DNA of 64,000 nt. Source: Pseudooceanicola sediminis. Lineage in GTDB: Bacteria > Pseudomonadota > Alphaproteobacteria > Rhodobacterales > Rhodobacteraceae. The stretch is taken from NCBI RefSeq assembly GCF_003575965.1, contig NZ_QWJJ01000004.1, positions 223,750 to 287,749 of the forward strand. The letters run 5' to 3'. Positions 1-64,000 of this stretch are shown in pieces. The notes beneath the pieces were generated by a model. The model was not told the DNA's origin, did no database searches, and saw only the letters and a program-made list of their open reading frames with translations. Positions within the stretch are counted from its first letter, which is position 1; every line of letters starts with the position of its first letter. A program made the translations under genes and the position numbers.

Positions 1-1883
1 GGCTTGCCGCCCTCGCTGGCCCGAACCCCCAGTTGCAGGTTTTCCAGCAGACCGTCCTGTACGTTCTGATCGATCCACTCACGCGTCTTTCCCACCGCCG
101 ACGGTGGCCAATAGGGCAGCAGGTCGCGCGCCTGTATCGCGTCCATATGGCCATCCAGGTGCAACCCCCACCCGCTGGCATCGGCAGCCATGTCACCCCG
201 CAGCACCATCCGCTCCGCGCCCTGGCGCAGCGTCAGCGCCCCCAGGCTCAGCCGAAAGGGATCCAGCTGCAACCGCAGGTCCAGCTGCGCCCCCTCCAGG
301 TGCACCGGTTCGGGAAACAGGTCCGCAGGATCCGCCACCACGTCCGTCGCGCGCAATTGCCCGACCAGCGCAACCGGCCCGCCTTCCGCGCCTGTCAGCT
401 TCAACTCGCCGTCGCCCTCCAACCGAACCCAGCGACTGTCCACCGACAGCTCTGAAAACCGCAACGACTGGCTGGCGGGATCGTAGGTGAAATAGGTGCG
501 CGCGGCATTGAAGGGAACCGGCCGCGTGCCCTGTGTCGGCTGCAACACCCCCGCCCCGATCTGCAACGTCGCGTTCAGGGGGCCAACCGCCCCCGTCTCA
601 TCGAAACCAACCCGCAGCGCACCCGACAAGGGCGCATCCAGCACCCCCAGCCACGCCAGCGCCGGGCTCTGCGTCGCCAGGTCAGCGGCGGGCATGTCCT
701 GCACCGACAGGGCGAACTGGCCGCTCGGACTGTCCAGCGTCGTGGTATAGCTCGTCTCGATCACCGTCGCATAGGATCGCCCCCCCAGCAGGGCGAAATC
801 CCCGCCGATGCGCAGCCCCGCGCCGTCCCTGTCCAGGCTCAGCCGCCCGCCATCCAGCGACCATCGCCGCCCGGCACGCAGATCCTCGTAGACCATCGTC
901 AGGCCCTGCCCGTCGATCCGCGTCAGACGGGCCAGCGCCTCGGTGCCCAGCAGCGCCTTGAACTCGTCCAGCGCTTCGACCAGATCCCGCCCGGCCTCCA
1001 GCGCCCCGGCGTCCTGATCGCCATTCGCGGCACCGGTTGCGCCACCGTTGCCGCCAGGGGTCGCGGCGGCGGCATCCTGGCCCGACAGCCCCCCCTCGGC
1101 CGCCATCCCGCCCGTGTGCGACAGCACGTCAAAGGCTCCGTCGGCATTGCGCCTCACCCGTAGATGAACCCCCGACAGCGCAATCTCGCGCGGTTGCAGA
1201 CGCCCCAGCAGCAGCGGTTCCATGGCCATGCGGGCCGACATGTCCGCCAGCGTCAGACGGGTGCGCCCGTCCCCCATCGACAGGGTGACCCCGCTCAGTT
1301 GCACGCGGGGCTGCCAGCCCTGTTCGACCACCAGCGACAATTGCTCGAACCCGACATCCAGACCGGGCGTCTGCGCCTCGATCTTGCGCTCGATCTCCGC
1401 CCGCACCCATTCGGGCACCTGCAGCTTTCCGCCATCGCCTGCGACATACAGCGTGCTCACCCCCAGAACCACCAGCGCAATGGCAAAGACCGCGCGCAGG
1501 GTCAGCAGAAACAGGGTCTCGCAACTGCGATAGGTCCAGTGCCGCTTGCGTCCATGATGGCTGTTGTACCGACTGCGATAGCGCGACCGTCTCCTGCCCC
1601 CGGCGGGCGCGTCCGCTTGCGTCGCCGTCCCGTCCTGCACCCCACCGTCCTGCGACCCGCCGTCCTGAGATGCCTCTCCCACGACACGCGCCTTCCGCCG
1701 CGCACGCAAGCGCAGGCGTCCCTTCCTGCCCGGGCGCGAGTGTTCAGTCCCCACAGCGGCCTCACTGGCGGCCTCACTCCCTGCCTTGTCTATGCCTGCC
1801 CCGTCTTCTTTTGCCGCGGCGCCTTCCCGATCTCCCCCGGCACCTTCTCGCGATGGCGCTCCGCCAGGCACACCGCGGCTCAT
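1..1883 (-). CDS. AsmA/YhdP-like (DUF3971-type) membrane-anchored protein, C-terminus cut by window edge
   Basis: Reading the minus strand gives an uninterrupted frame from about 2063 down to base 1 with no stop, so the 3' end lies outside the window. A basic patch is followed by one transmembrane segment at about bases 1525-1445 (residues near LLTLRAVFAIALVVLGVS). After it comes a long beta-rich periplasmic region with repeated 'L.G...L' strands and the phrase LPYWPP, typical of AsmA/YhdP-like proteins thought to help phospholipid transport between the membranes. The family call is from recalled resemblance. The start is uncertain: ATG codons at 2063, 2009, 1994 and 1883 all lack a good ribosome site, whereas GTG at 1682 is preceded by GGAAGG. 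The region before the membrane segment is Gly/Ala/Asp rich with a GGSQDGG-type repeat and may not be translated. Divergent from the peroxiredoxin gene. Confidence 0.7.
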   Translation of the reverse strand, partial: MSRGVPGGAPSREGAGGDREGAAAKEDGAGIDKAGSEAASEAAVGTEHSRPGRKGRLRLRARRKARVVGEASQDGGSQDGGVQDGTATQADAPAGGRRRSRYRSRYNSHHGRKRHWTYRSCETLFLLTLRAVFAIALVVLGVSTLYVAGDGGKLQVPEWVRAEIERKIEAQTPGLDVGFEQLSLVVEQGWQPRVQLSGVTLSMGDGRTRLTLADMSARMAMEPLLLGRLQPREIALSGVHLRVRRNADGAFDVLSHTGGMAAEGGLSGQDAAAATPGGNGGATGAANGDQDAGALEAGRDLVEALDEFKALLGTEALARLTRIDGQGLTMVYEDLRAGRRWSLDGGRLSLDRDGAGLRIGGDFALLGGRSYATVIETSYTTTLDSPSGQFALSVQDMPAADLATQSPALAWLGVLDAPLSGALRVGFDETGAVGPLNATLQIGAGVLQPTQGTRPVPFNAARTYFTYDPASQSLRFSELSVDSRWVRLEGDGELKLTGAEGGPVALVGQLRATDVVADPADLFPEPVHLEGAQLDLRLQLDPFRLSLGALTLRQGAERMVLRGDMAADASGWGLHLDGHMDAIQARDLLPYWPPSAVGKTREWIDQNVQDGLLENLQLGVRASEGGK

Positions 1884-2164
1884 AGACGGCGGGGCATCGG
1901 GATGCGCATTCTCGGGGCCGGGAACCACCCCCCGGTCCCCGGCATCTCCCGCGCTCTCCCTGTCGGCCCCTGCGGACCTGTGCCTGTCGTCCATTACCTG
2001 TCCCGTCATTGCGCCAGCTGCCCCGGCGCGCCCCTCGTGCCCGCTCGACGGCACGCGATCCATCCCGTGACGCGAATTTGCGACCGATCTCGGACGATGC
2101 CTTTAATCTCTTCCGCCGCCGCTTAATATGGAAGCACGAAATGTTTCTCAGGAAAGGCAAAACT

Positions 2165-2626
2165 ATGCCCATCGAAGGCGATATCGCCCCCGACTTCACC
2201 CTGCCCGGCACCAACGGCAGCAGCGTCACCCTCTCAGACCTGCGCCCGTCCCCTGTGGTGGTCTTTTTCTATCCGCGCGACGATACCCCCGGCTGCACGA
2301 CCGAGAACAAGGATTTCACCGCCCTCGCCGCCGAATTTCAGGCCGCTGGCGCCCGCGTTCTGGGCATTTCCAAGGACACCGTCGCCAAACATGAAAAGTT
2401 CGTCGCCAAGCATGATCTCGGGACGGACCTGCTCTCGGATGCCGACGGCACCGTGTGCGAAGACTGGGGCGTATGGGTGGAAAAGAACATGTACGGCAAG
2501 ACCTACATGGGGATCGAACGGGCCACCTTCCTGCTCGATGGCAGCGGCACCGTCCGGCGGGCCTGGCACAAGGTCAAGGTTCCCGGCCACGCCGAAGAGG
2601 TCCTGTCTGCCGTCCGCGCGCTCTGA
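2165..2626 (+). CDS. bcp: Thioredoxin-dependent peroxiredoxin, Bcp/PrxQ family
   Basis: 153 residues, the usual length for Bcp/PrxQ enzymes, which reduce hydroperoxides in the cytoplasm with electrons from thioredoxin. The peroxidatic cysteine is Cys44 in the signature TPGCT, preceded by FFYPRDD. The resolving cysteine found five residues later in E. coli Bcp is absent (Lys here). The only other cysteine is Cys98 (DGTVCEDWG), so it is either a resolving cysteine at the alternative site or the enzyme works as a 1-Cys type. The start at 2165 is chosen because AGGAAAGG lies 6-13 bases upstream and family alignment begins with 'IEGDIAPDFTLPG'. Upstream in-frame codons would add an unrelated tail. 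No gene follows for about 580 bp. Confidence 0.93.
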   Translation: MPIEGDIAPDFTLPGTNGSSVTLSDLRPSPVVVFFYPRDDTPGCTTENKDFTALAAEFQAAGARVLGISKDTVAKHEKFVAKHDLGTDLLSDADGTVCEDWGVWVEKNMYGKTYMGIERATFLLDGSGTVRRAWHKVKVPGHAEEVLSAVRAL

Positions 2627-2788
2627 CGCCCGCACCCCGGGGATGGCGACACGACCGCGCGCCGTCCCCCTCCCGCCACAGGCAAGCCAGCCCCCACCGC
2701 GGCCTGCCGCCTCATCCCACCGACACCCCGCTCACCGACCCTGGGCCCCCTCTGCCTCCCCGCGATATGACGGTCCCTTGGCCTCCCC

Positions 2789-2849
2789 GTCATCTGGCCG
2801 TAAATACCCCGGGGGGACAGGCGAAGCCTGGCGGGGGCAGCGCCCCCTC
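2789..2849 (+). repeat. Dispersed stem-loop element, copy 1
   Basis: Box CATCTGGCCGTAAATACCCC, then GGGGGG, then a small hairpin CAGGC-GAA-GCCTG, then GGGGGCAGCGCCCCC. The same order of parts is seen at 17513-17592, 25113-25205 (minus) and, reduced, at 49850-49905. The inner hairpin differs in sequence at each site but still pairs. Looks like a mobile or structured intergenic repeat, possibly with terminator activity. Confidence 0.65.
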
Positions 2850-3027
2850 CCGTCCCGCCCAATCGCGCGGCCCTTGCAAGGTCCGTCTGCAACGCCCTTC
2901 ACCCCGCCTCACGCCAAACCTCGCCGCCCTCTTGAACCGCCCAGCCCCCGAAAAACCCAGCCCCCGAAACGCCCCGCCACGCCGCCCCTCAGCCCCTCTC
3001 ACCCGCCCCCAGCAGTGGCGTTTGAAA

Positions 3028-3123
3028 CACCGTTCAGATACCGTTTCGAAACCGTCAGGATACCGACGTGGCTTTTCTTTGGTTTCAATGACTTGCACAG
3101 GTCATACCGCCCCGCACCGACGT
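3028..3123 (+). repeat. 96-bp phased ACCG element, copy 1
   Basis: ACCG occurs at 3029, 3040, 3051 and 3062 (exact 11-bp steps) and again at 3116 (+87). Between the fourth and fifth boxes lie TTTCAATG and ACTTGC, partly shared with the other copies. Same size and spacing as the copies at 24961-25056 and 60156-60251. It ends 82 bp before the DUF455 gene. Confidence 0.85.
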
Positions 3124-3205
3124 CCCCCACCGACGCGCGCCCTAGCCTCACTGGCACACAGCCTCTTCCCCCACCGGCATATGCCCCGAATGACAGAGAT
3201 CCCAA

Positions 3206-4045
3206 ATGGCAACCGTTCGCCCGCAGACCCTCACAGACATGGCGGTCGAGGTGCTCAGCACCGACGACGGCCGCGCCAAGACGGCGCTCTCGCATGCCCA
3301 CGCCGCGCGCTGGCGGGCCGCGCGCGACGCCGGAACGCCGATCCCCGTCGGCACCGCGTCCCCGCCGCTGCAACCCGCCCGCCCGGAGAAACCCGACCTG
3401 CGCGCGCCCCGTGACGTTCCGCGGCGCCGTCCCGGCACAGCGGCGGGGCGCATCGCCCTGTTGCACGCGGTCGCGCATATCGAGCTCAACGCCGTCGATC
3501 TGCACTGGGATATCATCGCCCGCTTCGGCCATGTCCCGATGCCACAGGGCTTCTATGACGACTGGGTGCGCGCGGCAGACGAGGAAAGCAAGCATTTCAA
3601 CCTGATGTGCGACTGCCTCGAGGCGCTCGGATCCCACTATGGCGCGCTGCCTGCCCACGCCGGGATGTGGCGCGCCGCCGAAGACACGGTCGACGATCTC
3701 TTCGGGCGCCTCGCCGTGGTGCCCATGGTTCTCGAGGCACGCGGCCTCGACGTCACCCCCGGGATGATCGAGATCTTCCGCAAGGCCGATATTACACAGG
3801 CGGTTCAGGCGCTTGAGACGATCTACGCCGAGGAGGTCGGCCATGTCGCCTACGGGTCGAAATGGTTTCACTACCTCTGTGGGCGGCACGAACATGACCC
3901 CAAGCCGATGTTCCACGCCCTCGTGCGCAAATATTTCCACGGTGTCCTCAAGCCCCCCTTCAACGCGGAAAAGCGCGCCGAGGCAGGCCTGCCGCCAGAT
4001 TTCTACTGGCCCCTCACCGAACAGGACGACAGCGCGACGGACTGA
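3206..4045 (+). CDS. DUF455 ferritin-like (MiaE-type di-iron) protein
   Basis: 279 residues matching the DUF455 family, a four-helix-bundle ferritin-like group related to the tRNA hydroxylase MiaE; the substrate of this branch is not established. Candidate di-iron ligands are visible: HIELNAVDLHWD near residues 93-104, EESKH near 128-132 and EEVGHVAYGSKWF near 210-222, all in the helix positions expected for carboxylate/His metal sites. Start at 3206 follows AGAG. The gene stands alone on the plus strand, 82 bp after the phased ACCG element, and no terminator was seen after it. Likely cytoplasmic; no signal peptide or membrane segment. Confidence 0.85.
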   Translation: MATVRPQTLTDMAVEVLSTDDGRAKTALSHAHAARWRAARDAGTPIPVGTASPPLQPARPEKPDLRAPRDVPRRRPGTAAGRIALLHAVAHIELNAVDLHWDIIARFGHVPMPQGFYDDWVRAADEESKHFNLMCDCLEALGSHYGALPAHAGMWRAAEDTVDDLFGRLAVVPMVLEARGLDVTPGMIEIFRKADITQAVQALETIYAEEVGHVAYGSKWFHYLCGRHEHDPKPMFHALVRKYFHGVLKPPFNAEKRAEAGLPPDFYWPLTEQDDSATD

Positions 4046-4458
4046 GCTCAGGATCGGCGTCGGCCGCGCAACGGCCCTCCGCGCAAGGTCCGGCCGGCAC
4101 GCATCCCACCGACCCGATCCCGCCCCTGCCTGTCTCCCGCCCCAGCCTGTCTCCTGCCCCAGCCTGTCCTCGATCCGCAAAGCCCTCGCGCCCTTGCGCA
4201 CGCCGGTCGCGCCACGCCACCCCCCAGGCACCGCACCCCCCGATCAAACTGATCGCGCCATTTGTTTCGCGCGCGAAAGTTTGGAAACATCGCTTATTTT
4301 CGGCGGCTATTCGCCAGATCCGCGAATTTTCGCCTCTCTGCGAAGGCGGTCCGGCCAAAAAGGTTGCCGCATGGCTGTCGCTTGGGTAACAGGTTTCAAG
4401 CGCCCCGGTGGGGACCATGAACGACGGGCGCAGGGGAACGACAAGGGACATTGACCTC
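4046..4458. other. Intergenic region upstream of the M23 peptidase gene
   Basis: About 410 bp without a credible gene. It contains a short tandem of GCCTGTCTCC-GCCCCA-type units around 4128-4170 and a perfect 14-bp palindrome TTTCGCGCGCGAAA at 4265-4278 in a locally AT-richer stretch that probably holds the promoter of the downstream operon. Confidence 0.5.
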
Positions 4459-5784
4459 GTGAGGACACGGCTAGCAATTCGCCTGCATTCAGTGCTTGAA
4501 CGCCACTTTCCGGAACGTCGCCTGTTTCTGCGATCCGACAGCGAAACCCGGTTCATCCGGCTCCGCCCCGCCACTCAACTCTTTGCCACCGCGGGCGGCG
4601 CGGCCATCGTCGCCTGGACGATCATCGCCACCGCCATCCTGCTGATGGACACCATCGGGTCGGGCAATTACCGCGAACAGGCCCTGCGCGACCAGCTCAC
4701 CTACCAGGTCAGCCTCAACGACATGGCCACGCAACGTGACCTGCGTGAATCCGAAGCCCTCGCCGCCCAGAACCGTTTCAACGCCGCCCTCGCGCGCGTC
4801 TCTGACATGCAGACCGAGCTGCTCAAGGCCGAGGCCCGCAACCGCGAGCTGGAAACCGGCATCGACGTGATCCAGACCACACTGCGCCGCACCATCCGCG
4901 AACGTGACGAAGTGCGGGCCGAACTGGCGGTTGCAACCGCCCCCGAGGCCAGCGGCGAACGCCCCGAACTGCCCGCCTACGCCGAAGATACGCTGGCCTT
5001 TCTGTCCAGTGCGCTCAGCGATACCGCGATGGAACGCGACAAGATCGACGCCGACGCGCAGGATGCCCTGCTGCAGGCGGATGAACTGTCACAGCGCATC
5101 GCCCTGATGCAGGATCAGAACGACGCGATCTTTCACCAGCTCGAAGACGCCATGGACGTCTCGGTCGAACCGCTGGACAAGATGTTCCGCGCTGCGGGTC
5201 TGAACACCGACAACCTGCTCAAGCAGGTGCGGCGTGGCTATTCCGGCCAGGGCGGCCCGCTGACCCCGATCTCCTTTTCCACGATGGGCGAAATGCCCTC
5301 GCCCGACGCCATGCGTGCCAATGCCATCCTTGCCAAGCTCGACACGCTCAACCTCTACCGTCTCGCCGCGTCCAAGGCGCCTTTCGCGATGCCGGTGCAC
5401 ACGTCCTTCCGCTATTCGTCGCCCTTCGGGGTGCGCCGCGACCCCAAGACCGGCGGACGTCGCAATCACTATGGCGTCGATATGGCTGCCTCCATCGGCA
5501 CCCCGCTCTACTCGACCGCGGATGGTGTCGTGATCCATGCCGGCTGGTCGACCGGCTATGGCAAGCTGGTAAAGATCAAGCACGATTTCGGGATCGAGAC
5601 CCGCTATGGTCACATGTCGCGCATTTCCGTCAAGGTGGGCCAAAGGGTCTCGCGCGGGGACCGCATCGGTGATATGGGATCAACCGGACGCTCGACTGGA
5701 TCGCACGTGCATTACGAGGTGCGAGTGAACGGCAAACCTGTAAACCCGATGACCTATATCAAGGCTGCAAAAGATGTTTTCTAA
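4459..5784 (+). CDS. Membrane-anchored M23 family peptidoglycan endopeptidase
   Basis: 441 residues from the GTG at 4459 (AAGGGA upstream; the family begins 'RTRLA..LH.VLERHFPERRLFLRSD'). ATG at 4408 would add 17 residues. One transmembrane segment (residues about 38-60, TAGGAAIVAWTIIATAILLM) is followed by a long coiled-coil stalk to about residue 230. The C-terminal LytM/M23 domain has all zinc/catalytic motifs: HYGVD, GHMSR and HVHYEV. It should cleave cross-links in periplasmic murein. Its last 11 bases overlap the bactofilin start, a pairing known from bactofilin-M23 modules (for example LmdC-BacA) that place wall remodelling at defined sites. Confidence 0.92.
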   Translation: MRTRLAIRLHSVLERHFPERRLFLRSDSETRFIRLRPATQLFATAGGAAIVAWTIIATAILLMDTIGSGNYREQALRDQLTYQVSLNDMATQRDLRESEALAAQNRFNAALARVSDMQTELLKAEARNRELETGIDVIQTTLRRTIRERDEVRAELAVATAPEASGERPELPAYAEDTLAFLSSALSDTAMERDKIDADAQDALLQADELSQRIALMQDQNDAIFHQLEDAMDVSVEPLDKMFRAAGLNTDNLLKQVRRGYSGQGGPLTPISFSTMGEMPSPDAMRANAILAKLDTLNLYRLAASKAPFAMPVHTSFRYSSPFGVRRDPKTGGRRNHYGVDMAASIGTPLYSTADGVVIHAGWSTGYGKLVKIKHDFGIETRYGHMSRISVKVGQRVSRGDRIGDMGSTGRSTGSHVHYEVRVNGKPVNPMTYIKAAKDVF

Positions 5785-6286
5785 GAGCAAAATCAACGAA
5801 CCCGGACCGAAAACCTCCGAAAGCTCCCCTTCGGCAGGCACCGACCTCTCGGCGCCCAAGCCCGCCTCCAGCCCTGACTACAAGCCGACGCCGCCCAAGG
5901 CAAAGCCGCCTGCGTCCGTGCTGTCGACCGACCTGCACATCACCGGCAACCTCAAGACCACCGGCGACATCCAGGTCGAAGGCACGATCGAAGGCGATAT
6001 CCGCGCGCACCTGCTGACCATCGGCGAAGGCGCCACGATCCGTGGTGAGGTCACCGCCGACGACGTCGTCATCAACGGCCGCATCATTGGCCGTGTGCGC
6101 GGTCTCAAGGTCCGCCTGACGTCTACCGCACGCGTCGAGGGTGACATCATCCACAAGACGATCGCGATTGAATCCGGCGCGCATTTCGAAGGTTCCGTGC
6201 AGCGTCAGGATGATCCCCTGACCGGCGGCAAGACCGCCCCCAAGAAACTGGCGCCGCCGACCCCGGACGCCCCGACCGAGGGCTGA
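5774..6286 (+). CDS. Bactofilin (polymer-forming cytoskeletal protein)
   Basis: 170 residues. A Ser/Pro-rich N-terminus (1-50) precedes the central beta-helical bactofilin domain (about 52-150), seen as repeated 'G.L...GDI.V.GTIEGDI.A' turns such as HITGNLKTTGDIQVEGTIEG. The C-terminal tail is Pro/Lys rich. Bactofilins assemble nucleotide-independent filaments on the inner face of the membrane. The start overlaps the end of the M23 gene (ATGTTTTC inside its 3' end), so the two are translationally coupled and probably act together. A strong hairpin follows at 6409-6435. Confidence 0.93.
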   Translation: MFSKSKINEPGPKTSESSPSAGTDLSAPKPASSPDYKPTPPKAKPPASVLSTDLHITGNLKTTGDIQVEGTIEGDIRAHLLTIGEGATIRGEVTADDVVINGRIIGRVRGLKVRLTSTARVEGDIIHKTIAIESGAHFEGSVQRQDDPLTGGKTAPKKLAPPTPDAPTEG

Positions 6287-6408
6287 TCGCCAAACGGCGG
6301 CGCTCGGACCGGGTGCGGACCGAGCACGGGCGGACTTGCATCGAACCGGCGCGGACCAGAGCAGCACCGCACCGCCCCCCGGGCGCAGTTCCCCCGGCAT
6401 GAATGACA

Positions 6409-6435
6409 AAGCCCCGGCCAATGGTCGGGGCTTTC
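6409..6435. terminator. Bidirectional intrinsic terminator
   Basis: AAAGCCCCG pairs with CGGGGCTTT around a short loop (plus inner GCC/GGT pairs). It lies between the convergent bactofilin and HNH genes, with A/T flanks on both sides. Confidence 0.8.
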
Positions 6436-6522
6436 GCGTTCCAGACCCTGCCTGGCCGCAAAGGCTGCGACACTGCGCAGTTCCGGACAGGGGGATGCCT
6501 GTTTCAGACGTTCAGTTTGGGT

Positions 6523-7107
6523 TCAAGCTTCCAGTTCGGCATCCCAATACAGGTAATCCATCCAGCTTTCATGCAGATGGTTTGGCGGGAACCGCCGGCC
6601 CATGTTGCGCAATTCCTCGGCGCCCGGCGCACGCGGCGGCTTGCGCAGATTCATGCCCGCGCGGCGCAGGCTGTTGCTGCCCTTCTTCAGGTTGCAGGGC
6701 GAACAGGCGGCCACGACATTTTCCCAGCTCGTGATGCCACCACTGGCGCGCGGCACAACGTGGTCAAAGGTCAGATCCCCCCGTGCGCCACAGTACTGAC
6801 AGGCGAATTCGTCCCTCAGAAAAAGATTAAAGCGCGTGAAGGCCACGCGCTTTTGAGGTTTGACATAATCTTTCAGGACAACGACCGAAGGGATCCTTAT
6901 CCGGGTACTGGGGCTTCGCACGAAGGTGTCGTACTCGGCCACGATATCCACCCTGTTCAGCCAGGCGGCCTTGACCGCCTCCTGCCAGGGCCACAGCGAC
7001 AACGGATAGTATGACAATGGCCGGTAATCCGCGTTCAGTACCAGGGCCGGGTGCTGCTTCAGCGCCGCTGGCTCCCTCACGAATTCCGTTCTGAAATCTC
7101 CGTCCAT
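6523..7107 (-). CDS. HNH endonuclease domain protein
   Basis: 194 residues. The HNH core lies in the second half: CQYCG (first zinc knuckle), TFDHVVPRASGG (catalytic DH and HNH loop) and CSPCN (second knuckle). This matches the common stand-alone HNH protein of alphaproteobacteria, which has an N-terminal 'ALVLNADYRPL.YYPLSLWPW.EAVKA' region. Function is probably DNA cleavage or repair, but its substrate is unknown. The start at 7107 is chosen for the family N-terminus and GGAG seven bases upstream; the frame stays open further 5' but loses family likeness. A likely promoter is at 7180-7207. Convergent with the bactofilin gene. Confidence 0.88.
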   Translation of the reverse strand: MDGDFRTEFVREPAALKQHPALVLNADYRPLSYYPLSLWPWQEAVKAAWLNRVDIVAEYDTFVRSPSTRIRIPSVVVLKDYVKPQKRVAFTRFNLFLRDEFACQYCGARGDLTFDHVVPRASGGITSWENVVAACSPCNLKKGSNSLRRAGMNLRKPPRAPGAEELRNMGRRFPPNHLHESWMDYLYWDAELEA

Positions 7108-7179
7108 CTGCGACTCCGTTTCCGTCCTGTCTGCCCGCACCGGGCACCAGAGCGGGAACCCCGCCCCAGCAACACATCG

Positions 7180-7207
7180 ACTATATATCGCGGTAAGAGC
7201 CTGACAA
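7180..7207 (-). promoter_or_regulatory. Candidate sigma70 promoter of the HNH gene
   Basis: On the minus strand TTGTCA (7207-7202), 16 bp, TATAGT (7185-7180), about 73 bp before the start codon. It lies inside an AT-rich pair of inverted 9-mers, CTATATATC (7181-7189) and GATATATAG (7215-7223). Confidence 0.55.
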
Positions 7208-7409
7208 GCCCCATGATATATAGATATGCCGCAAAGCCCTAACCGCAATGCGTAACGCCCAAATGACAATCGCGAAACAGTTCCGGCCCTGCGCATGGCC
7301 CGTTGCGCCGCAGGGCCAACGATCCTTGCGGGGTCAGCCGCGCGGGTCCGGCGCCATCCCGCCGGTGCGCGTCGCTTGACACCGCCTTTCCCCCGCATAA
7401 CTTGGCGGC

Positions 7410-7850
7410 ATGACACAGCCCGATACCCCCGCAGGCCCGCCGCCCGCCGCGTTGCTCGAATTTGCAATCTACACAGCCGATCTCGACGCCGCCGAGGCGT
7501 TCTATGGCGGCGTCCTCGGCCTGACCAGGATCGTGCGCGCCGACGACCGGCACGTGTTCTATCGTGTCGGCGACATGGTCCTGCTGATCTTCAACCCGGC
7601 GCGCACCGTCCTGGGCGGGTCGAACCCCGACCTGCCGGTTCCTGCGCACGGGGCACATGGCCAGGGCCATCTGTGTTTTGCCGCCACCGCTGCCGAGCTG
7701 ACCTATTGGGTGGATCGGCTGACCTCCGCGGGCTATCCCATCGAAGCGGACTTCCACTGGCCCGGTGGCGCGCGCTCCATCTATCTGCGCGACCCGGCCG
7801 GCAATTCTCTGGAATTTGCCGAGCCGCGCCTCTGGTTTCCCGACGCCTGA
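7410..7850 (+). CDS. VOC family (glyoxalase/bleomycin-resistance fold) protein
   Basis: 146 residues with two beta-alpha-beta-beta-beta halves: LEFAIYTADLDAAEAFYGGVLGL near the start and AAELTYWVDRLTSAGYPIEADFHWPGGARSIYLRDPAGNSLEFAE at the end. The terminal 'DPAGNSLEF' with its Glu is the usual metal-ligand strand. Likely a cytoplasmic metal-dependent lyase, dioxygenase or resistance protein; the substrate cannot be told from sequence. It is a single gene on the plus strand, convergent with the downstream esterase chain. Confidence 0.85.
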   Translation: MTQPDTPAGPPPAALLEFAIYTADLDAAEAFYGGVLGLTRIVRADDRHVFYRVGDMVLLIFNPARTVLGGSNPDLPVPAHGAHGQGHLCFAATAAELTYWVDRLTSAGYPIEADFHWPGGARSIYLRDPAGNSLEFAEPRLWFPDA

Positions 7851-7974
7851 CGCGCGGCACCGCACCGTACCGCACCGTATCTTTCATACGCGGGCATGGT
7901 GCCGGCGATCTGCCTTCGTCGTGTCAGATCGCCTGCCCGCAACGCCCCCTGCCCGCAACGCCCTCTGCGCCAGC

Positions 7975-8640
7975 TCAAAACCCGCATTTGTCGCGCAGGA
8001 AGGCCAGTGCCACCGACAGACCGTCCGGCGCAATGCCGTGGGCCGTCCCCTTCATGATATGGGCAAACACTTCCTTGAAGCCCGCTTCCTGCAACGCCTC
8101 TGCCGCCTCGGGCAGGCTCTGCGGCGGCACGACATCGTCCTCGTCCCCGTGCACCAGCAGGATCGGCATCTTGACCGCCACTTCGTCGCCCAGCGTCTCC
8201 GGCCGCAACAGTCGCCCTGAAAATCCGACGACCCCCGACACCGCGTCTTCGCGACGTGGGGCCACGTGCAATGCCATCATCGTGCCTTGCGAAAAGCCGA
8301 ACAGCGCCACCTGTTCGGGCATCACGTCCTCGTCAACCATCAGCGCATCGAGAAATGCGTCGAGGTCCTGAACCGCCGCCGCCATGCCCCGCTCGGCTTC
8401 TTCTTCCGACGAACCGTCCAGCCAGGGGATCGGAAACCACTGAAAACCCATCGGCGCGCTCGGCACCGTTTCGGGGGCGTCGGGCGCCACGAACAGCGTA
8501 TCGGGCAAGTGTTCGCCCAACGGGTCCGCAAGGCTCAGCAGGTCCGCGCCATTTGCCCCGTAACCGTGCAGGAACACCACGATCGAGCGGGTTTCTCCCG
8601 AAACAGGTTCTTTTCTTTCGGCGTTCAATACCCGTGTCAT
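7975..8640 (-). CDS. Alpha/beta hydrolase, phospholipase/carboxylesterase family
   Basis: 221 residues. Visible features are the oxyanion region FLHGYGANG (about 23-31), nucleophile Ser117 in GFSQG, the acid in HGDEDDVVP (about 164-172) and the catalytic His in GTAHGI near residue 201. This is the short carboxylesterase family (YpfH-like) acting on small esters or lysophospholipids in the cytoplasm. The ATG at 8640 overlaps the TGA of the glycosylase gene (ATGA) and has GAGGGA just upstream, so translation is coupled. It is the last gene of the cbiD-cobK-alkA chain. Longer in-frame starts would reach into the upstream gene and are not used. Confidence 0.88.
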   Translation of the reverse strand: MTRVLNAERKEPVSGETRSIVVFLHGYGANGADLLSLADPLGEHLPDTLFVAPDAPETVPSAPMGFQWFPIPWLDGSSEEEAERGMAAAVQDLDAFLDALMVDEDVMPEQVALFGFSQGTMMALHVAPRREDAVSGVVGFSGRLLRPETLGDEVAVKMPILLVHGDEDDVVPPQSLPEAAEALQEAGFKEVFAHIMKGTAHGIAPDGLSVALAFLRDKCGF

Positions 8641-9260
8641 GCTCGTCCCTCTCTGTTTTTCTCGGCCCGGTAAAAAGACCACAACATGCGTGCAGCGACC
8701 CCGCGCCAGGGCGACCAGGCCTGCCCCATGGCGCGAAAGGCCAATTCGCCCGGCCGCGCATCCAAGCGGTAAAGCAGCCGGGCGGCCTCCTGCAAGGCCA
8801 GATCGCCCGCAGGCAGGATGTCGGCGCGACCAAGGGCCGTCGTCGCGTAGATTTCCGCGCTCCACCGCCCAATGCCCGGCAGCGCCACAAGACTGGAAAT
8901 GACGTCCTCGTCCGGCAGGGTAGCAAGGGCATCAAAATCCGTGCCGGACGCCGCGATGGCCAAGGCATAGCGTATTTTCGGGCGGCTCAGACCGACGGCG
9001 CGCAATCCTGCCTCGCCCGCGGTCAGCACGGCCTCCGGCGTGATCAGCCCGGCCCCCTCGACCCGCGCCCAGATCGCAGCCGCCGACGCGGTCGAGACCT
9101 GCTGACCGGTGATCGCATGCAAAAGCGTGGCGAATCCTTCTGGCCGTCGGCGCAGGGGCGGCAGGGGCAGCATTGCCGCGATCCGCGCCATTCCCGCGTC
9201 ATGCGCGGCCAGCCATGCGACGCCTTCGCCCAGGGCCGCCTCGGAGTCCAGAACCCTCAT
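8637..9260 (-). CDS. alkA: DNA-3-methyladenine glycosylase II, AlkA/HhH-GPD family
   Basis: 207 residues with the helix-hairpin-helix LPGIGRWSAEI (about 127-137) and catalytic aspartate at about 153 (ILPAGDLAL), as in AlkA-type glycosylases that remove alkylated bases by base-excision repair. ITGQQVS near residue 50 is the usual second signature of the fold. It lacks the N-terminal AdaA-like part of E. coli AlkA, as is common in compact bacterial versions. The ATG at 9260 overlaps the cobK stop (ATGA), and the gene's own stop overlaps the esterase start in the same way. Its presence inside a B12 operon is unexpected functionally. Confidence 0.9.
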   Translation of the reverse strand: MRVLDSEAALGEGVAWLAAHDAGMARIAAMLPLPPLRRRPEGFATLLHAITGQQVSTASAAAIWARVEGAGLITPEAVLTAGEAGLRAVGLSRPKIRYALAIAASGTDFDALATLPDEDVISSLVALPGIGRWSAEIYATTALGRADILPAGDLALQEAARLLYRLDARPGELAFRAMGQAWSPWRGVAARMLWSFYRAEKNREGRA

Positions 9261-9988
9261 CGCACCGCCAGCCATGTCATCGCCTCCGCAACACTACGCA
9301 GCACGGTCACGCCCGGCGGTGCATCCGGCCGCGCGATCAGCAAAACCGGCAGACCAAGAACGCGCGCCGCATCCAGCTTGGCGCGCCCGGCGGTCCCACC
9401 GGCATTCTTTGCCACCAGCCAGTCCACCCCCAGATCCCGGAACAGCGCCTCTTCGGCGGATTGGGCAAACGGCGGTCGCCCCACCAGGTACTGTCCGTCG
9501 ACATGGGGGAACGGCTGGTCCGGCGGGTCTATCACCCGCAGCGTCATGCGCCGCCCGGCCATGTTGGCATACCGTGGCAGGCTTTGCCGCCCCGTCGCCA
9601 GAAACGCATGGTCGCCCACCGGGATATGCGCCGCAACCTCGCTCTCGTCCGCCAGAAAGGTCCAGGCGTCGTCGCGCCCGGGTTGCCAGCCCGGGCGTCG
9701 CAACAGCGCATAGGGCAGATCCTGCTCAGCACAGATGCGGGCGGTGCGCGCGGTGATCCTTGCGGCAAAGGGATGCGTGGCATCCAGTACGGCGCGAATA
9801 CCCGCGCAGGCAAGGTAGGTCCGAAATCCCTCTTCCCCGCCGAACCCGCCGACGCGGCTGGCAATGGGTTGGGGGGCGGGCCTCCGCACTGCCCCGGCAA
9901 GCGACACGACGGCAGGCGTGCCCGCTTCGGCAAGCTTGCCCGCGATCACCCGTGCCTCCGCGGTTCCGCCCAACAGCAGGATTGTCAT
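9257..9988 (-). CDS. cobK: Precorrin-6A reductase
   Basis: 243 residues of the CobK/CbiJ family, which uses NADPH to reduce precorrin-6A in corrin ring synthesis. The N-terminal LLLGGTAEAR is the nucleotide-binding start. DATHPFAARIT (around 65-75) and VGRPPFAQSAEEALFRDLGVDWLVAKNAGG (around 165-195) are characteristic blocks. The ATG at 9988 overlaps the TGA of cbiD, and the stop overlaps the start of the glycosylase gene. It acts directly after cbiD in the pathway, which fits the shared operon. Confidence 0.93.
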   Translation of the reverse strand: MTILLLGGTAEARVIAGKLAEAGTPAVVSLAGAVRRPAPQPIASRVGGFGGEEGFRTYLACAGIRAVLDATHPFAARITARTARICAEQDLPYALLRRPGWQPGRDDAWTFLADESEVAAHIPVGDHAFLATGRQSLPRYANMAGRRMTLRVIDPPDQPFPHVDGQYLVGRPPFAQSAEEALFRDLGVDWLVAKNAGGTAGRAKLDAARVLGLPVLLIARPDAPPGVTVLRSVAEAMTWLAVR

Positions 9989-11025
9989 GCCCGCCCCACC
10001 ACGACGCCGCTTCGGTCGATGACAACGACATCGGCGCCGACCTCTGGCGGCAGCCGACGGCGCACCTCGGCCAGCGCCATGCGGGCGACCCAATCGCCAA
10101 AGCGCGGCCCCAGATGCGCCAGCACCTCCAGCGCCGTTCGCATGTCGCGCAGCTCCGGCGCGTCGAACGCGCGTGCCAGCGCATCGAAATCCACCTGTGA
10201 TCGCCCTGAATGCAGATCCGCCGCCCCCTGTGCCAGCTTGCACACCTTGCCGATGCCGCCGCCGATCGTGACATGCGGCACCGGATGGGCAGAGATGTAT
10301 TTCAGCAGCCCGCCGGCGAAATCACCCATGTCGAGCATTGCATGATCGGGCAGCGCGTACATCTTCTGCACCACCGCCTCTGACGTGGCGCCAGTGCACC
10401 CGGCCACCCGCGCAAGCCCCGCCGCCCGCGCGACATCCACCCCCCTGTGGATCGAGGCGATCCAGGCGGCGCAGGAAAACGGGCGTACGATCCCCGTCGT
10501 GCCCAGAATGGACAAGCCGCCCTCGATCCCCAACCTCGGGTTCCAGGTCTTGCGGGCCAGCGCGGCGCCCTCAGCGACCGACACCGTGATTTCCGCATCC
10601 AGGGCACGGCCATGGGCGGCGGCCATGTCGCGCAGCACGTCTTCCATCATCTGTCGCGGCACCGGGTTTATCGCAGGCTCGCCCGGCGGAATCGGCAGAC
10701 CGGGGCGCGTCACCGTGCCAACACCCGTTCCGGCGCGAAACCTGATCCCCTCTCCGCCCGGCTCGACCCGCGTGCTGATGCGCGCGCCATGCGTCACGTC
10801 CGGGTCATCCCCGGCATCCTTGATGATCGTGGCAGTCGCCCACCCCTCGCCGACCTCCAGCGCGTCGATGGCGAAGTCAGCACTCTCACCGCGCGGCAAA
10901 ATGATCGTGACCCGGTCGGTCCGCCCCGGCCCCCATAGCGCCATCAGCGCCGCCTTGAGGGCGGCGGTGGCACAGGCGCCCGTGGTCCAGCCACGGCGCA
11001 ATTCTCGGTCTGGTCTGCGGCTCAT
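9985..11025 (-). CDS. cbiD: Cobalt-precorrin-5B C1-methyltransferase
   Basis: 346 residues. The diagnostic N-terminal RRGWTTGACATAALKAAL and later blocks (GLSILGTTGIV, GGGIGKVCKLAQG) identify CbiD, the SAM-dependent C1 methylase of the oxygen-independent corrin pathway. In Rhodobacterales CbiD stands in for CobF, giving a mixed pathway. First gene of a four-gene coupled chain. The 206 bp between it and the divergent cobA should hold both promoters; I looked for a cobalamin riboswitch there and found no convincing B12-box core. Confidence 0.94.
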   Translation of the reverse strand: MSRRPDRELRRGWTTGACATAALKAALMALWGPGRTDRVTIILPRGESADFAIDALEVGEGWATATIIKDAGDDPDVTHGARISTRVEPGGEGIRFRAGTGVGTVTRPGLPIPPGEPAINPVPRQMMEDVLRDMAAAHGRALDAEITVSVAEGAALARKTWNPRLGIEGGLSILGTTGIVRPFSCAAWIASIHRGVDVARAAGLARVAGCTGATSEAVVQKMYALPDHAMLDMGDFAGGLLKYISAHPVPHVTIGGGIGKVCKLAQGAADLHSGRSQVDFDALARAFDAPELRDMRTALEVLAHLGPRFGDWVARMALAEVRRRLPPEVGADVVVIDRSGVVVGRA

Positions 11026-11231
11026 GCGGCGCGATCATACGGTCACGCCCCAGCAGCGCCACGGGAATCTGACCCAGTGCGGCGCGATTGCCGCAAACGG
11101 TTTTCCATCCAGACCCCGCCTGGTGGATAATTCTGCCGATACGCCTGCCGCCAGGCTATGGCTTTCCTTTTCGCGGCCTGCGGTGCAGCCCGGCCTTTCG
11201 CGGCCTCGTCCGTGCGGGCTATACTTGCGGC

Positions 11232-12095
11232 ATGACCGACTCATCCCCCTCCGCACCTTCGCTGCCCGGCGGCGCCTGGCCTGTCCTCGAACCCGGCTGG
11301 GTCTGGCTTTGCGGGGCCGGCCCGGGCGATCCGGGCCTGCTGACGCTACACGCGCTCAACGCCCTGCGACAGGCCGACGTCGTGATCTACGACGCATTGG
11401 TGCAAAGCGCGATCCTCGATTGGGCGCCACAGGCCGAACACGTCTACGCGGGCAAGCGCGGCGGCAAACCCTCGGCCCGGCAACGCGACATCTCGCTCCG
11501 CCTCGTCGATCTCGCGCGAGAGGGCAAACGTGTTCTGCGGCTCAAGGGTGGCGATCCCTTCGTCTTTGGCCGCGGCGGAGAAGAGGCACAGACGCTGATC
11601 CAGCATGGCGTCAACGTGCGCATCATTCCCGGCATTTCGGCGGGTATCGGCGGGCTGGCCTATGCCGGCATCCCGGTCACCCACCGCGATGTCAACCAAT
11701 CCGTCACCTTCGTCACTGGCCACGATCAATCGGGCGAGGCACCGGGGTCTTTGAACTGGCGTGCCATTGCCGAAGGCGCGCAGGTGCTGGTGATCTACAT
11801 GGGCATGAAACACGCCCGCCGCATCGCGGACGCCCTGATGCAGGCCGGTCGTCCCGCCGATGAACCGGCGGCGGTGGTGTGCAATGCCACCACACCGGAG
11901 CAGCAGGTTCTGGAAACCACGCTCGGCCGCCTTGCCGACGACATCGACGCCTCAGAGATGCAGCCCCCCGCCATCCTGTGCATCGGACGGTCCGTCCTGA
12001 TGCGGCAGGTGCTCGACTGGCAGGCGCTTGCCGCCGGACAGATCCCGCGCGATCTCGATCCGCTTGGGCGGGGCCGCCCGGCCGAGGTGTCATGA
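11232..12095 (+). CDS. cobA: Uroporphyrinogen-III C-methyltransferase
   Basis: 287 residues with the SUMT signatures VWLCGAGPGDPGLLTLHAL (about 24-42), ADVVIYDALV, the SAM-binding RLKGGDPFVFGRGGEE (about 99-114) and PGISAGIGGLAYAGIPVTHR. It makes precorrin-2 by methylating uroporphyrinogen III at C2 and C7, the branch point to B12 and siroheme. Start at 11232 fits the family; upstream in-frame codons extend into the promoter region. The stop overlaps the cobB start by ATGA, so the pair is co-translated. Confidence 0.93.
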   Translation: MTDSSPSAPSLPGGAWPVLEPGWVWLCGAGPGDPGLLTLHALNALRQADVVIYDALVQSAILDWAPQAEHVYAGKRGGKPSARQRDISLRLVDLAREGKRVLRLKGGDPFVFGRGGEEAQTLIQHGVNVRIIPGISAGIGGLAYAGIPVTHRDVNQSVTFVTGHDQSGEAPGSLNWRAIAEGAQVLVIYMGMKHARRIADALMQAGRPADEPAAVVCNATTPEQQVLETTLGRLADDIDASEMQPPAILCIGRSVLMRQVLDWQALAAGQIPRDLDPLGRGRPAEVS

Positions 12096-13393
12096 AAGGT
12101 CTGATCCTGGCCGCGCCGTCCTCGGGCGCGGGCAAGACGACGGTGACATTGGCCCTGCTGCGCCTGCTGAACCGAGCGGGTATTCACCTGCGCGGCGCAA
12201 AGTCCGGGCCTGACTATATCGACCCGAAGTTTCACGAAGCCGCGTGCCGGCAGCCCTGCATCAATCTGGACGCCTGGGCGATGCCGCCTGCCCGCATCGC
12301 GTCACTGGCGGCCTCCCCCTCGGTCGACCTGCTGGTCATCGAAGGCGCAATGGGCCTGTTCGACGGCGCGCCCCCGGCGGGCCGCGGTGCCGTTGCAGAC
12401 CTGGCGCGCCAGTTGGCCTTGCCGGTGATCCTGATCGTCGACGCAGGCCGCATGGCACAGAGCGTGGCACCGCTGGTGGCGGGCTTTGCCGGGTTCGATC
12501 CTGACGTGCGCATCGCCGGGGTGATCCTGAACCGCGTCGGCTCTGCCCGGCATGCCCGGATGCTGCGCGCGGCACTTGCCCCGCTGGGTCGGCCGGTGCT
12601 GGGCACCCTGCCCCGTCGCGCCGACCTGGCCCTGCCCTCACGCCACCTCGGTCTTGTCCAGGCGGGGGAAACGCCGGACCTGGATGCCTTTCTGGACCGC
12701 GCCGCCGATGCGCTGGCAGCAGGTGCGCCCGGCGATCGGCCATTCGACCTCGATACGACGCTTGCCCTTGCCAGTCCGCTGGCCGGCTCGGTCGCAACCT
12801 CGGCCCGCACGGGTTTTCCCCCTCCGCCCGCCCAGCATATCGCCGTGGCCCAGGATGCCGCCTTTGCCTTTGCCTATCCGCATATGCTGGACACCTGGCG
12901 GGCCGCTGGCGCGCAGCTGTCGTTCTTTTCGCCGCTGGCGGATGACGCGGTGCCGCGCTGCGACCTGGTGTTCCTGCCCGGCGGCTATCCCGAACTGCAC
13001 GCCGGGCGCCTCGCCGCGAACGCGGCCTTTCTGACCAGCCTGCGTCGCCATGCAGCCTCGGCCCCGGTCTATGGCGAATGCGGCGGCTACATGGTGCTCG
13101 GGGATGCCCTGACAGACGAAAACGGCACGTGTCACGCGATGGCCGGCCTGCTGCGGTTGCAAACCAGCTTTCAGCGGCGAAAACTGCATCTCGGCTACCG
13201 TAGCCTCGTGGCTGACGCCGGCCCGATGTCGGGGGCCTGGGCTGGGCATGAGTTTCATTATGCCACGACAATCCGCGCCGAAGGCGACGCCCTTTTTCAG
13301 GCCTGCGACGCCGAGGGGACGCCTCTGCCCGCCATGGGCCTGCGACAGGGTCAGGTGTGCGGCAGTTTCGCCCACCTGATCGAGCCCGCCTGA
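12092..13393 (+). CDS. cobB: Cobyrinate/hydrogenobyrinate a,c-diamide synthase
   Basis: 433 residues. The N-terminal ATPase P-loop APSSGAGKTTV (residues 8-18) is followed by RGAKSGPDYIDPKFH. The C-terminal class I glutamine amidotransferase domain has VYGECGGYMVLGD with the nucleophilic cysteine, and EFHYAT with the catalytic His. It amidates the a and c carboxyls using glutamine and ATP. The ATG at 12092 overlaps the cobA stop. GC content and codon use match neighbours. Confidence 0.94.
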   Translation: MKGLILAAPSSGAGKTTVTLALLRLLNRAGIHLRGAKSGPDYIDPKFHEAACRQPCINLDAWAMPPARIASLAASPSVDLLVIEGAMGLFDGAPPAGRGAVADLARQLALPVILIVDAGRMAQSVAPLVAGFAGFDPDVRIAGVILNRVGSARHARMLRAALAPLGRPVLGTLPRRADLALPSRHLGLVQAGETPDLDAFLDRAADALAAGAPGDRPFDLDTTLALASPLAGSVATSARTGFPPPPAQHIAVAQDAAFAFAYPHMLDTWRAAGAQLSFFSPLADDAVPRCDLVFLPGGYPELHAGRLAANAAFLTSLRRHAASAPVYGECGGYMVLGDALTDENGTCHAMAGLLRLQTSFQRRKLHLGYRSLVADAGPMSGAWAGHEFHYATTIRAEGDALFQACDAEGTPLPAMGLRQGQVCGSFAHLIEPA

Positions 13394-13573
13394 CCGCGCC
13401 CCCAGGTCGTTGCCCCGATTTGTTGCCTCGGTCCGCTGCCGCTGCACTGGCCGCACCTTCGGAGCGACACGCAAAGACCCGCGGTCCACGCCCCTGCCGC
13501 CGGGCAGAGCGCCGCGAAACTTTGCAGCGCAATGCTATTGCCCGAACCCTGCGCAACGGCTACGGATTTCGCC

Positions 13574-14800
13574 ATGACAGAGACTCTCCCCCTCCCCGAT
13601 GATCGAAAGGCCCGCCGCAATGTCGGCGTGCTGGTCCTGGCCCAGGCCGTGCTGGGCGCCCAGATGCCGATGCTTTTCACCATCGGCGGTCTCGCCGGTC
13701 AGAGCCTTGCCCCGACCCCCTGCCTTGCCACCCTGCCGATCTCTCTGGTGGTGCTCGGTTCCATGCTGGCGGCGACGCCGGTTTCGGGGATCATGCAGAA
13801 ATACGGCCGCCGGACAGGCTTTTTTACCGGCGCTCTCTTCGGCACCATCGGGGCGATTGTCGGCGCGACGGGTCTGTACCTGGCATCATTTCCGATCTTC
13901 CTGCTCGGCTCGCTGCTGACCGGGGTCTACATGTCGGCGCAGGGGTTCTACCGCTTTGCCGCGACCGATACCGCCTCGGACAGCTTCCGCCCCAAGGCAA
14001 TTTCCTATGTCATGGCGGGGGGGCTGGCGGCGGCGGTGATCGGGCCGCAACTGGTCAAGGTGACTGCGGATGCCATGGTGATCCCTTTCCTTGGCACCTA
14101 TCTGGCCATGATCACGCTGAACGTCGCGGGGTCCTTCCTGTTCCTGTTCCTCGACATTCCCAAACCGGTCGCCCCCGCCCACGACGCCCCCAAGGGCCGC
14201 ACCCGGAGAGAGCTGATCACCACGCCGCGCATCGCAGTCGCGGTCATTGTCGCCACCGTCAGCTACATGCTGATGAACCTTGTGATGACCTCGGCGCCGC
14301 TGGCCGTGGTCGGCTGTGGCTTTGACAAGGGCAACGCGGCCGATGTCGTCACCAGCCACGTGCTGGCCATGTATGTCCCCAGCTTTTTCACCGGCCACCT
14401 GATCGCGCGCTTCGGCGTTCACAAGATCATGGGTCTGGGCCTGCTGATCCTGGCCAGCGCGGGTTTCGTCGCGCTTCAAGGCGTCGAGCTTGAGAATTTC
14501 TTCGGCACGCTGATCCTGCTCGGGATTGGCTGGAACTTCGGCTTCATCGGCGCAACCACGATGCTGTCCGGCGCACATGCCCCGTCCGAACGGGGCCGTA
14601 TGCAGGGCCTGAATGACCTGATCGTGTTTGGCGGCGTGACACTCGGCTCGCTTGCGTCGGGCGGCCTGATGAACTGCGCCGGTTCCAGCCCCGAGGCGGG
14701 CTGGTCTGCGGTCAACCTCGCCATGGTGCCGTTGCTGGTGCTGGCTGGCGGCGCGCTGATCTGGCTGGTGATGCGCCCCAAAGACGACACCCTTGCCTGA
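13574..14800 (+). CDS. Major facilitator superfamily transporter
   Basis: 408 residues with about twelve hydrophobic segments; the loop after the second helix reads 'MQKYGRRTGFF', the MFS signature region. It resembles YfkF/'MFS_1' permeases of Roseobacters with no known substrate. ATG at 13574 is preferred over the in-frame codon at 13532, because the segment upstream is not hydrophobic or conserved-looking; the ribosome site is weak. It stands alone on the plus strand, 180 bp after cobB, and is convergent with the next gene. Confidence 0.85.
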   Translation: MTETLPLPDDRKARRNVGVLVLAQAVLGAQMPMLFTIGGLAGQSLAPTPCLATLPISLVVLGSMLAATPVSGIMQKYGRRTGFFTGALFGTIGAIVGATGLYLASFPIFLLGSLLTGVYMSAQGFYRFAATDTASDSFRPKAISYVMAGGLAAAVIGPQLVKVTADAMVIPFLGTYLAMITLNVAGSFLFLFLDIPKPVAPAHDAPKGRTRRELITTPRIAVAVIVATVSYMLMNLVMTSAPLAVVGCGFDKGNAADVVTSHVLAMYVPSFFTGHLIARFGVHKIMGLGLLILASAGFVALQGVELENFFGTLILLGIGWNFGFIGATTMLSGAHAPSERGRMQGLNDLIVFGGVTLGSLASGGLMNCAGSSPEAGWSAVNLAMVPLLVLAGGALIWLVMRPKDDTLA

Positions 14801-14856
14801 TCAGGTGACGCCCCGACCCGTCGTCGCCCACTCTGCCGTTCCCCGACCGGGCGCGC

Positions 14857-15657
14857 CTACCAGCGCCCGGTAATGGCCGCCTTTGCCAACGACAGCCGCT
14901 CGCGAAACGGCGCCACTGCCAGCGCGCCCGACACGACGGCCCCGGGCGCGCGCACAGCCTGTTTCAGTACGGCCTGCGCCTCGGCCACCCCGAACAGCAG
15001 CGGCGCGGCGGCCCTGTCGACCGATCCGCGCGCACGCCGTGCCCGGTCAATGCGCTCCAGCCCCTCGCGCGCCAACGCCTGGACCGCCTCTGGCCGACCA
15101 TCGGGCAAGGGATAGCGCCCCGACGCCTCCAGCTCTGGCACCGCGCGCAGCCAGTTCGACAGACCCAACGCAAATCCCGCATCCGCCGCCACCGCTTCGG
15201 GCAGGTTCGCACGCAACATGCCCGCCCCGACACGCAACAAGGTAGCGCTGGTCATATCCAGATAGCCACGAAACTGTGCCTCGTCCTCGAAGGGCTCTTT
15301 CCAGACGTCCCAGCGGCGCGCCTCGACCAGCTTGTCCAGCAGCGCGGCCCCGTCCGGTGTCAGGCGATGCGACAAGGGCGTTACCACGTCATGCCGCCGA
15401 ATGCCGCTACCCGCTCCGATCTCCTCCAACGCGTCCCGCCACCATTGCAGACGCATTTCTGCAATCATCGGCTCCTGCGTCACCCAAGGCGCGCGGGCGA
15501 CCTCGATATTGAAGGCGTACAGCGGAAACAGCGCCATGCGCGCCGTCACCGGCGCCGCCATCACAGTGCGAAACCGGCCCGGATCGCCACGCTCGACAAC
15601 CGAGGCGCAGGCGGTCAGATCATCATCCCAGTCGCTCGTGGTCTCAGATTTGGTCAA
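14857..15657 (-). CDS. Squalene/phytoene synthase-fold protein (NDUFAF6-like)
   Basis: 266 residues of the trans-isoprenyl-diphosphate synthase, head-to-head family. FPLYAFNIEVARAPWVTQEPMIAEMRLQWWRDALEEI (about 45-80) is the core region. The two DxxxD metal motifs of true phytoene synthases are not intact, which is the pattern of the NDUFAF6 group linked to respiratory complex I assembly. So the likely role is assembly rather than carotenoid synthesis (inference). Starts at ATG 15657 and is convergent with the MFS gene. A GC-rich inverted repeat at its 3' end (near 14845-14868) may serve as a terminator. Confidence 0.82.
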   Translation of the reverse strand: MTKSETTSDWDDDLTACASVVERGDPGRFRTVMAAPVTARMALFPLYAFNIEVARAPWVTQEPMIAEMRLQWWRDALEEIGAGSGIRRHDVVTPLSHRLTPDGAALLDKLVEARRWDVWKEPFEDEAQFRGYLDMTSATLLRVGAGMLRANLPEAVAADAGFALGLSNWLRAVPELEASGRYPLPDGRPEAVQALAREGLERIDRARRARGSVDRAAAPLLFGVAEAQAVLKQAVRAPGAVVSGALAVAPFRERLSLAKAAITGRW

Positions 15658-15877
15658 TAATTTCTCCGTTCATCGCAGCGGCGTTGCCTCTACCGACACC
15701 GCAGCAGCGCCTGCCCCATGCCCGATGATCGCATTCGTTCCCCGGCATCGCCGACGACATCCACCCGGAGCCGACGGTCGCGAACCCGACGGTGAAAAAA
15801 CGCCCGCAGGCCGCGCCCCTGATCTGCCCTGCCACCGGGCCCGTCACAAAGACACGCCCTTCACGGAAACGCATCCT

Positions 15878-17494
15878 TCATGACGCGCTCAGGGTGGCGT
15901 GCAGCAACTTCCAGATCACCGCATCCAGCAACGCCTCGAACGAGGCATCTACTATGTTGGCAGATACGCCCACGCTCGACCAGCGATGCCCGGCGTCGTC
16001 TTCGCTGTCGATGATGACACGGGTCACCGCCTCGGTACCGCCCTGCGTGATGCGCACCTTGAAGTCGACCAGGCGCATGTCGTCGATAATCTCCTGGTAC
16101 CGGCCCAGATCCTTGGCCAGCGCCTTGGACAGGGCGTTTATCGGGCCGCGGTCCGCCCCGGTCTCATCCAGGCTCTCCGAAACCGACAGGCGTTTTTCGC
16201 CCTCGACGTTCAACACCACGACCGCCTCCGACAGGCTCACCATCTGTCCCGCCAGGTTGCGCCGCCGCTCGATGGTGACGCGGTAACGCTCCACCTCGAA
16301 AAATTGCGGCAAAAGGCCCAGCTCGCGCCGCGCCAGCAGCTCGAAACTCGCCTGCGCGGAATCGTAGGTATAACCGCGGTCCTCCCGCGCCTTGACCTCG
16401 TTCAGGATGGCCGCCAACGCCGGATGTCCCTTTTCCACCGCCAGCCCCGCATCCGCCAGACGGCGACGCAGGTTCGACTGACCGGCCTGGTTGGACATCG
16501 GAATGACCCGCTCGTTGCCGACCAGGGCCGGGTCGATATGTTCATAGGTCGCGGGGTCCTTCAGGATCGCGCTGGCATGCAGCCCGGCCTTGTGCGCAAA
16601 GGCCGACGCCCCGACAAAGGGGGCCTGACGCACCGGAACCCGGTTCAGGATGTCGTCCAGCTTGCGCGACACGCTCACCAGGCTCTGCAAGGCCCCCCGG
16701 TCGATCCCGGTTTCGTAACGACTGGCGTAGGGCTCCTTCAGCAACAGCGTCGGGATCAGCGTGATCAGGTTGGCGTTGCCGCAGCGCTCCCCCAACCCGT
16801 TCAGCGTCCCCTGGATCTGGCGGGCCCCGGCATCCACCGCCGCCAGCGATCCGGCCACGGCATTGGCCGTATCGTTATGGGTATGAATCCCGAGGTGATC
16901 ACCGGGAATGCCAGATGCGATCACATCCGCCACGATCTCGCCGATCTGCACCGGCAAGGTACCGCCATTGGTATCGCACAACACGATCCAGCGCGCCCCG
17001 GCCTCATGCGCCGCGCGCACGGCGGCCAGCGCATAGGTTCGGTTCGCCTTCCAGCCGTCAAAGAAATGTTCCGCGTCGAACAGGGCCTCATGACCCAGTG
17101 CCACGAGATGTGCCACCGATCGCGAGATGTTCTCCAGGTTCTCATCCAGCGTGATGCCAAGCGCGGTGGTGACATGAAAATCATGCGTCTTCCCCACCAG
17201 GCAGACCGTCCCCGTACCGGCATTGACGACGGCAGCCAACACATCGTCATTCTCGGCGGAAACACCGGCCCGCTTGGTCATGCCAAAGGCCGCCATCCTG
17301 GCCCGCGTAGCAGGTGCTGCCTCGAAAAACGCACTGTCGGTGGGGTTCGCCCCCGGCCAGCCACCCTCGATGTAATCGACGCCCAGCCCGTCCAGCATCT
17401 TCGCAATGCGGATCTTCTCGTCAGTCGAAAACTGAACACCCTGCGTCTGCTGCCCGTCCCGCAAGGTGGTGTCGTACAAATACAGCCGTTCCAT
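15878..17494 (-). CDS. cimA: (R)-citramalate synthase
   Basis: 538 residues, the usual length of CimA. The catalytic HMGL-like barrel starts with LYDTTLRDGQQTQGVQFS and contains GVDYIEGGWPGANP, LGIHTHNDTANAVAGS (metal-binding HTHND) and GLGERCGNANL. The C-terminal LeuA-type regulatory domain follows from about 400. It condenses pyruvate and acetyl-CoA to citramalate for isoleucine synthesis. Start 17494 is set by an excellent site (GGGAGGG) seven bases upstream and family alignment. Lies downstream of cysS on the same strand with a dispersed stem-loop element between them. Confidence 0.94.
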   Translation of the reverse strand: MERLYLYDTTLRDGQQTQGVQFSTDEKIRIAKMLDGLGVDYIEGGWPGANPTDSAFFEAAPATRARMAAFGMTKRAGVSAENDDVLAAVVNAGTGTVCLVGKTHDFHVTTALGITLDENLENISRSVAHLVALGHEALFDAEHFFDGWKANRTYALAAVRAAHEAGARWIVLCDTNGGTLPVQIGEIVADVIASGIPGDHLGIHTHNDTANAVAGSLAAVDAGARQIQGTLNGLGERCGNANLITLIPTLLLKEPYASRYETGIDRGALQSLVSVSRKLDDILNRVPVRQAPFVGASAFAHKAGLHASAILKDPATYEHIDPALVGNERVIPMSNQAGQSNLRRRLADAGLAVEKGHPALAAILNEVKAREDRGYTYDSAQASFELLARRELGLLPQFFEVERYRVTIERRRNLAGQMVSLSEAVVVLNVEGEKRLSVSESLDETGADRGPINALSKALAKDLGRYQEIIDDMRLVDFKVRITQGGTEAVTRVIIDSEDDAGHRWSSVGVSANIVDASFEALLDAVIWKLLHATLSAS

Positions 17495-17512
17495 CACAGC
17501 CCTCCCGCACCT

Positions 17513-17592
17513 GTCATGTTTCCCTGTCGGAAATATCCTCGGGGGTGAATTGCGCGTCCCGCGCAAGAGGGGGCAGACAGCCCCCTCTCACC
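17513..17592 (+). repeat. Dispersed stem-loop element, copy 3
   Basis: CCCTGTCGGAAATATCCTC, then GGGGG, hairpin TTGCGCG-TCC-CGCGCAA, then GGGGGCAGACAGCCCCC. Same layout as the copies at 2789 and 25113 but with a different inner stem. Sits between cysS and cimA. Confidence 0.65.
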
Positions 17593-17606
17593 ACTCTCAA
17601 GTCGCG

Positions 17607-19043
17607 TCATGCCAGCCCCTCCAGCCTGGCCACATCAAAGTCCGGCCCCGCCAGCAGCTCGACCCCGGCCTTCGACATCCGCACCTCGACACCCGCCGCG
17701 ATCAGACCCGCCTTGAGGGCATCGACACGAGAGAAATCCTTGCTCTCCATCGCCTCGGCCCGTGCCTCGCTCAAGGCGATCTGCAGCGCCGAAAGATCCA
17801 CATCCGGCGACGTCGCCCAAGATCCCAGATCTGGAAGAAGAAGACCGAGAAGGTTGGCACTTGCTACGAACTCGGCCTCGATATCGTGCGCAGTTCGGGC
17901 AAGATCGGGAACCTGATGCTCCTCCCAATATTGATGTTGCTTCAACTCATCCGCCATGGTCCGCAGCCAATAAAGCGCTTTGGATGTGTTCAGATCATCC
18001 CCGAGGTCACGAAGCATAAGCGCGCTCGGCTCCGCCGCAGCAACACCTGTCAGCAGGCCACGCCACTTCCGCAACGTCGCCTCTGCCTCGGCACGCTTCT
18101 TCTCGGTCCAGTCCATCGGCTTGCCGTAATGCGTGCCCAGGAACACCATCCGGATCACCTCTCCCGGCACGCCCTGATCCAGCAGATCGCGCACGGTAAA
18201 GAAGTTGCCCAGCGACTTGGACATCTTCTTGCCCTCGACCTGCAGCATCTCGTTATGCAGCCAGTATTTCGCAAATTCCCCCTCGGGGTGCGCACAGCAG
18301 CTCTGGGCGACCTCGTTCTCGTGGTGGGGAAATTGCAGGTCGATCCCGCCGCCGTGAATATCGAAACTCTCGCCCAACAGCTCATAGCTCATGGCCGAGC
18401 ATTCGATATGCCAGCCGGGACGCCCCCGCCCCCAGGGGCTGTCCCAACCGGGCAGCTCATCTGACGAGGGTTTCCACAGCACGAAATCCATCGGATCACG
18501 CTTGTAGGGCGCCACCTCGACCCGCGCACCGGCGATCATGTCCTCGACAGTGCGCCCCGACAGTGCGCCGTAATCTGCATAAGAGCCGACGGAAAACAAC
18601 ACGTGCCCCTCGGCCGCATAGGCATGGCCCCCTGCGATCAGACGCTCGATCATCGCGACCATCTGCGGGATGAACTCGGTCGCGCGCGGCTCCATATCCG
18701 GGCGCAGCGTGCCAAGCGCCTCCATGTCGGCATGATACCAGCCGATCGTCTCGTCCGTGATCTCGCGGATTGAACGGCCGTCCCGCGCCGCGCGCGCGTT
18801 GATCTTGTCGTCGACGTCGGTAAAGTTGCGGACGTAAGTTACCTTGCCCCAACCATTTTCTTTCGCCGCGTGGCGCAGCAAACGGTACAGCACATCGAAC
18901 ACCACCACTGGCCGGGCATTGCCCAGATGCGCGCGATCATAGACGGTCGGGCCGCAGACATACATGCGCACATCCCGTTTATCGAGCGGGACAAAGGTTT
19001 CCTTCGTCCGGGTGCGCGAATTGTGCAGCTTGATCTCGACCAT
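17607..19043 (-). CDS. cysS: Cysteinyl-tRNA synthetase
   Basis: 478 residues. Class I signatures are present: HIGH-type motif AHLGNAR in [16 protein letters not shown] (about 31-46) and KMSKSLGN (about 275). Zinc-site residues are visible in the Cys at [15 protein letters not shown] and HHENE. It charges tRNA-Cys in the cytoplasm. Start 19043 has GAGAGGAA upstream; the in-frame start at 19076 would add a non-conserved tail. It reads towards cimA. Confidence 0.95.
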
Positions 19044-19278
19044 CTCACGTTCCTCTCGGTCATGCCTGACAGGCAAGCGGGTGCGCAGGCGGCTTAGCAG
19101 GATCGTTGGAAGTTGGAAACGAAGAAGCCGCCCGCGAGGTTATCTCAGCAGGGAATAATGCAACGGGGAATGATGCAGGCTTTCCGGTTCATGCCCCGTG
19201 GATAAAGCGGCGCCGGGAATTTGCCAAGCGTTCTTTGCGCGCCCGCCCCTGCCCTGGCGCATCGGCCGCTGCGATGGG

Positions 19279-20043
19279 TCACAGTCGGCCCACAGCAACA
19301 GCCCGCGCCCAATCCTCGCGCCCGTTGGAGCGGGCGCGTGCGACCATGTCACGGGTATCGTAGAGCACGTGATGATGCGCCACATGCCACCCCGCCCCGT
19401 CCCGCGACACCAGCGCCCAGGTCGCCGCCGGGGTGCGCGTTTCGACCTTGTGCGGCACCGGGGTCGTGTCGTCATAGGCCGGGCATCCGACCGAGCCTGG
19501 ATTCAGCAACACCTGGCCCCCGGGCAGATGCCAAAGCGTCGGCAGATGCGTATGGGCACACAATAGCAACGACGCTGTCACCCCGCGCGCCCATTCCGCA
19601 ACCTCCTCGATCCCGCGCGGCAGCAGGTTGCCTGCGGCATCGACCCGATGTGTCCAATAGACATCATCCGCCAGCGGTGTCGCATGGCAGGCCCAGACAT
19701 CGCCGAAATCCAGCACCTCGGGAAGCTCCGCCACCCACGCAAGCGCAGCCGCGTCCAGGGCATCGAAGGCGACCTGGTCAGAGGGCCCCATCCGGGCGCG
19801 GTCCTGCTCCAGCAAATAGCGGTCGTGGTTCCCACGCAGGCAATATGCCGGCAGGCCGAGCAGGTGCGCCGCCGTCCCGGCCGGGTCCAAAGGGCCTGAA
19901 AAATGGTCACCCAGCACCAGGACGGACGACACGCGATACCGCGCAATGTCATCCAGAACAGCCCGCAACGCACTGGAATTGCCGTGAATATCAGCCAGAA
20001 CCGCAAAGCGGGCAGGAAGCGGAGGGGCAACGCGTGTTTTCAT
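19279..20043 (-). CDS. Metallophosphoesterase, YfcE/calcineurin-like
   Basis: 254 residues with all five metallophosphoesterase motifs: DIHGN (about 18-22), GDHFSG, GNHDRY, a His in WACHATP, and AHTHLP near 175. These bind two metal ions. It belongs to the YfcE/MJ0936-like group of small phosphodiesterases with unclear physiological substrates. The ATG at 20043 is chosen because DIHGN normally lies within the first 25 residues; the frame remains open further upstream without likeness. Divergent from the next gene by 119 bp. Confidence 0.87.
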   Translation of the reverse strand: MKTRVAPPLPARFAVLADIHGNSSALRAVLDDIARYRVSSVLVLGDHFSGPLDPAGTAAHLLGLPAYCLRGNHDRYLLEQDRARMGPSDQVAFDALDAAALAWVAELPEVLDFGDVWACHATPLADDVYWTHRVDAAGNLLPRGIEEVAEWARGVTASLLLCAHTHLPTLWHLPGGQVLLNPGSVGCPAYDDTTPVPHKVETRTPAATWALVSRDGAGWHVAHHHVLYDTRDMVARARSNGREDWARAVAVGRL

Positions 20044-20162
20044 GATAACAGCGTGGCGTTGCCACAGCACGGCTGGCAAGCGGAAAATCCTTGCGCTGGC
20101 AGGCATATTGCTGGACCGTCCCTGCGACCGATTGCGACGATCTGTGAAGAAGGAGGCATCAC

Positions 20163-20987
20163 ATGCATGATCCCGGCCCCGCGTTTCGCGCGTTGCACCA
20201 GCCCGGAACACCCTTTGTCCTTGCCAATGCCTGGGATATCGGCTCGGCCAGGATGCTGGCCGCCCTGGGGGCCCAGGCCATTGGCACATCCTCTGCCGCC
20301 TTCGCCTTTACGCTCGGCAAACCCGACGGGCAGGTCACGCGGGACGAAGCACTGGCGCACGCCGAAAGCATCGTTGCGGCTACGGAGCTTCCCGTCTCGG
20401 GTGATTTCGAAAACGGCTATGGCGACGATCCCGATACGGTGGCCGAAACTGTCCGGCTTGCCTGCGAGGCCGGTCTGGCGGGACTCTCGATAGAGGATAC
20501 GCTGTCCGGCGCGACCGGATCCTATGAGCGCGACCTGGCGGTTGAACGCATCCGCGCAGCGGCGTCCGCCGCGCGTTCGCTTCCCCGTGATTTCATGCTG
20601 GTGGCCCGCGCCGATGGTGTCATGCTCGACACCTATGATATCGAGGAAGCACTGGCGCGCCTGGCCGGGTTCGAAGAGGCGGGGGCAGATTGCCTCTACG
20701 TGCCCGCGCCCCCCAGTTTTGAAGACCTGCAACGCATCTGTGAGAGTACCACTCTGCCGGTCAACGCACTGACCGTCGGGACGCTGGCGAGCTATACGCT
20801 TGAGGATTTTGCCCGCATCGGCGTGGCACGGATCTCGCTCGGCTCGTCTCTGGCGCGTGTGACACATCGTGCCATCATCGACGCCATGAGCGAGGTGTTC
20901 GAAGATGGCAGTTTCTCGCGTCTGAAAAAATCCGTTTCGGGCGGCGAAATCGACCAGATGCTGATCGCGGGTGCCACCAAGGCCTGA
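20163..20987 (+). CDS. Isocitrate lyase/PEP mutase superfamily protein
   Basis: 274 residues. FVLANAWDIGSARMLAALGAQAIGTSSAA (about 18-46) and SGDFENGYGDDP (about 79-90) are typical of the oxaloacetate decarboxylase/PEP-mutase-like branch, and SIEDT holds a metal-ligand Glu-Asp. Members cleave or isomerise C-C or C-P bonds in alpha-keto acids; no neighbouring phosphonate genes support a mutase. AAGGAGG lies 11-17 bases before the ATG. A shared terminator follows at 21024-21053. Confidence 0.85.
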   Translation: MHDPGPAFRALHQPGTPFVLANAWDIGSARMLAALGAQAIGTSSAAFAFTLGKPDGQVTRDEALAHAESIVAATELPVSGDFENGYGDDPDTVAETVRLACEAGLAGLSIEDTLSGATGSYERDLAVERIRAAASAARSLPRDFMLVARADGVMLDTYDIEEALARLAGFEEAGADCLYVPAPPSFEDLQRICESTTLPVNALTVGTLASYTLEDFARIGVARISLGSSLARVTHRAIIDAMSEVFEDGSFSRLKKSVSGGEIDQMLIAGATKA

Positions 20988-21023
20988 GGCCCGGCCGCGA
21001 CATTTCCATGGCTCCGCAGACAG

Positions 21024-21053
21024 AACGGGCGCGCCAATGGCACGCCCGTTTTC
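21024..21053. terminator. Intrinsic terminator between convergent genes
   Basis: AACGGGCG pairs with CGCCCGTT around an inner GCC-AAT-GGC hairpin, followed by TTTTCGTTTTCC on the plus strand. Confidence 0.85.
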
Positions 21054-21086
21054 GTTTTCCCAGCGAACCGGCTTAGCCGGTCACGA

Positions 21087-21647
21087 TTACTCGGTCACAG
21101 TGACTTTCGTCATGACATCGGGCGCACCGATGACTGCGCCGTTGGCACCTTCGCCACGTTTGATCTGATCGACCACATCCATACCGTCAGTCACCTCTCC
21201 GACGACCGTATACTGGCCATTCAGGAAATCACCGGGGGCGAACATGATGAAGAACTGCGAATTCGCCGAATCCGGGCTTTGCGACCGGGCCATGCCGACC
21301 GTACCGCGCTGAAACGGCTTGTCCGAAAATTCAGCGGCGATGTCGGGCAGGTCGCTGCCCCCACGGCCTGCCATGCTCATGTCGCCGCCGGTCTTGCCGT
21401 ACTGAACGTCACCGGTTTGCGCCATGAAGCCATCGATCACGCGGTGAAACACCACGCCATCATAAGCGCCCTGTTCGGCAAGAGTGGTGATCTGGGCGAC
21501 ATGTTTGGGCGCGACATCATCGAACAAATCGACGTGGACGGTGCCGTTGGCGGCACCCTCGACCTCAATGTCCAGACCGGTCGCGCCCGCCTGCCCTGCC
21601 AATGCGGCAAAGCCTGCGGTCGCCAGTGCGGTTGCCAGCTTACGCAT
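21087..21647 (-). CDS. ppiA: Periplasmic peptidyl-prolyl cis-trans isomerase (cyclophilin)
   Basis: 186 residues starting with a signal peptide ([22 protein letters not shown]) followed by a cyclophilin domain. [17 protein letters not shown] and [24 protein letters not shown] carry the usual catalytic Arg/Phe and Gln/Phe residues. It should assist folding of exported proteins. The ATG at 21647 lies across the stop codon of the upstream cytoplasmic cyclophilin, with which it shares about half its residues. A TTG nine bases upstream is possible but not needed. Confidence 0.92.
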
Positions 21648-22146
21648 CTGCCGCAACCTTGACCGAAATCATCACGTCGGGCTGCGCAGGCGGCTCGCCA
21701 CGGGTGATGGCATCGACATGCTCCATGCCTTCGATGACACGGCCGTAGACGGTATACTGACCGTTCAGAAAGCTGTTGTCCTTGAAGTTGATGAAGAATT
21801 GCGAATTTGCCGAGTTCGGGTTCTGGCTGCGCGCCGCGCCCAGGGTGCCGCGCTCGTGCGGCAGCTTGGAGAATTCGGCCGGAAGGTCGGGCAGATCAGA
21901 CGACCCTGTACCGGCCATGCGCAGGTTGAAATCGCCGGTCGAATTGCCATGCGCAACGTCACCCGTCTGCGCCATGAACCCGTCGATCACGCGGTGGAAC
22001 ACCACCCCGTCATAAGAGCCGGCGCGCGCCAGCTCCTTCATCCGTTCGGCGTGCTTGGGGGCGACGTCCGCCAGCAGCTCGATCACGACGGTACCGCCCT
22101 TGAGCTCCATCAGGATGGTGTTTTCGGGATCCTTGATTTCGGCCAT
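21640..22146 (-). CDS. ppiB: Cytoplasmic peptidyl-prolyl cis-trans isomerase (cyclophilin)
   Basis: 168 residues without a signal peptide; a complete cyclophilin domain ([47 protein letters not shown]). Start 22146 has AAGGAGAG five bases upstream. It overlaps the following signal-peptide-bearing paralogue by eight bases, so a tandem duplication has produced one enzyme for each compartment. Divergent from pgk. Confidence 0.92.
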
Positions 22147-22272
22147 TTGTCTCTCCTTACTCATGTTTGCGCCAGCAATAGGGATATGCAGGGCAATTGC
22201 CAAGTAACCCGTGTTGACCGGAGGGCGCGAAGCCGCCAGAACTTGGGGCAACTGACACAAGGAGTGGGACGC

Positions 22273-23442
22273 ATGGGCTGGAAAACGCTGGACGACATGG
22301 AACTTGACGGCAAACGGGTGCTGACCCGCGTGGATATCAACGTTCCTGTCGAGGATGGCAAAGTCACCGACGCCACCCGGATCGAGCGAATCGTGCCGAG
22401 CGTGCAGTACATCCTGGAACAAGGCGGCAAGGTTCTGATGCTGGCGCACTTCGGCCGCCCGAAAGGCAAGGTCGTGCCCGAGATGAGCCTGCAAGTGGTG
22501 CTGCCCGCCCTGGAGCAGGCACTCGGTCAGAAGGTCGCCTTTGCCGAAGACCTGGAGGCCGCAGAGGGGCTGGAACAGGACATTATCCTGCTGGAAAACA
22601 TTCGCTTTTGGCCGGGCGAGGAAAAGAACGATGCAGAATTCGCCAAAAGGCTCGCCAGCCTGGGCGATGTCTACTGCAACGACGCGTTTTCCGCAGCTCA
22701 CCGTGCTCATGCCAGCACCGAGGCGCTGGCGCGCGAGCTGCCGGCCTGCGCCGGTCGGCTGATGCAGGCCGAACTGGAAGCCCTGGAAACCGCGCTCGGG
22801 GATCCGGTGCGACCCGTGATCGCGGTCGTCGGCGGGGCAAAGGTTTCGAGCAAGCTGGAGCTGCTGGGCAACCTTGTCTGCAAGGTCGACCGGCTGGTGA
22901 TCGGCGGCGGCATGGCCAACACGTTCCTGGCGGCGCAGGGTATCGACGTCGGGAAATCGCTGGCCGAACATGACATGACGGAAACGGCGAAGCAGATCCA
23001 GATGAAGGCGCTGGATGTCGGCTGCGAAATCATCCTGCCCGCCGATGTCGTCGTCGCCCGCGAGTTCAAGGCCAATGCCGAGAGCGAGACCGTTCCGGCG
23101 ACGCAATGTCCGGCGGATGCGATGATTCTGGACGCGGGGCCGGACAGTGTGCTGCGTCTGACGGCCGCGTTCGAAGCCTCCAAGACCTTGATCTGGAACG
23201 GTCCCCTGGGCGCCTTCGAGATCGAGCCGTTCAACGCCGCGACGGATGCGGCGGCACTGAAGGCAGCCGAGCTGACGAAGGCCGGCAAGCTGGTGTCGGT
23301 TGCAGGTGGCGGTGATACGGTGGCGGCGCTGAATGCCAGCGGCGCGGCCGAAAGCTTCAGCTATATCTCGACCGCAGGGGGCGCGTTCCTGGAGTGGATG
23401 GAGGGCAAGACCCTGCCCGGCGTTGCCGCTCTGGGGGGCTGA
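22273..23442 (+). CDS. pgk: Phosphoglycerate kinase
   Basis: 389 residues. The N-terminal [15 protein letters not shown], substrate-binding [12 protein letters not shown] (HFGRP), [23 protein letters not shown] and the C-terminal [12 protein letters not shown] all match PGK. It interconverts 1,3-bisphosphoglycerate and 3-phosphoglycerate with ATP. ATG 22273 is preceded by AAGGAG; longer in-frame starts run through the divergent promoter. The following gene is a class I aldolase, giving a short glycolytic/gluconeogenic block. Confidence 0.95.
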
Positions 23443-23580
23443 AACACGCAGCCATCGCGGGATCTGCCCTCCGTTAGCGCAACCTGAATTGCATGAAATT
23501 GCGCTGTCGCTTAGACATGGGGAAAAGGTCGCGGAGGCGCTGCGGCCTGCAACCAACCCCATTACTTCAGGCGATTGCAA

Positions 23581-24504
23581 ATGACGGAAACGACCCAGGC
23601 CGAATTGGTACGTGCCGACGCAGCCATGGCAGAACAGATGCGCAGCGGCGACGGTTTCATCGCGGCGCTTGACCAGAGCGGCGGCTCGACTCCAAAGGCG
23701 CTCAAGCTGTATGGCATTGAAGAGGATGCCTATTCCTCGGATGCCGAGATGTTTTCGCTGATGCACCAGATGCGGGCGCGGATCATCAAGAGCCCGGCCT
23801 TCAACGGTGAAAAGGTCATCGGCGCGATCCTGTTCGAGCGGACCATGGACGGCGACATCGACGGAGTTCCGACCGCGAAATACCTGTGGGAAGAAACCCA
23901 CGTCGTGCCTTTTCTGAAGGTCGACAAGGGGCTGGACGACGCGGCGGATGGTGTGAAGCTGATGAAACCGATGCCGGACCTGGATGCCCTGTGCCAGCGC
24001 GCGGTGTCCAAGGGAATCTTCGGGACCAAGATGCGCAGCGTCGTGGATGCGGCGAACCCGGTCGGCATCAAGAAGATCGTCGATCAGCAGTTCGAGGTCG
24101 GGATGCAGATCCTGAGCCATGGTCTGATGCCGATCCTGGAACCCGAAGTGACCATCACCATTGCCGACAAGGCCGAAGCCGAGGACCTGCTGCGCGACGA
24201 GATCCTGGCGCATCTGGACGCCCTGCCCGCCGGTGTCGAAGTGATGCTGAAGCTGTCAATCCCGGAAAAGGTGAACCAGTACAAGGCGTTAATCGACCAT
24301 CCCGCGGTGATGAAGGTGGTGGCGCTGTCGGGCGGATACGAGCGGCAGGATGCCAATGCGCGCCTGTCAAAACAGACGGGCATGATCGCCAGCTTCTCGC
24401 GTGCGCTGACCGAGGGGCTGTCCGCCCAGCAGGCGGATGCGGAGTTCGATGCGACCCTGGCCGAAACCATCGACGGCATTTACCAGGCATCTGTCGCGGG
24501 CTGA
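23581..24504 (+). CDS. fba: Fructose-bisphosphate aldolase, class I
   Basis: 307 residues of the bacterial class I aldolase family: [21 protein letters not shown] near the N-terminus, [24 protein letters not shown], and [10 protein letters not shown], where a lysine is placed for the Schiff base. It splits or forms fructose-1,6-bisphosphate without a metal. ATG 23581 is taken although the TTG two codons earlier is also open. Preceded by pgk (138 bp) and followed by an intrinsic terminator. Confidence 0.93.
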
Positions 24505-24527
24505 GAGCTGCGATCATCGTCGTGTGG

Positions 24528-24552
24528 AAAGGGGCGTTTTGCGCCCCTTTTT
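24528..24552 (+). terminator. Intrinsic terminator after fba
   Basis: AAAGGGGCG / CGCCCCTTT stem with loop TTTTG and following TTTTTGC. Confidence 0.85.
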
Positions 24553-24656
24553 GCTTGTCTGAAAATATGGGATTCCCTTGGCGAATCGCTTGTGGCATGG
24601 TGGCCGCGTAACGCCCGTCAGAGGCGCAGGCCCAGATGTGGGCTATGAGGCAGACC

Positions 24657-24956
24657 ATGATCAGTGACAGCCGCCCGCCGTTCGGGCTTTTCCTTTATTT
24701 CGCCGCCGTCCTCATGTTGGGGATGTATTTCACCTTTGCCGCCGTGCAAGGGGAATACGGGTTGTTCAAACGGGCGGTCGTGCAGGCCGACAACACCCGG
24801 CTGCAATCGCAGCTGGATGCCCTGAAGGGACAGATCTCGGTCATGGAGAACCGCACGCGGCGGCTGTCGGATGGATACCTCGATCTGGATCTGCTGGACC
24901 AGCAGGCCCGGGACGTTCTGGGGCTGGTGCGCGGTGACGAGTTCGTCCTGCGCTGA
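24657..24956 (+). CDS. FtsB/DivIC-like septum formation initiator
   Basis: 99 residues. One N-terminal transmembrane segment (about 12-32, FLYFAAVLMLGMYFTFAAV) is followed by a leucine-rich coiled coil (about 45-75) and a short C-terminal tail ending RDVLGLVRGDEFVL, the pattern of FtsB-family division proteins that bridge FtsL and FtsQ. ATG codons at 24636 and 24645 are also in frame; 24657 is preferred because GAGG lies seven bases upstream. Located between fba and the PDH operon, the usual place in Rhodobacterales. Confidence 0.88.
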   Translation: MISDSRPPFGLFLYFAAVLMLGMYFTFAAVQGEYGLFKRAVVQADNTRLQSQLDALKGQISVMENRTRRLSDGYLDLDLLDQQARDVLGLVRGDEFVLR

Positions 24957-24960
24957 GCGG

Positions 24961-25056
24961 ATGTCGGTATCCGCGGGCCAGACACCCGCAACCTATTGAT
25001 TCAGCTAAATTCCAACGTCGGTATCAGGGCGGTGTCCGAGCGGTATCTGAACGGTG
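24961..25056 (-). repeat. 96-bp phased ACCG element, copy 2
   Basis: Reverse orientation: CGGT at 25052, 25041, 25030 and 25019 (11-bp steps) and at 24965, i.e. 87 bp from the first box. It starts four bases after the stop codon of the FtsB-like gene. Shares CACCGTTCAGATACCG and GATACCGACGTT with the other copies. Confidence 0.85.
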
Positions 25057-25112
25057 TTTTCGCGCGCGAACCGCGTGGGTATCGGGATGGGCTGCGCTGT
25101 CAGGGCGGGGAA

Positions 25113-25205
25113 AAGGGGGCGCTGCCGCAGAAAGGGGAAAAAGGGGGCGCTGCCCCCGTCAGCCGTTGGCTGACTCCCCCGGGGTATTTTTCGCCAGATG
25201 ACAGG
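25113..25205 (-). repeat. Dispersed stem-loop element, copy 2
   Basis: On the minus strand: CCTGTCATCTGGCGAAAAATA, CCCCGGGGG, hairpin GTCAGCC-AAC-GGCTGAC, GGGGGCAGCGCCCCC, and a further GCAGCGCCCCC copy. Same design as the copies at 2789 and 17513 with a different but fully paired inner stem. Confidence 0.65.
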
Positions 25206-25610
25206 GAGGGGCGGCGGGCTGTTGAGGGGTCTGTCTGGGGGCGTTTGGGGCCGGGGTCGTTTGGGCGGGCGGTGCTGGGCGTGCGGGGCGGCGTTCGGGG
25301 CGGCGTTCAGGCGCAATGGCGGGACCTGCCCTGAGGGGCGGGCTCGGTCGCGCGAGGATCCCTTGGGGATGTCGGGGCGTTTCTGCGCGCGGCACGTTGC
25401 GCGTGCCGGTGGATGTCGTGGGCCTGTCGCGGGTCGGAGAAGGGGCGGTTGCCGGAAGACGGCATTTTAAAGAGTGATTGTCGTGAGACGCGAGTGGTCT
25501 ATGGTAACAGTCGGAACCCGCGTCCCAGCCACGCGGAAAACCGGCACGAGCCACCACCGCCGCCGTTGCGGCAAATTCGCCCTCGCATCCGGCGGGGATC
25601 TGATGTATGA

Positions 25611-25632
25611 GATAGTTTAGTATTAAACTATC
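25611..25632. promoter_or_regulatory. AT-rich inverted repeat upstream of pdhA (candidate operator)
   Basis: Perfect half-sites GATAGTTTA and TAAACTATC separated by GTAT, 71 bp before the pdhA start, in an otherwise very GC-rich region. It overlaps possible -10 sequences, so a dimeric regulator bound here could control the PDH operon. The regulator is not identified. Confidence 0.6.
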
Positions 25633-25702
25633 CTTGTTTTGCGCCACTTTGTCCCGGTCCTTCACGCAAGACCGGCGACGATTCACGGGGAGGACACCTT
25701 AT

Positions 25703-26719
25703 ATGGCAACCCGCAAAGCCGCAGCCACGCCGAATATTTCGGCAGATGAGCTGAAAACCTACTATCACGACATGCTGTTGATCCGCCGCTTTGAAGAAAA
25801 GGCCGGGCAGCTTTACGGCATGGGTCTGATCGGGGGGTTCTGCCACCTCTACATCGGGCAGGAGGCCGTTGTCGTCGGCCTGGAAGCCGCGGCGGAGGAA
25901 GGCGACAAGCGCGTCACATCCTATCGCGACCACGGGCACATGCTGGCCTGTGGCATGAACCCCGATGGGGTCATGGCCGAGTTGACCGGGCGCGAGGGCG
26001 GCTATTCCAAGGGGAAAGGCGGCTCGATGCACATGTTCTCCAAGGAAAAGAACTTCTACGGCGGGCATGGCATCGTCGGCGCGCAGGTGCCGATCGGGGC
26101 CGGCCTGGCCTTTGCCGACAAGTACCTGGGCAATGATCGTGTGACGTTCACCTATTTCGGCGATGGCGCCGCGAACCAGGGGCAGGTCTACGAGAGCTTC
26201 AACATGGCGGCGCTGTGGAAGCTGCCGGTGATTTTCGTCATCGAGAACAACCAGTACGCCATGGGGACGTCGCAGAAGCGATCCACCTCGTCGCCCGAGA
26301 TCTTTCGGCGCGGTGAGGCCTATGGCATTCCCGGCGAGATGGTCGATGGCATGGATGTGCTGGCGGTGAAGGCCGCGGGCGAGAAGGCGATTGCCCACTG
26401 CCGCGCCGGTGACGGCCCCTACATCCTGGAAGTGAAGACCTATCGGTATCGCGGGCATTCCATGTCGGACCCGGCGAAGTACCGCACCCGCGAGGAAGTG
26501 CAGAAGATGCGCACCGAGAAGGACCCCATCGATCACGTGCGTGATCTGCTGGTGTCGGGCGGCCATGCCAGCGAGGACGATCTGAAAGAGATCGACAAGT
26601 CCATCAAGGGCATCGTCAACCAGTCGGCCGAGTTCGCCAAGGACAGCCCGGAACCGGGTGTCGAAGAGCTGTGGACCGATATTTATGCCGATGTGGCGCC
26701 GCAAGACGAAGACGCCTGA
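25703..26719 (+). CDS. pdhA: Pyruvate dehydrogenase E1 component, alpha subunit
   Basis: 338 residues. The thiamine diphosphate motif GDGAANQGQVYESFN starts near residue 154, and the phosphorylation-loop-like YRYRGHSMSDPAKYR lies near 250. It decarboxylates pyruvate together with the beta subunit. The ATG at 25703 has GGGGAGG ten bases upstream. First gene of pdhA-pdhB-pdhC; E3 (lpd) is not in the window. Confidence 0.95.
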   Translation: MATRKAAATPNISADELKTYYHDMLLIRRFEEKAGQLYGMGLIGGFCHLYIGQEAVVVGLEAAAEEGDKRVTSYRDHGHMLACGMNPDGVMAELTGREGGYSKGKGGSMHMFSKEKNFYGGHGIVGAQVPIGAGLAFADKYLGNDRVTFTYFGDGAANQGQVYESFNMAALWKLPVIFVIENNQYAMGTSQKRSTSSPEIFRRGEAYGIPGEMVDGMDVLAVKAAGEKAIAHCRAGDGPYILEVKTYRYRGHSMSDPAKYRTREEVQKMRTEKDPIDHVRDLLVSGGHASEDDLKEIDKSIKGIVNQSAEFAKDSPEPGVEELWTDIYADVAPQDEDA

Positions 26720-26733
26720 GGGAGGACTAGCAT

Positions 26734-28140
26734 ATGCCCACTGAAATTCTGATGCCCGCGCTTTCCCCCACCATGGAAGAAGGCACGCTGGCGAAATGGC
26801 TGGTCAAGGAAGGCGATACCGTCTCCTCTGGCGATATCCTGGCCGAAATCGAGACCGACAAGGCGACGATGGAGTTCGAGGCCGTTGACGAAGGTGTCAT
26901 CGGCAAGATCCTGGTCGAGGCGGGCAGCGAGGGCGTGAAGGTGAACACGCCGATCGCCGTGCTGCTGGAAGAGGGCGAGAGCGCCGACGATATCGGCGAG
27001 ACCTCGGCGGCCCCTGCCTCCGGGGAAAAGGCCACAGATAAGGACGACGCGCCGAAAGACAACGCGCCGAAGGACGAGGCCGCAAAGGCGCCTGCCAAGG
27101 CCGCCGCCCCCGTCGAGGTAAAGTCCAACGCCAGCCCCGACTGGCCGGAAGGCACCGAGATGAAAACGCAGACCGTGCGCGAGGCGCTGCGCGATGCGAT
27201 GGCGGAAGAGATGCGCAAGGACGAGAACGTCTATCTGATGGGCGAGGAAGTCGCGGAATATCAGGGGGCCTACAAGGTCAGCCAGGGTATGCTGGATGAG
27301 TTCGGCCCCAAGCGCGTGGTCGACACGCCGATCACCGAGCACGGCTTTACCGGGATCGCGGTTGGCGCGGCCTTTGGCGGGTTGAAGCCGATTGTCGAGT
27401 TCATGACCTTCAACTTTGCCATGCAGGCGATTGACCAGATCATCAACTCAGCCGCCAAGACGCTGTACATGTCCGGTGGTCAGATGGGGGCGCCGATGGT
27501 GTTCCGTGGCCCGAACGGCGCGGCGGCCCGCGTGGGCGCCCAGCACAGCCAGGATTACGCGGCATGGTACGCGCAGATCCCCGGGCTGAAGGTGGTGATG
27601 CCCTATTCGGCGTCGGACTACAAAGGTCTGATGAAGACGGCGATCAACGATCCGAACCCGGTGATCTTTCTGGAAAACGAGATCCTGTATGGTCGCAGTT
27701 TCGATGTGCCCGTCCTGGACGATTTCAAGATTCCGTTCGGCAAGGCGCGGATCTGGAAGGAGGGCAGCGATGTCACCATCGTGTCCTTCGGGATCGGGAT
27801 GCAGTACGCCCTGGAAGCCGCTGAAAAGCTGGCCGAAGAGGGGATCGACGCCGAGGTGATCGACCTGCGCACGATCCGTCCGCTGGATTACGACACCGTG
27901 CTGGCGAGCGTGATGAAGACCAACCGCTGCGTCACGGTCGAGGAAGGCTTTCCCGTCGGGTCCATCGGCAACCACCTGTCGGCGGTGATCATGGAGCGCG
28001 CGTTCGACTACCTCGACGCGCCGGTGATCAACTGCGCCGGCAAGGACGTACCGATGCCCTACGCGGCGAACCTTGAGAAGCTGGCGCTGGTGACCACGCA
28101 AGAGGTCATCGAGGCCGTGAAAAAAGTCACCTACCGCTGA
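26734..28140 (+). CDS. pdhB: Pyruvate dehydrogenase E1 component, beta subunit with N-terminal lipoyl domain
   Basis: 468 residues. Residues 1-80 are a lipoyl domain with the lipoylated lysine in [13 protein letters not shown]. An Ala/Lys/Asp-rich linker (about 90-130) follows, then the transketolase-like E1-beta domain (from about 140, [35 protein letters not shown]). This lipoyl-E1beta fusion is typical of alphaproteobacteria. The 119-bp stretch 26839-26957 is identical to the pdhC copy of the same domain, suggesting recent gene conversion. Fifteen bases separate it from pdhA. Confidence 0.95.
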
Positions 28141-28153
28141 GGGAGAGAGCGAC

Positions 28154-29494
28154 ATGCCTACGGAAATCCTGATGCCTGCGCTGTCTCCGACGATGGAGGA
28201 AGGCACGCTGGCGAAATGGCTGATCAAGGAGGGGGACACCGTTTCCTCTGGTGATCTGCTGGCCGAAATCGAGACCGACAAGGCGACGATGGAGTTCGAG
28301 GCCGTTGACGAAGGTGTCATCGGCAAGATCCTGGTCGAGGCGGGCAGCGAGGGCGTGAAGGTGAACACGCCGATCGCGGTACTGCTGGAAGAGGGCGAGA
28401 GCGCCGACGATATCGGCGAGACCTCGGCGCCCAAGGCCGAGGCGAAGGCGAACCCGGAAGAGACTTCGGACGCGGCCCCGAAAGAGGCCCCGAAAGAAGC
28501 TCAGAAGGCCCCGGCGGGCGATGCGTCCCCTGCCCCGGCGGCGCCGAAAGATGCCGACGGCAAGCGTATCTTTGCCTCGCCGCTGGCGCGGCGGATCGCG
28601 GCGCAGAAGGGTCTGGACCTGGCGGCGATGAAAGGCTCGGGCCCGCATGGGCGGATCGTCAAGGCGGATGTCGAGGCGGCCGAGGCTGCGCCGGCGAAAT
28701 CGGCGGAATCGGCCCCGGTTGCAGGCGCGCCGAAGTCGGCACCGGCCGGCGCCATGCCGACGGGTCTGAGCACCGAAACCGTGCTGAAGATGTACGCCGA
28801 CCGCGACTTTGAAGAGGTCAAGCTGGACGGGATGCGCAAGACCATCGCGGCCCGCCTGACCGAAGCAAAACAGACGATCCCGCACTTCTACCTGCGGCGG
28901 GACATCAAGCTGGACGCGCTGATGAAATTCCGCGCGCAGCTGAACAAGCAACTGGAAGGCCGCAGCGTGAAGTTGTCGATCAACGACTTCATCATCAAGG
29001 CCTGCGCACTGGCGTTGCAAGCCGTACCGGATGCGAATGCGGTCTGGGCCGGTGACCGGGTGCTGAAGCTGAAACCGTCGGACGTGGCCGTGGCCGTCGC
29101 CATCGAGGGGGGCCTGTTCACGCCCGTCCTCAAGGATGCCGACATGAAGTCACTGTCGGCGCTGTCGGCAGAGATGAAGGACCTGGCAGGCCGCGCGCGC
29201 GACAAGAAGCTTGCGCCGCATGAGTACCAGGGCGGTGCCTTTGCCGTGTCGAACCTCGGGATGTTCGGGATCGACAATTTCGACGCCGTGATCAACCCGC
29301 CGCATGGCGCGATCCTGGCTGTCGGGTCCGGCGTCAAGAAACCTGTGGTGAATGCAGAGGGCGAGATCGAGGTGGCCACGGTCATGTCGGTGACGCTGTC
29401 CGTCGATCACCGGGTCATCGATGGTGCCCTGGGCGCAGAGCTGCTGAAAGCGATTGTCGAGAACCTTGAAAACCCGATGGTCATGCTGGCCTGA
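28154..29494 (+). CDS. pdhC: Dihydrolipoamide acetyltransferase (PDH E2)
   Basis: 446 residues: lipoyl domain (1-80, lysine in ETDKATMEF), Ala/Pro/Glu linker, peripheral subunit-binding domain (about 137-172, [17 protein letters not shown]...[11 protein letters not shown]), second linker, and the catalytic acyltransferase domain with the active-site His in [13 protein letters not shown] near the C-terminus. It transfers the acetyl group from lipoate to CoA and forms the complex core. Thirteen bases after pdhB; strong terminator follows. Confidence 0.95.
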
Positions 29495-29518
29495 CCGGGC
29501 CCCACAGCGCGATCATTG

Positions 29519-29546
29519 AAAAGGCCGCCCCTCGGGGCGGCCTTTT
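29519..29546 (+). terminator. Intrinsic terminator of the PDH operon
   Basis: AAAAGGCCGCCCC pairs perfectly with GGGGCGGCCTTTT around TC. Confidence 0.9.
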
Positions 29547-29614
29547 GCAGTTTGCGGTATCTCCGGGGCAAGGGTCCCCACGATGCGCCGAGTGACACTG
29601 GCGCGAGCCCCTGG

Positions 29615-30331
29615 TCAGGAGATGCCGGTGATGGGCTGGTAGCGGGGATAGATCGGCTCCATCTCGATAAGATCGCCGATCTCGCCCTCGGGGGATTGCA
29701 GCGCCGCAAGCGCCCCGGCCGGCCCCGCCTTGGTGCGTTCCAGAAAGCGGCGCAACAGATGGGAAAAGATGCCCAGTTCGGCCTTGGTGCTTTTCAGTGC
29801 GACGAGGCGCGCCATGATCAGGTGGTACTGATCCTGCGTCAGCTCGGAAATCTCGACATCAGCGAGGTCGAGACAGGGATGCAGCAGATCGAACAGCGCG
29901 CGCGCAGCCTCGATCTCCATCGTGCGGTTGGACAGCGAGGTGTTGCGCAGCTTTGGCACGAGGATCGTCTGAAGATCCCCAAGTGCCTGTTGAAAGCGCA
30001 CCATCATGCGTTCGATGCGCCCGCCCCGGTTGGTGAAAAAGGCACGCATCTTGCCCAGAACCAGTTCGGGCAGTTCGATGCAGACGGAAGAGGCCAACAT
30101 GCTGTCCGCGCCATCACTGAGCGGCAGATAGGGTGCAAGTGCGTCGAGAAACTGGGGTGAAAAGGCATTGGACAGGCGGGGTTTGTCCCCGGTTGGTACC
30201 ACCGAGAGGCGAAACGCCTCCTGTGCGAATTTGACGCCGTCGAGGCACCATTCATCTGCCCCACGTTCCCGGATAAGGGAAATTTCTATCGCTGGCATCG
30301 CAGATGCCTTACGAGTCACGCCTTCGATCAT
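29615..30331 (-). CDS. Protein of unknown function
   Basis: About 238 residues, not recognised. It is soluble and mostly helical-looking, with no signal peptide or membrane segment. Regions worth noting are SPQFLDALAPYLPLSDGADSM, RGGRIERMMVRFQQALGDLQTILVPKL and a C-terminal helical block (about 150-215). ATG 30331 is used; ATG 30298 (MPAIEISLIRERG, AAGG upstream) is an equally good start and would remove 11 residues. It lies on the minus strand behind the cysE terminator, so it needs its own promoter in the AT-rich stretch 30350-30440. Confidence 0.75.
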   Translation of the reverse strand: MIEGVTRKASAMPAIEISLIRERGADEWCLDGVKFAQEAFRLSVVPTGDKPRLSNAFSPQFLDALAPYLPLSDGADSMLASSVCIELPELVLGKMRAFFTNRGGRIERMMVRFQQALGDLQTILVPKLRNTSLSNRTMEIEAARALFDLLHPCLDLADVEISELTQDQYHLIMARLVALKSTKAELGIFSHLLRRFLERTKAGPAGALAALQSPEGEIGDLIEMEPIYPRYQPITGIS

Positions 30332-30479
30332 TGTCTGCACACCTCACAATCCTGCTCATGACGGCCAATGCCGTGAGGGGAAGTTCTGGGGCGATGAGGT
30401 AAATTTTGATTTAAGGCGCGATTATTTTTTCAACCGATTTGCAGCGCCTGTTTACCCGAGTGCCGCACGACCGGCGTGC

Positions 30480-30506
30480 AAAAGCCGCCCCGACGTGCGG
30501 AGCGGC
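30480..30506 (-). terminator. Intrinsic terminator after cysE
   Basis: On the minus strand GCCGCTCCG pairs with CGGGGCGGC (one G-T pair) around CACGT and is followed by TTTTGC. Confidence 0.75.
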
Positions 30507-30546
30507 CGAAATCTCTGATATGTGTCAGCCCCTTGCGAGAGGAGAA

Positions 30547-31350
30547 TCACATACCCAGCAGATGGTTCATCGACTGTGCAGGCTGGGCACAACCGGCCTC
30601 TCCGACGATTTTTGCAGGGACACCCGCGACAGTTTTGCAAGGCGGGACTTCGTGCAGGACCACGGAGCCCGCCGCAATCCGCGAGCAATGGCCGATCTGG
30701 ATATTGCCCAGCACCTTGGCCCCTGCCCCGATCAGCACCCCATTGCCGATCTTTGGGTGCCGGTCTTCCTCTTCCTTGCCGGTGCCGCCGAGCGTCACGG
30801 AATGCAGCATCGAGACATTGTCGCCCACGATGGCGGTTTCCCCGACCACGATGGAATGCGCATGGTCGATCATGATGCCCTTGCCGATGCGGGCATTGGG
30901 GTGAATGTCGACGCCAAACACCTCGGACGAGCGCATCTGGAAGAAATAGGCCAGATCGACGCGCCCCTGTGTCCAGAGCCAGTGCCCGACCCGGTAGGCC
31001 TGCACGGCCTGAAACCCCTTGAAGTAGAGCAGCGGCTGGATGAAGCGATGGCAGGCGGCATCACGTTCGTGCGTCGCGACGATGTCCGCCCGGGCCGAGG
31101 CCGCGATGTTCGGGTCGGCACCAAAAGCCTCGTCGCAGATTTCGCGCAGGATCTGGCCGGACATTTCGTCCGACGCCAGTTTCATGGAGATCCGGTAGGC
31201 GAGTGCCCGTTCGATGGAGGGGTGGTGCAGCACGGTGTTGTGGACAAGCCCGCCAAGCAGCGGTTCGTCGGCAATGGCTGCCTTTGCCTCGCGGATGATC
31301 CGATCCCATACCGGGTCGAGCTCTGCGAGCTTTGCGCGTGTGTTGGCCAT
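30547..31350 (-). CDS. cysE: Serine O-acetyltransferase
   Basis: 267 residues. Helical N-terminal half (about 1-130), then left-handed beta-helix hexapeptide repeats: VDIHPNARIGKGIMIDHAHSIVVGETAIVGDNVSMLHSVTLGGTGK, with catalytic DHA/H, and VLIGAGAKVLGNIQIGHCSRIAAGSVVL. It acetylates serine, the first step to cysteine, and normally forms a complex with CysK and is inhibited by cysteine. It sits just downstream of GTA g15 on the same strand, a conserved neighbour of GTA clusters in Rhodobacterales. Confidence 0.94.
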   Translation of the reverse strand: MANTRAKLAELDPVWDRIIREAKAAIADEPLLGGLVHNTVLHHPSIERALAYRISMKLASDEMSGQILREICDEAFGADPNIAASARADIVATHERDAACHRFIQPLLYFKGFQAVQAYRVGHWLWTQGRVDLAYFFQMRSSEVFGVDIHPNARIGKGIMIDHAHSIVVGETAIVGDNVSMLHSVTLGGTGKEEEDRHPKIGNGVLIGAGAKVLGNIQIGHCSRIAAGSVVLHEVPPCKTVAGVPAKIVGEAGCAQPAQSMNHLLGM

Positions 31351-31445
31351 GGCGATGTTCCCAAAGTTTGAGCCTGAGGTTAGCAGATAGGCACAAAATG
31401 GGGAAACGCAAAACCGTGCGCTGGTTGATCATGATCTGAAATGTC

Positions 31446-31474
31446 AGAACGGCCCCCTGGCGAAAGGGACCGTT
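31446..31474 (-). terminator. Hairpin at the end of the GTA operon
   Basis: GAACGGTCCCT and AGGGGGCCGTTC (minus strand) pair with one mismatch/bulge, 16 bases after the g15 stop. There is no real T-tract, so it could be a 3'-end stabiliser rather than a terminator. Confidence 0.5.
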
Positions 31475-31490
31475 CAGAGGACGCGGAAAA

Positions 31491-34400
31491 TCAGAGGGTG
31501 ATATCGGCCCCCCTGGCAGGCCCTGCCCCGAAGCTGGCGGAGACTTGCGCCACCTCGATCCGGGCCGCGCCGGTGATACCATCGGTGCCCTGCTCGGCCG
31601 CGCTGTAGAGCCAGGTTGTCTGATCCGTGAACACCTGCCGCACCAGCGCGCCGGAACTATAGATCGAAACCAGGAAGGACCGGGTTTCTTCGCCCAGGGG
31701 CACGTCGGGCGCAGACCATCCATCGCCGTCGATACGCGTGCGTCGCACCCACGAGACATGGAGATCGCCCGCCACGTCGGTTCGGACGCGCAGATGGCAG
31801 GGCGCATAGGGACGCAGACCGATACCATCGAACGCCAGCACCTGGTGGCGGTACGACAGATCATCAGGGCTGCGGCTGGACGGGCCGATCCGGTAGTGGC
31901 GATCCAGCCCGCGTTGCGTCGGCGCCAGGGGGATCTGCCCCGGCGTGCCATCGATCAAGACGACGTAGGAGCCTGCGGGCCAGGTCAGCGGCATGATCGC
32001 ATCTGTCCCGAGCTGCCCGCGCAACCGGTGACGGATCAGGTATTCCCCGGGCGCCGTGACCTGTGCGTCACGAAACTGGAGAAGTTCCCAGCCGCCCGGC
32101 GTTCCATCCCCGATGGCCAGCAGATTGCGCCCCGCAAGCAGCCCGTCAATGTCGGTTGACGAGAGACTGCCGGACGTCAGCGCAAGCCCGAGTGGCGCCC
32201 CAGGGTCGACACGCCCGACGGGACCACGCGACAGCGGCGTCGTCGTCACCCCGACCGTGGCGCGGCGCGCCAGCAGCTGATCCAGCCCGTAACCGGAATC
32301 ACTCGACGAGCTGTAGAGCGCGACGGTGCCCGGCCAGGGGTCGCTGGTCACGGCAAGGTGTGGCGCATGCGGCACCTCGTCACCACGCATGAGAGGCAGG
32401 TCCAAAAACAGTGGAAAGACCGGCAAAGGTGCCCGGAAAGGCATATGAGCGGGCGGTTCCGCGTCGATCCGTCCCGGAAGATAGACCTGTGGCTTGACCC
32501 GCACCGCCTCGACCAGGGTCGTGTTGCCGACCTCGGCCCGGTCGACACGATAGAGCGCGCCGGTGCCATTCTCGACAAGGTCGATGACGTCACCTGCACC
32601 GATGTCGCGGCGCGACGGTGGCAGGGCCAGGCGCACCGTATCCCGCGCCACGCGGGATTCGGAAAGCCAGCGTTCAACGACCTGCCGCCCCTCGCCGCGC
32701 CACATGGCCAGGGGCATTTCGCTGCCTGCGACACTCTGGCTGGTATCGTCGGGCAAAATCGCCTCTTCGGTGACAGCGCCGAAATCGGCCTCGGCTTCGA
32801 TGAATTTCAGGCGCATGCGACCGGCCAGCTCTGCTTCTGCCGCGCGCTGATGCTCGATGCGGCCCTCCACATCGCGACTGACGGCAACCTGTCCCGCGTC
32901 CACGACAGCATCGGCGCGGCCGGTGCGCATCCGGAACACGATCTGGCCCTGCCGTTCGATGGCGTCGAAACCATAGCGCAGCATCAGGGGTTGAAGGCTG
33001 CGGCGGGCTTGGCCGCCGTCATCCGCCAGATAGCCGCTGACGCTGCCATACAGCCCCGAGACGTCATAATTGCTTAGCCCCGCAGCTTGGCAGATTTCGG
33101 AAACGACAAGCGCCAGCGACCGGTTCGACGCCCTCCCGGTGATCCAGTGTCCGGCATGGTAATTGTTCCCATCGCTCCACAACGCGCGATTGTTGGGAAA
33201 GAATGGAAACGGCCGCGCGTCCCACGCCCATACGAAGCCGCGCGCCATATCGACCATCGGACCACCATAGTGCGACGACACGGGATTGTGCGCGGCGTCG
33301 TTCCAATATCCGTACATGGCACGCAGATATTGCATCTGGATCGTATCGTCGCGTTGCCCGTTCGAATGGTAGGGCAGCGCGGATTCCGATGATTTGGGAT
33401 CGAGAAACTTGTTTGGCTGATTGGTGCCCTTGTCGATTGCGGCACACCCGACTTCGGTGAACCAGATCGGCTTGGATTCCGGTTGCCATTCAGTAGCGTC
33501 GGCCTGGCGGATACCGCCGATGCGATCATGGTGGGCATTGCGCCACCAGTTCGCCACATCCTTGATCCGATAGACCCAAGGTTCGCCGTAGGCCCCATCG
33601 GTGATGGGGCTGCGGATCTGCGCCGCGCGGTCCGCATCGTTGGCATAATACCAATCGTAGAGCTCTCCTCCTTCGATGTTTCCCTTGAGGTAGGCAGGAT
33701 CATAGAGCGAAGCGTGGGTGGCCGCGTCGAGGTGATCATCACCGTCGCGCCAGTCGGAAAGCGGCATGTAGTTGTCGATTCCGATGAAATCGATATTCGC
33801 ATCAGCCCACAGCGCGTCGAGATGAAAGAACCGGTCGCCCGAGGCATCGGCGGGCTGGTAGCCGGAATATTCGGTCCAGTCTGCCGCATAGCCGATTTTC
33901 GTCGCCGGGCCGAGGATCGTGCGTACGTCGGCCGCAAGGCTGCGCAGAGCCGCAACGGCGGGAAAGCTGTTGTCAGGTCCGCGCAACTGGGTCAGTCCCC
34001 GCATTTCGGAGCCGATGCAGAACGACTCGACCCCCCCCGCAGCGGCGCAGAGTGCGGCACAATGCAGGACGAAGCGACGATAGCGCCATTCCTGCGGCCC
34101 ATCATACCCCACCTGCCCCGGCGCGACGGCGAAATCGCTCGCCTGAGATGTTCCGAAGAACGCCGCGACCTCGGCCGCCTGTGTCGTGGTTCCGTCAGGC
34201 GCGCCGGGCATCGTGGGGGCGAGCGAGCCGGTGATACGGCCGCGCCAGGGCAAGGCCGGCTGCCCTGCCCCCCCACTGTAGGGGTCGGTGAGGGTATTGC
34301 CCTGCGCCTGATCCATCAGCATGAAGGGATAGAACATGACCGCCTTGCCCGAGGTGTTCAGCGCCTGGATCGCCTCGATCACGGACCTGTCTGTGGGGGT

Positions 34401-35417
34401 TCCGCCGTAGATAGGCCGGCCCTGAGCATCCTGCGCAACGACCTGCGCGTCAGCGCGGGCCAGACCCGCAACCTGCCACGGCATTTCGGTGCCATCATGC
34501 TGGGCCTGTTCGACCTTGGGTTGAATGGTGCAATCACCACAGCGAAGATCATCGCCGAACCAGCTGACGATCAGGGACACCGCCTCGCAATTCGGCAGGC
34601 TGCCATCGAGCTGATCGAGCGATGTTGCCAGATCGCTTTTGCCGGAGGGCGAATTGACGTTGGCAAGGGCACCGCGCCCGGCACCATAGTCAAAGCTGAC
34701 CGGCGACGTCGCAAGCGCATATTCACCGCTGCCCGGCATCAGGGCAACACCGCGGATTGCGAGTGACGGTTCGTTCTGAGCCTCGGGCAAGCTGGCCGGA
34801 GCGGGGCGCAGAACTTCGAACGTGAATTGCGGAATGCGATTGCCGAAAGGCGCCAGATCCAGATCTTCCATCACAAGGTAGGCGGTACCGCGATATGCCG
34901 GAACGTTTCCCGTGCCCTCGATCGCCTCGATCTTTGGATCAGGCAATTGCGTTTCACTGCCGCCGTAGACACGAAGGTTCAGGGCGTCAGGCGAAACCTC
35001 GGCGCCGTCGGCCCAGATCCGCCCGACACCAGATATCTGCCCCTCGCAGAGGGCGATGGCCAGGCTGACGCTATAGCTGAAACTGGCCACCTTGGGTTGG
35101 CGCGGTGCGCCCTTGCCGCCGCTTTGCGTTGTCGCGCTTTCGGAAAACTGGGATGCCCAGATGACCTGGCCGGCAATGCGCATACGTCCATAGACGCGCG
35201 GCACGGGATCGCCTTCGCCGGCACCGGTCAGGCGAAATCTCTCGATGCGGCCAGTTTCCACGGCATCGGAACCCGCCCCGATGATGCGCTGATCAATCAC
35301 CCGCCCAAGGGCCGCACCTGCAAAACGACCGGCGACGGCAGCCGACACCCCCAGAAAAGAGCCGCCAACCGAGCCGCCGATGGCCGCACCTGCGGCAGAA
35401 AGTAGAATGGTCGCCAT
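31491..35417 (-). CDS. GTA g15: tail-tip host-specificity ('megatron') protein
   Basis: 1308 residues, the largest gene in the window. The N-terminal ~200 residues begin with a Gly/Ala-rich helix (ILLSAAGAAIGGSVGGSFLG). The central part is the GTA TIM-barrel-like glycoside-hydrolase domain (roughly 430-760; WTEYSGYQPADASGDRFFHLDALWADANIDFIGIDNY), followed by a phage-tail-3 type domain and beta-rich C-terminal receptor-binding modules. In RcGTA this protein forms the tail tip and probably contacts the host envelope. The ATG at 35417 shares one base with the g14 stop (TAATG junction). No frameshift or premature stop is seen. Confidence 0.92.
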   Translation of the reverse strand: MATILLSAAGAAIGGSVGGSFLGVSAAVAGRFAGAALGRVIDQRIIGAGSDAVETGRIERFRLTGAGEGDPVPRVYGRMRIAGQVIWASQFSESATTQSGGKGAPRQPKVASFSYSVSLAIALCEGQISGVGRIWADGAEVSPDALNLRVYGGSETQLPDPKIEAIEGTGNVPAYRGTAYLVMEDLDLAPFGNRIPQFTFEVLRPAPASLPEAQNEPSLAIRGVALMPGSGEYALATSPVSFDYGAGRGALANVNSPSGKSDLATSLDQLDGSLPNCEAVSLIVSWFGDDLRCGDCTIQPKVEQAQHDGTEMPWQVAGLARADAQVVAQDAQGRPIYGGTPTDRSVIEAIQALNTSGKAVMFYPFMLMDQAQGNTLTDPYSGGAGQPALPWRGRITGSLAPTMPGAPDGTTTQAAEVAAFFGTSQASDFAVAPGQVGYDGPQEWRYRRFVLHCAALCAAAGGVESFCIGSEMRGLTQLRGPDNSFPAVAALRSLAADVRTILGPATKIGYAADWTEYSGYQPADASGDRFFHLDALWADANIDFIGIDNYMPLSDWRDGDDHLDAATHASLYDPAYLKGNIEGGELYDWYYANDADRAAQIRSPITDGAYGEPWVYRIKDVANWWRNAHHDRIGGIRQADATEWQPESKPIWFTEVGCAAIDKGTNQPNKFLDPKSSESALPYHSNGQRDDTIQMQYLRAMYGYWNDAAHNPVSSHYGGPMVDMARGFVWAWDARPFPFFPNNRALWSDGNNYHAGHWITGRASNRSLALVVSEICQAAGLSNYDVSGLYGSVSGYLADDGGQARRSLQPLMLRYGFDAIERQGQIVFRMRTGRADAVVDAGQVAVSRDVEGRIEHQRAAEAELAGRMRLKFIEAEADFGAVTEEAILPDDTSQSVAGSEMPLAMWRGEGRQVVERWLSESRVARDTVRLALPPSRRDIGAGDVIDLVENGTGALYRVDRAEVGNTTLVEAVRVKPQVYLPGRIDAEPPAHMPFRAPLPVFPLFLDLPLMRGDEVPHAPHLAVTSDPWPGTVALYSSSSDSGYGLDQLLARRATVGVTTTPLSRGPVGRVDPGAPLGLALTSGSLSSTDIDGLLAGRNLLAIGDGTPGGWELLQFRDAQVTAPGEYLIRHRLRGQLGTDAIMPLTWPAGSYVVLIDGTPGQIPLAPTQRGLDRHYRIGPSSRSPDDLSYRHQVLAFDGIGLRPYAPCHLRVRTDVAGDLHVSWVRRTRIDGDGWSAPDVPLGEETRSFLVSIYSSGALVRQVFTDQTTWLYSAAEQGTDGITGAARIEVAQVSASFGAGPARGADITL

Positions 35418-35860
35418 TACAGGGACTCCTTCGGAAAGGCGAAACGCGCCACGATACGGCGCGCCCAGGGGGAGGTGAGCGGGCTTTCAAGCACCGCGTG
35501 GCCGGAATAGGCGTGGATAAAGCTGGGCGTTCGTCCGACTTCGGCCGCGATACCAAGATGCTTGGCCACCGCGCCCGCGCGCATCCGAAAGAGCAGGACA
35601 TCGCCCGGTGCGGAATCGGTGAGGGGTTTGGCCACCAGATGTCGCGATGCCGCCTGCCAAAGCCTCTCTTCTCGCTGAGGCTCGCTCCAGTCGGCTGTGT
35701 AGGGCGGCACCGGTTCGGGTTCCGCCCCTTGCACCTCTCGCCAGATACCGCGCAGCAATCCAAGGCAATCCGTCCCGGCGCCCCGTAGCGACGCCTGGTG
35801 AAGGTAGGGCGTGCCGATCCAGCCCCGGGCGGCCACGACATAGGGGTTCAGGTCGCTCAC
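35417..35860 (-). CDS. GTA g14: NlpC/P60 cell-wall peptidase
   Basis: 147 residues from GTG 35860, which overlaps the g13 TGA as GTGA. The NlpC/P60 catalytic cysteine is Cys32 in GTDCLGLLRG and the His lies in AKHLGIA. Members cleave peptidoglycan peptides; in RcGTA it rides in the tail and helps wall penetration. No ATG start exists after the g13 stop, so GTG is chosen by overlap and by alignment (VAARGWIGTPY). Confidence 0.9.
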   Translation of the reverse strand: MSDLNPYVVAARGWIGTPYLHQASLRGAGTDCLGLLRGIWREVQGAEPEPVPPYTADWSEPQREERLWQAASRHLVAKPLTDSAPGDVLLFRMRAGAVAKHLGIAAEVGRTPSFIHAYSGHAVLESPLTSPWARRIVARFAFPKESL

Positions 35861-36741
35861 CGGCGGCTGCCCCCGGCAGTTGCAGCGCTGTTGGCGGGCG
35901 GGACCATTTGCCAGTCGTCCCCCGGAATATCGGGATACCCACGAAAATTGATCGTGTTTGCAAACTTTGCCTGGCACGTTGCAAAGCGTTTGTCGCAGCC
36001 CGCCTGCAGGCGCAGCGTCGCACCGGCCTCGGGGGCGACGGGCAGTGGGCTCCAGAGTTCGACGAGGCGGCTACCACCTTCGGCCGTATCGCGCTTGATT
36101 GCGGCTGAAAGGCCTTCGGCGGCACCGTCCAGCACCGTCATCGTCCCGCGTGCGAACCAGCCTTCCGCGAAAGACGCGAGGAGCGGCACCCCGAAGCGCT
36201 GAGCATCCTGAACCGTGAGTGCAGTTGTCTCGACGTGAAACGTCTCCGTCAGGAGATCGACACCACAGCTGGCGTCGCCAAGACCGGCGGAGCAGCCTTG
36301 CTGATAGATACGTCCGCTCGGCACGTTCAATGTCTCGGAGAGCCCGCGCAGCTCGGCGCGAAAGGCGCCATCAGCCCGCGTCAGCTCTCCGATCGTACCG
36401 CGAAAAACGATCTGGCGTTCGTCAACCGCCGCCCAGTTGACCAGCCAGCACAGGACATCCGCACCGTCGTAACGGCCTGCTTCGATATCCTGCTCACTGA
36501 TCGCGGTGGCGGACAATGCCCCCATGGCTTCGGCATTATCAACTGAAAGGCCTGTACCATGTTGAAACGCTGTCGCGGTCAGACCGCTATCAGCAAGGAA
36601 TGTGATCCCCTCAAACGACAAGGGCATGTCATGGTCGGTAAACCCCATGACAGTTCCGTCGCGGCGAGTGATCACCCAGGCATGGCAAACGGTGGTCACG
36701 CCCATGGCAAGATGATTGGAAAGTGCGACATTGAAGGTCAT
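35857..36741 (-). CDS. GTA g13: baseplate hub protein (DUF2163)
   Basis: 294 residues of the phage BR0599/DUF2163 family. The N-terminal hub part (1-165) ends in YQQGCSAGLGDASCGVDL, and the C-terminal part contains AGCDKRFATCQAKFANTINFRGYPDIPGDD. The four cysteines in CxxxxxxxxxC and CxxxxxxC spacing are conserved in this family and were reported to hold an iron-sulfur cluster in the RcGTA hub structure (recalled, not re-derived). The start shares one base with the g12 stop. Confidence 0.9.
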   Translation of the reverse strand: MTFNVALSNHLAMGVTTVCHAWVITRRDGTVMGFTDHDMPLSFEGITFLADSGLTATAFQHGTGLSVDNAEAMGALSATAISEQDIEAGRYDGADVLCWLVNWAAVDERQIVFRGTIGELTRADGAFRAELRGLSETLNVPSGRIYQQGCSAGLGDASCGVDLLTETFHVETTALTVQDAQRFGVPLLASFAEGWFARGTMTVLDGAAEGLSAAIKRDTAEGGSRLVELWSPLPVAPEAGATLRLQAGCDKRFATCQAKFANTINFRGYPDIPGDDWQMVPPANSAATAGGSRR

Positions 36742-37373
36742 CAGATGCGCACCTCGACCACCGGAACATCCGGCACATCCCCGGCCCCGAAGGACGCCGC
36801 GGAGGTCTGGAAACTGTCCGATCCGAACCGCACCGGCACGTCGAATTCGAAACCGGCTGTGATCGCCGCCGACATGGCTGGTGCGGTCGTAAGGCTTACA
36901 ACGCCCGTCGTCGTATCGACCGTGAAATCCGCGCCATTGGACAATTCGATCCCCGCGACAGCAATCCGCACCGTGCCGCCAACGGGCTTGCAGATCGGCC
37001 GTTGATAGCTCTGATCGCCAGAGGCATAGGTCTTGGTCAATTGAAAGGATTGCGTCACACCGTCACCGATCGCGATCATCTGATCGTCAAAGGCAGGTGC
37101 CTGGCTGGGCGTGCAGGACTTGTGATCAGTCCAGTCTTTCCAGCGAAAACCATGCAACTGGCCTTGGCGCGCCTCGAAAAATGCGATCAGCAGTTCGATA
37201 TCGTCAAGCGAGCGCATCGCGGCACCCGCGTCATAGCGGCGGCGGGAATGTTGCCAGGGGGTGTTTCGTTCTTCGAAACCGTTGGCGAGGGTGACGACAT
37301 CCGTGCGCCGCTCAGGCCCACCGATTGCACCGAAGGACAGGTTGGTCGGGAAACGAACCTCATGAAAGCTCAT
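36741..37373 (-). CDS. GTA g12: distal tail protein (DUF2460)
   Basis: 210 residues: FHEVRFPTNLSFGAIGGPERRTDVVTLANGFEERNTPW is the DUF2460/TIGR02217 opening, with RSLDDIELLIAFFEARQGQLHGFRWKDWTDHKS further on. It forms the distal ring joining tail tube and baseplate. Twelve bases separate it from g11. Confidence 0.9.
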   Translation of the reverse strand: MSFHEVRFPTNLSFGAIGGPERRTDVVTLANGFEERNTPWQHSRRRYDAGAAMRSLDDIELLIAFFEARQGQLHGFRWKDWTDHKSCTPSQAPAFDDQMIAIGDGVTQSFQLTKTYASGDQSYQRPICKPVGGTVRIAVAGIELSNGADFTVDTTTGVVSLTTAPAMSAAITAGFEFDVPVRFGSDSFQTSAASFGAGDVPDVPVVEVRI

Positions 37374-37385
37374 CTGCGTCGCTCC

Positions 37386-38051
37386 TTATCGGTTACGTTG
37401 GCCGCGCGACAGGGCGCGCCCCATCTGCGCGGCAATCTGGCTTTGCGAGCGGCGAAAACCGTCGATATCAGGGGTTGAGATATTGATGACAACGTTGACG
37501 GGTGGCACGCCGCCCGTGTCACTGCGCACGCCAAGCCGACCATCGGCGCCACGTGCCAGCGGCATGATGGCTTCGGGCCCGGCTTCACCCATCAGGCCGG
37601 TCCCGCCACGCATTGGGAAAATGGTTGGCGCCGACACGACCCCGCCCCTTGCGAACGGCTGCACACGCCCCTGGCTGAAACTGGCACCATTCGCGAAGGG
37701 CAATGCGCCTTGCATCAGTGCGCCGATACCTTGCGCCATCAGACCGCCAAAGTGATCAGTCACCGGACGGACAGCGGCGGAATAGGTGGAATTGACCATC
37801 GCATCACGCATCGTCTGCAACGCATCCGACAGCTTGCCACCGTCCAGAAGGACCCCATCCAGGGCACGGCGCAGGCCACGGCCAAGGCCGCGTTCCAGGA
37901 TCTGAACCTCCTTGCCAGTCTCGCTGAGAGCGGATCGCATCCGCTGCAATTCGCCATCAAAACCAGCTGCCATGCCAGCCGCTCCGCCAAGGCTGGCATC
38001 CAGGGCTTCGGCCTGCGCTTGCAAATCTTCAAAACCGTTCAGATCATCCAT
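37386..38051 (-). CDS. GTA g11: short tape-measure protein
   Basis: 221 residues. A helical N-terminal part with heptad-like pattern (MAAGFDGELQRMRSALSETGKEVQILERGLGRGLR) is followed by the tail-tape C-terminal motif FARGGVVSAPTIFPMRGGTGLMGEAGPEAIMPLARGADGRLGV. The short length fits the short GTA tail, since tape-measure length sets tail length. Confidence 0.9.
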   Translation of the reverse strand: MDDLNGFEDLQAQAEALDASLGGAAGMAAGFDGELQRMRSALSETGKEVQILERGLGRGLRRALDGVLLDGGKLSDALQTMRDAMVNSTYSAAVRPVTDHFGGLMAQGIGALMQGALPFANGASFSQGRVQPFARGGVVSAPTIFPMRGGTGLMGEAGPEAIMPLARGADGRLGVRSDTGGVPPVNVVINISTPDIDGFRRSQSQIAAQMGRALSRGQRNR

Positions 38052-38060
38052 CTCTTTTCC

Positions 38061-38264
38061 TCAAACCTTGGGCAGCGCTCCGGTATCGGGGAAGGCGGCC
38101 AGCAATTCGTCCAAACGGGCACGGCCCACTCTGTTTTCATCCCCGGCGGCATCGCCCAACAGCATCCGCAGTTCAGCCGGTGTCAGGCGCCAGAACTCTT
38201 CTGGTCGCAGGCCAACCCCGCACACCCCCGCCTGCATCAATGCCGGCCAGTCAAATCCGCTCAT
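38061..38264 (-). CDS. GTA g10.1: small tail assembly chaperone
   Basis: 67 residues: FDWPALMQAGVCGVGLRPEEFWRLTPAELRMLLG is the phage tail assembly chaperone (TAC) signature. Overlaps the g10 stop by four bases (ATGA). Together with g10 it plays the role of lambda G/GT, but as two separate small genes rather than a frameshift product. Confidence 0.87.
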   Translation of the reverse strand: MSGFDWPALMQAGVCGVGLRPEEFWRLTPAELRMLLGDAAGDENRVGRARLDELLAAFPDTGALPKV

Positions 38265-38584
38265 TGGCTCTCAACCGGCAAAGCGAAGGCCCGTGCCAGC
38301 AGTTCGGCCGCCTTGCGCGCTGCCGACAGTGGCCCGCCTTCAATCTCGGCCACCAGCAGATCCGACGCGCGGCCCTGCCATCCGCCACCGCGCAGCCCCG
38401 CCACGATCAGGGCGAGCACATCGCGACTGGAATATTCCCCGGCCTCGAACCGCTCGACCAGCGCGACGAGCGAGCCGGTCTCCAGTCCCTCCTCCAGTTC
38501 GGCCAACGCGCCCAGCGTCAGCTTCATGACGTGTCGCTGACCATCCAGAACAAGCGCCACCTCACCCGCCCAGGGGTTGGCCAT
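38261..38584 (-). CDS. GTA g10: tail assembly chaperone (GTA-gp10 family)
   Basis: 107 residues: NPWAGEVALVLDGQRHVMKLTLGALAELEEGLETGSLVALVERFEAGEYS. Sits between the tail tube gene and g10.1 as expected. The ATG at 38584 shares one base with the g9 TGA; a GTG one codon upstream is also open. Confidence 0.88.
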   Translation of the reverse strand: MANPWAGEVALVLDGQRHVMKLTLGALAELEEGLETGSLVALVERFEAGEYSSRDVLALIVAGLRGGGWQGRASDLLVAEIEGGPLSAARKAAELLARAFALPVESQ

Positions 38585-38997
38585 CACAGCACCGAAAAGG
38601 TCAGCGCCCCGGCGGAGGCCAACGACATCTCGTACGTCGCCTCACCGTCGTGGCTGCCGGCATATTCGATCGATGTCAGCTGGAATGCCCCCTCGACGAC
38701 GCCGAAATCGGGGATGATCACCTGGAAATCCGGCGTCTCGCGGTCGAAAAAGATCTGGCGCGCCCGCTCGTCGCTGTCCTCGTCCTTGAAGACACCCGAG
38801 CCGCTGATCGAGGCAGACCGCACACCTGCCCCGCCCAGCAGTTCACGCCACCCGCCGGTGCTGTCCAGGCTGGTCACATCCACGGCTTCGGCGTTGAAGC
38901 TCAGCCGGGTGGCACGCAGGCCTGCCAGCGTCTCGAACAGACCGGCACCGGTCATGTCCACCTTGATCAGAAGGTCCTTGCCATTCTGCGCAACCAT
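38584..38997 (-). CDS. GTA g9: major tail tube protein
   Basis: 137 residues: VAQNGKDLLIKVDMTGAGLFETLAGLRATRLSFNAEAVDVTSLDS, the phage major tail protein/TP901-1 type fold that polymerises into the tail tube. Start 38997 has AAGGAG nine bases upstream; the open frame further upstream is not family-like. Confidence 0.9.
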   Translation of the reverse strand: MVAQNGKDLLIKVDMTGAGLFETLAGLRATRLSFNAEAVDVTSLDSTGGWRELLGGAGVRSASISGSGVFKDEDSDERARQIFFDRETPDFQVIIPDFGVVEGAFQLTSIEYAGSHDGEATYEMSLASAGALTFSVL

Positions 38998-39019
38998 GTT
39001 CTCTACTCCTTGAAAATAT

Positions 39020-39430
39020 TCAGATATCCTGCACGCGAGCACGAAATTTCATATCGATGCGCCGCAGCGTGCCATTCCCGTCACGACGCGCCCGCGCCTT
39101 CAGAAAGTTCAGACTGACAACCACGCCGCGCGTCAGCGCAGGCAGCGGTTGGGCGAGTGAATCGCTGATCACCGCCGCGACCGACTTGGCCACCTGAAAC
39201 CCGTCTTCTTCGGTGATCACCGAGACAGTCAGATCATGCAGGGCCCCCGCCCCCGTCATGTCCGATCGGTCGCTAACCCGCTCCTCGCCCAGGCTGACGT
39301 AGGTGGCGGGCGGCGTCCCCGTCGGCGGTGCGTCAAAGATGTTGGCCCCCACAAGTGCCACCAGCGCAGCGTCGCTGCTCAGTTGCTGAAAGATTGCCGC
39401 TTGCAGCGCAGCTGATACCGCATAGCTCAT
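39020..39430 (-). CDS. GTA g8: tail terminator protein (DUF3168)
   Basis: 136 residues: SYAVSAALQAAIFQQLSSDAALVALVGANIFDAPP and TYVSLGEERVSDRSD match DUF3168. It caps the tail tube at the head-proximal end. The ATG at 39430 overlaps the g7 TGA (ATGA). Confidence 0.9.
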   Translation of the reverse strand: MSYAVSAALQAAIFQQLSSDAALVALVGANIFDAPPTGTPPATYVSLGEERVSDRSDMTGAGALHDLTVSVITEEDGFQVAKSVAAVISDSLAQPLPALTRGVVVSLNFLKARARRDGNGTLRRIDMKFRARVQDI

Positions 39431-39762
39431 GACGTGACCTCCTCGCGTGCGGTGCAAACCAGGAAGCGACCCTCGGCATCGCGTTCGGTCACCGCCTCGA
39501 TCTCGTAGATGCGGGCACCATCGCGAAATCTCTGCCCCGGCAGCGGCCTGCTGGGACGCCCGATCGCGACTCCCCTCACGGAGATTTTCAGCGTCTGGCG
39601 ATGCACCGTCAGCCCGCCCAGCCGGGTCGAACTGCTGGCCCCTGGCAGCACCTCGGCCCAGAGCGTTCCCAACTCGGACCACGTCGTGACATACCCGCCC
39701 GAGCCATTGGCGCTGCGCACTGAACGTTCCAGCACCAGCTGCCGGTTGAGACGCGGGATCAT
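39427..39762 (-). CDS. GTA g7: head-tail stopper/adaptor
   Basis: 111 residues of the SPP1 gp16/HK97 gp10 type head-tail joining family: RLNRQLVLERSVRSANGSGGYVTTWSELGTLWAEVLPG. Overlaps the g6 stop by four bases and the g8 start by four. Confidence 0.88.
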   Translation of the reverse strand: MIPRLNRQLVLERSVRSANGSGGYVTTWSELGTLWAEVLPGASSSTRLGGLTVHRQTLKISVRGVAIGRPSRPLPGQRFRDGARIYEIEAVTERDAEGRFLVCTAREEVTS

Positions 39763-40358
39763 GCTGAGCCTCGCATCGAAATCCTGATCGTGCGATACCG
39801 TTCGATCAGCGCCGTCACGCCAAAGGGCGTGCAGCCGCGCGACAACGACAGATCACTGCGGTATTCGTAGTAATGTGCTGCCATCAGCAACACCGCCTGC
39901 GCCAGATCGGGCGGCACGTCCCGCCATTCTTCGGCGCTGCCCGCATACATCCGCACTACGGCATTGCTGCCTTCGGGGATTGTCGGAAGCGATCCGGAGA
40001 CGTGACGCATCACTGGCGTCTGGCTGTCCGCAACGATCTGGAACTCGCCCACGTCATAGGGGGTTGCCGTGCCGTCCGGGGCGACGATGTTCACCTCGTG
40101 GATCAGGCGGACCGGGGCCAGGGGCAACGGCTGGCTGCCCGGGCTCTGCCATTCGCTGACCGACCACTGGAAATCGCGCAGGTACAATGCCTGGCCCGTG
40201 CGCCCCTCGATGGCCGATATCGCGGCCCGCAGATATCCCTCCAGCACCTGATCCTGCACCGCGTCCTCTGCGAAACCGCTACCAAGGTGCAAATGCGCCT
40301 TGAAGTGGTCGATCGGCAGATCGCTCGGGTGCGTCTGGTATTCTTCGATCAATATCAT
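39759..40358 (-). CDS. GTA g6: head-tail connector/adaptor
   Basis: 199 residues: EYLR-type connector with LEGYLRAAISAIEGRTGQALYLRDFQWSVSEW and the C-terminal helix AVLLMAAHYYEYRSD typical of gp6-like connectors that bind under the portal. Separated from the capsid gene by 169 bp holding two strong hairpins. Confidence 0.88.
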   Translation of the reverse strand: MILIEEYQTHPSDLPIDHFKAHLHLGSGFAEDAVQDQVLEGYLRAAISAIEGRTGQALYLRDFQWSVSEWQSPGSQPLPLAPVRLIHEVNIVAPDGTATPYDVGEFQIVADSQTPVMRHVSGSLPTIPEGSNAVVRMYAGSAEEWRDVPPDLAQAVLLMAAHYYEYRSDLSLSRGCTPFGVTALIERYRTIRISMRGSA

Positions 40359-40417
40359 TTGTTACTCCGACGATCCGGGCCGCTTGCATCGACCCCTTGA
40401 CGCTCCGGGACACCCCT

Positions 40418-40512
40418 CCCGGCGCGTGTCTCCCATCGTTGCTCTGACGGAGGGAGCAGCTGGACAACGCATTCAGAAGACACGCGCCCGGCAGAGCCGG
40501 AATTCCGGCTCT
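40418..40512 (-). other. Two stable hairpins between capsid gene g5 and g6
   Basis: A perfect 20-bp palindrome AGAGCCGGAATTCCGGCTCT at 40493-40512, right after the g5 stop, plus an outer pair GCGCGTGTCT (around 40422-40432) with AGACACGCGC (around 40478-40488). There is no T-tract. Likely to stabilise the 3' end of the capsid message or reduce read-through, so that capsid is made in excess over connector and tail. Confidence 0.65.
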
Positions 40513-40527
40513 ACCGACCCGCCGCGA

Positions 40528-41715
40528 TTAGGCTGCGGCGAATTTCAGCAGCTTGATCGCCCCGAAATCGCTGACATCACCGCCGACGCGCTTGGTGGCA
40601 TAGAACAGAACGTGCGGCTTGGCGCTGAAGGGATCGCGCAGCACCCGCAGATCCGGCCGTTCGGCGACCGTGTAGCCGGCGTGGAAATCGCCAAAGGCAA
40701 TCGCATAGGCATCGGAGTCGATGTCGGGCATGTCCTCGGCAACCAGCACGGGATAGCCCATAAGGCGTGCCGGTTCGCCCGCCGCCATGCTGTCGGACCA
40801 AAGGAAACGCCCATCGGCATCCTTCAGCTTGCGAACCGCGCCGGCCGTCTTCGAATTCATCACGAAAGTGCCATTGGCGCGGTAACGTGCGCCCAGCGCA
40901 TAGACCAGATCGACGATGGCATCCGCCGGATCGTTCAGGTCGAAATCGCCATCGGCCCCGGTCGCGATATAGCCGAGGTTGTCCCAGGACCAGCTGGCAT
41001 CCGCGATCTTGGGATGGCTCAGAAACCCCTTGGGCTTGTCTGCCCCATCGCCGCTGATGAACGCCGCGGCTTCGGCACGCGAAAACTTGTCCGCGATACG
41101 TTCTGCCAGCCACGCCTCGATATCGAAGGCGCTGTCGTCCAGCAGCCTCTGCGATGCTTTCGGCAGCGCCGACAGCTCGAACAACGGAATGGCGATGCGA
41201 TCCACCGTCGGGGTCGAGGTTTCGGAGACCGAGCTTTCGTCGTTCCAGCCCGCCCCGATGTCGGTGGTGTCGACCAGCACGTCATAGGACGTGGCGTTGA
41301 CGTTCACCACGTTGGCAATCTGGCGGATCGACGACGATGCCATCAGCACCGAACGGATCGTCTCGGATGTCATCGGATCCACCAGGTATCCGCCGTCGCC
41401 GTTGACAGCAGACGACATCGCCTTGCCCTCCAACTCAAGGCCGCGCAGGCCGTCGTCATCGCCGGAGCGCAGATAGACGTTAAACGCCTTCTGATGCGGT
41501 GCTTCGATTTCGGCGGACCGCGCCAACGCCGGGCGCGCTGCGGTCAGGGATTTGCGATCAAGCATGGTCAGTCGGCTTTCCTGTTGTTGAATCTTTGCGT
41601 GAATATCAGACTGGAAGTCCTTGAACTCCCGCATGAAATCCGTCACGGCGGACTTTACCTCAGCCACCGGAGACACAAGCTCTCCGTGCCGAGAATTCAC
41701 CTCGGTCATACCCAT
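40528..41715 (-). CDS. GTA g5: HK97-type major capsid protein
   Basis: 395 residues. The N-terminal delta region (about 10-75) is a predicted coiled coil (VSPVAEVKSAVTDFMREFKDFQSDIHAKIQQQESRL) that the prohead protease should remove. The HK97 fold follows (AFNVYLRSGDDDGLRGLELEGKAMSSAVNGDGGYLVDP...GFLSHPKIADASWSW). Start 41715 has GAGGAG nine bases upstream; the frame is open further but overlaps g4. Confidence 0.94.
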   Translation of the reverse strand: MGMTEVNSRHGELVSPVAEVKSAVTDFMREFKDFQSDIHAKIQQQESRLTMLDRKSLTAARPALARSAEIEAPHQKAFNVYLRSGDDDGLRGLELEGKAMSSAVNGDGGYLVDPMTSETIRSVLMASSSIRQIANVVNVNATSYDVLVDTTDIGAGWNDESSVSETSTPTVDRIAIPLFELSALPKASQRLLDDSAFDIEAWLAERIADKFSRAEAAAFISGDGADKPKGFLSHPKIADASWSWDNLGYIATGADGDFDLNDPADAIVDLVYALGARYRANGTFVMNSKTAGAVRKLKDADGRFLWSDSMAAGEPARLMGYPVLVAEDMPDIDSDAYAIAFGDFHAGYTVAERPDLRVLRDPFSAKPHVLFYATKRVGGDVSDFGAIKLLKFAAA

Positions 41716-41749
41716 CGTCTTCTCCTCGGATGGAAAGTGAGAGAGCGCC

Positions 41750-42310
41750 CTAGCGGCCGCCCAATTCGGCCCCTGCGACCCGAAAGGCCGCCGCCAGTTC
41801 GCGCAGGCCATCGTCGAACGGGGTGTCCCCCTTGCCCGCGACCCGCGCACTGGGCAGCATCGGAAAGGTCACCAGCGACACCTCCCAAAGCTCCAGTTCC
41901 GTCAGAAGCCTGCGGCCTCCAGTATCCTTGGTGGCGCGCTTGGTGCGATAGCCGATGGACAGCCCGTCAATCGCCCCGGCCCCGATCAGCGCCGCCGCCT
42001 CGCGCCCTTTTGCAACGCTCTCCAGCAGGCGCCCCTTGACCCAGAGCCCGGTGCCATCCTCGTGGATGTCGTCCCAGACGCCGATGGGCTGGGCGGGGTC
42101 GTGCTGCCACAGCATCTTGACCCGCCGCCCCTCCGCCAGGAGCGCACCCAGCGATGCCGCATAGGCCCCTTGTGCCACCACGTCGCCGCCCTGATCGCAG
42201 GCGCCGAACCGCGAGGCATAGCCCTCGATCGACAGCCCGTCCTCCTGCACGCTCAACCCCTCGTCGAACTGGCAGAACTTGCGCTCAAGCCCGCTTGTCA
42301 TTTCCTGCAT
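41750..42310 (-). CDS. GTA g4: prohead protease (HK97 family)
   Basis: 186 residues of peptidase family U35: DGLSIEGYASRFGACDQGGDVVAQGAYAASL, catalytic His in MLWQHDP and catalytic Ser in GLSIGYRT. It processes the capsid N-terminus. Start 42310 has GAGGAG upstream; ATG 42301 is a second choice. Confidence 0.9.
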   Translation of the reverse strand: MQEMTSGLERKFCQFDEGLSVQEDGLSIEGYASRFGACDQGGDVVAQGAYAASLGALLAEGRRVKMLWQHDPAQPIGVWDDIHEDGTGLWVKGRLLESVAKGREAAALIGAGAIDGLSIGYRTKRATKDTGGRRLLTELELWEVSLVTFPMLPSARVAGKGDTPFDDGLRELAAAFRVAGAELGGR

Positions 42311-42321
42311 CTTGTCACTCC

Positions 42322-42561
42322 TCACGGCAAACGTTCGATGATTGACTGAAAGGCCTGCGCCAGGATCACACCGACCACCCCGTAAACGGTCAGCCACAGC
42401 CTTCGCTCCAGCCGTTCGATGATGATCTCCAGCCGGTCGATGCGCCCGTTCAGCCCGTCGATCTGCAATTTCGACACCCGCTCGTGCGCTTCCAGCTTCA
42501 GCGAGGGCGCGCATTCAAAGCTCTCGTAGCTGATGCGCGCAACCTCGCGTGGCTCACCCAT
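42322..42561 (-). CDS. GTA g3.5: small coiled-coil/membrane protein
   Basis: 79 residues: a coiled coil (LQIDGLNGRIDRLEIIIERLERR, about 31-53) followed by one hydrophobic segment (LWLTVYGVVGVILAQAF). A gene of this type sits at the same place in RcGTA; its role is not clear. Overlaps the g3 3' end by eight bases. Confidence 0.8.
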   Translation of the reverse strand: MGEPREVARISYESFECAPSLKLEAHERVSKLQIDGLNGRIDRLEIIIERLERRLWLTVYGVVGVILAQAFQSIIERLP

Positions 42562-43750
42562 GATCGGCGTCCAGCGGCGGCAGCCCCAGCATCGCGCGCT
42601 TCTCTCCGGGGGTCAGGAAATCCGCTTCTCCGATCCTCTGCCACAGCGAGTCACGCTCGACCGACAGCGCCGGCACACGGTCCAGGTCGGGGCTCAGCGT
42701 CAGATCCTCGCCGGTAAACCGCTCCAGCCATTCCCCCACGCTGGCCACCACACGCGTGGCCAGCGGCAGAACCGTCAGGCGAAAGAACGCCCGGTGCGCT
42801 TCCTGGTAATTGGCGTAGGTTGCATCTCCCTGGATCCCCAGCAGCATGGGCGGCACCCCGAAGGCCAACGCAATCTCGCGTGCGGCGGCTTCCTTGGTCT
42901 TTTGAAATTCCATGTCGGAGGGGCTGAAGCCCATGGGCTTCCAGTCCAGCCCACCCTCCAGCAACATCGGTCGGCCCGCATTGCGCGCGCCCTGATGGTG
43001 CATCTCCATCTCCATCACCAACCGGTCGTACTGCTCGGTGGTCATGGAGCCTTCGCCCTCGTACCCTTTATAGACGATGGCCCCCGATGGGCGCGCGGCA
43101 TTGTCCAGCAGCGCCTTGGACCAGCGCGACGCGCTGTTGTGCACGTCCAGTGCCTGCGCGGCGGCCTGCATCGGCGACAGGCCATAGTGGTCGTCCTGAG
43201 GATGAAAGCTCTTCATGTGGCAGATCGCGGGCCGGTCCCCGGTTACATCGAAGCGATGCTTGCTGCCGTTGACGTTGTAATCGAACGCCACTGGCCAGCC
43301 ATCCGCGCCCGGCACCAGGCTCATGCGGTCGCTGCGCAGCACATGCAGCTCGACAGGGGCCCCTTCCTCGGCGGCGACCGCCTCGAGATAGGCGTTCCCG
43401 GTCAGCAGCAGGTGGCCATAGAGCGCCTCGAACATCTCTGCCCGGCCCTGTGCCTGATTGGGTTGTTTCAGCAGCGCCAGCAGCGGGTGTTCTTCATAGC
43501 GTTGCCGACGGTCCTGCAAGGTCAGCGGCAGGGCGGCAGCGGCCTCGGCGATCATCTTGACTGCACGAAACCCCACCGGATTGCCACTGAAACCGGACCG
43601 GGTCAGCGACACCGCATCACGCGGCGACCAGGCCACCCGACCCGAGCTTTGATAGGCCACCAGCTTGCCGGTTGCCGAAGCCTTCTGCTCCGGCGCGGCA
43701 ACGGTTGCCTGACCGGCACCGTCGCGGCGGAAATAGTCGATGACCCCCAT
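42554..43750 (-). CDS. GTA g3: portal protein (HK97 family)
   Basis: 398 residues: VAWSPRDAVSLTRSGFSGNPVGFRAVKMIAEAAAALPLTL, LKQPNQAQGRAEMFEALYGHLLLTGNAYLE, GLSPMQAAAQALDVHNSASRWSKALL and EIALAFGVPPMLLGIQGDATYANYQEA are portal-family blocks. Forms the dodecameric DNA channel. Start 43750 has AAGGAGA eight bases upstream. Preceded by a non-coding gap with a terminator and palindromes. Confidence 0.94.
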   Translation of the reverse strand: MGVIDYFRRDGAGQATVAAPEQKASATGKLVAYQSSGRVAWSPRDAVSLTRSGFSGNPVGFRAVKMIAEAAAALPLTLQDRRQRYEEHPLLALLKQPNQAQGRAEMFEALYGHLLLTGNAYLEAVAAEEGAPVELHVLRSDRMSLVPGADGWPVAFDYNVNGSKHRFDVTGDRPAICHMKSFHPQDDHYGLSPMQAAAQALDVHNSASRWSKALLDNAARPSGAIVYKGYEGEGSMTTEQYDRLVMEMEMHHQGARNAGRPMLLEGGLDWKPMGFSPSDMEFQKTKEAAAREIALAFGVPPMLLGIQGDATYANYQEAHRAFFRLTVLPLATRVVASVGEWLERFTGEDLTLSPDLDRVPALSVERDSLWQRIGEADFLTPGEKRAMLGLPPLDADHG

Positions 43751-43801
43751 GCGCGTCTCCTTGAATACCTGTTGCGTCTCACCCGTCCGGCGATCCGTGA
43801 G

Positions 43802-43853
43802 AGACAATTTGTCTTGAATTCCTTAAGAACTGGCTGGCCCACCGCGCGGTGGG
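43802..43853. promoter_or_regulatory. Palindrome cluster upstream of GTA g3
   Basis: Two perfect palindromes lie between the g2 terminator and g3: AGACAA-T-TTGTCT at 43801-43813 and an 18-bp GCCCACCGCGCGGTGGGC at 43836-43853, with GAATTCCTTAAG between. Could be regulator sites for an internal g3 promoter. Confidence 0.45.
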
Positions 43854-43892
43854 CGTTTCCCGATATTTCAATGTGTTACGCAGACAAAATGC

Positions 43893-43921
43893 AAAAAAGG
43901 GCCCCGGTTTCCCGAGGCCCT
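43893..43921 (-). terminator. Strong intrinsic terminator between GTA g2 and g3
   Basis: On the minus strand AGGGCCTCGG pairs with CCGGGGCCCT (one T-G pair) around a GAAA tetraloop and is followed by TTTTT. It begins 26 bases after the g2 stop. Confidence 0.85.
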
Positions 43922-43947
43922 GTCAAACTTTGCAAATCCGTCTGCCG

Positions 43948-45354
43948 TCAGATGCTGCGCACCGTGGGCGTCCATTTCGGCTGCGCGGCGATCATCAGCT
44001 CGTGCAGCGCCCAGACCAGCGCATCCAGACGGTCGGGGCTGCCGCGCCCCTCCCAGCCGCGCATGGTCATCTGGCTCAGCTGATCTTCCAGCGCCCCCAG
44101 ACCGCGCACATGAAACACCCGGCCCTGTTCGTACAGCGCCGCCACAGGCTCGGCCCGGGCCGACTTGCCCCGTGCGGCGCGTACCTTCTTGACCGGGGCC
44201 AGCGGGTCGACCTGCCGGATCACGGCCTCTACCAGGTCGCCCCCCTGGTTCACCTCGGCCACGATCTTGTCGGCCCCGTGGCGCTGCATCGCGGCAATCG
44301 CAGCTTCGGCCCATTGCACCGGACTGGCGGCCGACACGCTGGCATCCTCCAGCACATAGGCCCGCCAGGTCTGCGGTGGCCCACTGGAAACGAGGCCCGC
44401 CACAACGATGCCGCATTCGTCCGATCCCGCGTGGCCCGTAACTGGCGGATCGACCGCCACGACGATACGATCCAGCGCGGGCACCCCGTCAACCTGCGCC
44501 CCGACAATCATCGCCTCGCTCCACAGCGCCCCCTCGGCGTCGGCCAGCATCACGCCGTCCAGCTCCTGTCGCCCCAACCAGGTGCCCGCATAGCGCGCCC
44601 GCACCTCCTCCAGAAACCCATCCGCCAGGTTGGCGCGATTGGCCTCGGTCGGCGCCTGGGTGACAACGCTGGACGGGCTGTTCAGCAATTGCTTGAGCAC
44701 CCCCACGTTGCGCGGGGTCGTGGTGACGCAGACCCGTGGGTCCTCGCCCAGCCGCAGGGCAAACTGCAACATGTCCCAGGTCGCCTGCGCCTTCTTCCAC
44801 TTGGCCAGCTCGTCCAGCCAGGCTCCGTCGAACTGCGGCCCGCGCAGCGCCTCGGGCTCGCTGGCGGAAAACGCCTGCGCCTCGGCGCCGTTGGGCCAGA
44901 TCAGCTTGCGTTCGCTGGCCTTCCAGACCGGGCGGCGGTCGGGGGGCGAACAGGCCATGATGCCGCTCTCGCCAAAGATCATCACGTCGCGTGCCTGATC
45001 GAAGGTCTCGGCCACCAGCGCGACGCGGCGACATCTGCCGGTATCCAGCGGCCCCGCGCCCTCGACCTGCGCGCGCACCCATTCGGCCCCGGCACGGCTC
45101 TTGCCCGCGCCGCGCCCCCCCAGGATCAGCCATGTCCGCCAGTCGCCTTCGGGCGGCAACTGATGCTGCAATGCCCAGAAATCGAACAAAAAAGGGAGAG
45201 CACGAAGCTCTCCCTCCTCCAGGTCATCCAGAAACCACCTCTGCGTATCCGCATCTGCGCAGGCGATCCAGGCGGCACCCGATCGAAGCCCTTGCGGCGG
45301 CGAGGTCGATGTCCCCACCTCCTGTACCTCCGCCTCTTGTGGACGATACTCCAT
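43948..45354 (-). CDS. GTA g2: terminase large subunit (DNA-packaging ATPase/nuclease)
   Basis: 468 residues from ATG 45354. ATPase motifs are Walker A LGGRGAGKSRAGAEW and Walker B GAWLDELAKW; the nuclease half has VAVDPPVTGHAGSDECGI and later Asp clusters. It packages random host DNA into GTA heads. The start is uncertain: 45354 overlaps g1 by 131 bp, and GTG 45318 (GGAGG upstream) overlaps by 95 bp. The family-conserved part begins only near 45210 (ALPFLFDFWALQHQLPPEGDWRTW). Followed by a strong terminator. Confidence 0.9.
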   Translation of the reverse strand: MEYRPQEAEVQEVGTSTSPPQGLRSGAAWIACADADTQRWFLDDLEEGELRALPFLFDFWALQHQLPPEGDWRTWLILGGRGAGKSRAGAEWVRAQVEGAGPLDTGRCRRVALVAETFDQARDVMIFGESGIMACSPPDRRPVWKASERKLIWPNGAEAQAFSASEPEALRGPQFDGAWLDELAKWKKAQATWDMLQFALRLGEDPRVCVTTTPRNVGVLKQLLNSPSSVVTQAPTEANRANLADGFLEEVRARYAGTWLGRQELDGVMLADAEGALWSEAMIVGAQVDGVPALDRIVVAVDPPVTGHAGSDECGIVVAGLVSSGPPQTWRAYVLEDASVSAASPVQWAEAAIAAMQRHGADKIVAEVNQGGDLVEAVIRQVDPLAPVKKVRAARGKSARAEPVAALYEQGRVFHVRGLGALEDQLSQMTMRGWEGRGSPDRLDALVWALHELMIAAQPKWTPTVRSI

Positions 45355-45583
45355 TCCGCTTTTTACCTTCATCGAGCTTGGCCTCCATCTCCAAAGCAAA
45401 CCGGACCCAGAACCGGATTTCGCCGCACATCTTGGTCGTCTCCTTGACCGCCTCGACCTCTCCGGCGCGCACCCTGTCCTGCAGCGCCTTGAGGTCTTCG
45501 GTGATGCCCAGCACCTGTCGTTCGATCGTTTCGATCGTCGTACGCAAACGGGAGTCTTCTCTCTCGGACGTGTTTATTGTCAT
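45224..45583 (-). CDS. GTA g1: terminase small subunit
   Basis: 119 residues. Helical with coiled-coil pattern (LRTTIETIERQVLGITEDLKALQDRVRAGEVEAVKETTKMCGEIRFWVRFALEMEAKL), matching the RcGTA g1 small terminase, which unlike phage homologues shows little sequence specificity. GAGG lies 13 bases upstream of the ATG inside a small inverted repeat (GTTGCTC 45585-45591 / GAGCAAC 45619-45625). First gene of the GTA cluster. Confidence 0.85.
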   Translation of the reverse strand: MTINTSEREDSRLRTTIETIERQVLGITEDLKALQDRVRAGEVEAVKETTKMCGEIRFWVRFALEMEAKLDEGKKRNGVSSTRGGGTGGGDIDLAAARASIGCRLDRLRRCGYAEVVSG

Positions 45584-45628
45584 TGTTGCTCTGCCTCGTG
45601 CGTTTGTTGTCCCCGATCGAGCAACACG

Positions 45629-45659
45629 AAAAAACGGCCGCGGGATCGCTCCCGGGCCG
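45629..45659 (-). terminator. Intrinsic terminator in the GTA leader, upstream of g1
   Basis: Minus strand: CGGCCCGGGA pairs with TCCCGCGGCCG (one bulged C) around a GCGA tetraloop, then TTTTTT. It lies 29 bp downstream of the promoter at 45688-45716 and 45 bp before the g1 start. Confidence 0.85.
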
Positions 45660-45687
45660 CTCGCTCATGTCTTCCAGCATGTCACGA

Positions 45688-45716
45688 TGTATACGTCAGA
45701 CCGTACGCCCTGTCAA
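45688..45716 (-). promoter_or_regulatory. Near-consensus sigma70-type promoter for the GTA operon
   Basis: Minus strand TTGACA (45716-45711), 17-bp spacer, TATACA-T (45693-45688). Expected start near 45681, giving a leader of about 100 nt that contains the terminator at 45629-45659. Confidence 0.75.
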
Positions 45717-45718
45717 AA

Positions 45719-45777
45719 GCCAGGCGCGTTTGCGGCGGCTCACGAAATCTTAGCAGTTTCGCGCCTGGCCGCCGCAA
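45719..45777. other. Interleaved inverted repeats between mltG and the GTA promoter
   Basis: GCCAGGCGCG (45719-45728) pairs with CGCGCCTGGC (45760-45769); TTGCGGCGGC (45730-45739) pairs with GCCGCCGCAA (45768-45777). The order A-B-A'-B' excludes both simple hairpins at once. On the minus strand the second pair is followed by TTTT and then the GTA -35 box. Confidence 0.7.
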
Positions 45778-45794
45778 GTCATTGTCTTTTCAGC

Positions 45795-46949
45795 CTATTG
45801 GTTTGCGCCGCCCTGTTCGATCCGGCGCCATTTGGCGACGTTCTGGTTGTGCTGCTCCAGCGTCTCGGCAAAGGCATGGCCGCCCGAACCGTCAGCGACG
45901 AAGTACACGTAATCGCTGACCTCCGGGTTCACCGCCGCCTCGATGCTGGCGCGGCCGGGATTGGCGATGGGGGTCGGTGGCATTCCATCGATCTGGTAGG
46001 TGTTGTAAGGGGTCACCCGGTCCAGTTCACTGCGGCGCAGCCCGCGATCCAGAATGCCCTCGCCCTTCGTGATACCATAGATCACCGTCGGGTCGGTCTG
46101 CAAACGCATCCCCCGCCGCAACCGGTTCTCGAACACGCTGGCCACCAGGCCGCGTTCGTCCGGCACCCCGGTTTCCTTCTCGATGATCGACGCCATGATC
46201 AGCGCCTCCTGTGGCGTGTCAAAGGGCAGATCGTCGGCACGGCTTTCCCAGGCGGCTTGCAGGCGCAGGCTCTGCTGCGCGGCCATCCGCTCCAGCACGC
46301 TCTCGCGGCTGTCACCCTTCAGCACTTCATAGCTGTCGGGGGCCAGCGTGCCTTCGGCCGGAATGCCCGCCACGTCGCCGGACAGGATATCGGCAGCCTT
46401 GAGAACCTGCACCACCTGCCAGCTGGTCACGCCTTCGGCCATCGCCACGCGAAACCGCGTATCGGGCTGGGCCATGACATCGGCATAGGCCTCGGGCGCA
46501 TCGCCCTCGCCGGGAACGAACTTGGCCCGTTCGATAAAGGTGCTGCTGGCCGGGTCCAGCTCCCGCACCAGGATATCCGAGGCCCGCACACCGACACGAT
46601 AGACGATTTCCGTACCGCAGGTGCTCGCGCCGCCCTTGGTCACGATGTCCACGATTTCGGCCATGCTGGCACGCGCCGGCACCAGGAATGCCCCGGCCTT
46701 CAGCGCCTCGGACCGGTCGGTGTATTCGGCCCCGACCCGCATCAGCGCGCCGCTCTTGACCGCGCCCTGCGCCTCCAGATCGCCGGACACCCCGCGCATG
46801 GTCTCACCCTGCGCCACGCGTACGCAGATCGCCTCGCTCAGCGGACCTTCGGCGGAATATTCCCGCTTGCCCCACAGGATCGCTCCGGCCAACAACAGCG
46901 TCAGCACGATCAGCAGCGAAATCCCGTTGGACGCAACTGAACGCCACAT
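45795..46949 (-). CDS. mltG: Endolytic murein transglycosylase MltG
   Basis: 384 residues. One N-terminal transmembrane segment (about 9-27), a LysM-like region, then the YceG domain with the catalytic Glu in IIEKETGVPDERGLVASVFENRLRRGMRLQTDPTVIYG and the C-terminal TPYNTYQIDGMPPTPIANPG. It cleaves nascent glycan strands at the inner membrane and helps set their length. Directly follows fabF on the same strand (start one base after the fabF stop). Confidence 0.94.
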   Translation of the reverse strand: MWRSVASNGISLLIVLTLLLAGAILWGKREYSAEGPLSEAICVRVAQGETMRGVSGDLEAQGAVKSGALMRVGAEYTDRSEALKAGAFLVPARASMAEIVDIVTKGGASTCGTEIVYRVGVRASDILVRELDPASSTFIERAKFVPGEGDAPEAYADVMAQPDTRFRVAMAEGVTSWQVVQVLKAADILSGDVAGIPAEGTLAPDSYEVLKGDSRESVLERMAAQQSLRLQAAWESRADDLPFDTPQEALIMASIIEKETGVPDERGLVASVFENRLRRGMRLQTDPTVIYGITKGEGILDRGLRRSELDRVTPYNTYQIDGMPPTPIANPGRASIEAAVNPEVSDYVYFVADGSGGHAFAETLEQHNQNVAKWRRIEQGGANQ

Positions 46950-48209
46950 TCAGCGGACCTTTCCGAAAACCAGGCTGGCATTGGTGCCGCCAAAGCCAAA
47001 GGAGTTGGACAGCGCGATGTCGATCTTGCGCTCGACCTTGGCATTGGGGGCCAGGTCGATCGCGGTCTCGACCGCCGGGTTGTCCAGGTTGATGGTGGGC
47101 GGCGCGACCTGGTCGCGGATCGCCAGGATCGAAAAGATCGCCTCGATCGCACCGGCGGCCCCCAGCAGGTGCCCGGTGGCGGATTTGGTCGACGACATGG
47201 TGACGGCACTGGCATGATCGCCCATCAGACGCTCGACAGCGCCCAGCTCGATCGTGTCGGCCATGGTCGAGGTGCCATGCGCATTGACGTAATCCACGTC
47301 GGCCGGCGTGATCCCGGCGCGGTTCAGCGCCATTTCCATGCTGCGCCGCGCGCCATCGCCATCCTCGGACGGGGCGGTAATGTGATAGGCGTCGCCCGAC
47401 AGGCCATAGCCCAGGTATTCACCATAGATCTTGGCGCCGCGCGCCACGGCGTGCTCGTATTCCTCCAGCACCACGATGCCCGCGCCCTCGCCCATGACGA
47501 AACCGTCGCGGTCCGCATCATAGGGGCGGCTTGCCTTGGTGGGATCATCGCCATATTTCGTCGACAGCGCCTTGCACGCGTTGAAACCCGCGATGCCGAT
47601 CTTGCAGATCGCCGCCTCTGCGCCGCCGGCAACCATCACGTCCGCATCGCCCCACTGGATCAGGCGCGCCGCATCGCCAATGGCATGGGCGCCCGTGGAA
47701 CAGGCGGTCACGACCGAATGGTTCGGCCCGCGAAAGCCGTACTTGATGCTGACCTGACCCGAGATCAGGTTGATCAGCGCGCCGGGCACAAAGAACGGGC
47801 TGACGCGGCGCGGGCCCTTTTCTTCCATCATCACGGCGGTATTCGCGATCGAGTTCAGACCACCGATGCCCGACCCGATCAACACGCCGGTGCGCGCCTG
47901 CGCCTCGGGGTCGGTGGGCTTCCAGCCACTGTCCTCGACCGCCTGCTGGGCCGCCGCGACACCGAACAGGATAAAGGTATCGACCTTGCGCTGTTCCTTC
48001 GGCTCCATCCAGTCGTCGGCATTGAAGGTGCCATCGCTGCCATCGCCGCGCGGCACTTCGCAGGCATAGGTGGTGGTCAGACCTTCGGGATCGAACTGAC
48101 CGATCCGGTTCGCACCGGACTGGCCGGCAATCAGGCGGCTCCAACTTTCCTCGACCCCGCAGGCCAGAGGAGTGACAAGCCCAAGCCCGGTGACAACGAC
48201 ACGACGCAT
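46950..48209 (-). CDS. fabF: Beta-ketoacyl-ACP synthase II
   Basis: 419 residues with the thiolase-fold catalytic triad: Cys170 in VVTACSTGAHA, His near 310 in NAHGTSTMADT and His near 348 in ATGHLLGAAGA, and the terminal NSFGFGGTNASLVF. It elongates fatty acyl-ACP with malonyl-ACP. Upstream lies acpP, separated by an intrinsic terminator; mltG follows immediately. Confidence 0.95.
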   Translation of the reverse strand: MRRVVVTGLGLVTPLACGVEESWSRLIAGQSGANRIGQFDPEGLTTTYACEVPRGDGSDGTFNADDWMEPKEQRKVDTFILFGVAAAQQAVEDSGWKPTDPEAQARTGVLIGSGIGGLNSIANTAVMMEEKGPRRVSPFFVPGALINLISGQVSIKYGFRGPNHSVVTACSTGAHAIGDAARLIQWGDADVMVAGGAEAAICKIGIAGFNACKALSTKYGDDPTKASRPYDADRDGFVMGEGAGIVVLEEYEHAVARGAKIYGEYLGYGLSGDAYHITAPSEDGDGARRSMEMALNRAGITPADVDYVNAHGTSTMADTIELGAVERLMGDHASAVTMSSTKSATGHLLGAAGAIEAIFSILAIRDQVAPPTINLDNPAVETAIDLAPNAKVERKIDIALSNSFGFGGTNASLVFGKVR

Positions 48210-48365
48210 CTATACTGCCCTTCTCATTTTCTCACCGACGCTCTTACCCCGGCGCGGCGTCCGGGGGCAAGCCTATGAGGCGAGCCGGGCATTTCTGCGC
48301 AACTCTCCCCGGTAGCGGCGCCCCCCTGCACGTTCCGTCCTATCTGCATCGACGGCGCAAAAAGA

Positions 48366-48397
48366 AAAGACCCCCGCCAGCACTGGCAGGGGTCTTT
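48366..48397 (-). terminator. Intrinsic terminator between acpP and fabF
   Basis: AAAGACCCC(T)GCCAG / CTGGCGGGGGTCTTT stem, T-rich on both sides (minus strand followed by TCTTTTT). It should end the abundant acpP message before fabF. Confidence 0.85.
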
Positions 48398-48443
48398 CCC
48401 AAATCTCTGCGATCCCGGACGATGCCGGAACAGCAACCTGAAA

Positions 48444-48677
48444 TCAGGCGGCTTCGCTGATGAACTTTACCGCATCGCCGAAGGTCTGGATGTTTTCAGC
48501 GGCGTCATCGGGGATCTCGATGCCGAATTCTTCTTCGAAGGCCATGACCAGCTCGACGGTATCGAGGCTGTCTGCGCCCAGGTCGTCGATGAACGAAGCG
48601 TTCTCGGTGACCTTGTCTTCTTCCACGCCGAGATGTTCGACAACGATCTTTTTCACGCGCTCTGCGACATCGCTCAT
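48444..48677 (-). CDS. acpP: Acyl carrier protein
   Basis: 77 acidic residues; the phosphopantetheine serine is Ser37 in [10 protein letters not shown]. It carries acyl chains through fatty-acid synthesis. Start 48677 has GAGGGG eight bases upstream; the open frame beyond is not acpP-like. Own terminator follows, as expected for a highly expressed gene. Confidence 0.96.
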
Positions 48678-49080
48678 AGGTATTCCCCTCACGTCAGTTG
48701 GGCCCCTCGGGCCCGGTTCTTGCCTTGCCCCCGACGGGGGCATCTACCAATGCCCTCTCGGGCGCTGACACCTGCACCGCATGGCACAGGCACGGGGACA
48801 GCCTTTGCAGACACCCCGCCAATCTGCGCCGCCTATAGCACATGCTCGTCGGTAGGCAAACGCTTTCACAACTTGGTGGGCAACCGCGTCGTCCGCAACC
48901 CGGTTCTCCCCGCGACTTTTCGCGTGCAAGACAGCGCCGGCACGGATTTTGCCATAAAAAAAGGCCCGATACAACGATCGGACCCTCGGCAAAAAGACAT
49001 CAGCGGGGGTCGGTTCACGGGGCAGGACAGCCGCGGCACGGCGCCGCGAATCCCCCCGGGTCCCGCCCCCGCGCGTTGGA
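48678..49080. other. Intergenic region between fabG and acpP
   Basis: About 400 bp. It contains the fabG terminator near its fabG end and presumably the acpP promoter near 48850-48750; nothing else recognised. Confidence 0.5.
48955..48985 (-). terminator. Intrinsic terminator after fabG
   Basis: Minus strand GGTCCGAT pairs with ATCGGGCC (one T-G pair) around CGTTGT, followed by a run of T's. Confidence 0.8.
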
Positions 49081-49818
49081 TCAGATCATCGCCATGCCGC
49101 CATTCACATGCAGCGTCGCCCCGGTCACATAGCCCGCCTCGGCGCTCGCCAGATAGATCACCGCGGCCGCGATCTCCTCGGGTGTGCCCATGCGGGCCGC
49201 CGGAATCTGGGCGTTGATCTTGGCCTTCTGCTCGTCGCTCAGCTTGTCGGTCATCGCGGTGGCGATGAATCCCGGCGCGACACAGTTCACCGTGATACCC
49301 CGGCTGGCCACCTCGTAGGCAATCGACTTCGACAGCCCGACCATCCCCGCCTTCGAGGCGGCGTAATTCGCCTGCCCCGGATTGCCCGTGGTGCCGACGA
49401 TGGACGAGATGTTGATGATCCGCCCCCAACGCGCCTTCATCATCGGCCGCATCACGGCCCGGCACAGCCTCATGGTCGAGGTCAGGTTGACGTCGATGAC
49501 ACTCTGCCAATCCTCGTCGCTCATCCGCATGAAGATCTGGTCCTTGGTGATGCCGGCGTTGTTCACCAGGATATCCAGGGCCCCCATCGCCTCGATCGCC
49601 TGCTTGGGCAGGGCATCCACGGCGGCTGCGTCACTCAGGTCACACGCCAGCACATGCGCCCGCTCGCCCAGCTCGGCCGCCAGCGCCTCCAGCGGCGCGA
49701 CACGCGTGCCACTCAGCCCCACGGTCGCCCCGGCGCCATGCAGCGCCCTCGCGATCTCGCCGCCGATTCCACCACTCGCGCCGGTCACCAGCGCCACTTT
49801 GCCTGTCAGATCAAACAT
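49081..49818 (-). CDS. fabG: 3-oxoacyl-ACP reductase
   Basis: 245 residues of the short-chain dehydrogenase family: NADPH motif TGASGGIGG (about 12-20), NNAGI, catalytic Ser in INISSIVG, YAASK with the catalytic Tyr/Lys near 151-155, and the C-terminal GATLHVNGGMAMI. It reduces beta-ketoacyl-ACP. Start 49818 has GAGGAGT upstream. Confidence 0.95.
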   Translation of the reverse strand: MFDLTGKVALVTGASGGIGGEIARALHGAGATVGLSGTRVAPLEALAAELGERAHVLACDLSDAAAVDALPKQAIEAMGALDILVNNAGITKDQIFMRMSDEDWQSVIDVNLTSTMRLCRAVMRPMMKARWGRIINISSIVGTTGNPGQANYAASKAGMVGLSKSIAYEVASRGITVNCVAPGFIATAMTDKLSDEQKAKINAQIPAARMGTPEEIAAAVIYLASAEAGYVTGATLHVNGGMAMI

Positions 49819-49849
49819 CACATACTCCTCGGGAAACCCTAGTCCGTTT

Positions 49850-50200
49850 CCCTGTTCCAAATATCCTGCGGGGGGTCCCGGGGGGCGCAAAGCCCCCCGT
49901 CTTTCATTGCCTGTGGGCGCAAAGCCCCCCGTCTTTCATTCCCTGTGGGCGCAAAGCCCCCCGTCTTTCATTCCCTGTGGGCGCAAAGCCCCCCGTCTCG
50001 CCTCGCCTGCGGGCGCAAAGCCCCCCGTCTTTCATTCCCTGTGGGCGCAAAGCCCCCCGTCTCGCCTCGCCTGCGGGCGCAAAGCCCCCCGTCTTTCATT
50101 CCCTGTGGGCGCAAAGCCCCCCGTCTTTCATTCCCTGTGGGCGCAAAGCCCCCCGTCTCGCCTCGCCTGCGGGCGCAAAGCCCCCCGCCTTTTTTCAGTT
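49850..50200. repeat. Stem-loop element remnant plus ten-copy 32-bp tandem repeat
   Basis: Starts with CTGTTCCAAATATCCTGCGGGGGG (the dispersed box) and continues as 32-bp units, each with GGGCGCAAAGCCCCCC. The core recurs at 49885, 49917 and every 32 bp to about 50173 (ten times). Two spacer versions alternate irregularly: GTCTTTCATTCCCTGT and GTCTCGCCTCGCCTGC. A degenerate piece (ATAAAGCCCCCC) is at 50238. Each unit can form a G/C hairpin. It fills the fabD-fabG gap. Confidence 0.85.
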
Positions 50201-50255
50201 CCAGGCACCGCAAGGCCGCCGCCAGTCGCACAGGAGCATAAAGCCCCCCGCAGGC

Positions 50256-51197
50256 TCAGCCCTCTTTCGCGGCGCTCACCGCCGCCACGTCATCGGGTGT
50301 CCCGACGGCCTTGCAGACGATGCTCTTCTCGATCCGCCGGATCATCCCCGACAGCGCCTTGCCCGCGCCAATCTCCCAAACCTCGTCGACACCCTGCCCG
50401 GCCATCCACGACACGCTCTCGCGCCAGCGGACAGACCCGGTGACCTGCTCGACCAACAGCGCCCGGATCTCGTCCGGGTCGCTGACCGCCGCGGCACGCA
50501 CGTTTGCCACCAACGGCACGGCGGGCGCAGTCAGCGTGACCTCCGCCAGCGCCTGCGCCATCACCTCGGCGGCGGGCTGCATCAATGCGCAATGGAACGG
50601 CGCGCTCACCGGCAGCAACATCGCGCGTTTCGCGCCGCGGGCCTTGGCAATCTCGCACGCCCGTTCGACCGCGTCCTTGTCACCCGACACCACCACCTGG
50701 CTGGGATCATTGTCATTCGCCGCCTGACAGACCTGCCCCTGCGCAGCCTCCTCGGCCACCTCGCGCACCGTGGCAAAATCCAGGCCCAGCAGCGCCGCCA
50801 TGGCGCCCACGCCCACCGGCACCGCATCCTGCATCGCCCGCCCGCGAATGCGCAGCAGCCGCGCCGCATCGGGCACGCTCAGCGCCCCGGCAGCGGCAAG
50901 GGCGGAATATTCGCCCAGGCTGTGCCCGGCGACGAATGCGGCATCGGCAATGTTCACACCTTCCGCCTCCAGCGCCCGGAACGCCGCCAGAGAGGTAGCC
51001 ATCAGTGCCGGTTGCGCGTTCTGCGTCAGCGTCAGCGCCTCCTGCTCTCCGTCCCAGATCAGCGTGCTCAGGCTCTCGCCGAGCGCCTCGTCAACCTCGT
51101 CGAAAACGGCCCGTGCTGCCGGATAGGCCTCGGCCAGGGCGCGCCCCATGCCGATGGTCTGGGCACCCTGACCGGGAAAAACAAATGCGCGGCTCAT
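50256..51197 (-). CDS. fabD: Malonyl-CoA:ACP transacylase
   Basis: 313 residues: FVFPGQGAQTIGMG at the N-terminus, catalytic Ser93 in AGHSLGEYSAL, and catalytic His near 201 in VSAPFHCALM. It supplies malonyl-ACP. Preceded by a long gene-free stretch and followed by the 32-bp repeat array before fabG. Confidence 0.95.
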   Translation of the reverse strand: MSRAFVFPGQGAQTIGMGRALAEAYPAARAVFDEVDEALGESLSTLIWDGEQEALTLTQNAQPALMATSLAAFRALEAEGVNIADAAFVAGHSLGEYSALAAAGALSVPDAARLLRIRGRAMQDAVPVGVGAMAALLGLDFATVREVAEEAAQGQVCQAANDNDPSQVVVSGDKDAVERACEIAKARGAKRAMLLPVSAPFHCALMQPAAEVMAQALAEVTLTAPAVPLVANVRAAAVSDPDEIRALLVEQVTGSVRWRESVSWMAGQGVDEVWEIGAGKALSGMIRRIEKSIVCKAVGTPDDVAAVSAAKEG

Positions 51198-51862
51198 GGT
51201 TCACTCCCTTGTGTCATGTTGCGCCGGGGGATAGCCGCCGCCGCGCCATATGGCAATGCACTCGTGCCCGCGAAGGCGGTGCGCAGAGCTGCCCAGCAAA
51301 CTTGTGCCCCGAACTCGGCCCCAGACTCGGCCCCCACACTCTGGCCCGAACTTGGCCCCCCAATGTGCCCCCCGATGTGCCCCCCAACGCTCCCCCGCAA
51401 TGGACCCGCAGATTTACCCCACCTCGGGCCGTAGCAATCCGCCCACAGCCGCCCTCGCCTCCTCACTCCTGGCAAGCCGTCACAGTCGTAAAGTCGTCAA
51501 AGTTGGCAAGCCGTCGCGGAAAAGTCGGGGCGCAGGGCCGCACGGACAGCCGGTCCATGCGCTGTATCTTGCAACCGCCGCTGCCCTCTGGCCAATCAAC
51601 AGCATGAAGATCCCGTCAGGCCGCCTCGCCAATGCGCCCCCGGGGGACGGCTCCGGACACCCCCGTTTTCACGCGCTGCGCGACGCAGGCCGGTATTCTC
51701 GCGAAATGCCGCCCGCTTTCCAAAGCTAAGCCTCTTTCAAAAACCCGAGCCTCTTTCAAAACCCCAGCCTCCATCAAAACCCGGCCTCGCTCACGACGCC
51801 AGCCTCCCCGGCACTGTTGGGCGCTGTAACGCGGTCTGTCTCAATAACGCCTCAATACCGCC
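51198..51862. other. Low-complexity intergenic region upstream of fabD
   Basis: 665 bp with no credible gene. It holds short imperfect tandem repeats: C-rich units like AATGTGCCCCCC around 51345-51400, and units like GCCTCTTTCAAAACCC around 51730-51780. The fabD promoter should be near 51198-51260. Confidence 0.5.
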
Positions 51863-51874
51863 TCAATACCGGGG
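51841..51874 (+). repeat. 11-bp tandem array (CCTCAATACCG units)
   Basis: TCAATAACG, CTCAATACCG and CTCAATACCG at exact 11-bp steps (A(A/C)CG at 51846, 51857, 51868), overlapping the end of the adjacent minus-strand gene. Same period and ACCG core as the 96-bp elements but without their fifth box in place. Confidence 0.5.
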
Positions 51875-52252
51875 TCGGTCGGCCCGCTCGCCCCCCTCGG
51901 CCCGTCCTCCGGGGCGCATCCCGGCCGCGATACCCCGCCAGCCCCGAAACGCGGCGCTGGCGCGGCGTGCCCAGACCACGGCATACAGGCCCAGGGCCGC
52001 CCCCAGCACGATGTGCCCCGGATGGGCGCTGACCGGCGCATCCCCCGAAAAGGCCACCCATATTCCCGCACAGGGCAACCCGATCGCCAGCGCCAGACAC
52101 ACCATCAGTCGCAGTCGTACGGACAGCGGCACAGTGGCGGGCCGCGCCAGGCGGACAGGCCCGCACAGCGGCATCCGCTGCGACGGATGCACCGGCACAA
52201 AGTTGCGCTGATAGGCCACTCCCTGGCTAAACCGTCCGCTCTCGCTGCGCAT
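51863..52252 (-). CDS. Small putative membrane protein of unknown function
   Basis: 129 residues. Two hydrophobic segments (about 48-68, RLMVCLALAIGLPCAGIWVAF, and about 80-95, HIVLGAALGLYAVVWA), a basic N-terminal region and an Arg/Gly-rich C-terminus. Start 52252 is supported by AGGAG nine bases upstream. Not recognised as a named family. Lies between fabD and the divergent rpsF operon. The C-terminal end overlaps an 11-bp repeat array. Confidence 0.65.
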   Translation of the reverse strand: MRSESGRFSQGVAYQRNFVPVHPSQRMPLCGPVRLARPATVPLSVRLRLMVCLALAIGLPCAGIWVAFSGDAPVSAHPGHIVLGAALGLYAVVWARRASAAFRGWRGIAAGMRPGGRAEGGERADRPRY

Positions 52253-52628
52253 GTCCCGCTCCTGCCCTGCTGCCACGTGCCCGGACCCGACCGCCCAGGC
52301 GCGTGCCGCAAAGGCACCTGCAAACCTTACCGCCGCCTTGAACGCCCAGGCGATTGCCCGCGGCCCGGGCCGCTCTGCTGCTCGCGGCCGCAGCCGCTCT
52401 GCTGCCACTGGCCCGGGCCACTCTGCTGGCCGCGGCCGCAGTCGCCCTGCGGCCCCTTTCCGCATCTGCCCTGCCATCCTGCCGTTCGAACGCTTGCCCT
52501 CTTGCGGCATCCGGTGTAACAGGCGGCTCCTTCCGCAGGTATTGATGAACCGCGCAGTCTCTCGTGGATGGGTCGCGGAAGGATACGACCCTCCTATGAA
52601 ATGCGCCTTGATATAAACAGGAGTGCAC
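52253..52628. other. Low-complexity region between the small membrane gene and rpsF
   Basis: 376 bp with imperfect GC-rich repeats such as GGCCGCAGCCGCTCTGCTG around 52360-52450, then a more AT-balanced stretch (52510-52628) that should contain the rpsF promoter. Open frames here look like repeat by-products. Confidence 0.5.
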
Positions 52629-52985
52629 ATGCCGCTTTACGAGCATGTCTTTATCGCGCGCCAGGACCTTTCCAACGCGCAGGCCGAAGGCCTCATCGAA
52701 CACTTTGGCGCCGTCGTCACCGACAACGGTGGCACGCTCGTGGATCACGAGTACTGGGGTGTCAAAACGATGGCCTACAAGATCAACAAGAACCGCAAGG
52801 GCCACTATGCCTTCCTGCGCACCGACGCGCCCTCGGCCGCCGTGCAGGAAATGGAACGCCTGATGCGCCTGCATGACGACGTGATGCGCGTCCTGACCAT
52901 CAAGGTCGACGAGCACGCCGAGCTGCCCTCCGCGCAGATGCAGAAACGTGACGAACGTGACGACCGCCGTCGCGAACGCCGCTGA
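52629..52985 (+). CDS. rpsF: 30S ribosomal protein S6
   Basis: 118 residues: PLYEHVFIARQDLSNAQAEGLIEHF and GHYAFLRTDAP are S6 core elements; the charged C-terminal tail (KRDERDDRRRERR) is usual in alphaproteobacteria. S6 binds S18 and 16S rRNA. ATG 52629 has AGGAG seven bases upstream. First gene of rpsF-rpsR-rplI. Confidence 0.96.
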   Translation: MPLYEHVFIARQDLSNAQAEGLIEHFGAVVTDNGGTLVDHEYWGVKTMAYKINKNRKGHYAFLRTDAPSAAVQEMERLMRLHDDVMRVLTIKVDEHAELPSAQMQKRDERDDRRRERR

Positions 52986-53013
52986 TCAACGCCTGAAAGA
53001 AAGGACCTAAAAC

Positions 53014-53241
53014 ATGGCCACGAAACCATTTTTCCGCCGCCGCAAGGTCTGCCCCTTCTCGGGCGACAATGCGCCGAAGATCGACTACAAAGACACGCGC
53101 CTTCTGCAACGCTACGTTTCCGAACGTGGCAAGATCGTGCCGTCCCGCATCACCGCCGTCTCGGCCAAGAAGCAACGCGAACTGGCCCGTGCCATCAAAC
53201 GCGCCCGCTTCCTCGCCCTGCTCCCCTACGCCGTGAAGTAA
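53014..53241 (+). CDS. rpsR: 30S ribosomal protein S18
   Basis: 75 residues: [24 protein letters not shown] and [33 protein letters not shown], typical S18. Partner of S6; preceded by AAAGGACC. Confidence 0.96.
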
Positions 53242-53254
53242 GGAGACCGATCAG

Positions 53255-53866
53255 ATGCAAGTCATTCTTCTCGAACGCGTCGCCAAGCTTGGCCAGATGG
53301 GTGACGTCGTCACCGTCAAGCCGGGTTTCGCCCGCAACTACCTGCTGCTGCAAGGCAAGGCGCTGACCGCCTCGAAAGAGAACCTGGCGCAATTCGAAGA
53401 CCAGAAAGCCCAGCTCGAAGCCAACAACCTCGAAACCAAGAAAGAGGCCGAGGCACTGGGCGAGAAACTCGACGGTCAGAAGTTCGTCGTGATTCGCGCA
53501 GCCTCCGACGGCGGCAACCTCTACGGCTCCGTCACCCCGCGTGACGTCGCCAACATTGCCACCGAAAACGGCTACACGGTCGAGCGCAAGCAGGTCATCA
53601 TCCCGCAGCCGATCAAGGATCTGGGCCTGCACGTCGCCACCGTGACGCTGCACCCCGAAGTGATCGTCGAAGTCATCCTGAACGTCGCGCGCTCCCCCGA
53701 GGAAGCCGAAGTGCAGGCTGCCGGCAAATCCATCCGTGAACTGGCGGCCGAAGAAGAAGCCGCAGCCGAATTCGAGATTTCGGAACTGTTCGACGAAATG
53801 GGCTCCGCTGCCAACGACGACGATTACACCCCGTCGGAAACCGCATCGGACGACGACGAAGATTAA
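53255..53866 (+). CDS. rplI: 50S ribosomal protein L9
   Basis: 203 residues. N-terminal [31 protein letters not shown] and central helix are classical L9; a long acidic C-terminal extension (about 165-203, ending in Asp/Glu) makes it longer than the ~150-residue E. coli protein, as is common in Rhodobacterales. Terminator follows at 53892-53919. Confidence 0.96.
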
Positions 53867-54474
53867 TCTTCGCCCTCGACCACACAGACCGGAACCGCGC
53901 CCCGCAACGGGCGCGGTTCTTTCGTTTGGCAGGGCAGGCCCATCCCGCAGCGCCCGCGCAAGGGCGCGAAAGTGCTGGAATAATACGAACGAACCTTGCC
54001 CCTCAGCCGCGCGAACGCCGCCTCCACGACCGCCCGCCCCCGACAGCGTGACACCCCGCGCTCTCCCCCGCGCGATTATTGCGGGCATCTATGAAAACGC
54101 GTTCGTGCGGGAATCATGGCCCGGCTGGCGGGGTCTGCCCGCGATGCGTCCAACAGGCACGGCATCGATCTGCCGCCCGTCCCTACGGGTTATCCGATAG
54201 CTCTCTTTCACACGTTGAAAAACGTCGCTGCTCTGGGTGACGGACCCCGTGTCGGGAATAGCCAAGGCAAGGTGCCGATAATCACAGGTTGCGCGCGCCG
54301 CCTCGCAGTGACTGACCACGCGGTCACCGCACAGGCACAGGGCCCCAACAGCAACGCGAACCATCCAACGCCAACCCCGAACCGCACTGACGAAATATCA
54401 ACCCTCCCCGGCCATTCTGCCCCTGCCGCGCGCCCCTTGGGCCGCCGGACACCGACGTAGAAACGAAGGCTGCC
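53867..54474. other. Gene-free region after rplI
   Basis: About 600 bp. It holds the rplI terminator at its start; the rest shows no gene I can support, and no tRNA was recognised in it. Confidence 0.5.
53892..53919 (+). terminator. Intrinsic terminator after rplI
   Basis: GAACCGCGCCC pairs with GGGCGCGGTTC around CGCAAC, followed by TTTCG. Confidence 0.85.
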
Positions 54475-55530
54475 ATGTTGTTGAGGTTTCGCGCCATTGT
54501 GCGCTCCCGGGTTATCTTCCTTGCCGGTCTTGCGGCGATGACCGCAGGCCCCGGTGCTGGCGCCCCGGTGTCCCTGTTGGCACCACGCACGGATGCCGCC
54601 CCGGCCGCGCTCTCGGATGCGCCGCGCCGCGCCGCGTTGCTGCCCCAGATCGGCAGCATTGCGCCCGGCTTGGCGCGCGCTGACCCTCCGCGCGCCGACC
54701 CTCCGCGCGTCGACAGCCTCGCCGGCTCGGATGCAGGCACGGTGGCCGCCGCCGTCGCCCGCGACCTGCTGCGGGGGGCGCAGGTGGAACCGGCGCGCCC
54801 CACCTCTACGCGCCCCACCTCTAACCGCCCCGCCAACAAGGGCCCTGCCCCCGCCGCGCCACAGCGCCCGGCCAGGGCGACCCCCACCATACCGACCGGC
54901 GTGATCCAGACTGCGGCCACCGCTCCGACCACCCGCCACGTCTCCAGCCTGTTCAGCGGGCGCGCTGCCACCAGCCTGTTCGCCCCCTCGACACGGGTCC
55001 GTCGCCCCTCTGGCGCCGAGGGCGGCCCCGCGTTCACCCCCCTGCGCTCGGGCAGCCACGCCGCCCGGCTCAAGCACCTGATTGCCAGCGTCGAATCCCA
55101 CCGCGATGGCTATGACGCCGTGCAATATGCCGCCAGGGTCCGCCCCCCGAAACGACCCACCCAGATGACCCTGGCCGAGATCTACGACTGGATCGCCGCC
55201 ACCCCCGGCCAGCAACATGCGATCGGGCGCTACCAGATCATCCCCAAGACCCTGCGATACCTTGCCGACAGCCTCGGCACCGATCCGCGCCAGATCTTTT
55301 CGCCCGTCCTGCAGGATCGCTTTGCCGACAAGCTGTTGCAGGATGCGGGCTATGACGCCTTTCTCGGCAACACCCTGACGCGCCACGGCTTCATGCACAA
55401 TCTCGCGCAGGTCTGGGCGGGCTTGCCGACCGCCTCGGGCAAATCCTACTACCATGGCCTTGCGGGCAACCGCGCCGCGATGACATGGGCGCGTTTCGAT
55501 GCTGAAATGGCGCGGATCTTTCCCGGCTAG
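54475..55530 (+). CDS. Exported lysozyme-like domain protein with low-complexity linker
   Basis: 351 residues. An N-terminal signal-like segment (VIFLAGLAAMTAGPGAGA) is followed by a Pro/Ala/Arg-rich, repetitive region (about 50-190, including RADPPRADPPRVD and RPTSTRPTSNRPANKG). A compact C-terminal domain (about 200-351) has LIASVESHRDGYDAVQY, LAEIYDWIA and GRYQIIPKTLRYLADSLG, which resembles lysozyme/transglycosylase-like folds with Glu in SVESHRDG as a candidate catalytic acid. Probably acts in the periplasm on murein; family unconfirmed. Confidence 0.75.
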   Translation: MLLRFRAIVRSRVIFLAGLAAMTAGPGAGAPVSLLAPRTDAAPAALSDAPRRAALLPQIGSIAPGLARADPPRADPPRVDSLAGSDAGTVAAAVARDLLRGAQVEPARPTSTRPTSNRPANKGPAPAAPQRPARATPTIPTGVIQTAATAPTTRHVSSLFSGRAATSLFAPSTRVRRPSGAEGGPAFTPLRSGSHAARLKHLIASVESHRDGYDAVQYAARVRPPKRPTQMTLAEIYDWIAATPGQQHAIGRYQIIPKTLRYLADSLGTDPRQIFSPVLQDRFADKLLQDAGYDAFLGNTLTRHGFMHNLAQVWAGLPTASGKSYYHGLAGNRAAMTWARFDAEMARIFPG

Positions 55531-55880
55531 GGCGGTGGCGGCAGGCTCCTGCCCGACCTCCGGAAAACGCGCACAGCACCGCCAGTCCATCGCCCCGACG
55601 CCACCCGACGCGGCCCCCACCGCTGGCTCGTCTACCGCCCCGCCCGCGCCAGCGACGGGACAAGACGCCGTGCCATCACCCCCACGCAAAACGCCGCGCG
55701 CCGGGGGCGCCTGTCGCGCCGCGCCCTGCACCCCAAGCCATCGTTTCGCCAAAACTGCATGGAAATCTTGCGAAGTTTACGATATACATCCGGCGTGTTT
55801 CCGGCTAAACGTCCCTTTTTCCGCGGCCCCGGCGCTGACAAGCCCCGCTCCGCCCGCCATCTCACGGATCGCCCCAAAGC
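55531..55880. other. Intergenic region before the DEAD-box helicase
   Basis: 350 bp; nothing gene-like. The segment 55760-55800 is AT-richer and probably contains the helicase promoter. Confidence 0.45.
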
Positions 55881-58142
55881 ATGATATCTTCCCTCTCCGA
55901 TGCGCTCGCCGAGCGTGGCTATGACAGCCTGACCCCCGTCCAGGAGGCCGTAACCGCGCCTGAGCTTCAGGACGCAGACCTACTGGTCTCCGCCCAGACC
56001 GGCTCCGGCAAGACCGTCGGCTTCGGCCTCGCCATCGGCCACACCCTGCTGGGCGAGGAATACCGCCTCGCACCGCCCGCCGCCCCCCTGGCCCTGATCA
56101 TCGCCCCCACGCGGGAACTGGCGCTTCAGGTGATGCGCGAACTGGCCTGGCTCTATGCCAAGGCGGGTGTCCGCATGGCGTCCTGCGTCGGCGGCATGGA
56201 CATGCGCGAAGAGCGTCGCAATCTTGAACGCGGCGCGCATATCGTCGTCGGCACGCCGGGCCGCCTGGTCGATCATATCAAGCGCCGCTCGCTCGACATG
56301 AACAGCCTGCGCGCCGTCGTGCTGGACGAAGCGGACGAAATGCTCGACCTCGGCTTTCGCGAAGACCTCGAATTCATGCTGGGCGAAGCGCCCGAAGACC
56401 GCCGCACGCTGATGTTCTCGGCCACCGTGCCGCCGATGATCGCCAACCTGGCCAAGCAGTTTCAGCGCGACGCCGTGCGCGTCAACACGGCCACCTCCGG
56501 CAAGCAGCACAGCGACATCACCTACCAGGCGCTGCGCGTGGCCGCCGCCGATGGCGAAAACGCCATCATCAACACCCTGCGCTACCACGATGCCGAAAAC
56601 GCCATCGTCTTTGCCAACACCCGCGCCGCCGTGAACCGTCTCACCGCGCGCTTTTCCAACCGTGGTTTCTCGGTCGTCTGCCTGTCCGGTGAACTCAGCC
56701 AGAACGAACGCACCCACGCGTTGCAGGCCATGCGGGACGGTCGCGCGCGCGTCTGCGTCGCAACCGACGTCGCGGCCCGCGGCATCGACCTGCCCAACCT
56801 CGAACTGGTCATCCACGCCGATCTGCCCACCAACGCCGAGGCCCTGCTGCACCGCTCGGGCCGCACCGGGCGCGCCGGGCGCAAGGGCACCTCGGCCCTG
56901 ATCGTCGGTCCCCGCGACGTCAAGAAGGCCGAGCGTCTGCTGAAATGGGCCAAGATCAACGCCGAATGGACCGCCGCCCCCTCGGCCGAGGAAATCCTGC
57001 GCCGGGACGAGGAACGCCTGCTGACCGATCCCGCCTGGGACGAGGACATCTCCGAAGACACCGCGACCTTTGCCGCCAAGCTGCTGGAACAGCACAGCCC
57101 CGAAAAGATCGCCGCCGCCTACCTGCGCCTCTACCGCGCCCGCCAGTCCGCCCCCGAGGAGCTCGGCAACCCGGACGAACGCCCGGCGCGTGCCGAACGC
57201 GGTGAACGCGCCGATCGCGTGCCTTTCGGCCCCTCGAAATGGTTCGCCCTTTCCGTGGGCCGCGACAACAAGGCCGAGGCCCGCTGGCTGCTGCCCCTGC
57301 TCTGCCGCTCCGGCAACCTCACCAAGGAGTCGATCGGCGCCATCCGCGTGCAGGATTCCGAAACCTACGTCGAGATCCTCGAATCCAGCGCCCCCGGCTT
57401 CCTCAATGCCATCGGTGCCGCGCACGAGCTTGAAGACGGTGTCGGCGTCCGCCCGATGGACGAGGCCCCGCCGCGCCCCAATCGCGGCCCCAGCTACGAT
57501 AAACCCAAGTTCGACAAGCCCAAGTTCGATAAACCCAAGTTCGATAAACCAAAATCGGACAAACCCAAATACGACAAGCCGCGCGAGGAGAAGGCCGCCT
57601 ACGACGCCCCGAAAGCCGCCAAACCGGCAGCAGCCGAGGCACCGGTCCCGCAGGCCCCGCGCCCCGATGCGGAACCTCGCACCGAACCGCGGTCGGAAAA
57701 GCGCGCCTTTGAAAAGGTGCCCTATTCCGCTGATCGCAAACCGGCGGCCAAGCCCGGCGGCTTCAAGAAACCCAAACCGCATGTCGCGGGCGATCTGCCC
57801 GGCGTCAGCAAATATTCGGGCAAACCCGCAGGCAGCAAACCCGCAGGCGGCAAGCCGGCGGGCGGCAAACCCGCAGGTGGCAAACCGGCAGGCAAGTTTG
57901 GCAAATCCGACGGGAAATCCTTTTCCAAACCGGCCGGAAAACCCTACGGGAAATCGTCCGAGGGCAAATCCGACGGTCCGGCAAAGCCGCGCTTCTCCGC
58001 CTCCGACCCGTCGCAGCGTGTCACCCGCCCCGGTGCCAAGCCCTTTGGCAAACCCGGTGGGAAAGCCGGTGGAAAGCCTGGCGGCAAGCCGCGCAGTGCC
58101 AAGCAGGGTGGATCGACCCCGCCGCGTCGCACCAAGGATTGA
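55881..58142 (+). CDS. DEAD-box RNA helicase with DbpA-like RNA-binding domain and basic repeat tail
   Basis: 753 residues. RecA-like domain 1: Q motif (YDSLTPVQ, 13-20), Walker A AQTGSGKT (39-46), PTRELALQV, DEAD in VVLDEADEMLDLG (about 145-157), SAT. Domain 2: ARGIDLPNLELVIHADLP and HRSGRTGRAGR. A DbpA/CsdA-type RNA-binding domain follows (about 450-530). The tail (540-753) is Lys/Pro/Gly rich with tandem FDKPK and KPAGG units, likely an RNA-interacting disordered region. Similar to Roseobacter DeaD/CsdA-like helicases acting in ribosome assembly or mRNA decay. Terminator follows. Confidence 0.92.
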   Translation: MISSLSDALAERGYDSLTPVQEAVTAPELQDADLLVSAQTGSGKTVGFGLAIGHTLLGEEYRLAPPAAPLALIIAPTRELALQVMRELAWLYAKAGVRMASCVGGMDMREERRNLERGAHIVVGTPGRLVDHIKRRSLDMNSLRAVVLDEADEMLDLGFREDLEFMLGEAPEDRRTLMFSATVPPMIANLAKQFQRDAVRVNTATSGKQHSDITYQALRVAAADGENAIINTLRYHDAENAIVFANTRAAVNRLTARFSNRGFSVVCLSGELSQNERTHALQAMRDGRARVCVATDVAARGIDLPNLELVIHADLPTNAEALLHRSGRTGRAGRKGTSALIVGPRDVKKAERLLKWAKINAEWTAAPSAEEILRRDEERLLTDPAWDEDISEDTATFAAKLLEQHSPEKIAAAYLRLYRARQSAPEELGNPDERPARAERGERADRVPFGPSKWFALSVGRDNKAEARWLLPLLCRSGNLTKESIGAIRVQDSETYVEILESSAPGFLNAIGAAHELEDGVGVRPMDEAPPRPNRGPSYDKPKFDKPKFDKPKFDKPKSDKPKYDKPREEKAAYDAPKAAKPAAAEAPVPQAPRPDAEPRTEPRSEKRAFEKVPYSADRKPAAKPGGFKKPKPHVAGDLPGVSKYSGKPAGSKPAGGKPAGGKPAGGKPAGKFGKSDGKSFSKPAGKPYGKSSEGKSDGPAKPRFSASDPSQRVTRPGAKPFGKPGGKAGGKPGGKPRSAKQGGSTPPRRTKD

Positions 58143-58181
58143 ACCGGGCGCCGCCTGCGGCACCTCGAATCTCATGACGAC

Positions 58182-58214
58182 AACGGGGCCATCCTGGCGC
58201 AGGGTGGCCCCGTT
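58182..58214 (+). terminator. Intrinsic terminator after the helicase gene
   Basis: AACGGGGCCA pairs with TGGCCCCGTT around a 13-nt loop, followed by CGCGTTTCC. Confidence 0.7.
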
Positions 58215-58407
58215 CGCGTTTCCCCGGCGTCACCCGATAGCCACCCCCTGATCACCCTGTGCCTGCCGATCTGGCAGCGGGGGCGCCCACCCCCGGCAAA
58301 GTTTGCACTGCCCCACGCAAAAATGCAGCCAAAGCGGTTCGGATGTTGTATAACAATGCCAAGACGTTTCGTTGCAATGGGCATGGCCCGCATCTTCGAG
58401 GCCCGGA

Positions 58408-59415
58408 ATGATCAGACGTTTGACGGCACCATCCCTTCAGGGGTCCACACCGCCGAAAGCGACCAAGCCAGCCCAGGTGGGCCAGACTCCGAAGGACCGC
58501 GTTCCGATCACCCAAGCCACGGAGCAATTGTTGCGCCTGCTGGATCAGACCGGCGTCATGGTGGCCCTCTACGACGGGTTCGACCGACTGCGTTATGCCA
58601 ACCCCACCTTTCGCGACTGCTTTGGCCTGACCGTTGACGAAGAACCGACATGGGCTGAGGTCATGCGGCGCAATCATCCGCGCAAGATCGGCACCATCAT
58701 CAAGACCGACAACTTTGAAAAATGGTTGATGGAAACCCAGGCCCGCCGTGGCAAGACCCGCTTCAAGAGCTACGAGACGGATCTGCACGATGGGCGTTGG
58801 CTGCAAATGACGGAAACCGTGCAGGCCGATGGCTGGATGCTGTGCATTGCCACGGATATCAGCGGCCTGCGTGTCGAAGACCGCTCGGTCCGCCAGGATC
58901 GGGACCTTGCGATCAGGGCCTCGCAGACCGATGAACTGACCGGCATCGCCAATCGCAGGTTTGTCACCGGGCGCCTTGCCGACATGCTGGCCATCGGCGG
59001 GCCGCTGGGCGATCCGCTGGGCTGTGTCTGCATTCTCGACATAGACCATTTCAAAAGCATAAATGACCGTTTTGGCCATAGCGGCGGCGACATGGTGTTG
59101 CGCGATTTTGCCCGCACGCTGCTGGCCCTGCTGCGCCGCAATGATACCTTCGGGCGGATCGGCGGCGAAGAATTCATGCTGGTTCTGCCCGACACGACCC
59201 CGGAGGAGGCCCAGTTGGTGATCGAACGGATGCTCTATGCCGTGCGCCGGTCGCAACCGATGGGCAGCGCGACACCCTGCCGCTACTCCTTTTCCGCCGG
59301 TCTGTCGGGCTGCCGCATCGGGGACACCATCGACGATGTCTACACGCGCGCCGACAATGCCCTCTACGCCGCGAAACAGGCAGGGCGTGACCGCATCATC
59401 CTCTCCGGGTCCTAG
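58408..59415 (+). CDS. Diguanylate cyclase with N-terminal PAS-like sensor domain
   Basis: 335 residues. A PAS-like domain (about 40-160; ALYDGFDRLRYANPTFRDCFG, DGRWLQMTETVQADGWMLCIATDIS) precedes a GGDEF domain: DELTGIANRR, DIDHFKSINDRFGHSGGDMVL and GGEEF at about 252-256, with the product-inhibition I-site RRND exactly five residues before it. So it should make c-di-GMP and be feedback-regulated. No transmembrane segment, hence cytoplasmic sensing. ATG 58408 has GAGG seven bases upstream; in-frame TTG 58372 is less likely. Confidence 0.92.
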   Translation: MIRRLTAPSLQGSTPPKATKPAQVGQTPKDRVPITQATEQLLRLLDQTGVMVALYDGFDRLRYANPTFRDCFGLTVDEEPTWAEVMRRNHPRKIGTIIKTDNFEKWLMETQARRGKTRFKSYETDLHDGRWLQMTETVQADGWMLCIATDISGLRVEDRSVRQDRDLAIRASQTDELTGIANRRFVTGRLADMLAIGGPLGDPLGCVCILDIDHFKSINDRFGHSGGDMVLRDFARTLLALLRRNDTFGRIGGEEFMLVLPDTTPEEAQLVIERMLYAVRRSQPMGSATPCRYSFSAGLSGCRIGDTIDDVYTRADNALYAAKQAGRDRIILSGS

Positions 59416-59534
59416 CGCCGCCACCTGCCCGACGCGCGCCGCTGACAGCCCCGCCCACAGATCGTGGCCCGCCCCCTGATCGTCGCTGCCCGCATCGCAT
59501 CACGCGGCCCCGGCCTCGTCTCGTATTCCACCCG

Positions 59535-60119
59535 CCCTCACGCGCAACACCCCCGCGCCGCCCGCCTTGCTGCACGGAGTCCCCGCGCCGCGCCCAAGCT
59601 GCACCCCGATCCGCTCGCCGCGCGTCATAGGTTGAGCATGTTCACACCCCGGCTGCGCCGCGCCGACGTCCGGGGATACCCGTCCGCAGGCGTCATCCTC
59701 CGGCCCCGGCTCTTGCCTCATTCCTCCAGCCCTCACGCGCAACACCCCCGCGCCGCCCGCCTTGCTGCACGGAGTCCCCGCGCCGCGCCCGAGCTGCGCC
59801 CTGATCCACTCGCCGCGCGTCATCGGTTGAGCATGTTCACGCCCCGGCTGTGCCGCGCCTGCGTCCAGGGGTACCCGACCGCAGGCGTCATCGCCCGGCC
59901 GCGGCTCTTGCCTCATTCCTCCAGCCCTCACGCGCGACTCCCTCGCGCCGCCCGCCTTGCTCCCCGGCGTCCCCGAGCACCGCCCATGCTGCGCCCTGAT
60001 CCGCTCGCCGCGCATCATCGGTTGAGCATGTTCGCGCCCCGGCTGCGCCGCGCCGACGTCCGGGGATACCCGTCCGCAGGCGTCATCGCCCGGCCCCCTG
60101 ACCCGGCGCACGCCACCTC
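59535..60119. repeat. 195-bp tandem direct repeat, three copies
   Basis: Copies start at 59535, 59730 and 59925 with CCCTCACGCGC; a partial earlier unit is visible from about 59500. Each contains CGCGCCGCCCGCCTTGCT and GGTTGAGCATGTTC. Copies 1 and 2 differ at roughly one base in twelve, copy 3 more. The length is a multiple of three, which is why both strands stay open. Changes are not limited to third positions. Confidence 0.85.
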
Positions 60120-60155
60120 GCGTCACCATCCTCACCTTGGCCGGGGTGGTTTTGG

Positions 60156-60251
60156 CACCGTTCAGTTACCGTACAGATACCGTCAAGATACCGACGTTCG
60201 AATCCGGCGTTTTCAAAGACTTGCGAGATTTCACCCGGCCCGTACCGACAT
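60156..60251 (+). repeat. 96-bp phased ACCG element, copy 3
   Basis: ACCG at 60157, 60168, 60179 and 60190 (11-bp steps) and at 60244 (+87). Shares CACCGTTCAG, GATACCGACGTT, TTTCAAAGACTTGC and TACCGACAT with the other copies. It lies between the 195-bp repeats and the tig terminator. Confidence 0.85.
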
Positions 60252-60286
60252 TTCGCCCCGAAATGCCTGTGCCGCCCCCGAAATGC

Positions 60287-60314
60287 AAAAGGGCCGCCCA
60301 ACCGGGCGGCCCTT
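60287..60314 (-). terminator. Intrinsic terminator after tig
   Basis: AAGGGCCGCCC / GGGCGGCCCTT stem with a short AACC loop; minus strand continues TTTTGC. Confidence 0.85.
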
Positions 60315-60338
60315 CGCATCAGGCAAATGCCCGAAGGA

Positions 60339-61670
60339 TTATTCGTCTTCTTCCAGCGCCTCGACGGCGGCCTGAAGCTCATCCTTGGTGATCTCTTTTT
60401 CCGTCACGGTCGACAGTTCAAAGACATAGTCGACGACCTTGTCTTCAAAGATCGGCGCCCGCAGTTGCTGTTGCATCTGCTGGTTTTGCTGAATGAATTC
60501 AAAGAACTGACGTTCCTGACCGGGGTACTGACGCGCCTGGTTCATGATCGCCTGGGTCATCTCGGCGTCGGTCACCTGAACTTCGGCTTTCTGGCCCAGC
60601 TCGGCCAGCAGCAGGCCCAGCTTCACGCGGCGTTCGGCCAGGGTCTTGTGCTCGTCCGTGGTCTCGATCTTGTCATGATTGTGGTCATGCACATCGGGGT
60701 TTTCTTCGTGCCACAGCTGGTGCGCGATCTGGTCGGCTTCGGCAGTCACAAGGCTCGGCGGAAGGTCAAAGCTGACAACTTCGTCCAGCTTGTCCAACAG
60801 GTTACGCTTCATCACCGCACGTGCGGCACCGACGTATTCTGCTTCCAGACGCTCGGCAATCTGTGCTTTCAGCGCGGCCAGATCCTCGGCACCGAACTTC
60901 TTGGCCAGCTCGTCGTTGACCTCGGCGGCCTTCGGCGCTTTGACGGCCTTAATGGTGCAATCAAAGACAGCGGCCTTGCCGGCCAGGTTCTCAGCACCGT
61001 ATTCCTCGGGGAAGGTCACTTCGACGGCTTTTTCCTCGCCGGCGGTGACCCCCTTCAGCTGCTCTTCAAAGCCCGGGATAAAGCTGTTGGAGCCCAGAAC
61101 CAGCGGGTAATCCTCGGCCGAACCGCCATCAAAGGCTTCGCCGTCGACCTTGCCGACGAAATCGATGACAACCTGGTCACCTTCGTCTGCCGCGCCGTCC
61201 TTGTCCTCAAAATCCTGAGCGGATTCTGCAAGGTTGCCAAGGGCTTCGTCCACTGCAGCGTCATCCGCCTTGGCCACCAGCTTTTCCAGCTCGATGGATT
61301 TCAGATCGACATCGGGGATCTCGGGCAGGGCTTCGTAGGACATCTTGACGACGACATCGTCGCCTTCTTTCCAGGTCTCGCCGTCGACCATGTTGACCTC
61401 GGGCTGCATCGCCGGGCGGTCACCGCTGTCCTCGAAATGCTTGGACATGGCGCCATCGATGCTTTCCTGCATCGCTTCGCCCAGGATGCGCTGACCAAAC
61501 TGCTTTTTCAGCAGCGCCATCGGCACTTTCCCTTTGCGGAAGCCTTTCATTTCGACTTCGGGCTGAGCTTCGGCCAGCTTCTCGTTCACCTTGTCGTTAA
61601 GCTCCGAGGCGGTGACGGTGATCGTGTAGCCGCGCTTCAGGCCCTCATTCGTGGTCTCAGTGACCTGCAT
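60339..61670 (-). CDS. tig: Trigger factor
   Basis: 443 residues. The N-terminal ribosome-binding signature is [17 protein letters not shown] (about 42-58). The FKBP-type PPIase domain follows (about 160-245, [43 protein letters not shown]), then the helical substrate-binding C-terminal domain. It chaperones nascent chains at the ribosome exit. Ends in an acidic tail. Own terminator downstream. Confidence 0.95.
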
Positions 61671-62010
61671 CGTTGCGTGTCCTTCTATGCCGGGTGCCGC
61701 GTCACTCGCACGGCCTTCAAAATCAGTCGCTCTTCTATGCGGTCAACCCCTGTCGTGCAAGGCGGATTCACTGTCCCGTCGGGTCGATTGCCAAAAACCC
61801 CCGGTTCTCAACGACAGACCCTGCCCCGAGGCAGGGCAAAGGCGCCCTAAATTGATGAAAATATCAGGAAAACGTGACCCGCAGACCAAGCGAGGCGCCA
61901 ATCCTTCGGCGGCATGGCCCTCTTGAAATGGTGGTGCCAAGGGGCGTGAACCGAACCATTTTCCGCACGCCCCGACCGTGAAAGCGATCACGGCGCCGGG
62001 CAATACGACC
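61671..62010. other. Intergenic region upstream of tig
   Basis: 340 bp. It includes hairpins GGGGCGTG/CACGCCCC (about 61940-61972) and CCGTGA/TCACGG (61976-61993) just after the PilJ-type gene, probably its terminator, and should contain the tig promoter. No gene recognised. Confidence 0.5.
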
Positions 62011-62907
62011 TCAGAATGCCTCGTAGAGCCAAACTGCGGTATTCATCTCAATCAGCGCCACTTCGCCATGATAGGCCATCGCGCGCAGGTTGTCGGTATC
62101 AATCGAATTCCCGTCGGCGATCGCCTCAAGGCGTGGCGACATCCAGTCCCATATCATCTGGACCAGCTCCAGCTGCATCTCGATCTCGAAAGAAGGCGGA
62201 GCAATGATCTGATCCCAGACGTTGCCCTGCCGCAGCTTGTAAAGACTTGTATCAAATAGCGATATTGTCTTGGCGAGTGCCTTGCGGTCCTCCTCCGCGG
62301 CAAATCCCCTCGTGATCATGCACGCCTCTTTCAGCGCCTTCATGATCAACATGCGTTGGCGTCCGGCGATATTCAGCGCGCCCGCGATTTCAGGAGAGAT
62401 CAGTCCGTCACCGTAGATTCCCTCCATCACCCCGACAGCGGAATTCATGTTTACCAGAACCGCTCCGTTGCGGGCGTGGACCATCCGCAGCGGGCCCTCG
62501 CCCGGTTGGTCCAGAAAGGCATCCACCGACGCCAGGTAGCTCTGCCAAAGGCCATCGACCTTGGAGAGCGCGCTCAGCACCTCGGGGTGCGTTTCCACCG
62601 ACAACCCCTGCTCCTCGTCTCCTACCTGCAGGCCATCCATCGTGCGTTCGAACAAATCCGCCGCTGCGCGTCCGCGGGAAAGGCTGGTTTCAACCAGCAC
62701 CCCGGACTGTGCCATGCAGGCCTGCATGGCTATGCGTTGCGACAACATCCTTTGCCGACCAGCAAGGTTGATCTTGCGTTTCGCAGCCTCGATCAGAACG
62801 GATGATTCCGCCGCGACTGAGGGCCCGACGTTGAAACTTGCGATCACAAGGCACAAGATGCCGGTCAGGATGAACGCGAAAGCGCCGCGACGGGATGTAC
62901 GGAACAA
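62011..62907 (-). CDS. Protein with two PilJ-type (type IV pili MCP N-terminal) domains
   Basis: 298 residues. A signal peptide or N-terminal anchor (AFILTGILCLVIASFNVGPSVA) is followed by two helical PilJ_N repeats, marked by INLAGRQRMLSQRIAMQACMA (about 46-66) and LNIAGRQRMLIMKALKEACM (about 176-195). In PilJ and NarX-like receptors this domain senses ligands in the periplasm, but here no HAMP, kinase or methyl-accepting domain follows, so it is a stand-alone sensor or binding protein. Confidence 0.85.
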   Translation of the reverse strand: MFRTSRRGAFAFILTGILCLVIASFNVGPSVAAESSVLIEAAKRKINLAGRQRMLSQRIAMQACMAQSGVLVETSLSRGRAAADLFERTMDGLQVGDEEQGLSVETHPEVLSALSKVDGLWQSYLASVDAFLDQPGEGPLRMVHARNGAVLVNMNSAVGVMEGIYGDGLISPEIAGALNIAGRQRMLIMKALKEACMITRGFAAEEDRKALAKTISLFDTSLYKLRQGNVWDQIIAPPSFEIEMQLELVQMIWDWMSPRLEAIADGNSIDTDNLRAMAYHGEVALIEMNTAVWLYEAF

Positions 62908-63211
62908 GGGACTCTCCTCAGGACAGGCATTGTGCCTGAGAGGTAAGGCCTTCCTGATGTAGGAAACCTTAAGCTCACCCTGTAAAAAATGCAGACAAAT
63001 CTAAGAACTGTGGGACTTCGGTCGCTGACCATGCCGTAGGCGCGCCAAGCGATCAGTCGCCGTGCGCGAGATGAGCGCGACATCACCTCGCGCTAAAAGT
63101 GGCGCTTCTCCGATTTTGAAACAGCGGGTTACACGGCAATCTTTATGCATCACGCGAAGGCGGCTCAGAGATCTGAAACTTCAGGTGTTTCGCTGATTGG
63201 GGTTCACTGTG
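62908..63211. other. Intergenic region between the PilJ-type and MerR genes
   Basis: 304 bp, AT-richer than average; presumably holds the PilJ-type gene promoter and the end of the MerR transcript. Nothing else recognised. Confidence 0.45.
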
Positions 63212-63616
63212 CTAATGGCGCGCCACGTCACGCTGCGCATACCGCATCAAAGTTTGAAACCGTTCACAGGCGAAATGCGAGCGCGCAGGACAGTCCGCAA
63301 CGTGCCGCAGGGTATCGCGCAGCGCAGACAATTCCGCGATCTGCGCATCCAATTCATCAGCCTTCGCATGCAGGGTGTCGCGCGGCAGACCAGGGCTCCC
63401 ATTTTTGTTCAGGATTTGCCTGATGTCGCGCAGGGAAAATCCGGCCCGCCGCCCCATCGCGATAAGGGCGAGTTGTTTCAGCGTACTCGGTTCGTACTGG
63501 CGACGCAGCCCACGACGCGCAACCGATTGGACAAGCCCGGCGTCTTCGTAATACCGCAACGCCGAAGCCGTGAACCCCGATTTTTCGCAAACCTCTCTGA
63601 TATCTAGAAATTTCAT
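63212..63616 (-). CDS. MerR family transcriptional regulator
   Basis: 134 residues: DNA-binding MKFLDIREVCEKSGFTASALRYYEDAGLVQSVARRGLRRQYEP (HTH plus wing), a dimerisation coiled coil (about 75-110, ADELDAQIAELSALRDTL), and a C-terminal CPARSHFACERFQTLM whose CxxxxHxxC pattern could bind metal or sense thiols. It starts at 63616, inside the divergent promoter, so it should control the adjacent MFS gene and itself. Confidence 0.9.
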   Translation of the reverse strand: MKFLDIREVCEKSGFTASALRYYEDAGLVQSVARRGLRRQYEPSTLKQLALIAMGRRAGFSLRDIRQILNKNGSPGLPRDTLHAKADELDAQIAELSALRDTLRHVADCPARSHFACERFQTLMRYAQRDVARH

Positions 63617-63618
63617 TG

Positions 63619-63649
63619 TTGACCGCAAGCTGGCTTGAATTCGTAGGCT
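63619..63649 (+). promoter_or_regulatory. MerR-type promoter/operator
   Basis: TTGACC (63619-63624), a 19-bp spacer, TAGGCT (63644-63649). The overlong spacer and the inverted repeat CAAGC-TG-GCTTG (63626-63637) within it are the hallmarks of MerR-activated promoters. Confidence 0.8.
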
Positions 63650-63683
63650 CCTCCGGTTGCTCATGTCAGTCAAGGTTTGCGCC

Positions 63684-63923
63684 ATGAAATTTACCACCGA
63701 CTGTCCCCCCGGGCGTGCCCGCCCCCATATTCGTGGCGTGACTGGTCTTGCCTTGTCGATGATGCTGGCAACGCTCGGCATCAGCATCCCGTATGTGGCC
63801 TTGCCCGAGCTTGCGAGCGCGTTGCAGGTGTCATTCCGGTCGGCCCAGTGGGTTGTCCTTACCTATCTGTTGTCCGTGACGGTGCTGGTGGTCGCCGTGG
63901 GGCTGACGGCCCAGAGCGGATGA
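63684..63923 (+). pseudogene. Truncated MFS drug/solute transporter
   Basis: 79 residues from ATG 63684 (AAGG upstream). GLALSMMLATLGISIPYVALPELASALQVSFRSAQWVVLTYLLSVTVLVVAVG covers the first two transmembrane segments of a DHA-type MFS exporter (normally 400-500 residues). The frame then stops at 63923 just where the signature loop GRxxDxxGRRR should begin. The end of the window lies 77 bp further on, so the remainder could exist beyond an insertion. Under control of the MerR-type promoter, suggesting a lost efflux response. Confidence 0.7.
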
Positions 63924-64000
63924 GGTGGGTGGCTCCTGCTCCACCGGCATCGAATGTGTGCCAAAGTGCAGTTGTTGTTGACTGCTAGGAAAGGAGCCAC
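63924..64000. mobile_element. Possible end of an insertion sequence (incomplete)
   Basis: Directly after the abrupt end of the MFS frame. Contains GTGGCTCC (63931-63938) and its complement GGAGCCAC (63993-64000), and AGGAAAGGAG near the window edge that could be a ribosome site for a transposase starting outside. No transposase sequence is in the window, so this is inference. Confidence 0.35.

Follow-up and report, generated by a model that had tools for sequence, protein, structure and literature searches.

Dispersed arrays of 11-bp repeats and a solitary BrnA-like protein as their candidate reader in a mostly marine bacterial family

Three repeat copies found in the window, the whole 64,000-nucleotide stretch of DNA analyzed here, are part of a genome-wide family of arrays. 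What is conserved in these arrays is a set of four 11-bp units and, after it, A/T tracts in near-helical phase, together about 73 bp. In several bacteria belonging to one mostly marine family, copy number ranges from a few to more than 100 per genome. Judging from sequence, the reader of these arrays is very probably a solitary BrnA-like ribbon-helix-helix (RHH) protein of about 120 amino acids. We consider it probable that this RHH protein is autoregulated and coats iteron sites dispersed over the genome, its most likely role being chromosome organization or segregation.

A sequence-only reading of the window had described a 96-bp element with ACCG at positions 0, 11, 22, 33 and 87. All three copies in the window (3028-3123, +; 24961-25056, -; 60156-60251, +) do have this arrangement, and they share CACCGTTCAG and GATACCGACGT. 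The features in the window are as follows:

3022 to 3095, + strand: array A, four ACCG units (3029-3065), then an A/T-tract extension; between two tandem genes
24989 to 25062, - strand: array B, four units from 25055 down to 25019, then the extension
60150 to 60223, + strand: array C, four units (60157-60193), then the extension; in a convergent gap
3116 to 3119, + strand: fifth ACCG box (copy A), not typical of the arrays in general
24965 to 24968, - strand: fifth ACCG box (copy B), not typical of the arrays in general
60244 to 60247, + strand: fifth ACCG box (copy C), not typical of the arrays in general
51835 to 51871, + strand: possible degenerate fourth array, weak; two exact boxes and one near box, 3 mismatches

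Searching for four exactly spaced boxes with at most 3 mismatches gave 15 matches in the window compared to 1.48 (sd 1.42) in shuffles, a count reached by 0 of 100 shuffles, while Rfam covariance models gave no match within the window at gathering score. The relative G170 has an orthologous, partly degenerate array at the place of array A, and none is present in the short gap of G150. Array B lies just past the stop of a predicted gene (24657-24956) and upstream of another (25703-26719), and the orthologous array in G170 lies between the same genes. Array B was also considered as the cause of the surrounding GC-skew pocket; this was dropped upon comparison with the colinear, array-free genomes G150 and G149, which at this region show weaker skew and gene-by-gene codon effects. 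Array C is downstream of a putative tig gene (60339-61670, -), and both G170 and G167 carry arrays at the corresponding place.

The fixed 96-bp length with a fifth box, read from the three copies, did not extend to the larger sample: ACCG at +87 is present in 7 of 49 aligned arrays of the window's own genome and 2 of 59 in its nearest relative, and the conserved block in these arrays spans about -7 to +66. Four units are the rule, being found in 47 of 59 own arrays and 54 of 59 in the nearest relative when only arrays having three or more in-register ACCG boxes are counted. The array consensus is composed of direct repeats. Five arrays analyzed as single strands folded no better than shuffles (z 0.41, 1.09, 1.93, -1.13, 0.54) and thus give no palindrome; a hairpin or REP-type palindromic repeat was therefore rejected. 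A GTTAAC-flanked subtype was seen among the arrays.

The expectation of many hits elsewhere in the genome was borne out, with 222 matches at two mismatches or fewer versus 30 for a reversed-pattern control, overlapping matches inside one array being counted repeatedly in these totals. A stricter three-box pattern gave 114 matches in the own genome and 0 in the control; the genome-wide pattern searches all used 11-bp spacing. Location between genes, noted earlier for the three copies, is equally typical of the genome, where 50 of 51 sampled arrays are intergenic.

Placement relative to genes bears on the main rival explanation, a global transcription regulator in which an RHH protein would bind four-repeat 11-bp operators and control the adjacent genes. 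Tandem-gap arrays point along the genes more often than opposite in G170 (25 versus 10) and in G145 (9 of 13 versus 4), and in other genera several arrays precede a start codon by a short distance and share its direction. In G145, just 1 of the 20 arrays sampled lies in a convergent gap. The gap and direction counts of G145 and the arrays before start codons fit gene regulation better than an organizer, and an array at the promoter of the protein's own gene also favors a regulator. However, in the own genome and G170 convergent gaps hold 29 of 108 arrays where about 10 are expected and divergent gaps hold 13 where 23-28 are expected, counts which are based on home-made gene calls and include shared and amplified loci more than once. 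Tandem arrays of the own genome are split between 14 along the genes and 17 opposite, and orientation tracks strand composition rather than coding direction. Overall, we regard the regulator as possible but rather unlikely.

The strand preference is pronounced: 142 of 156 arrays in 12 genomes (those of G145 counted once) are on the locally C-rich strand, with G116 at only 2 of 4, and in the own genome and G170 coding direction does not explain this orientation. As to the earlier suggestion to look for orientation relative to the replication origin, orientation follows local strand composition; a simple two-replichore split was not seen in the single-contig genome G170, where the best bipartition of strand gave P 0.36, and two-replichore polarity was dropped. 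Same-strand runs of arrays are significant only in G145. Regular spacing of arrays in G170 was likewise dropped, as it was not clearly more even than chance (P 0.09).

Identification of the candidate reader is based on fold class, co-occurrence and adjacency. All three proteins searched match PF14384 (BrnA_antitoxin) at 44.5-49.9 bits with a cut-off of 26.1, and this RHH-type Pfam match goes together with 11-bp direct repeats at the candidate's gene. Among 23 genus members searched, the protein is present in G000, G170, G153 and G167, which are four of the five genomes with at least 20 array matches, and in 0 of 18 other members. Co-occurrence of gene and arrays has a Fisher p of 0.0006 in this set, with G168 counted as lacking the gene because its weak match reads as an ordinary BrnA. 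An array adjoins the gene in the own genome, G170, G153, G119 and G125. Arrays were also detected where the gene was not found, in G152 (20 array matches), G055 (6) and G080 (2); these may be remnants of the system. No BrnT-type or ParA-type Pfam match was obtained among the 20 immediate neighbor genes scanned, and no ParM-like gene was seen among 26 immediate neighbors at 14 loci, all of which were read by eye (these 20 also by Pfam, the other 6 by eye only). A search of 72,556 plasmid records gave a single weak match over 40% of the query, a PDB profile search gave 0 matches, and NCBIfam yielded nothing beyond a chance match to TlmB, in 1 of 5 members. The proposal of a protein-DNA array confined to one helix face has thereby gained a candidate protein whose phylogenetic distribution matches, whose fold class is suitable and whose own promoter carries an array.

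A four-unit array of period 11, defined by at least four identical columns, was found upstream of the gene at 26 of 33 homologue loci and in 0 of 224 control windows, while each of the other periods from 8 to 14 was found at 5 of 33 loci or fewer. A clear promoter array was absent at 7 of 33, L286 among them. These arrays are about 100-180 bp upstream of the gene (about 310 in the own genome), and their core is lineage-specific, with ACCG, CCATAC, TGTGCAT and others. Cores read off promoter arrays were then searched for dispersal in other genera; the search was run for CCATAC and TGTGCAT, and the own cores of, for example, G142, G064, G066, G035, G094, G077, G120 and G001 were left out. Dispersed arrays with the predicted core were found in both cases. 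The CCATAC core gave 172 matches in G067, 85 in G145, 38 in G105, 33 in G049, 14 in G116 and 2 in G003, and 1 match in total in four comparison genomes; its reversed control was not clean, having 4-22 matches in G049, G067, G145 and G105, because the reversed core partly fits the arrays. The TGTGCAT core gave 87 matches in G032, 36 in G084, 10 in G047 and 8 in G130, with 0 for the reversed control. G011 had 0 matches and G023 had 1, and the promoter cores of these two differ somewhat from the pattern.

The core also covaries with the protein. A tyrosine in the beta-strand is present in 6 of 6 genomes with the ACCG core and in 0 of 13 others (G142, G064, G066, G035, G116, G094, G105, G067, G032, G084, G011, G001 and G120), a split of 1/27132 with shared ancestry uncorrected. 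Genomes were included if the strand was readable and the promoter array had a shuffle P of at most 0.015; seven further array-bearing loci, whose beta-strand was unreadable by the script, were left out.

Array sites recur in different species and genera, keeping their orientation and their flanking sequence context. The rpoA-rplQ gap, the lpdA leader and the arfB gap hold ACCG arrays in some genera and CCATAC arrays in others, and it seems that the repeat sequence was rewritten genome-wide with some sites staying put. Inheritance in place is evidence against recent copying, in agreement with the earlier judgment that this is not a recently copied transposon. One possibility is a mobile or REP-like repeat family whose insertions are strand-biased and directed to safe positions between genes, in which case the protein would be a by-stander or self-limiter. 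High copy number, intergenic location, patchy distribution between species, strand bias and local tandem amplification at two own loci are compatible with it. Set against this are the shared sites with different cores, the shuffle-level folding of the five arrays, elements read by eye in which no terminal repeat or transposase was seen, and cores that are homogenized in place and agree with the array at the protein gene's promoter. We consider mobile repeats very unlikely.

Array units are homogenized within species. Identity of the variable unit 5-mers is 0.515 for orthologous pairs and 0.475 for other between-species pairs, and reaches 0.595 and 0.673 within species, while the adjoining 25-bp extension keeps locus identity (0.513 vs 0.379, permutation P 0.0006). 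The comparison used 11 of 14 orthologous pairs, two amplified own loci and one three-box array being dropped, and one of the own arrays was aligned one unit out of step; box identity of 1.0 has no proof value, since the search pattern demands it. Another possibility is that cores change together via gene conversion between copies and not by selection from a changing protein. Homogenization within species is compatible with either cause, but its restriction to array units and absence from the adjacent 25 bp, together with the covariation of core and beta-strand residue (shared ancestry uncorrected), make gene conversion unlikely.

In the mechanism we favor, each site would consist of four 11-bp iterons, every one a helical turn long, with A/T tracts in near phase after them, and would be bound by the solitary BrnA-like RHH protein, whose gene lies elsewhere in that genome. 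Molecules of the protein may line up head to tail on one face, bending or wrapping about seven turns of DNA. The array upstream of the protein's own gene would probably serve autoregulation, and the few to more than 100 further arrays, nearly all sampled ones intergenic and mostly on the locally C-rich strand, would be the dispersed targets. Within the family, the DNA specificity of the protein would have shifted repeatedly, the array cores shifting with it genome-wide and at least some sites remaining unmoved. Whether the job is chromosome organization or segregation, as a dispersed centromere-like or nucleoid-bridging system, we judge to be about evenly balanced. Only tentatively, and with somewhat more doubt, do we propose a family-wide chromosomal addressing in which one solitary RHH protein reads up to more than 100 oriented arrays organizing or segregating the chromosome, its code rewritten many times and the sites kept. 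If true, a large bacterial family would possess an undescribed chromosome-wide protein-DNA system built on a lone antitoxin-type protein. Since sites can stay while the recognition sequence changes, this would be a rare natural experiment on a protein and about 50-100 unlinked sites changing together, and would offer a natural series of orthogonal DNA-binding codes of RHH type, together with the proteins that act as keys. What solitary BrnA-like proteins do would also become directly testable.

Titles and abstract openings in the literature searched gave no description of such arrays or of a solitary BrnA with dispersed sites. The 11-bp geometry could suggest sites of an OmpR/PhoB or CtrA-type response regulator, as CtrA half-sites, TTAA-N7-TTAA, have the same spacing. 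However, the gene beside the arrays and co-occurring with them encodes a BrnA-like RHH protein and not a winged-helix protein; this reading was dropped because the RHH gene was found, and we hold it to be extremely improbable. MatP/matS, SlmA/SBS and Noc/NBS resemble the arrays in that one protein serves tens of dispersed chromosomal sites, but these are single palindromic sites read by other protein families. LexA and its SOS boxes vary jointly from one bacterial group to another, operator sequence and regulator alike, but they make up a transcription regulon at promoters and not a set of four-unit arrays. REP elements with RAYT also have many intergenic copies of species-specific sequence, but are palindromic and transposase-linked. 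The candidate resembles BrnA of the BrnT/BrnA toxin-antitoxin in its PF14384 match above cut-off, and differs in its dispersed arrays and in having no BrnT-type match among the 20 neighbors scanned. ParR proteins are typically RHH proteins binding direct repeats, and R1 ParR requires at least two 11-bp repeats (PMC9426499). The likeness to ParR/parC of plasmid R1 and relatives lies in an RHH protein with direct repeats, each about one turn long, close to its operon; parC is a plasmid centromere working with ParM, whereas here a solitary protein, with one weak plasmid match, has many sites. SegB of Sulfolobales, which has SegA as partner, uses imperfect palindromes as sites; most of these lie within genes, with clustering close to segAB, unlike the mostly intergenic direct-repeat arrays here with no ParA-type neighbor among the 20 scanned. 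SegB is an RHH protein implicated in compaction and segregation, and its sites occur both beside its own gene and at scattered chromosomal positions (PMC12284271); these features of protein and sites are shared with the system proposed here.

The sequence-only reading had described a 96-bp element with ACCG at positions 0, 11, 22, 33 and 87, and its three copies were confirmed at their positions in the window. Four-box matches with up to three mismatches number 15 in the window versus 1.48 in shuffles. Throughout the Pseudooceanicola sediminis genome (4.44 Mb, 54 contigs), the genome-wide search that the reading had proposed returned 222 matches with up to two mismatches versus 30 with a reversed control, and a stricter three-box pattern gave 114 versus 0. 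Alignment of 49 of these arrays and 59 from the nearest relative, G170, delimits a conserved block from about -7 to +66, made up of four units and, beyond them, A/T tracts near +44-47, +54-57 and +64-65. The fifth ACCG at +87 holds in the three window copies, but only 7/49 aligned arrays of P. sediminis and 2/59 of G170 have it. When arrays with three or more in-register boxes are counted, 47 of 59 in P. sediminis have four units, nine have three and three have five; four units are found in 54/59 arrays of G170 and in 17/20 of G145, a genome with a different core whose arrays repeat the A/T tracts at the same offsets.

Window features:
3022..3095, plus strand: array A
24989..25062, minus strand: array B
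60150..60223, plus strand: array C, downstream of tig
31491-45372, minus strand: RcGTA-type gene transfer agent cluster, from domains in six scanned proteins
48075-48168, minus strand: tRNA-Ile (ARAGORN), overlapping predicted gene 46950-48209

The six gene transfer agent proteins carry GTA_TIM/Rcc01698-like, capsid, prohead protease, portal, terminase and baseplate-hub domains. Either the tRNA-Ile call or the gene at 46950-48209 is probably wrong. Palindromes of the GGGGGCAGCGCCCCC type near arrays A and B (window 2800-2850 and 25135-25185), also present in the G170 gap, are a repeat family separate from the arrays. Seven P. sediminis arrays (L002, L005, L010, L019, L023, L026, L093) have GTTAAC-like motifs about 30 bp ahead of the first box, several with a further such motif near +63; these could be a second binding site. 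Local tandem amplification was seen at L092 (G000:C27:15100-18377; 3040-3228) and L020 (1406-1537), the repeated stretches measuring roughly 80 and 92 bp. At the corresponding G170 loci a single array is read. Contig C27 terminates in such a repeat and contig C6 starts with an array.

Comparison of genes adjoining arrays across genomes identified four groups with members both in P. sediminis or G170 and in a further genus: ABC-transporter ATPases and MiaB-like proteins (paralogues in both cases), gatB, and a protein some 120 aa long. The gene for the latter, our candidate reader, adjoins an array in P. sediminis, G170 and G125, and also in G153 and G119. The protein matches PF14384 (BrnA_antitoxin) above cut-off; no PDB relative was found by sequence, and Pfam scans of 20 genes directly next to reader genes gave no BrnT, ParM or ParA match. 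Within the genus it occurs only in G000 (P. sediminis), G170, G153 and G167, which have 114, 89, 97 and 52 array matches; a weak fifth match in G168 reads as an ordinary BrnA and was rejected. G152 has 20 array matches without the gene. A five-protein profile found matches in 60/149 family genomes at E <=1e-3, ordinary BrnA included; in the class set, with a limit of E <=1e-8, family members alone scored >38 bits.

The promoter comparison covered 33 reader-gene loci, four from the genus plus the remaining 29 among 30 listed family loci. A period-11 four-unit array (at least four invariant columns) lies upstream of the gene at 26 of the 33 and in 0/224 control windows; other periods reached at most 5/33. 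Homologues in G421 and G192, outside the 33, also have an upstream array. The G192 homologue (L358) has one internal stop in a genome with only six ACCG array matches, which gives the impression of a system in decay. The promoter core varies: CGGT/ACCG, GTCGGC, GTCGG, GTATGG (=CCATAC), ATGCACA (=TGTGCAT), GTTCATGC, CCGTCTT and others. Two of these cores were searched genome-wide as predictions. CCATAC, predicted from promoters to form dispersed arrays in other genera, gave 172 array matches in G067, 85 in G145, 38 in G105, 33 in G049, 14 in G116 and 2 in G003, versus 1 in G000 and 0 in G150, G120 and G077, in a search whose reversed control was not clean. TGTGCAT gave 87 matches in G032, 36 in G084, 10 in G047 and 8 in G130, with low scores in G023 (1) and G011 (0); comparison genomes gave 1 (G145) and 0 (G000, G150, G067), and the reversed control was 0 throughout.

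Arrays with different cores occupy the same places, in the same orientation and between the same two genes:
YpdP-arfB gap: ACCG in G000, G170 and G168; CCATAC in G145 and G049
lpdA leader: ACCG in G055; CCATAC in G145, G003 and G049
rpoA-rplQ gap: ACCG in G125; CCATAC in G145 and G116

At two of these three places the array is present in at least three genera. Informally, we estimate well under one chance both-neighbour match among the 20 G145 arrays. Matches of one neighbour with a different core were seen, for example, at leuD and at a chorismate-mutase-like gene (tig, ftsB, pdhA, rpoA, rplQ, lpdA, leuD, arfB, gatB and gltD were named from translations, not database annotations). Across 11 P. 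sediminis-G170 orthologous pairs, the variable 5-mers of the units show no greater likeness at orthologous than at other loci (0.515 versus 0.475, P 0.08) but are alike within species (0.595, 0.673), while the neighbouring 25 bp hold locus identity (0.513 versus 0.379, P 0.0006). One position in the predicted beta strand of the reader, presumably a DNA contact as in RHH (ribbon-helix-helix) structures, is Tyr in 6/6 ACCG-core genomes and non-Tyr in all 13 other genomes where the strand could be read and the promoter array is clear, counting genomes regardless of shared ancestry; it offers a lead to a possible specificity residue.

Sites are also shared among ACCG genomes. At least 20 of about 50 sampled P. 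sediminis loci (19 from the main comparison plus array A) have a G170 array between the same two genes, a lower bound since sampling centred on arrays in both genomes and covered G170 in part; all three window arrays are common to both. Genomes retaining only one or two ACCG arrays retain them at shared places: that of G168 is flanked by the same two genes as in P. sediminis and G170, one of two in G080 follows gatB as in G170, and that of G165 adjoins gltD as in P. sediminis. The ACCG form is present in 7/23 members of the genus Pseudooceanicola, 5/149 family genomes and 3/385 class genomes, all three within the family. Among 80 named tig loci, a collection leaving out the P. sediminis record, only that of Pseudooceanicola sp. 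HF7 has such an array; G167 carries the same array at its tig locus. In five genera with a CCATAC or TGTGCAT core (G105 L267, G032 L269, G145 L272, G084 L275, G049 L276), the reader gene and an ACP-synthase-III-like gene are divergent neighbours, which suggests inheritance in place; this arrangement does not hold in G067 (L268). At three of the five, carB is also near.

The claim that copies lie between genes held for 50 of 51 sampled P. sediminis arrays, two of them from one amplified locus, using a home-made gene finder. Among 108 P. sediminis and G170 arrays, a set counting shared and amplified loci more than once, 29 are in convergent gaps (about 10 expected) and 13 in divergent gaps, where some 23-28 were expected (chi-square p 9e-11 by length, 9e-9 by count). 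The main alternative, that the reader is a global transcription regulator, appears unlikely to us; the convergent excess speaks against it, and the array at the reader's own promoter speaks for it. In G145 the excess is absent (1 convergent, 4 divergent, 13 tandem and 2 called intragenic among 20 arrays).

Across 12 genomes, 142 of 156 arrays lie on the C-rich strand of the flanking 1.4 kb, leaving out arrays too near a locus end (G000 49/54, G170 56/59, G145 17/20 or 19/20 with wider flanks, G105 3/3, G116 2/4, G003 1/1, G067 3/3, G049 3/4, G130 1/1, G047 1/1, G084 3/3, G032 3/3). In P. sediminis and G170 the preference is independent of coding direction (regression intercepts -0.074 and -0.073, respectively). 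Skew of this sort would naturally arise from replication, but in G170 the proposed test of orientation relative to the origin showed no split into two strand blocks. Same-strand runs are significant in G145 (P 0.0017) and not in P. sediminis (0.067) or G170 (0.28). In window 21000-37000, GC skew switches around array B, at 22-30 kb, from roughly -0.1 to roughly +0.1; it is then near zero up to 37 kb and negative again beyond, a pattern weaker in colinear relatives without arrays.

One-turn-periodic repeated sites, their spread, orientation, gene association and lineage cores are direct observations. We propose that RHH dimers would sit head to tail on the four units, with phased A/T tracts favouring wrapping; the promoter copy would mediate autoregulation of the reader gene, and dispersed arrays may serve chromosome organisation or segregation. 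Neither the arrays nor a solitary BrnA that has dispersed sites was described in the literature searched, which leaves out most subscription papers. According to PMC9426499, R1 ParR requires two or more 11-bp repeats, and repeat DNA is wrapped by RHH proteins of the ParR type; SegB, according to PMC12284271, belongs to the RHH proteins, has sites scattered over the chromosome, and both compacts and loops DNA. For the candidate reader, ParR and SegB are analogies of working, not evidence of membership. Chromosomal sites dispersed for a single reader are a known kind, as are operators drifting with their regulator; what is unusual in the array system is that it combines sites of four iterons with a reader of the antitoxin type and with recoding across the genome at sites kept in place.
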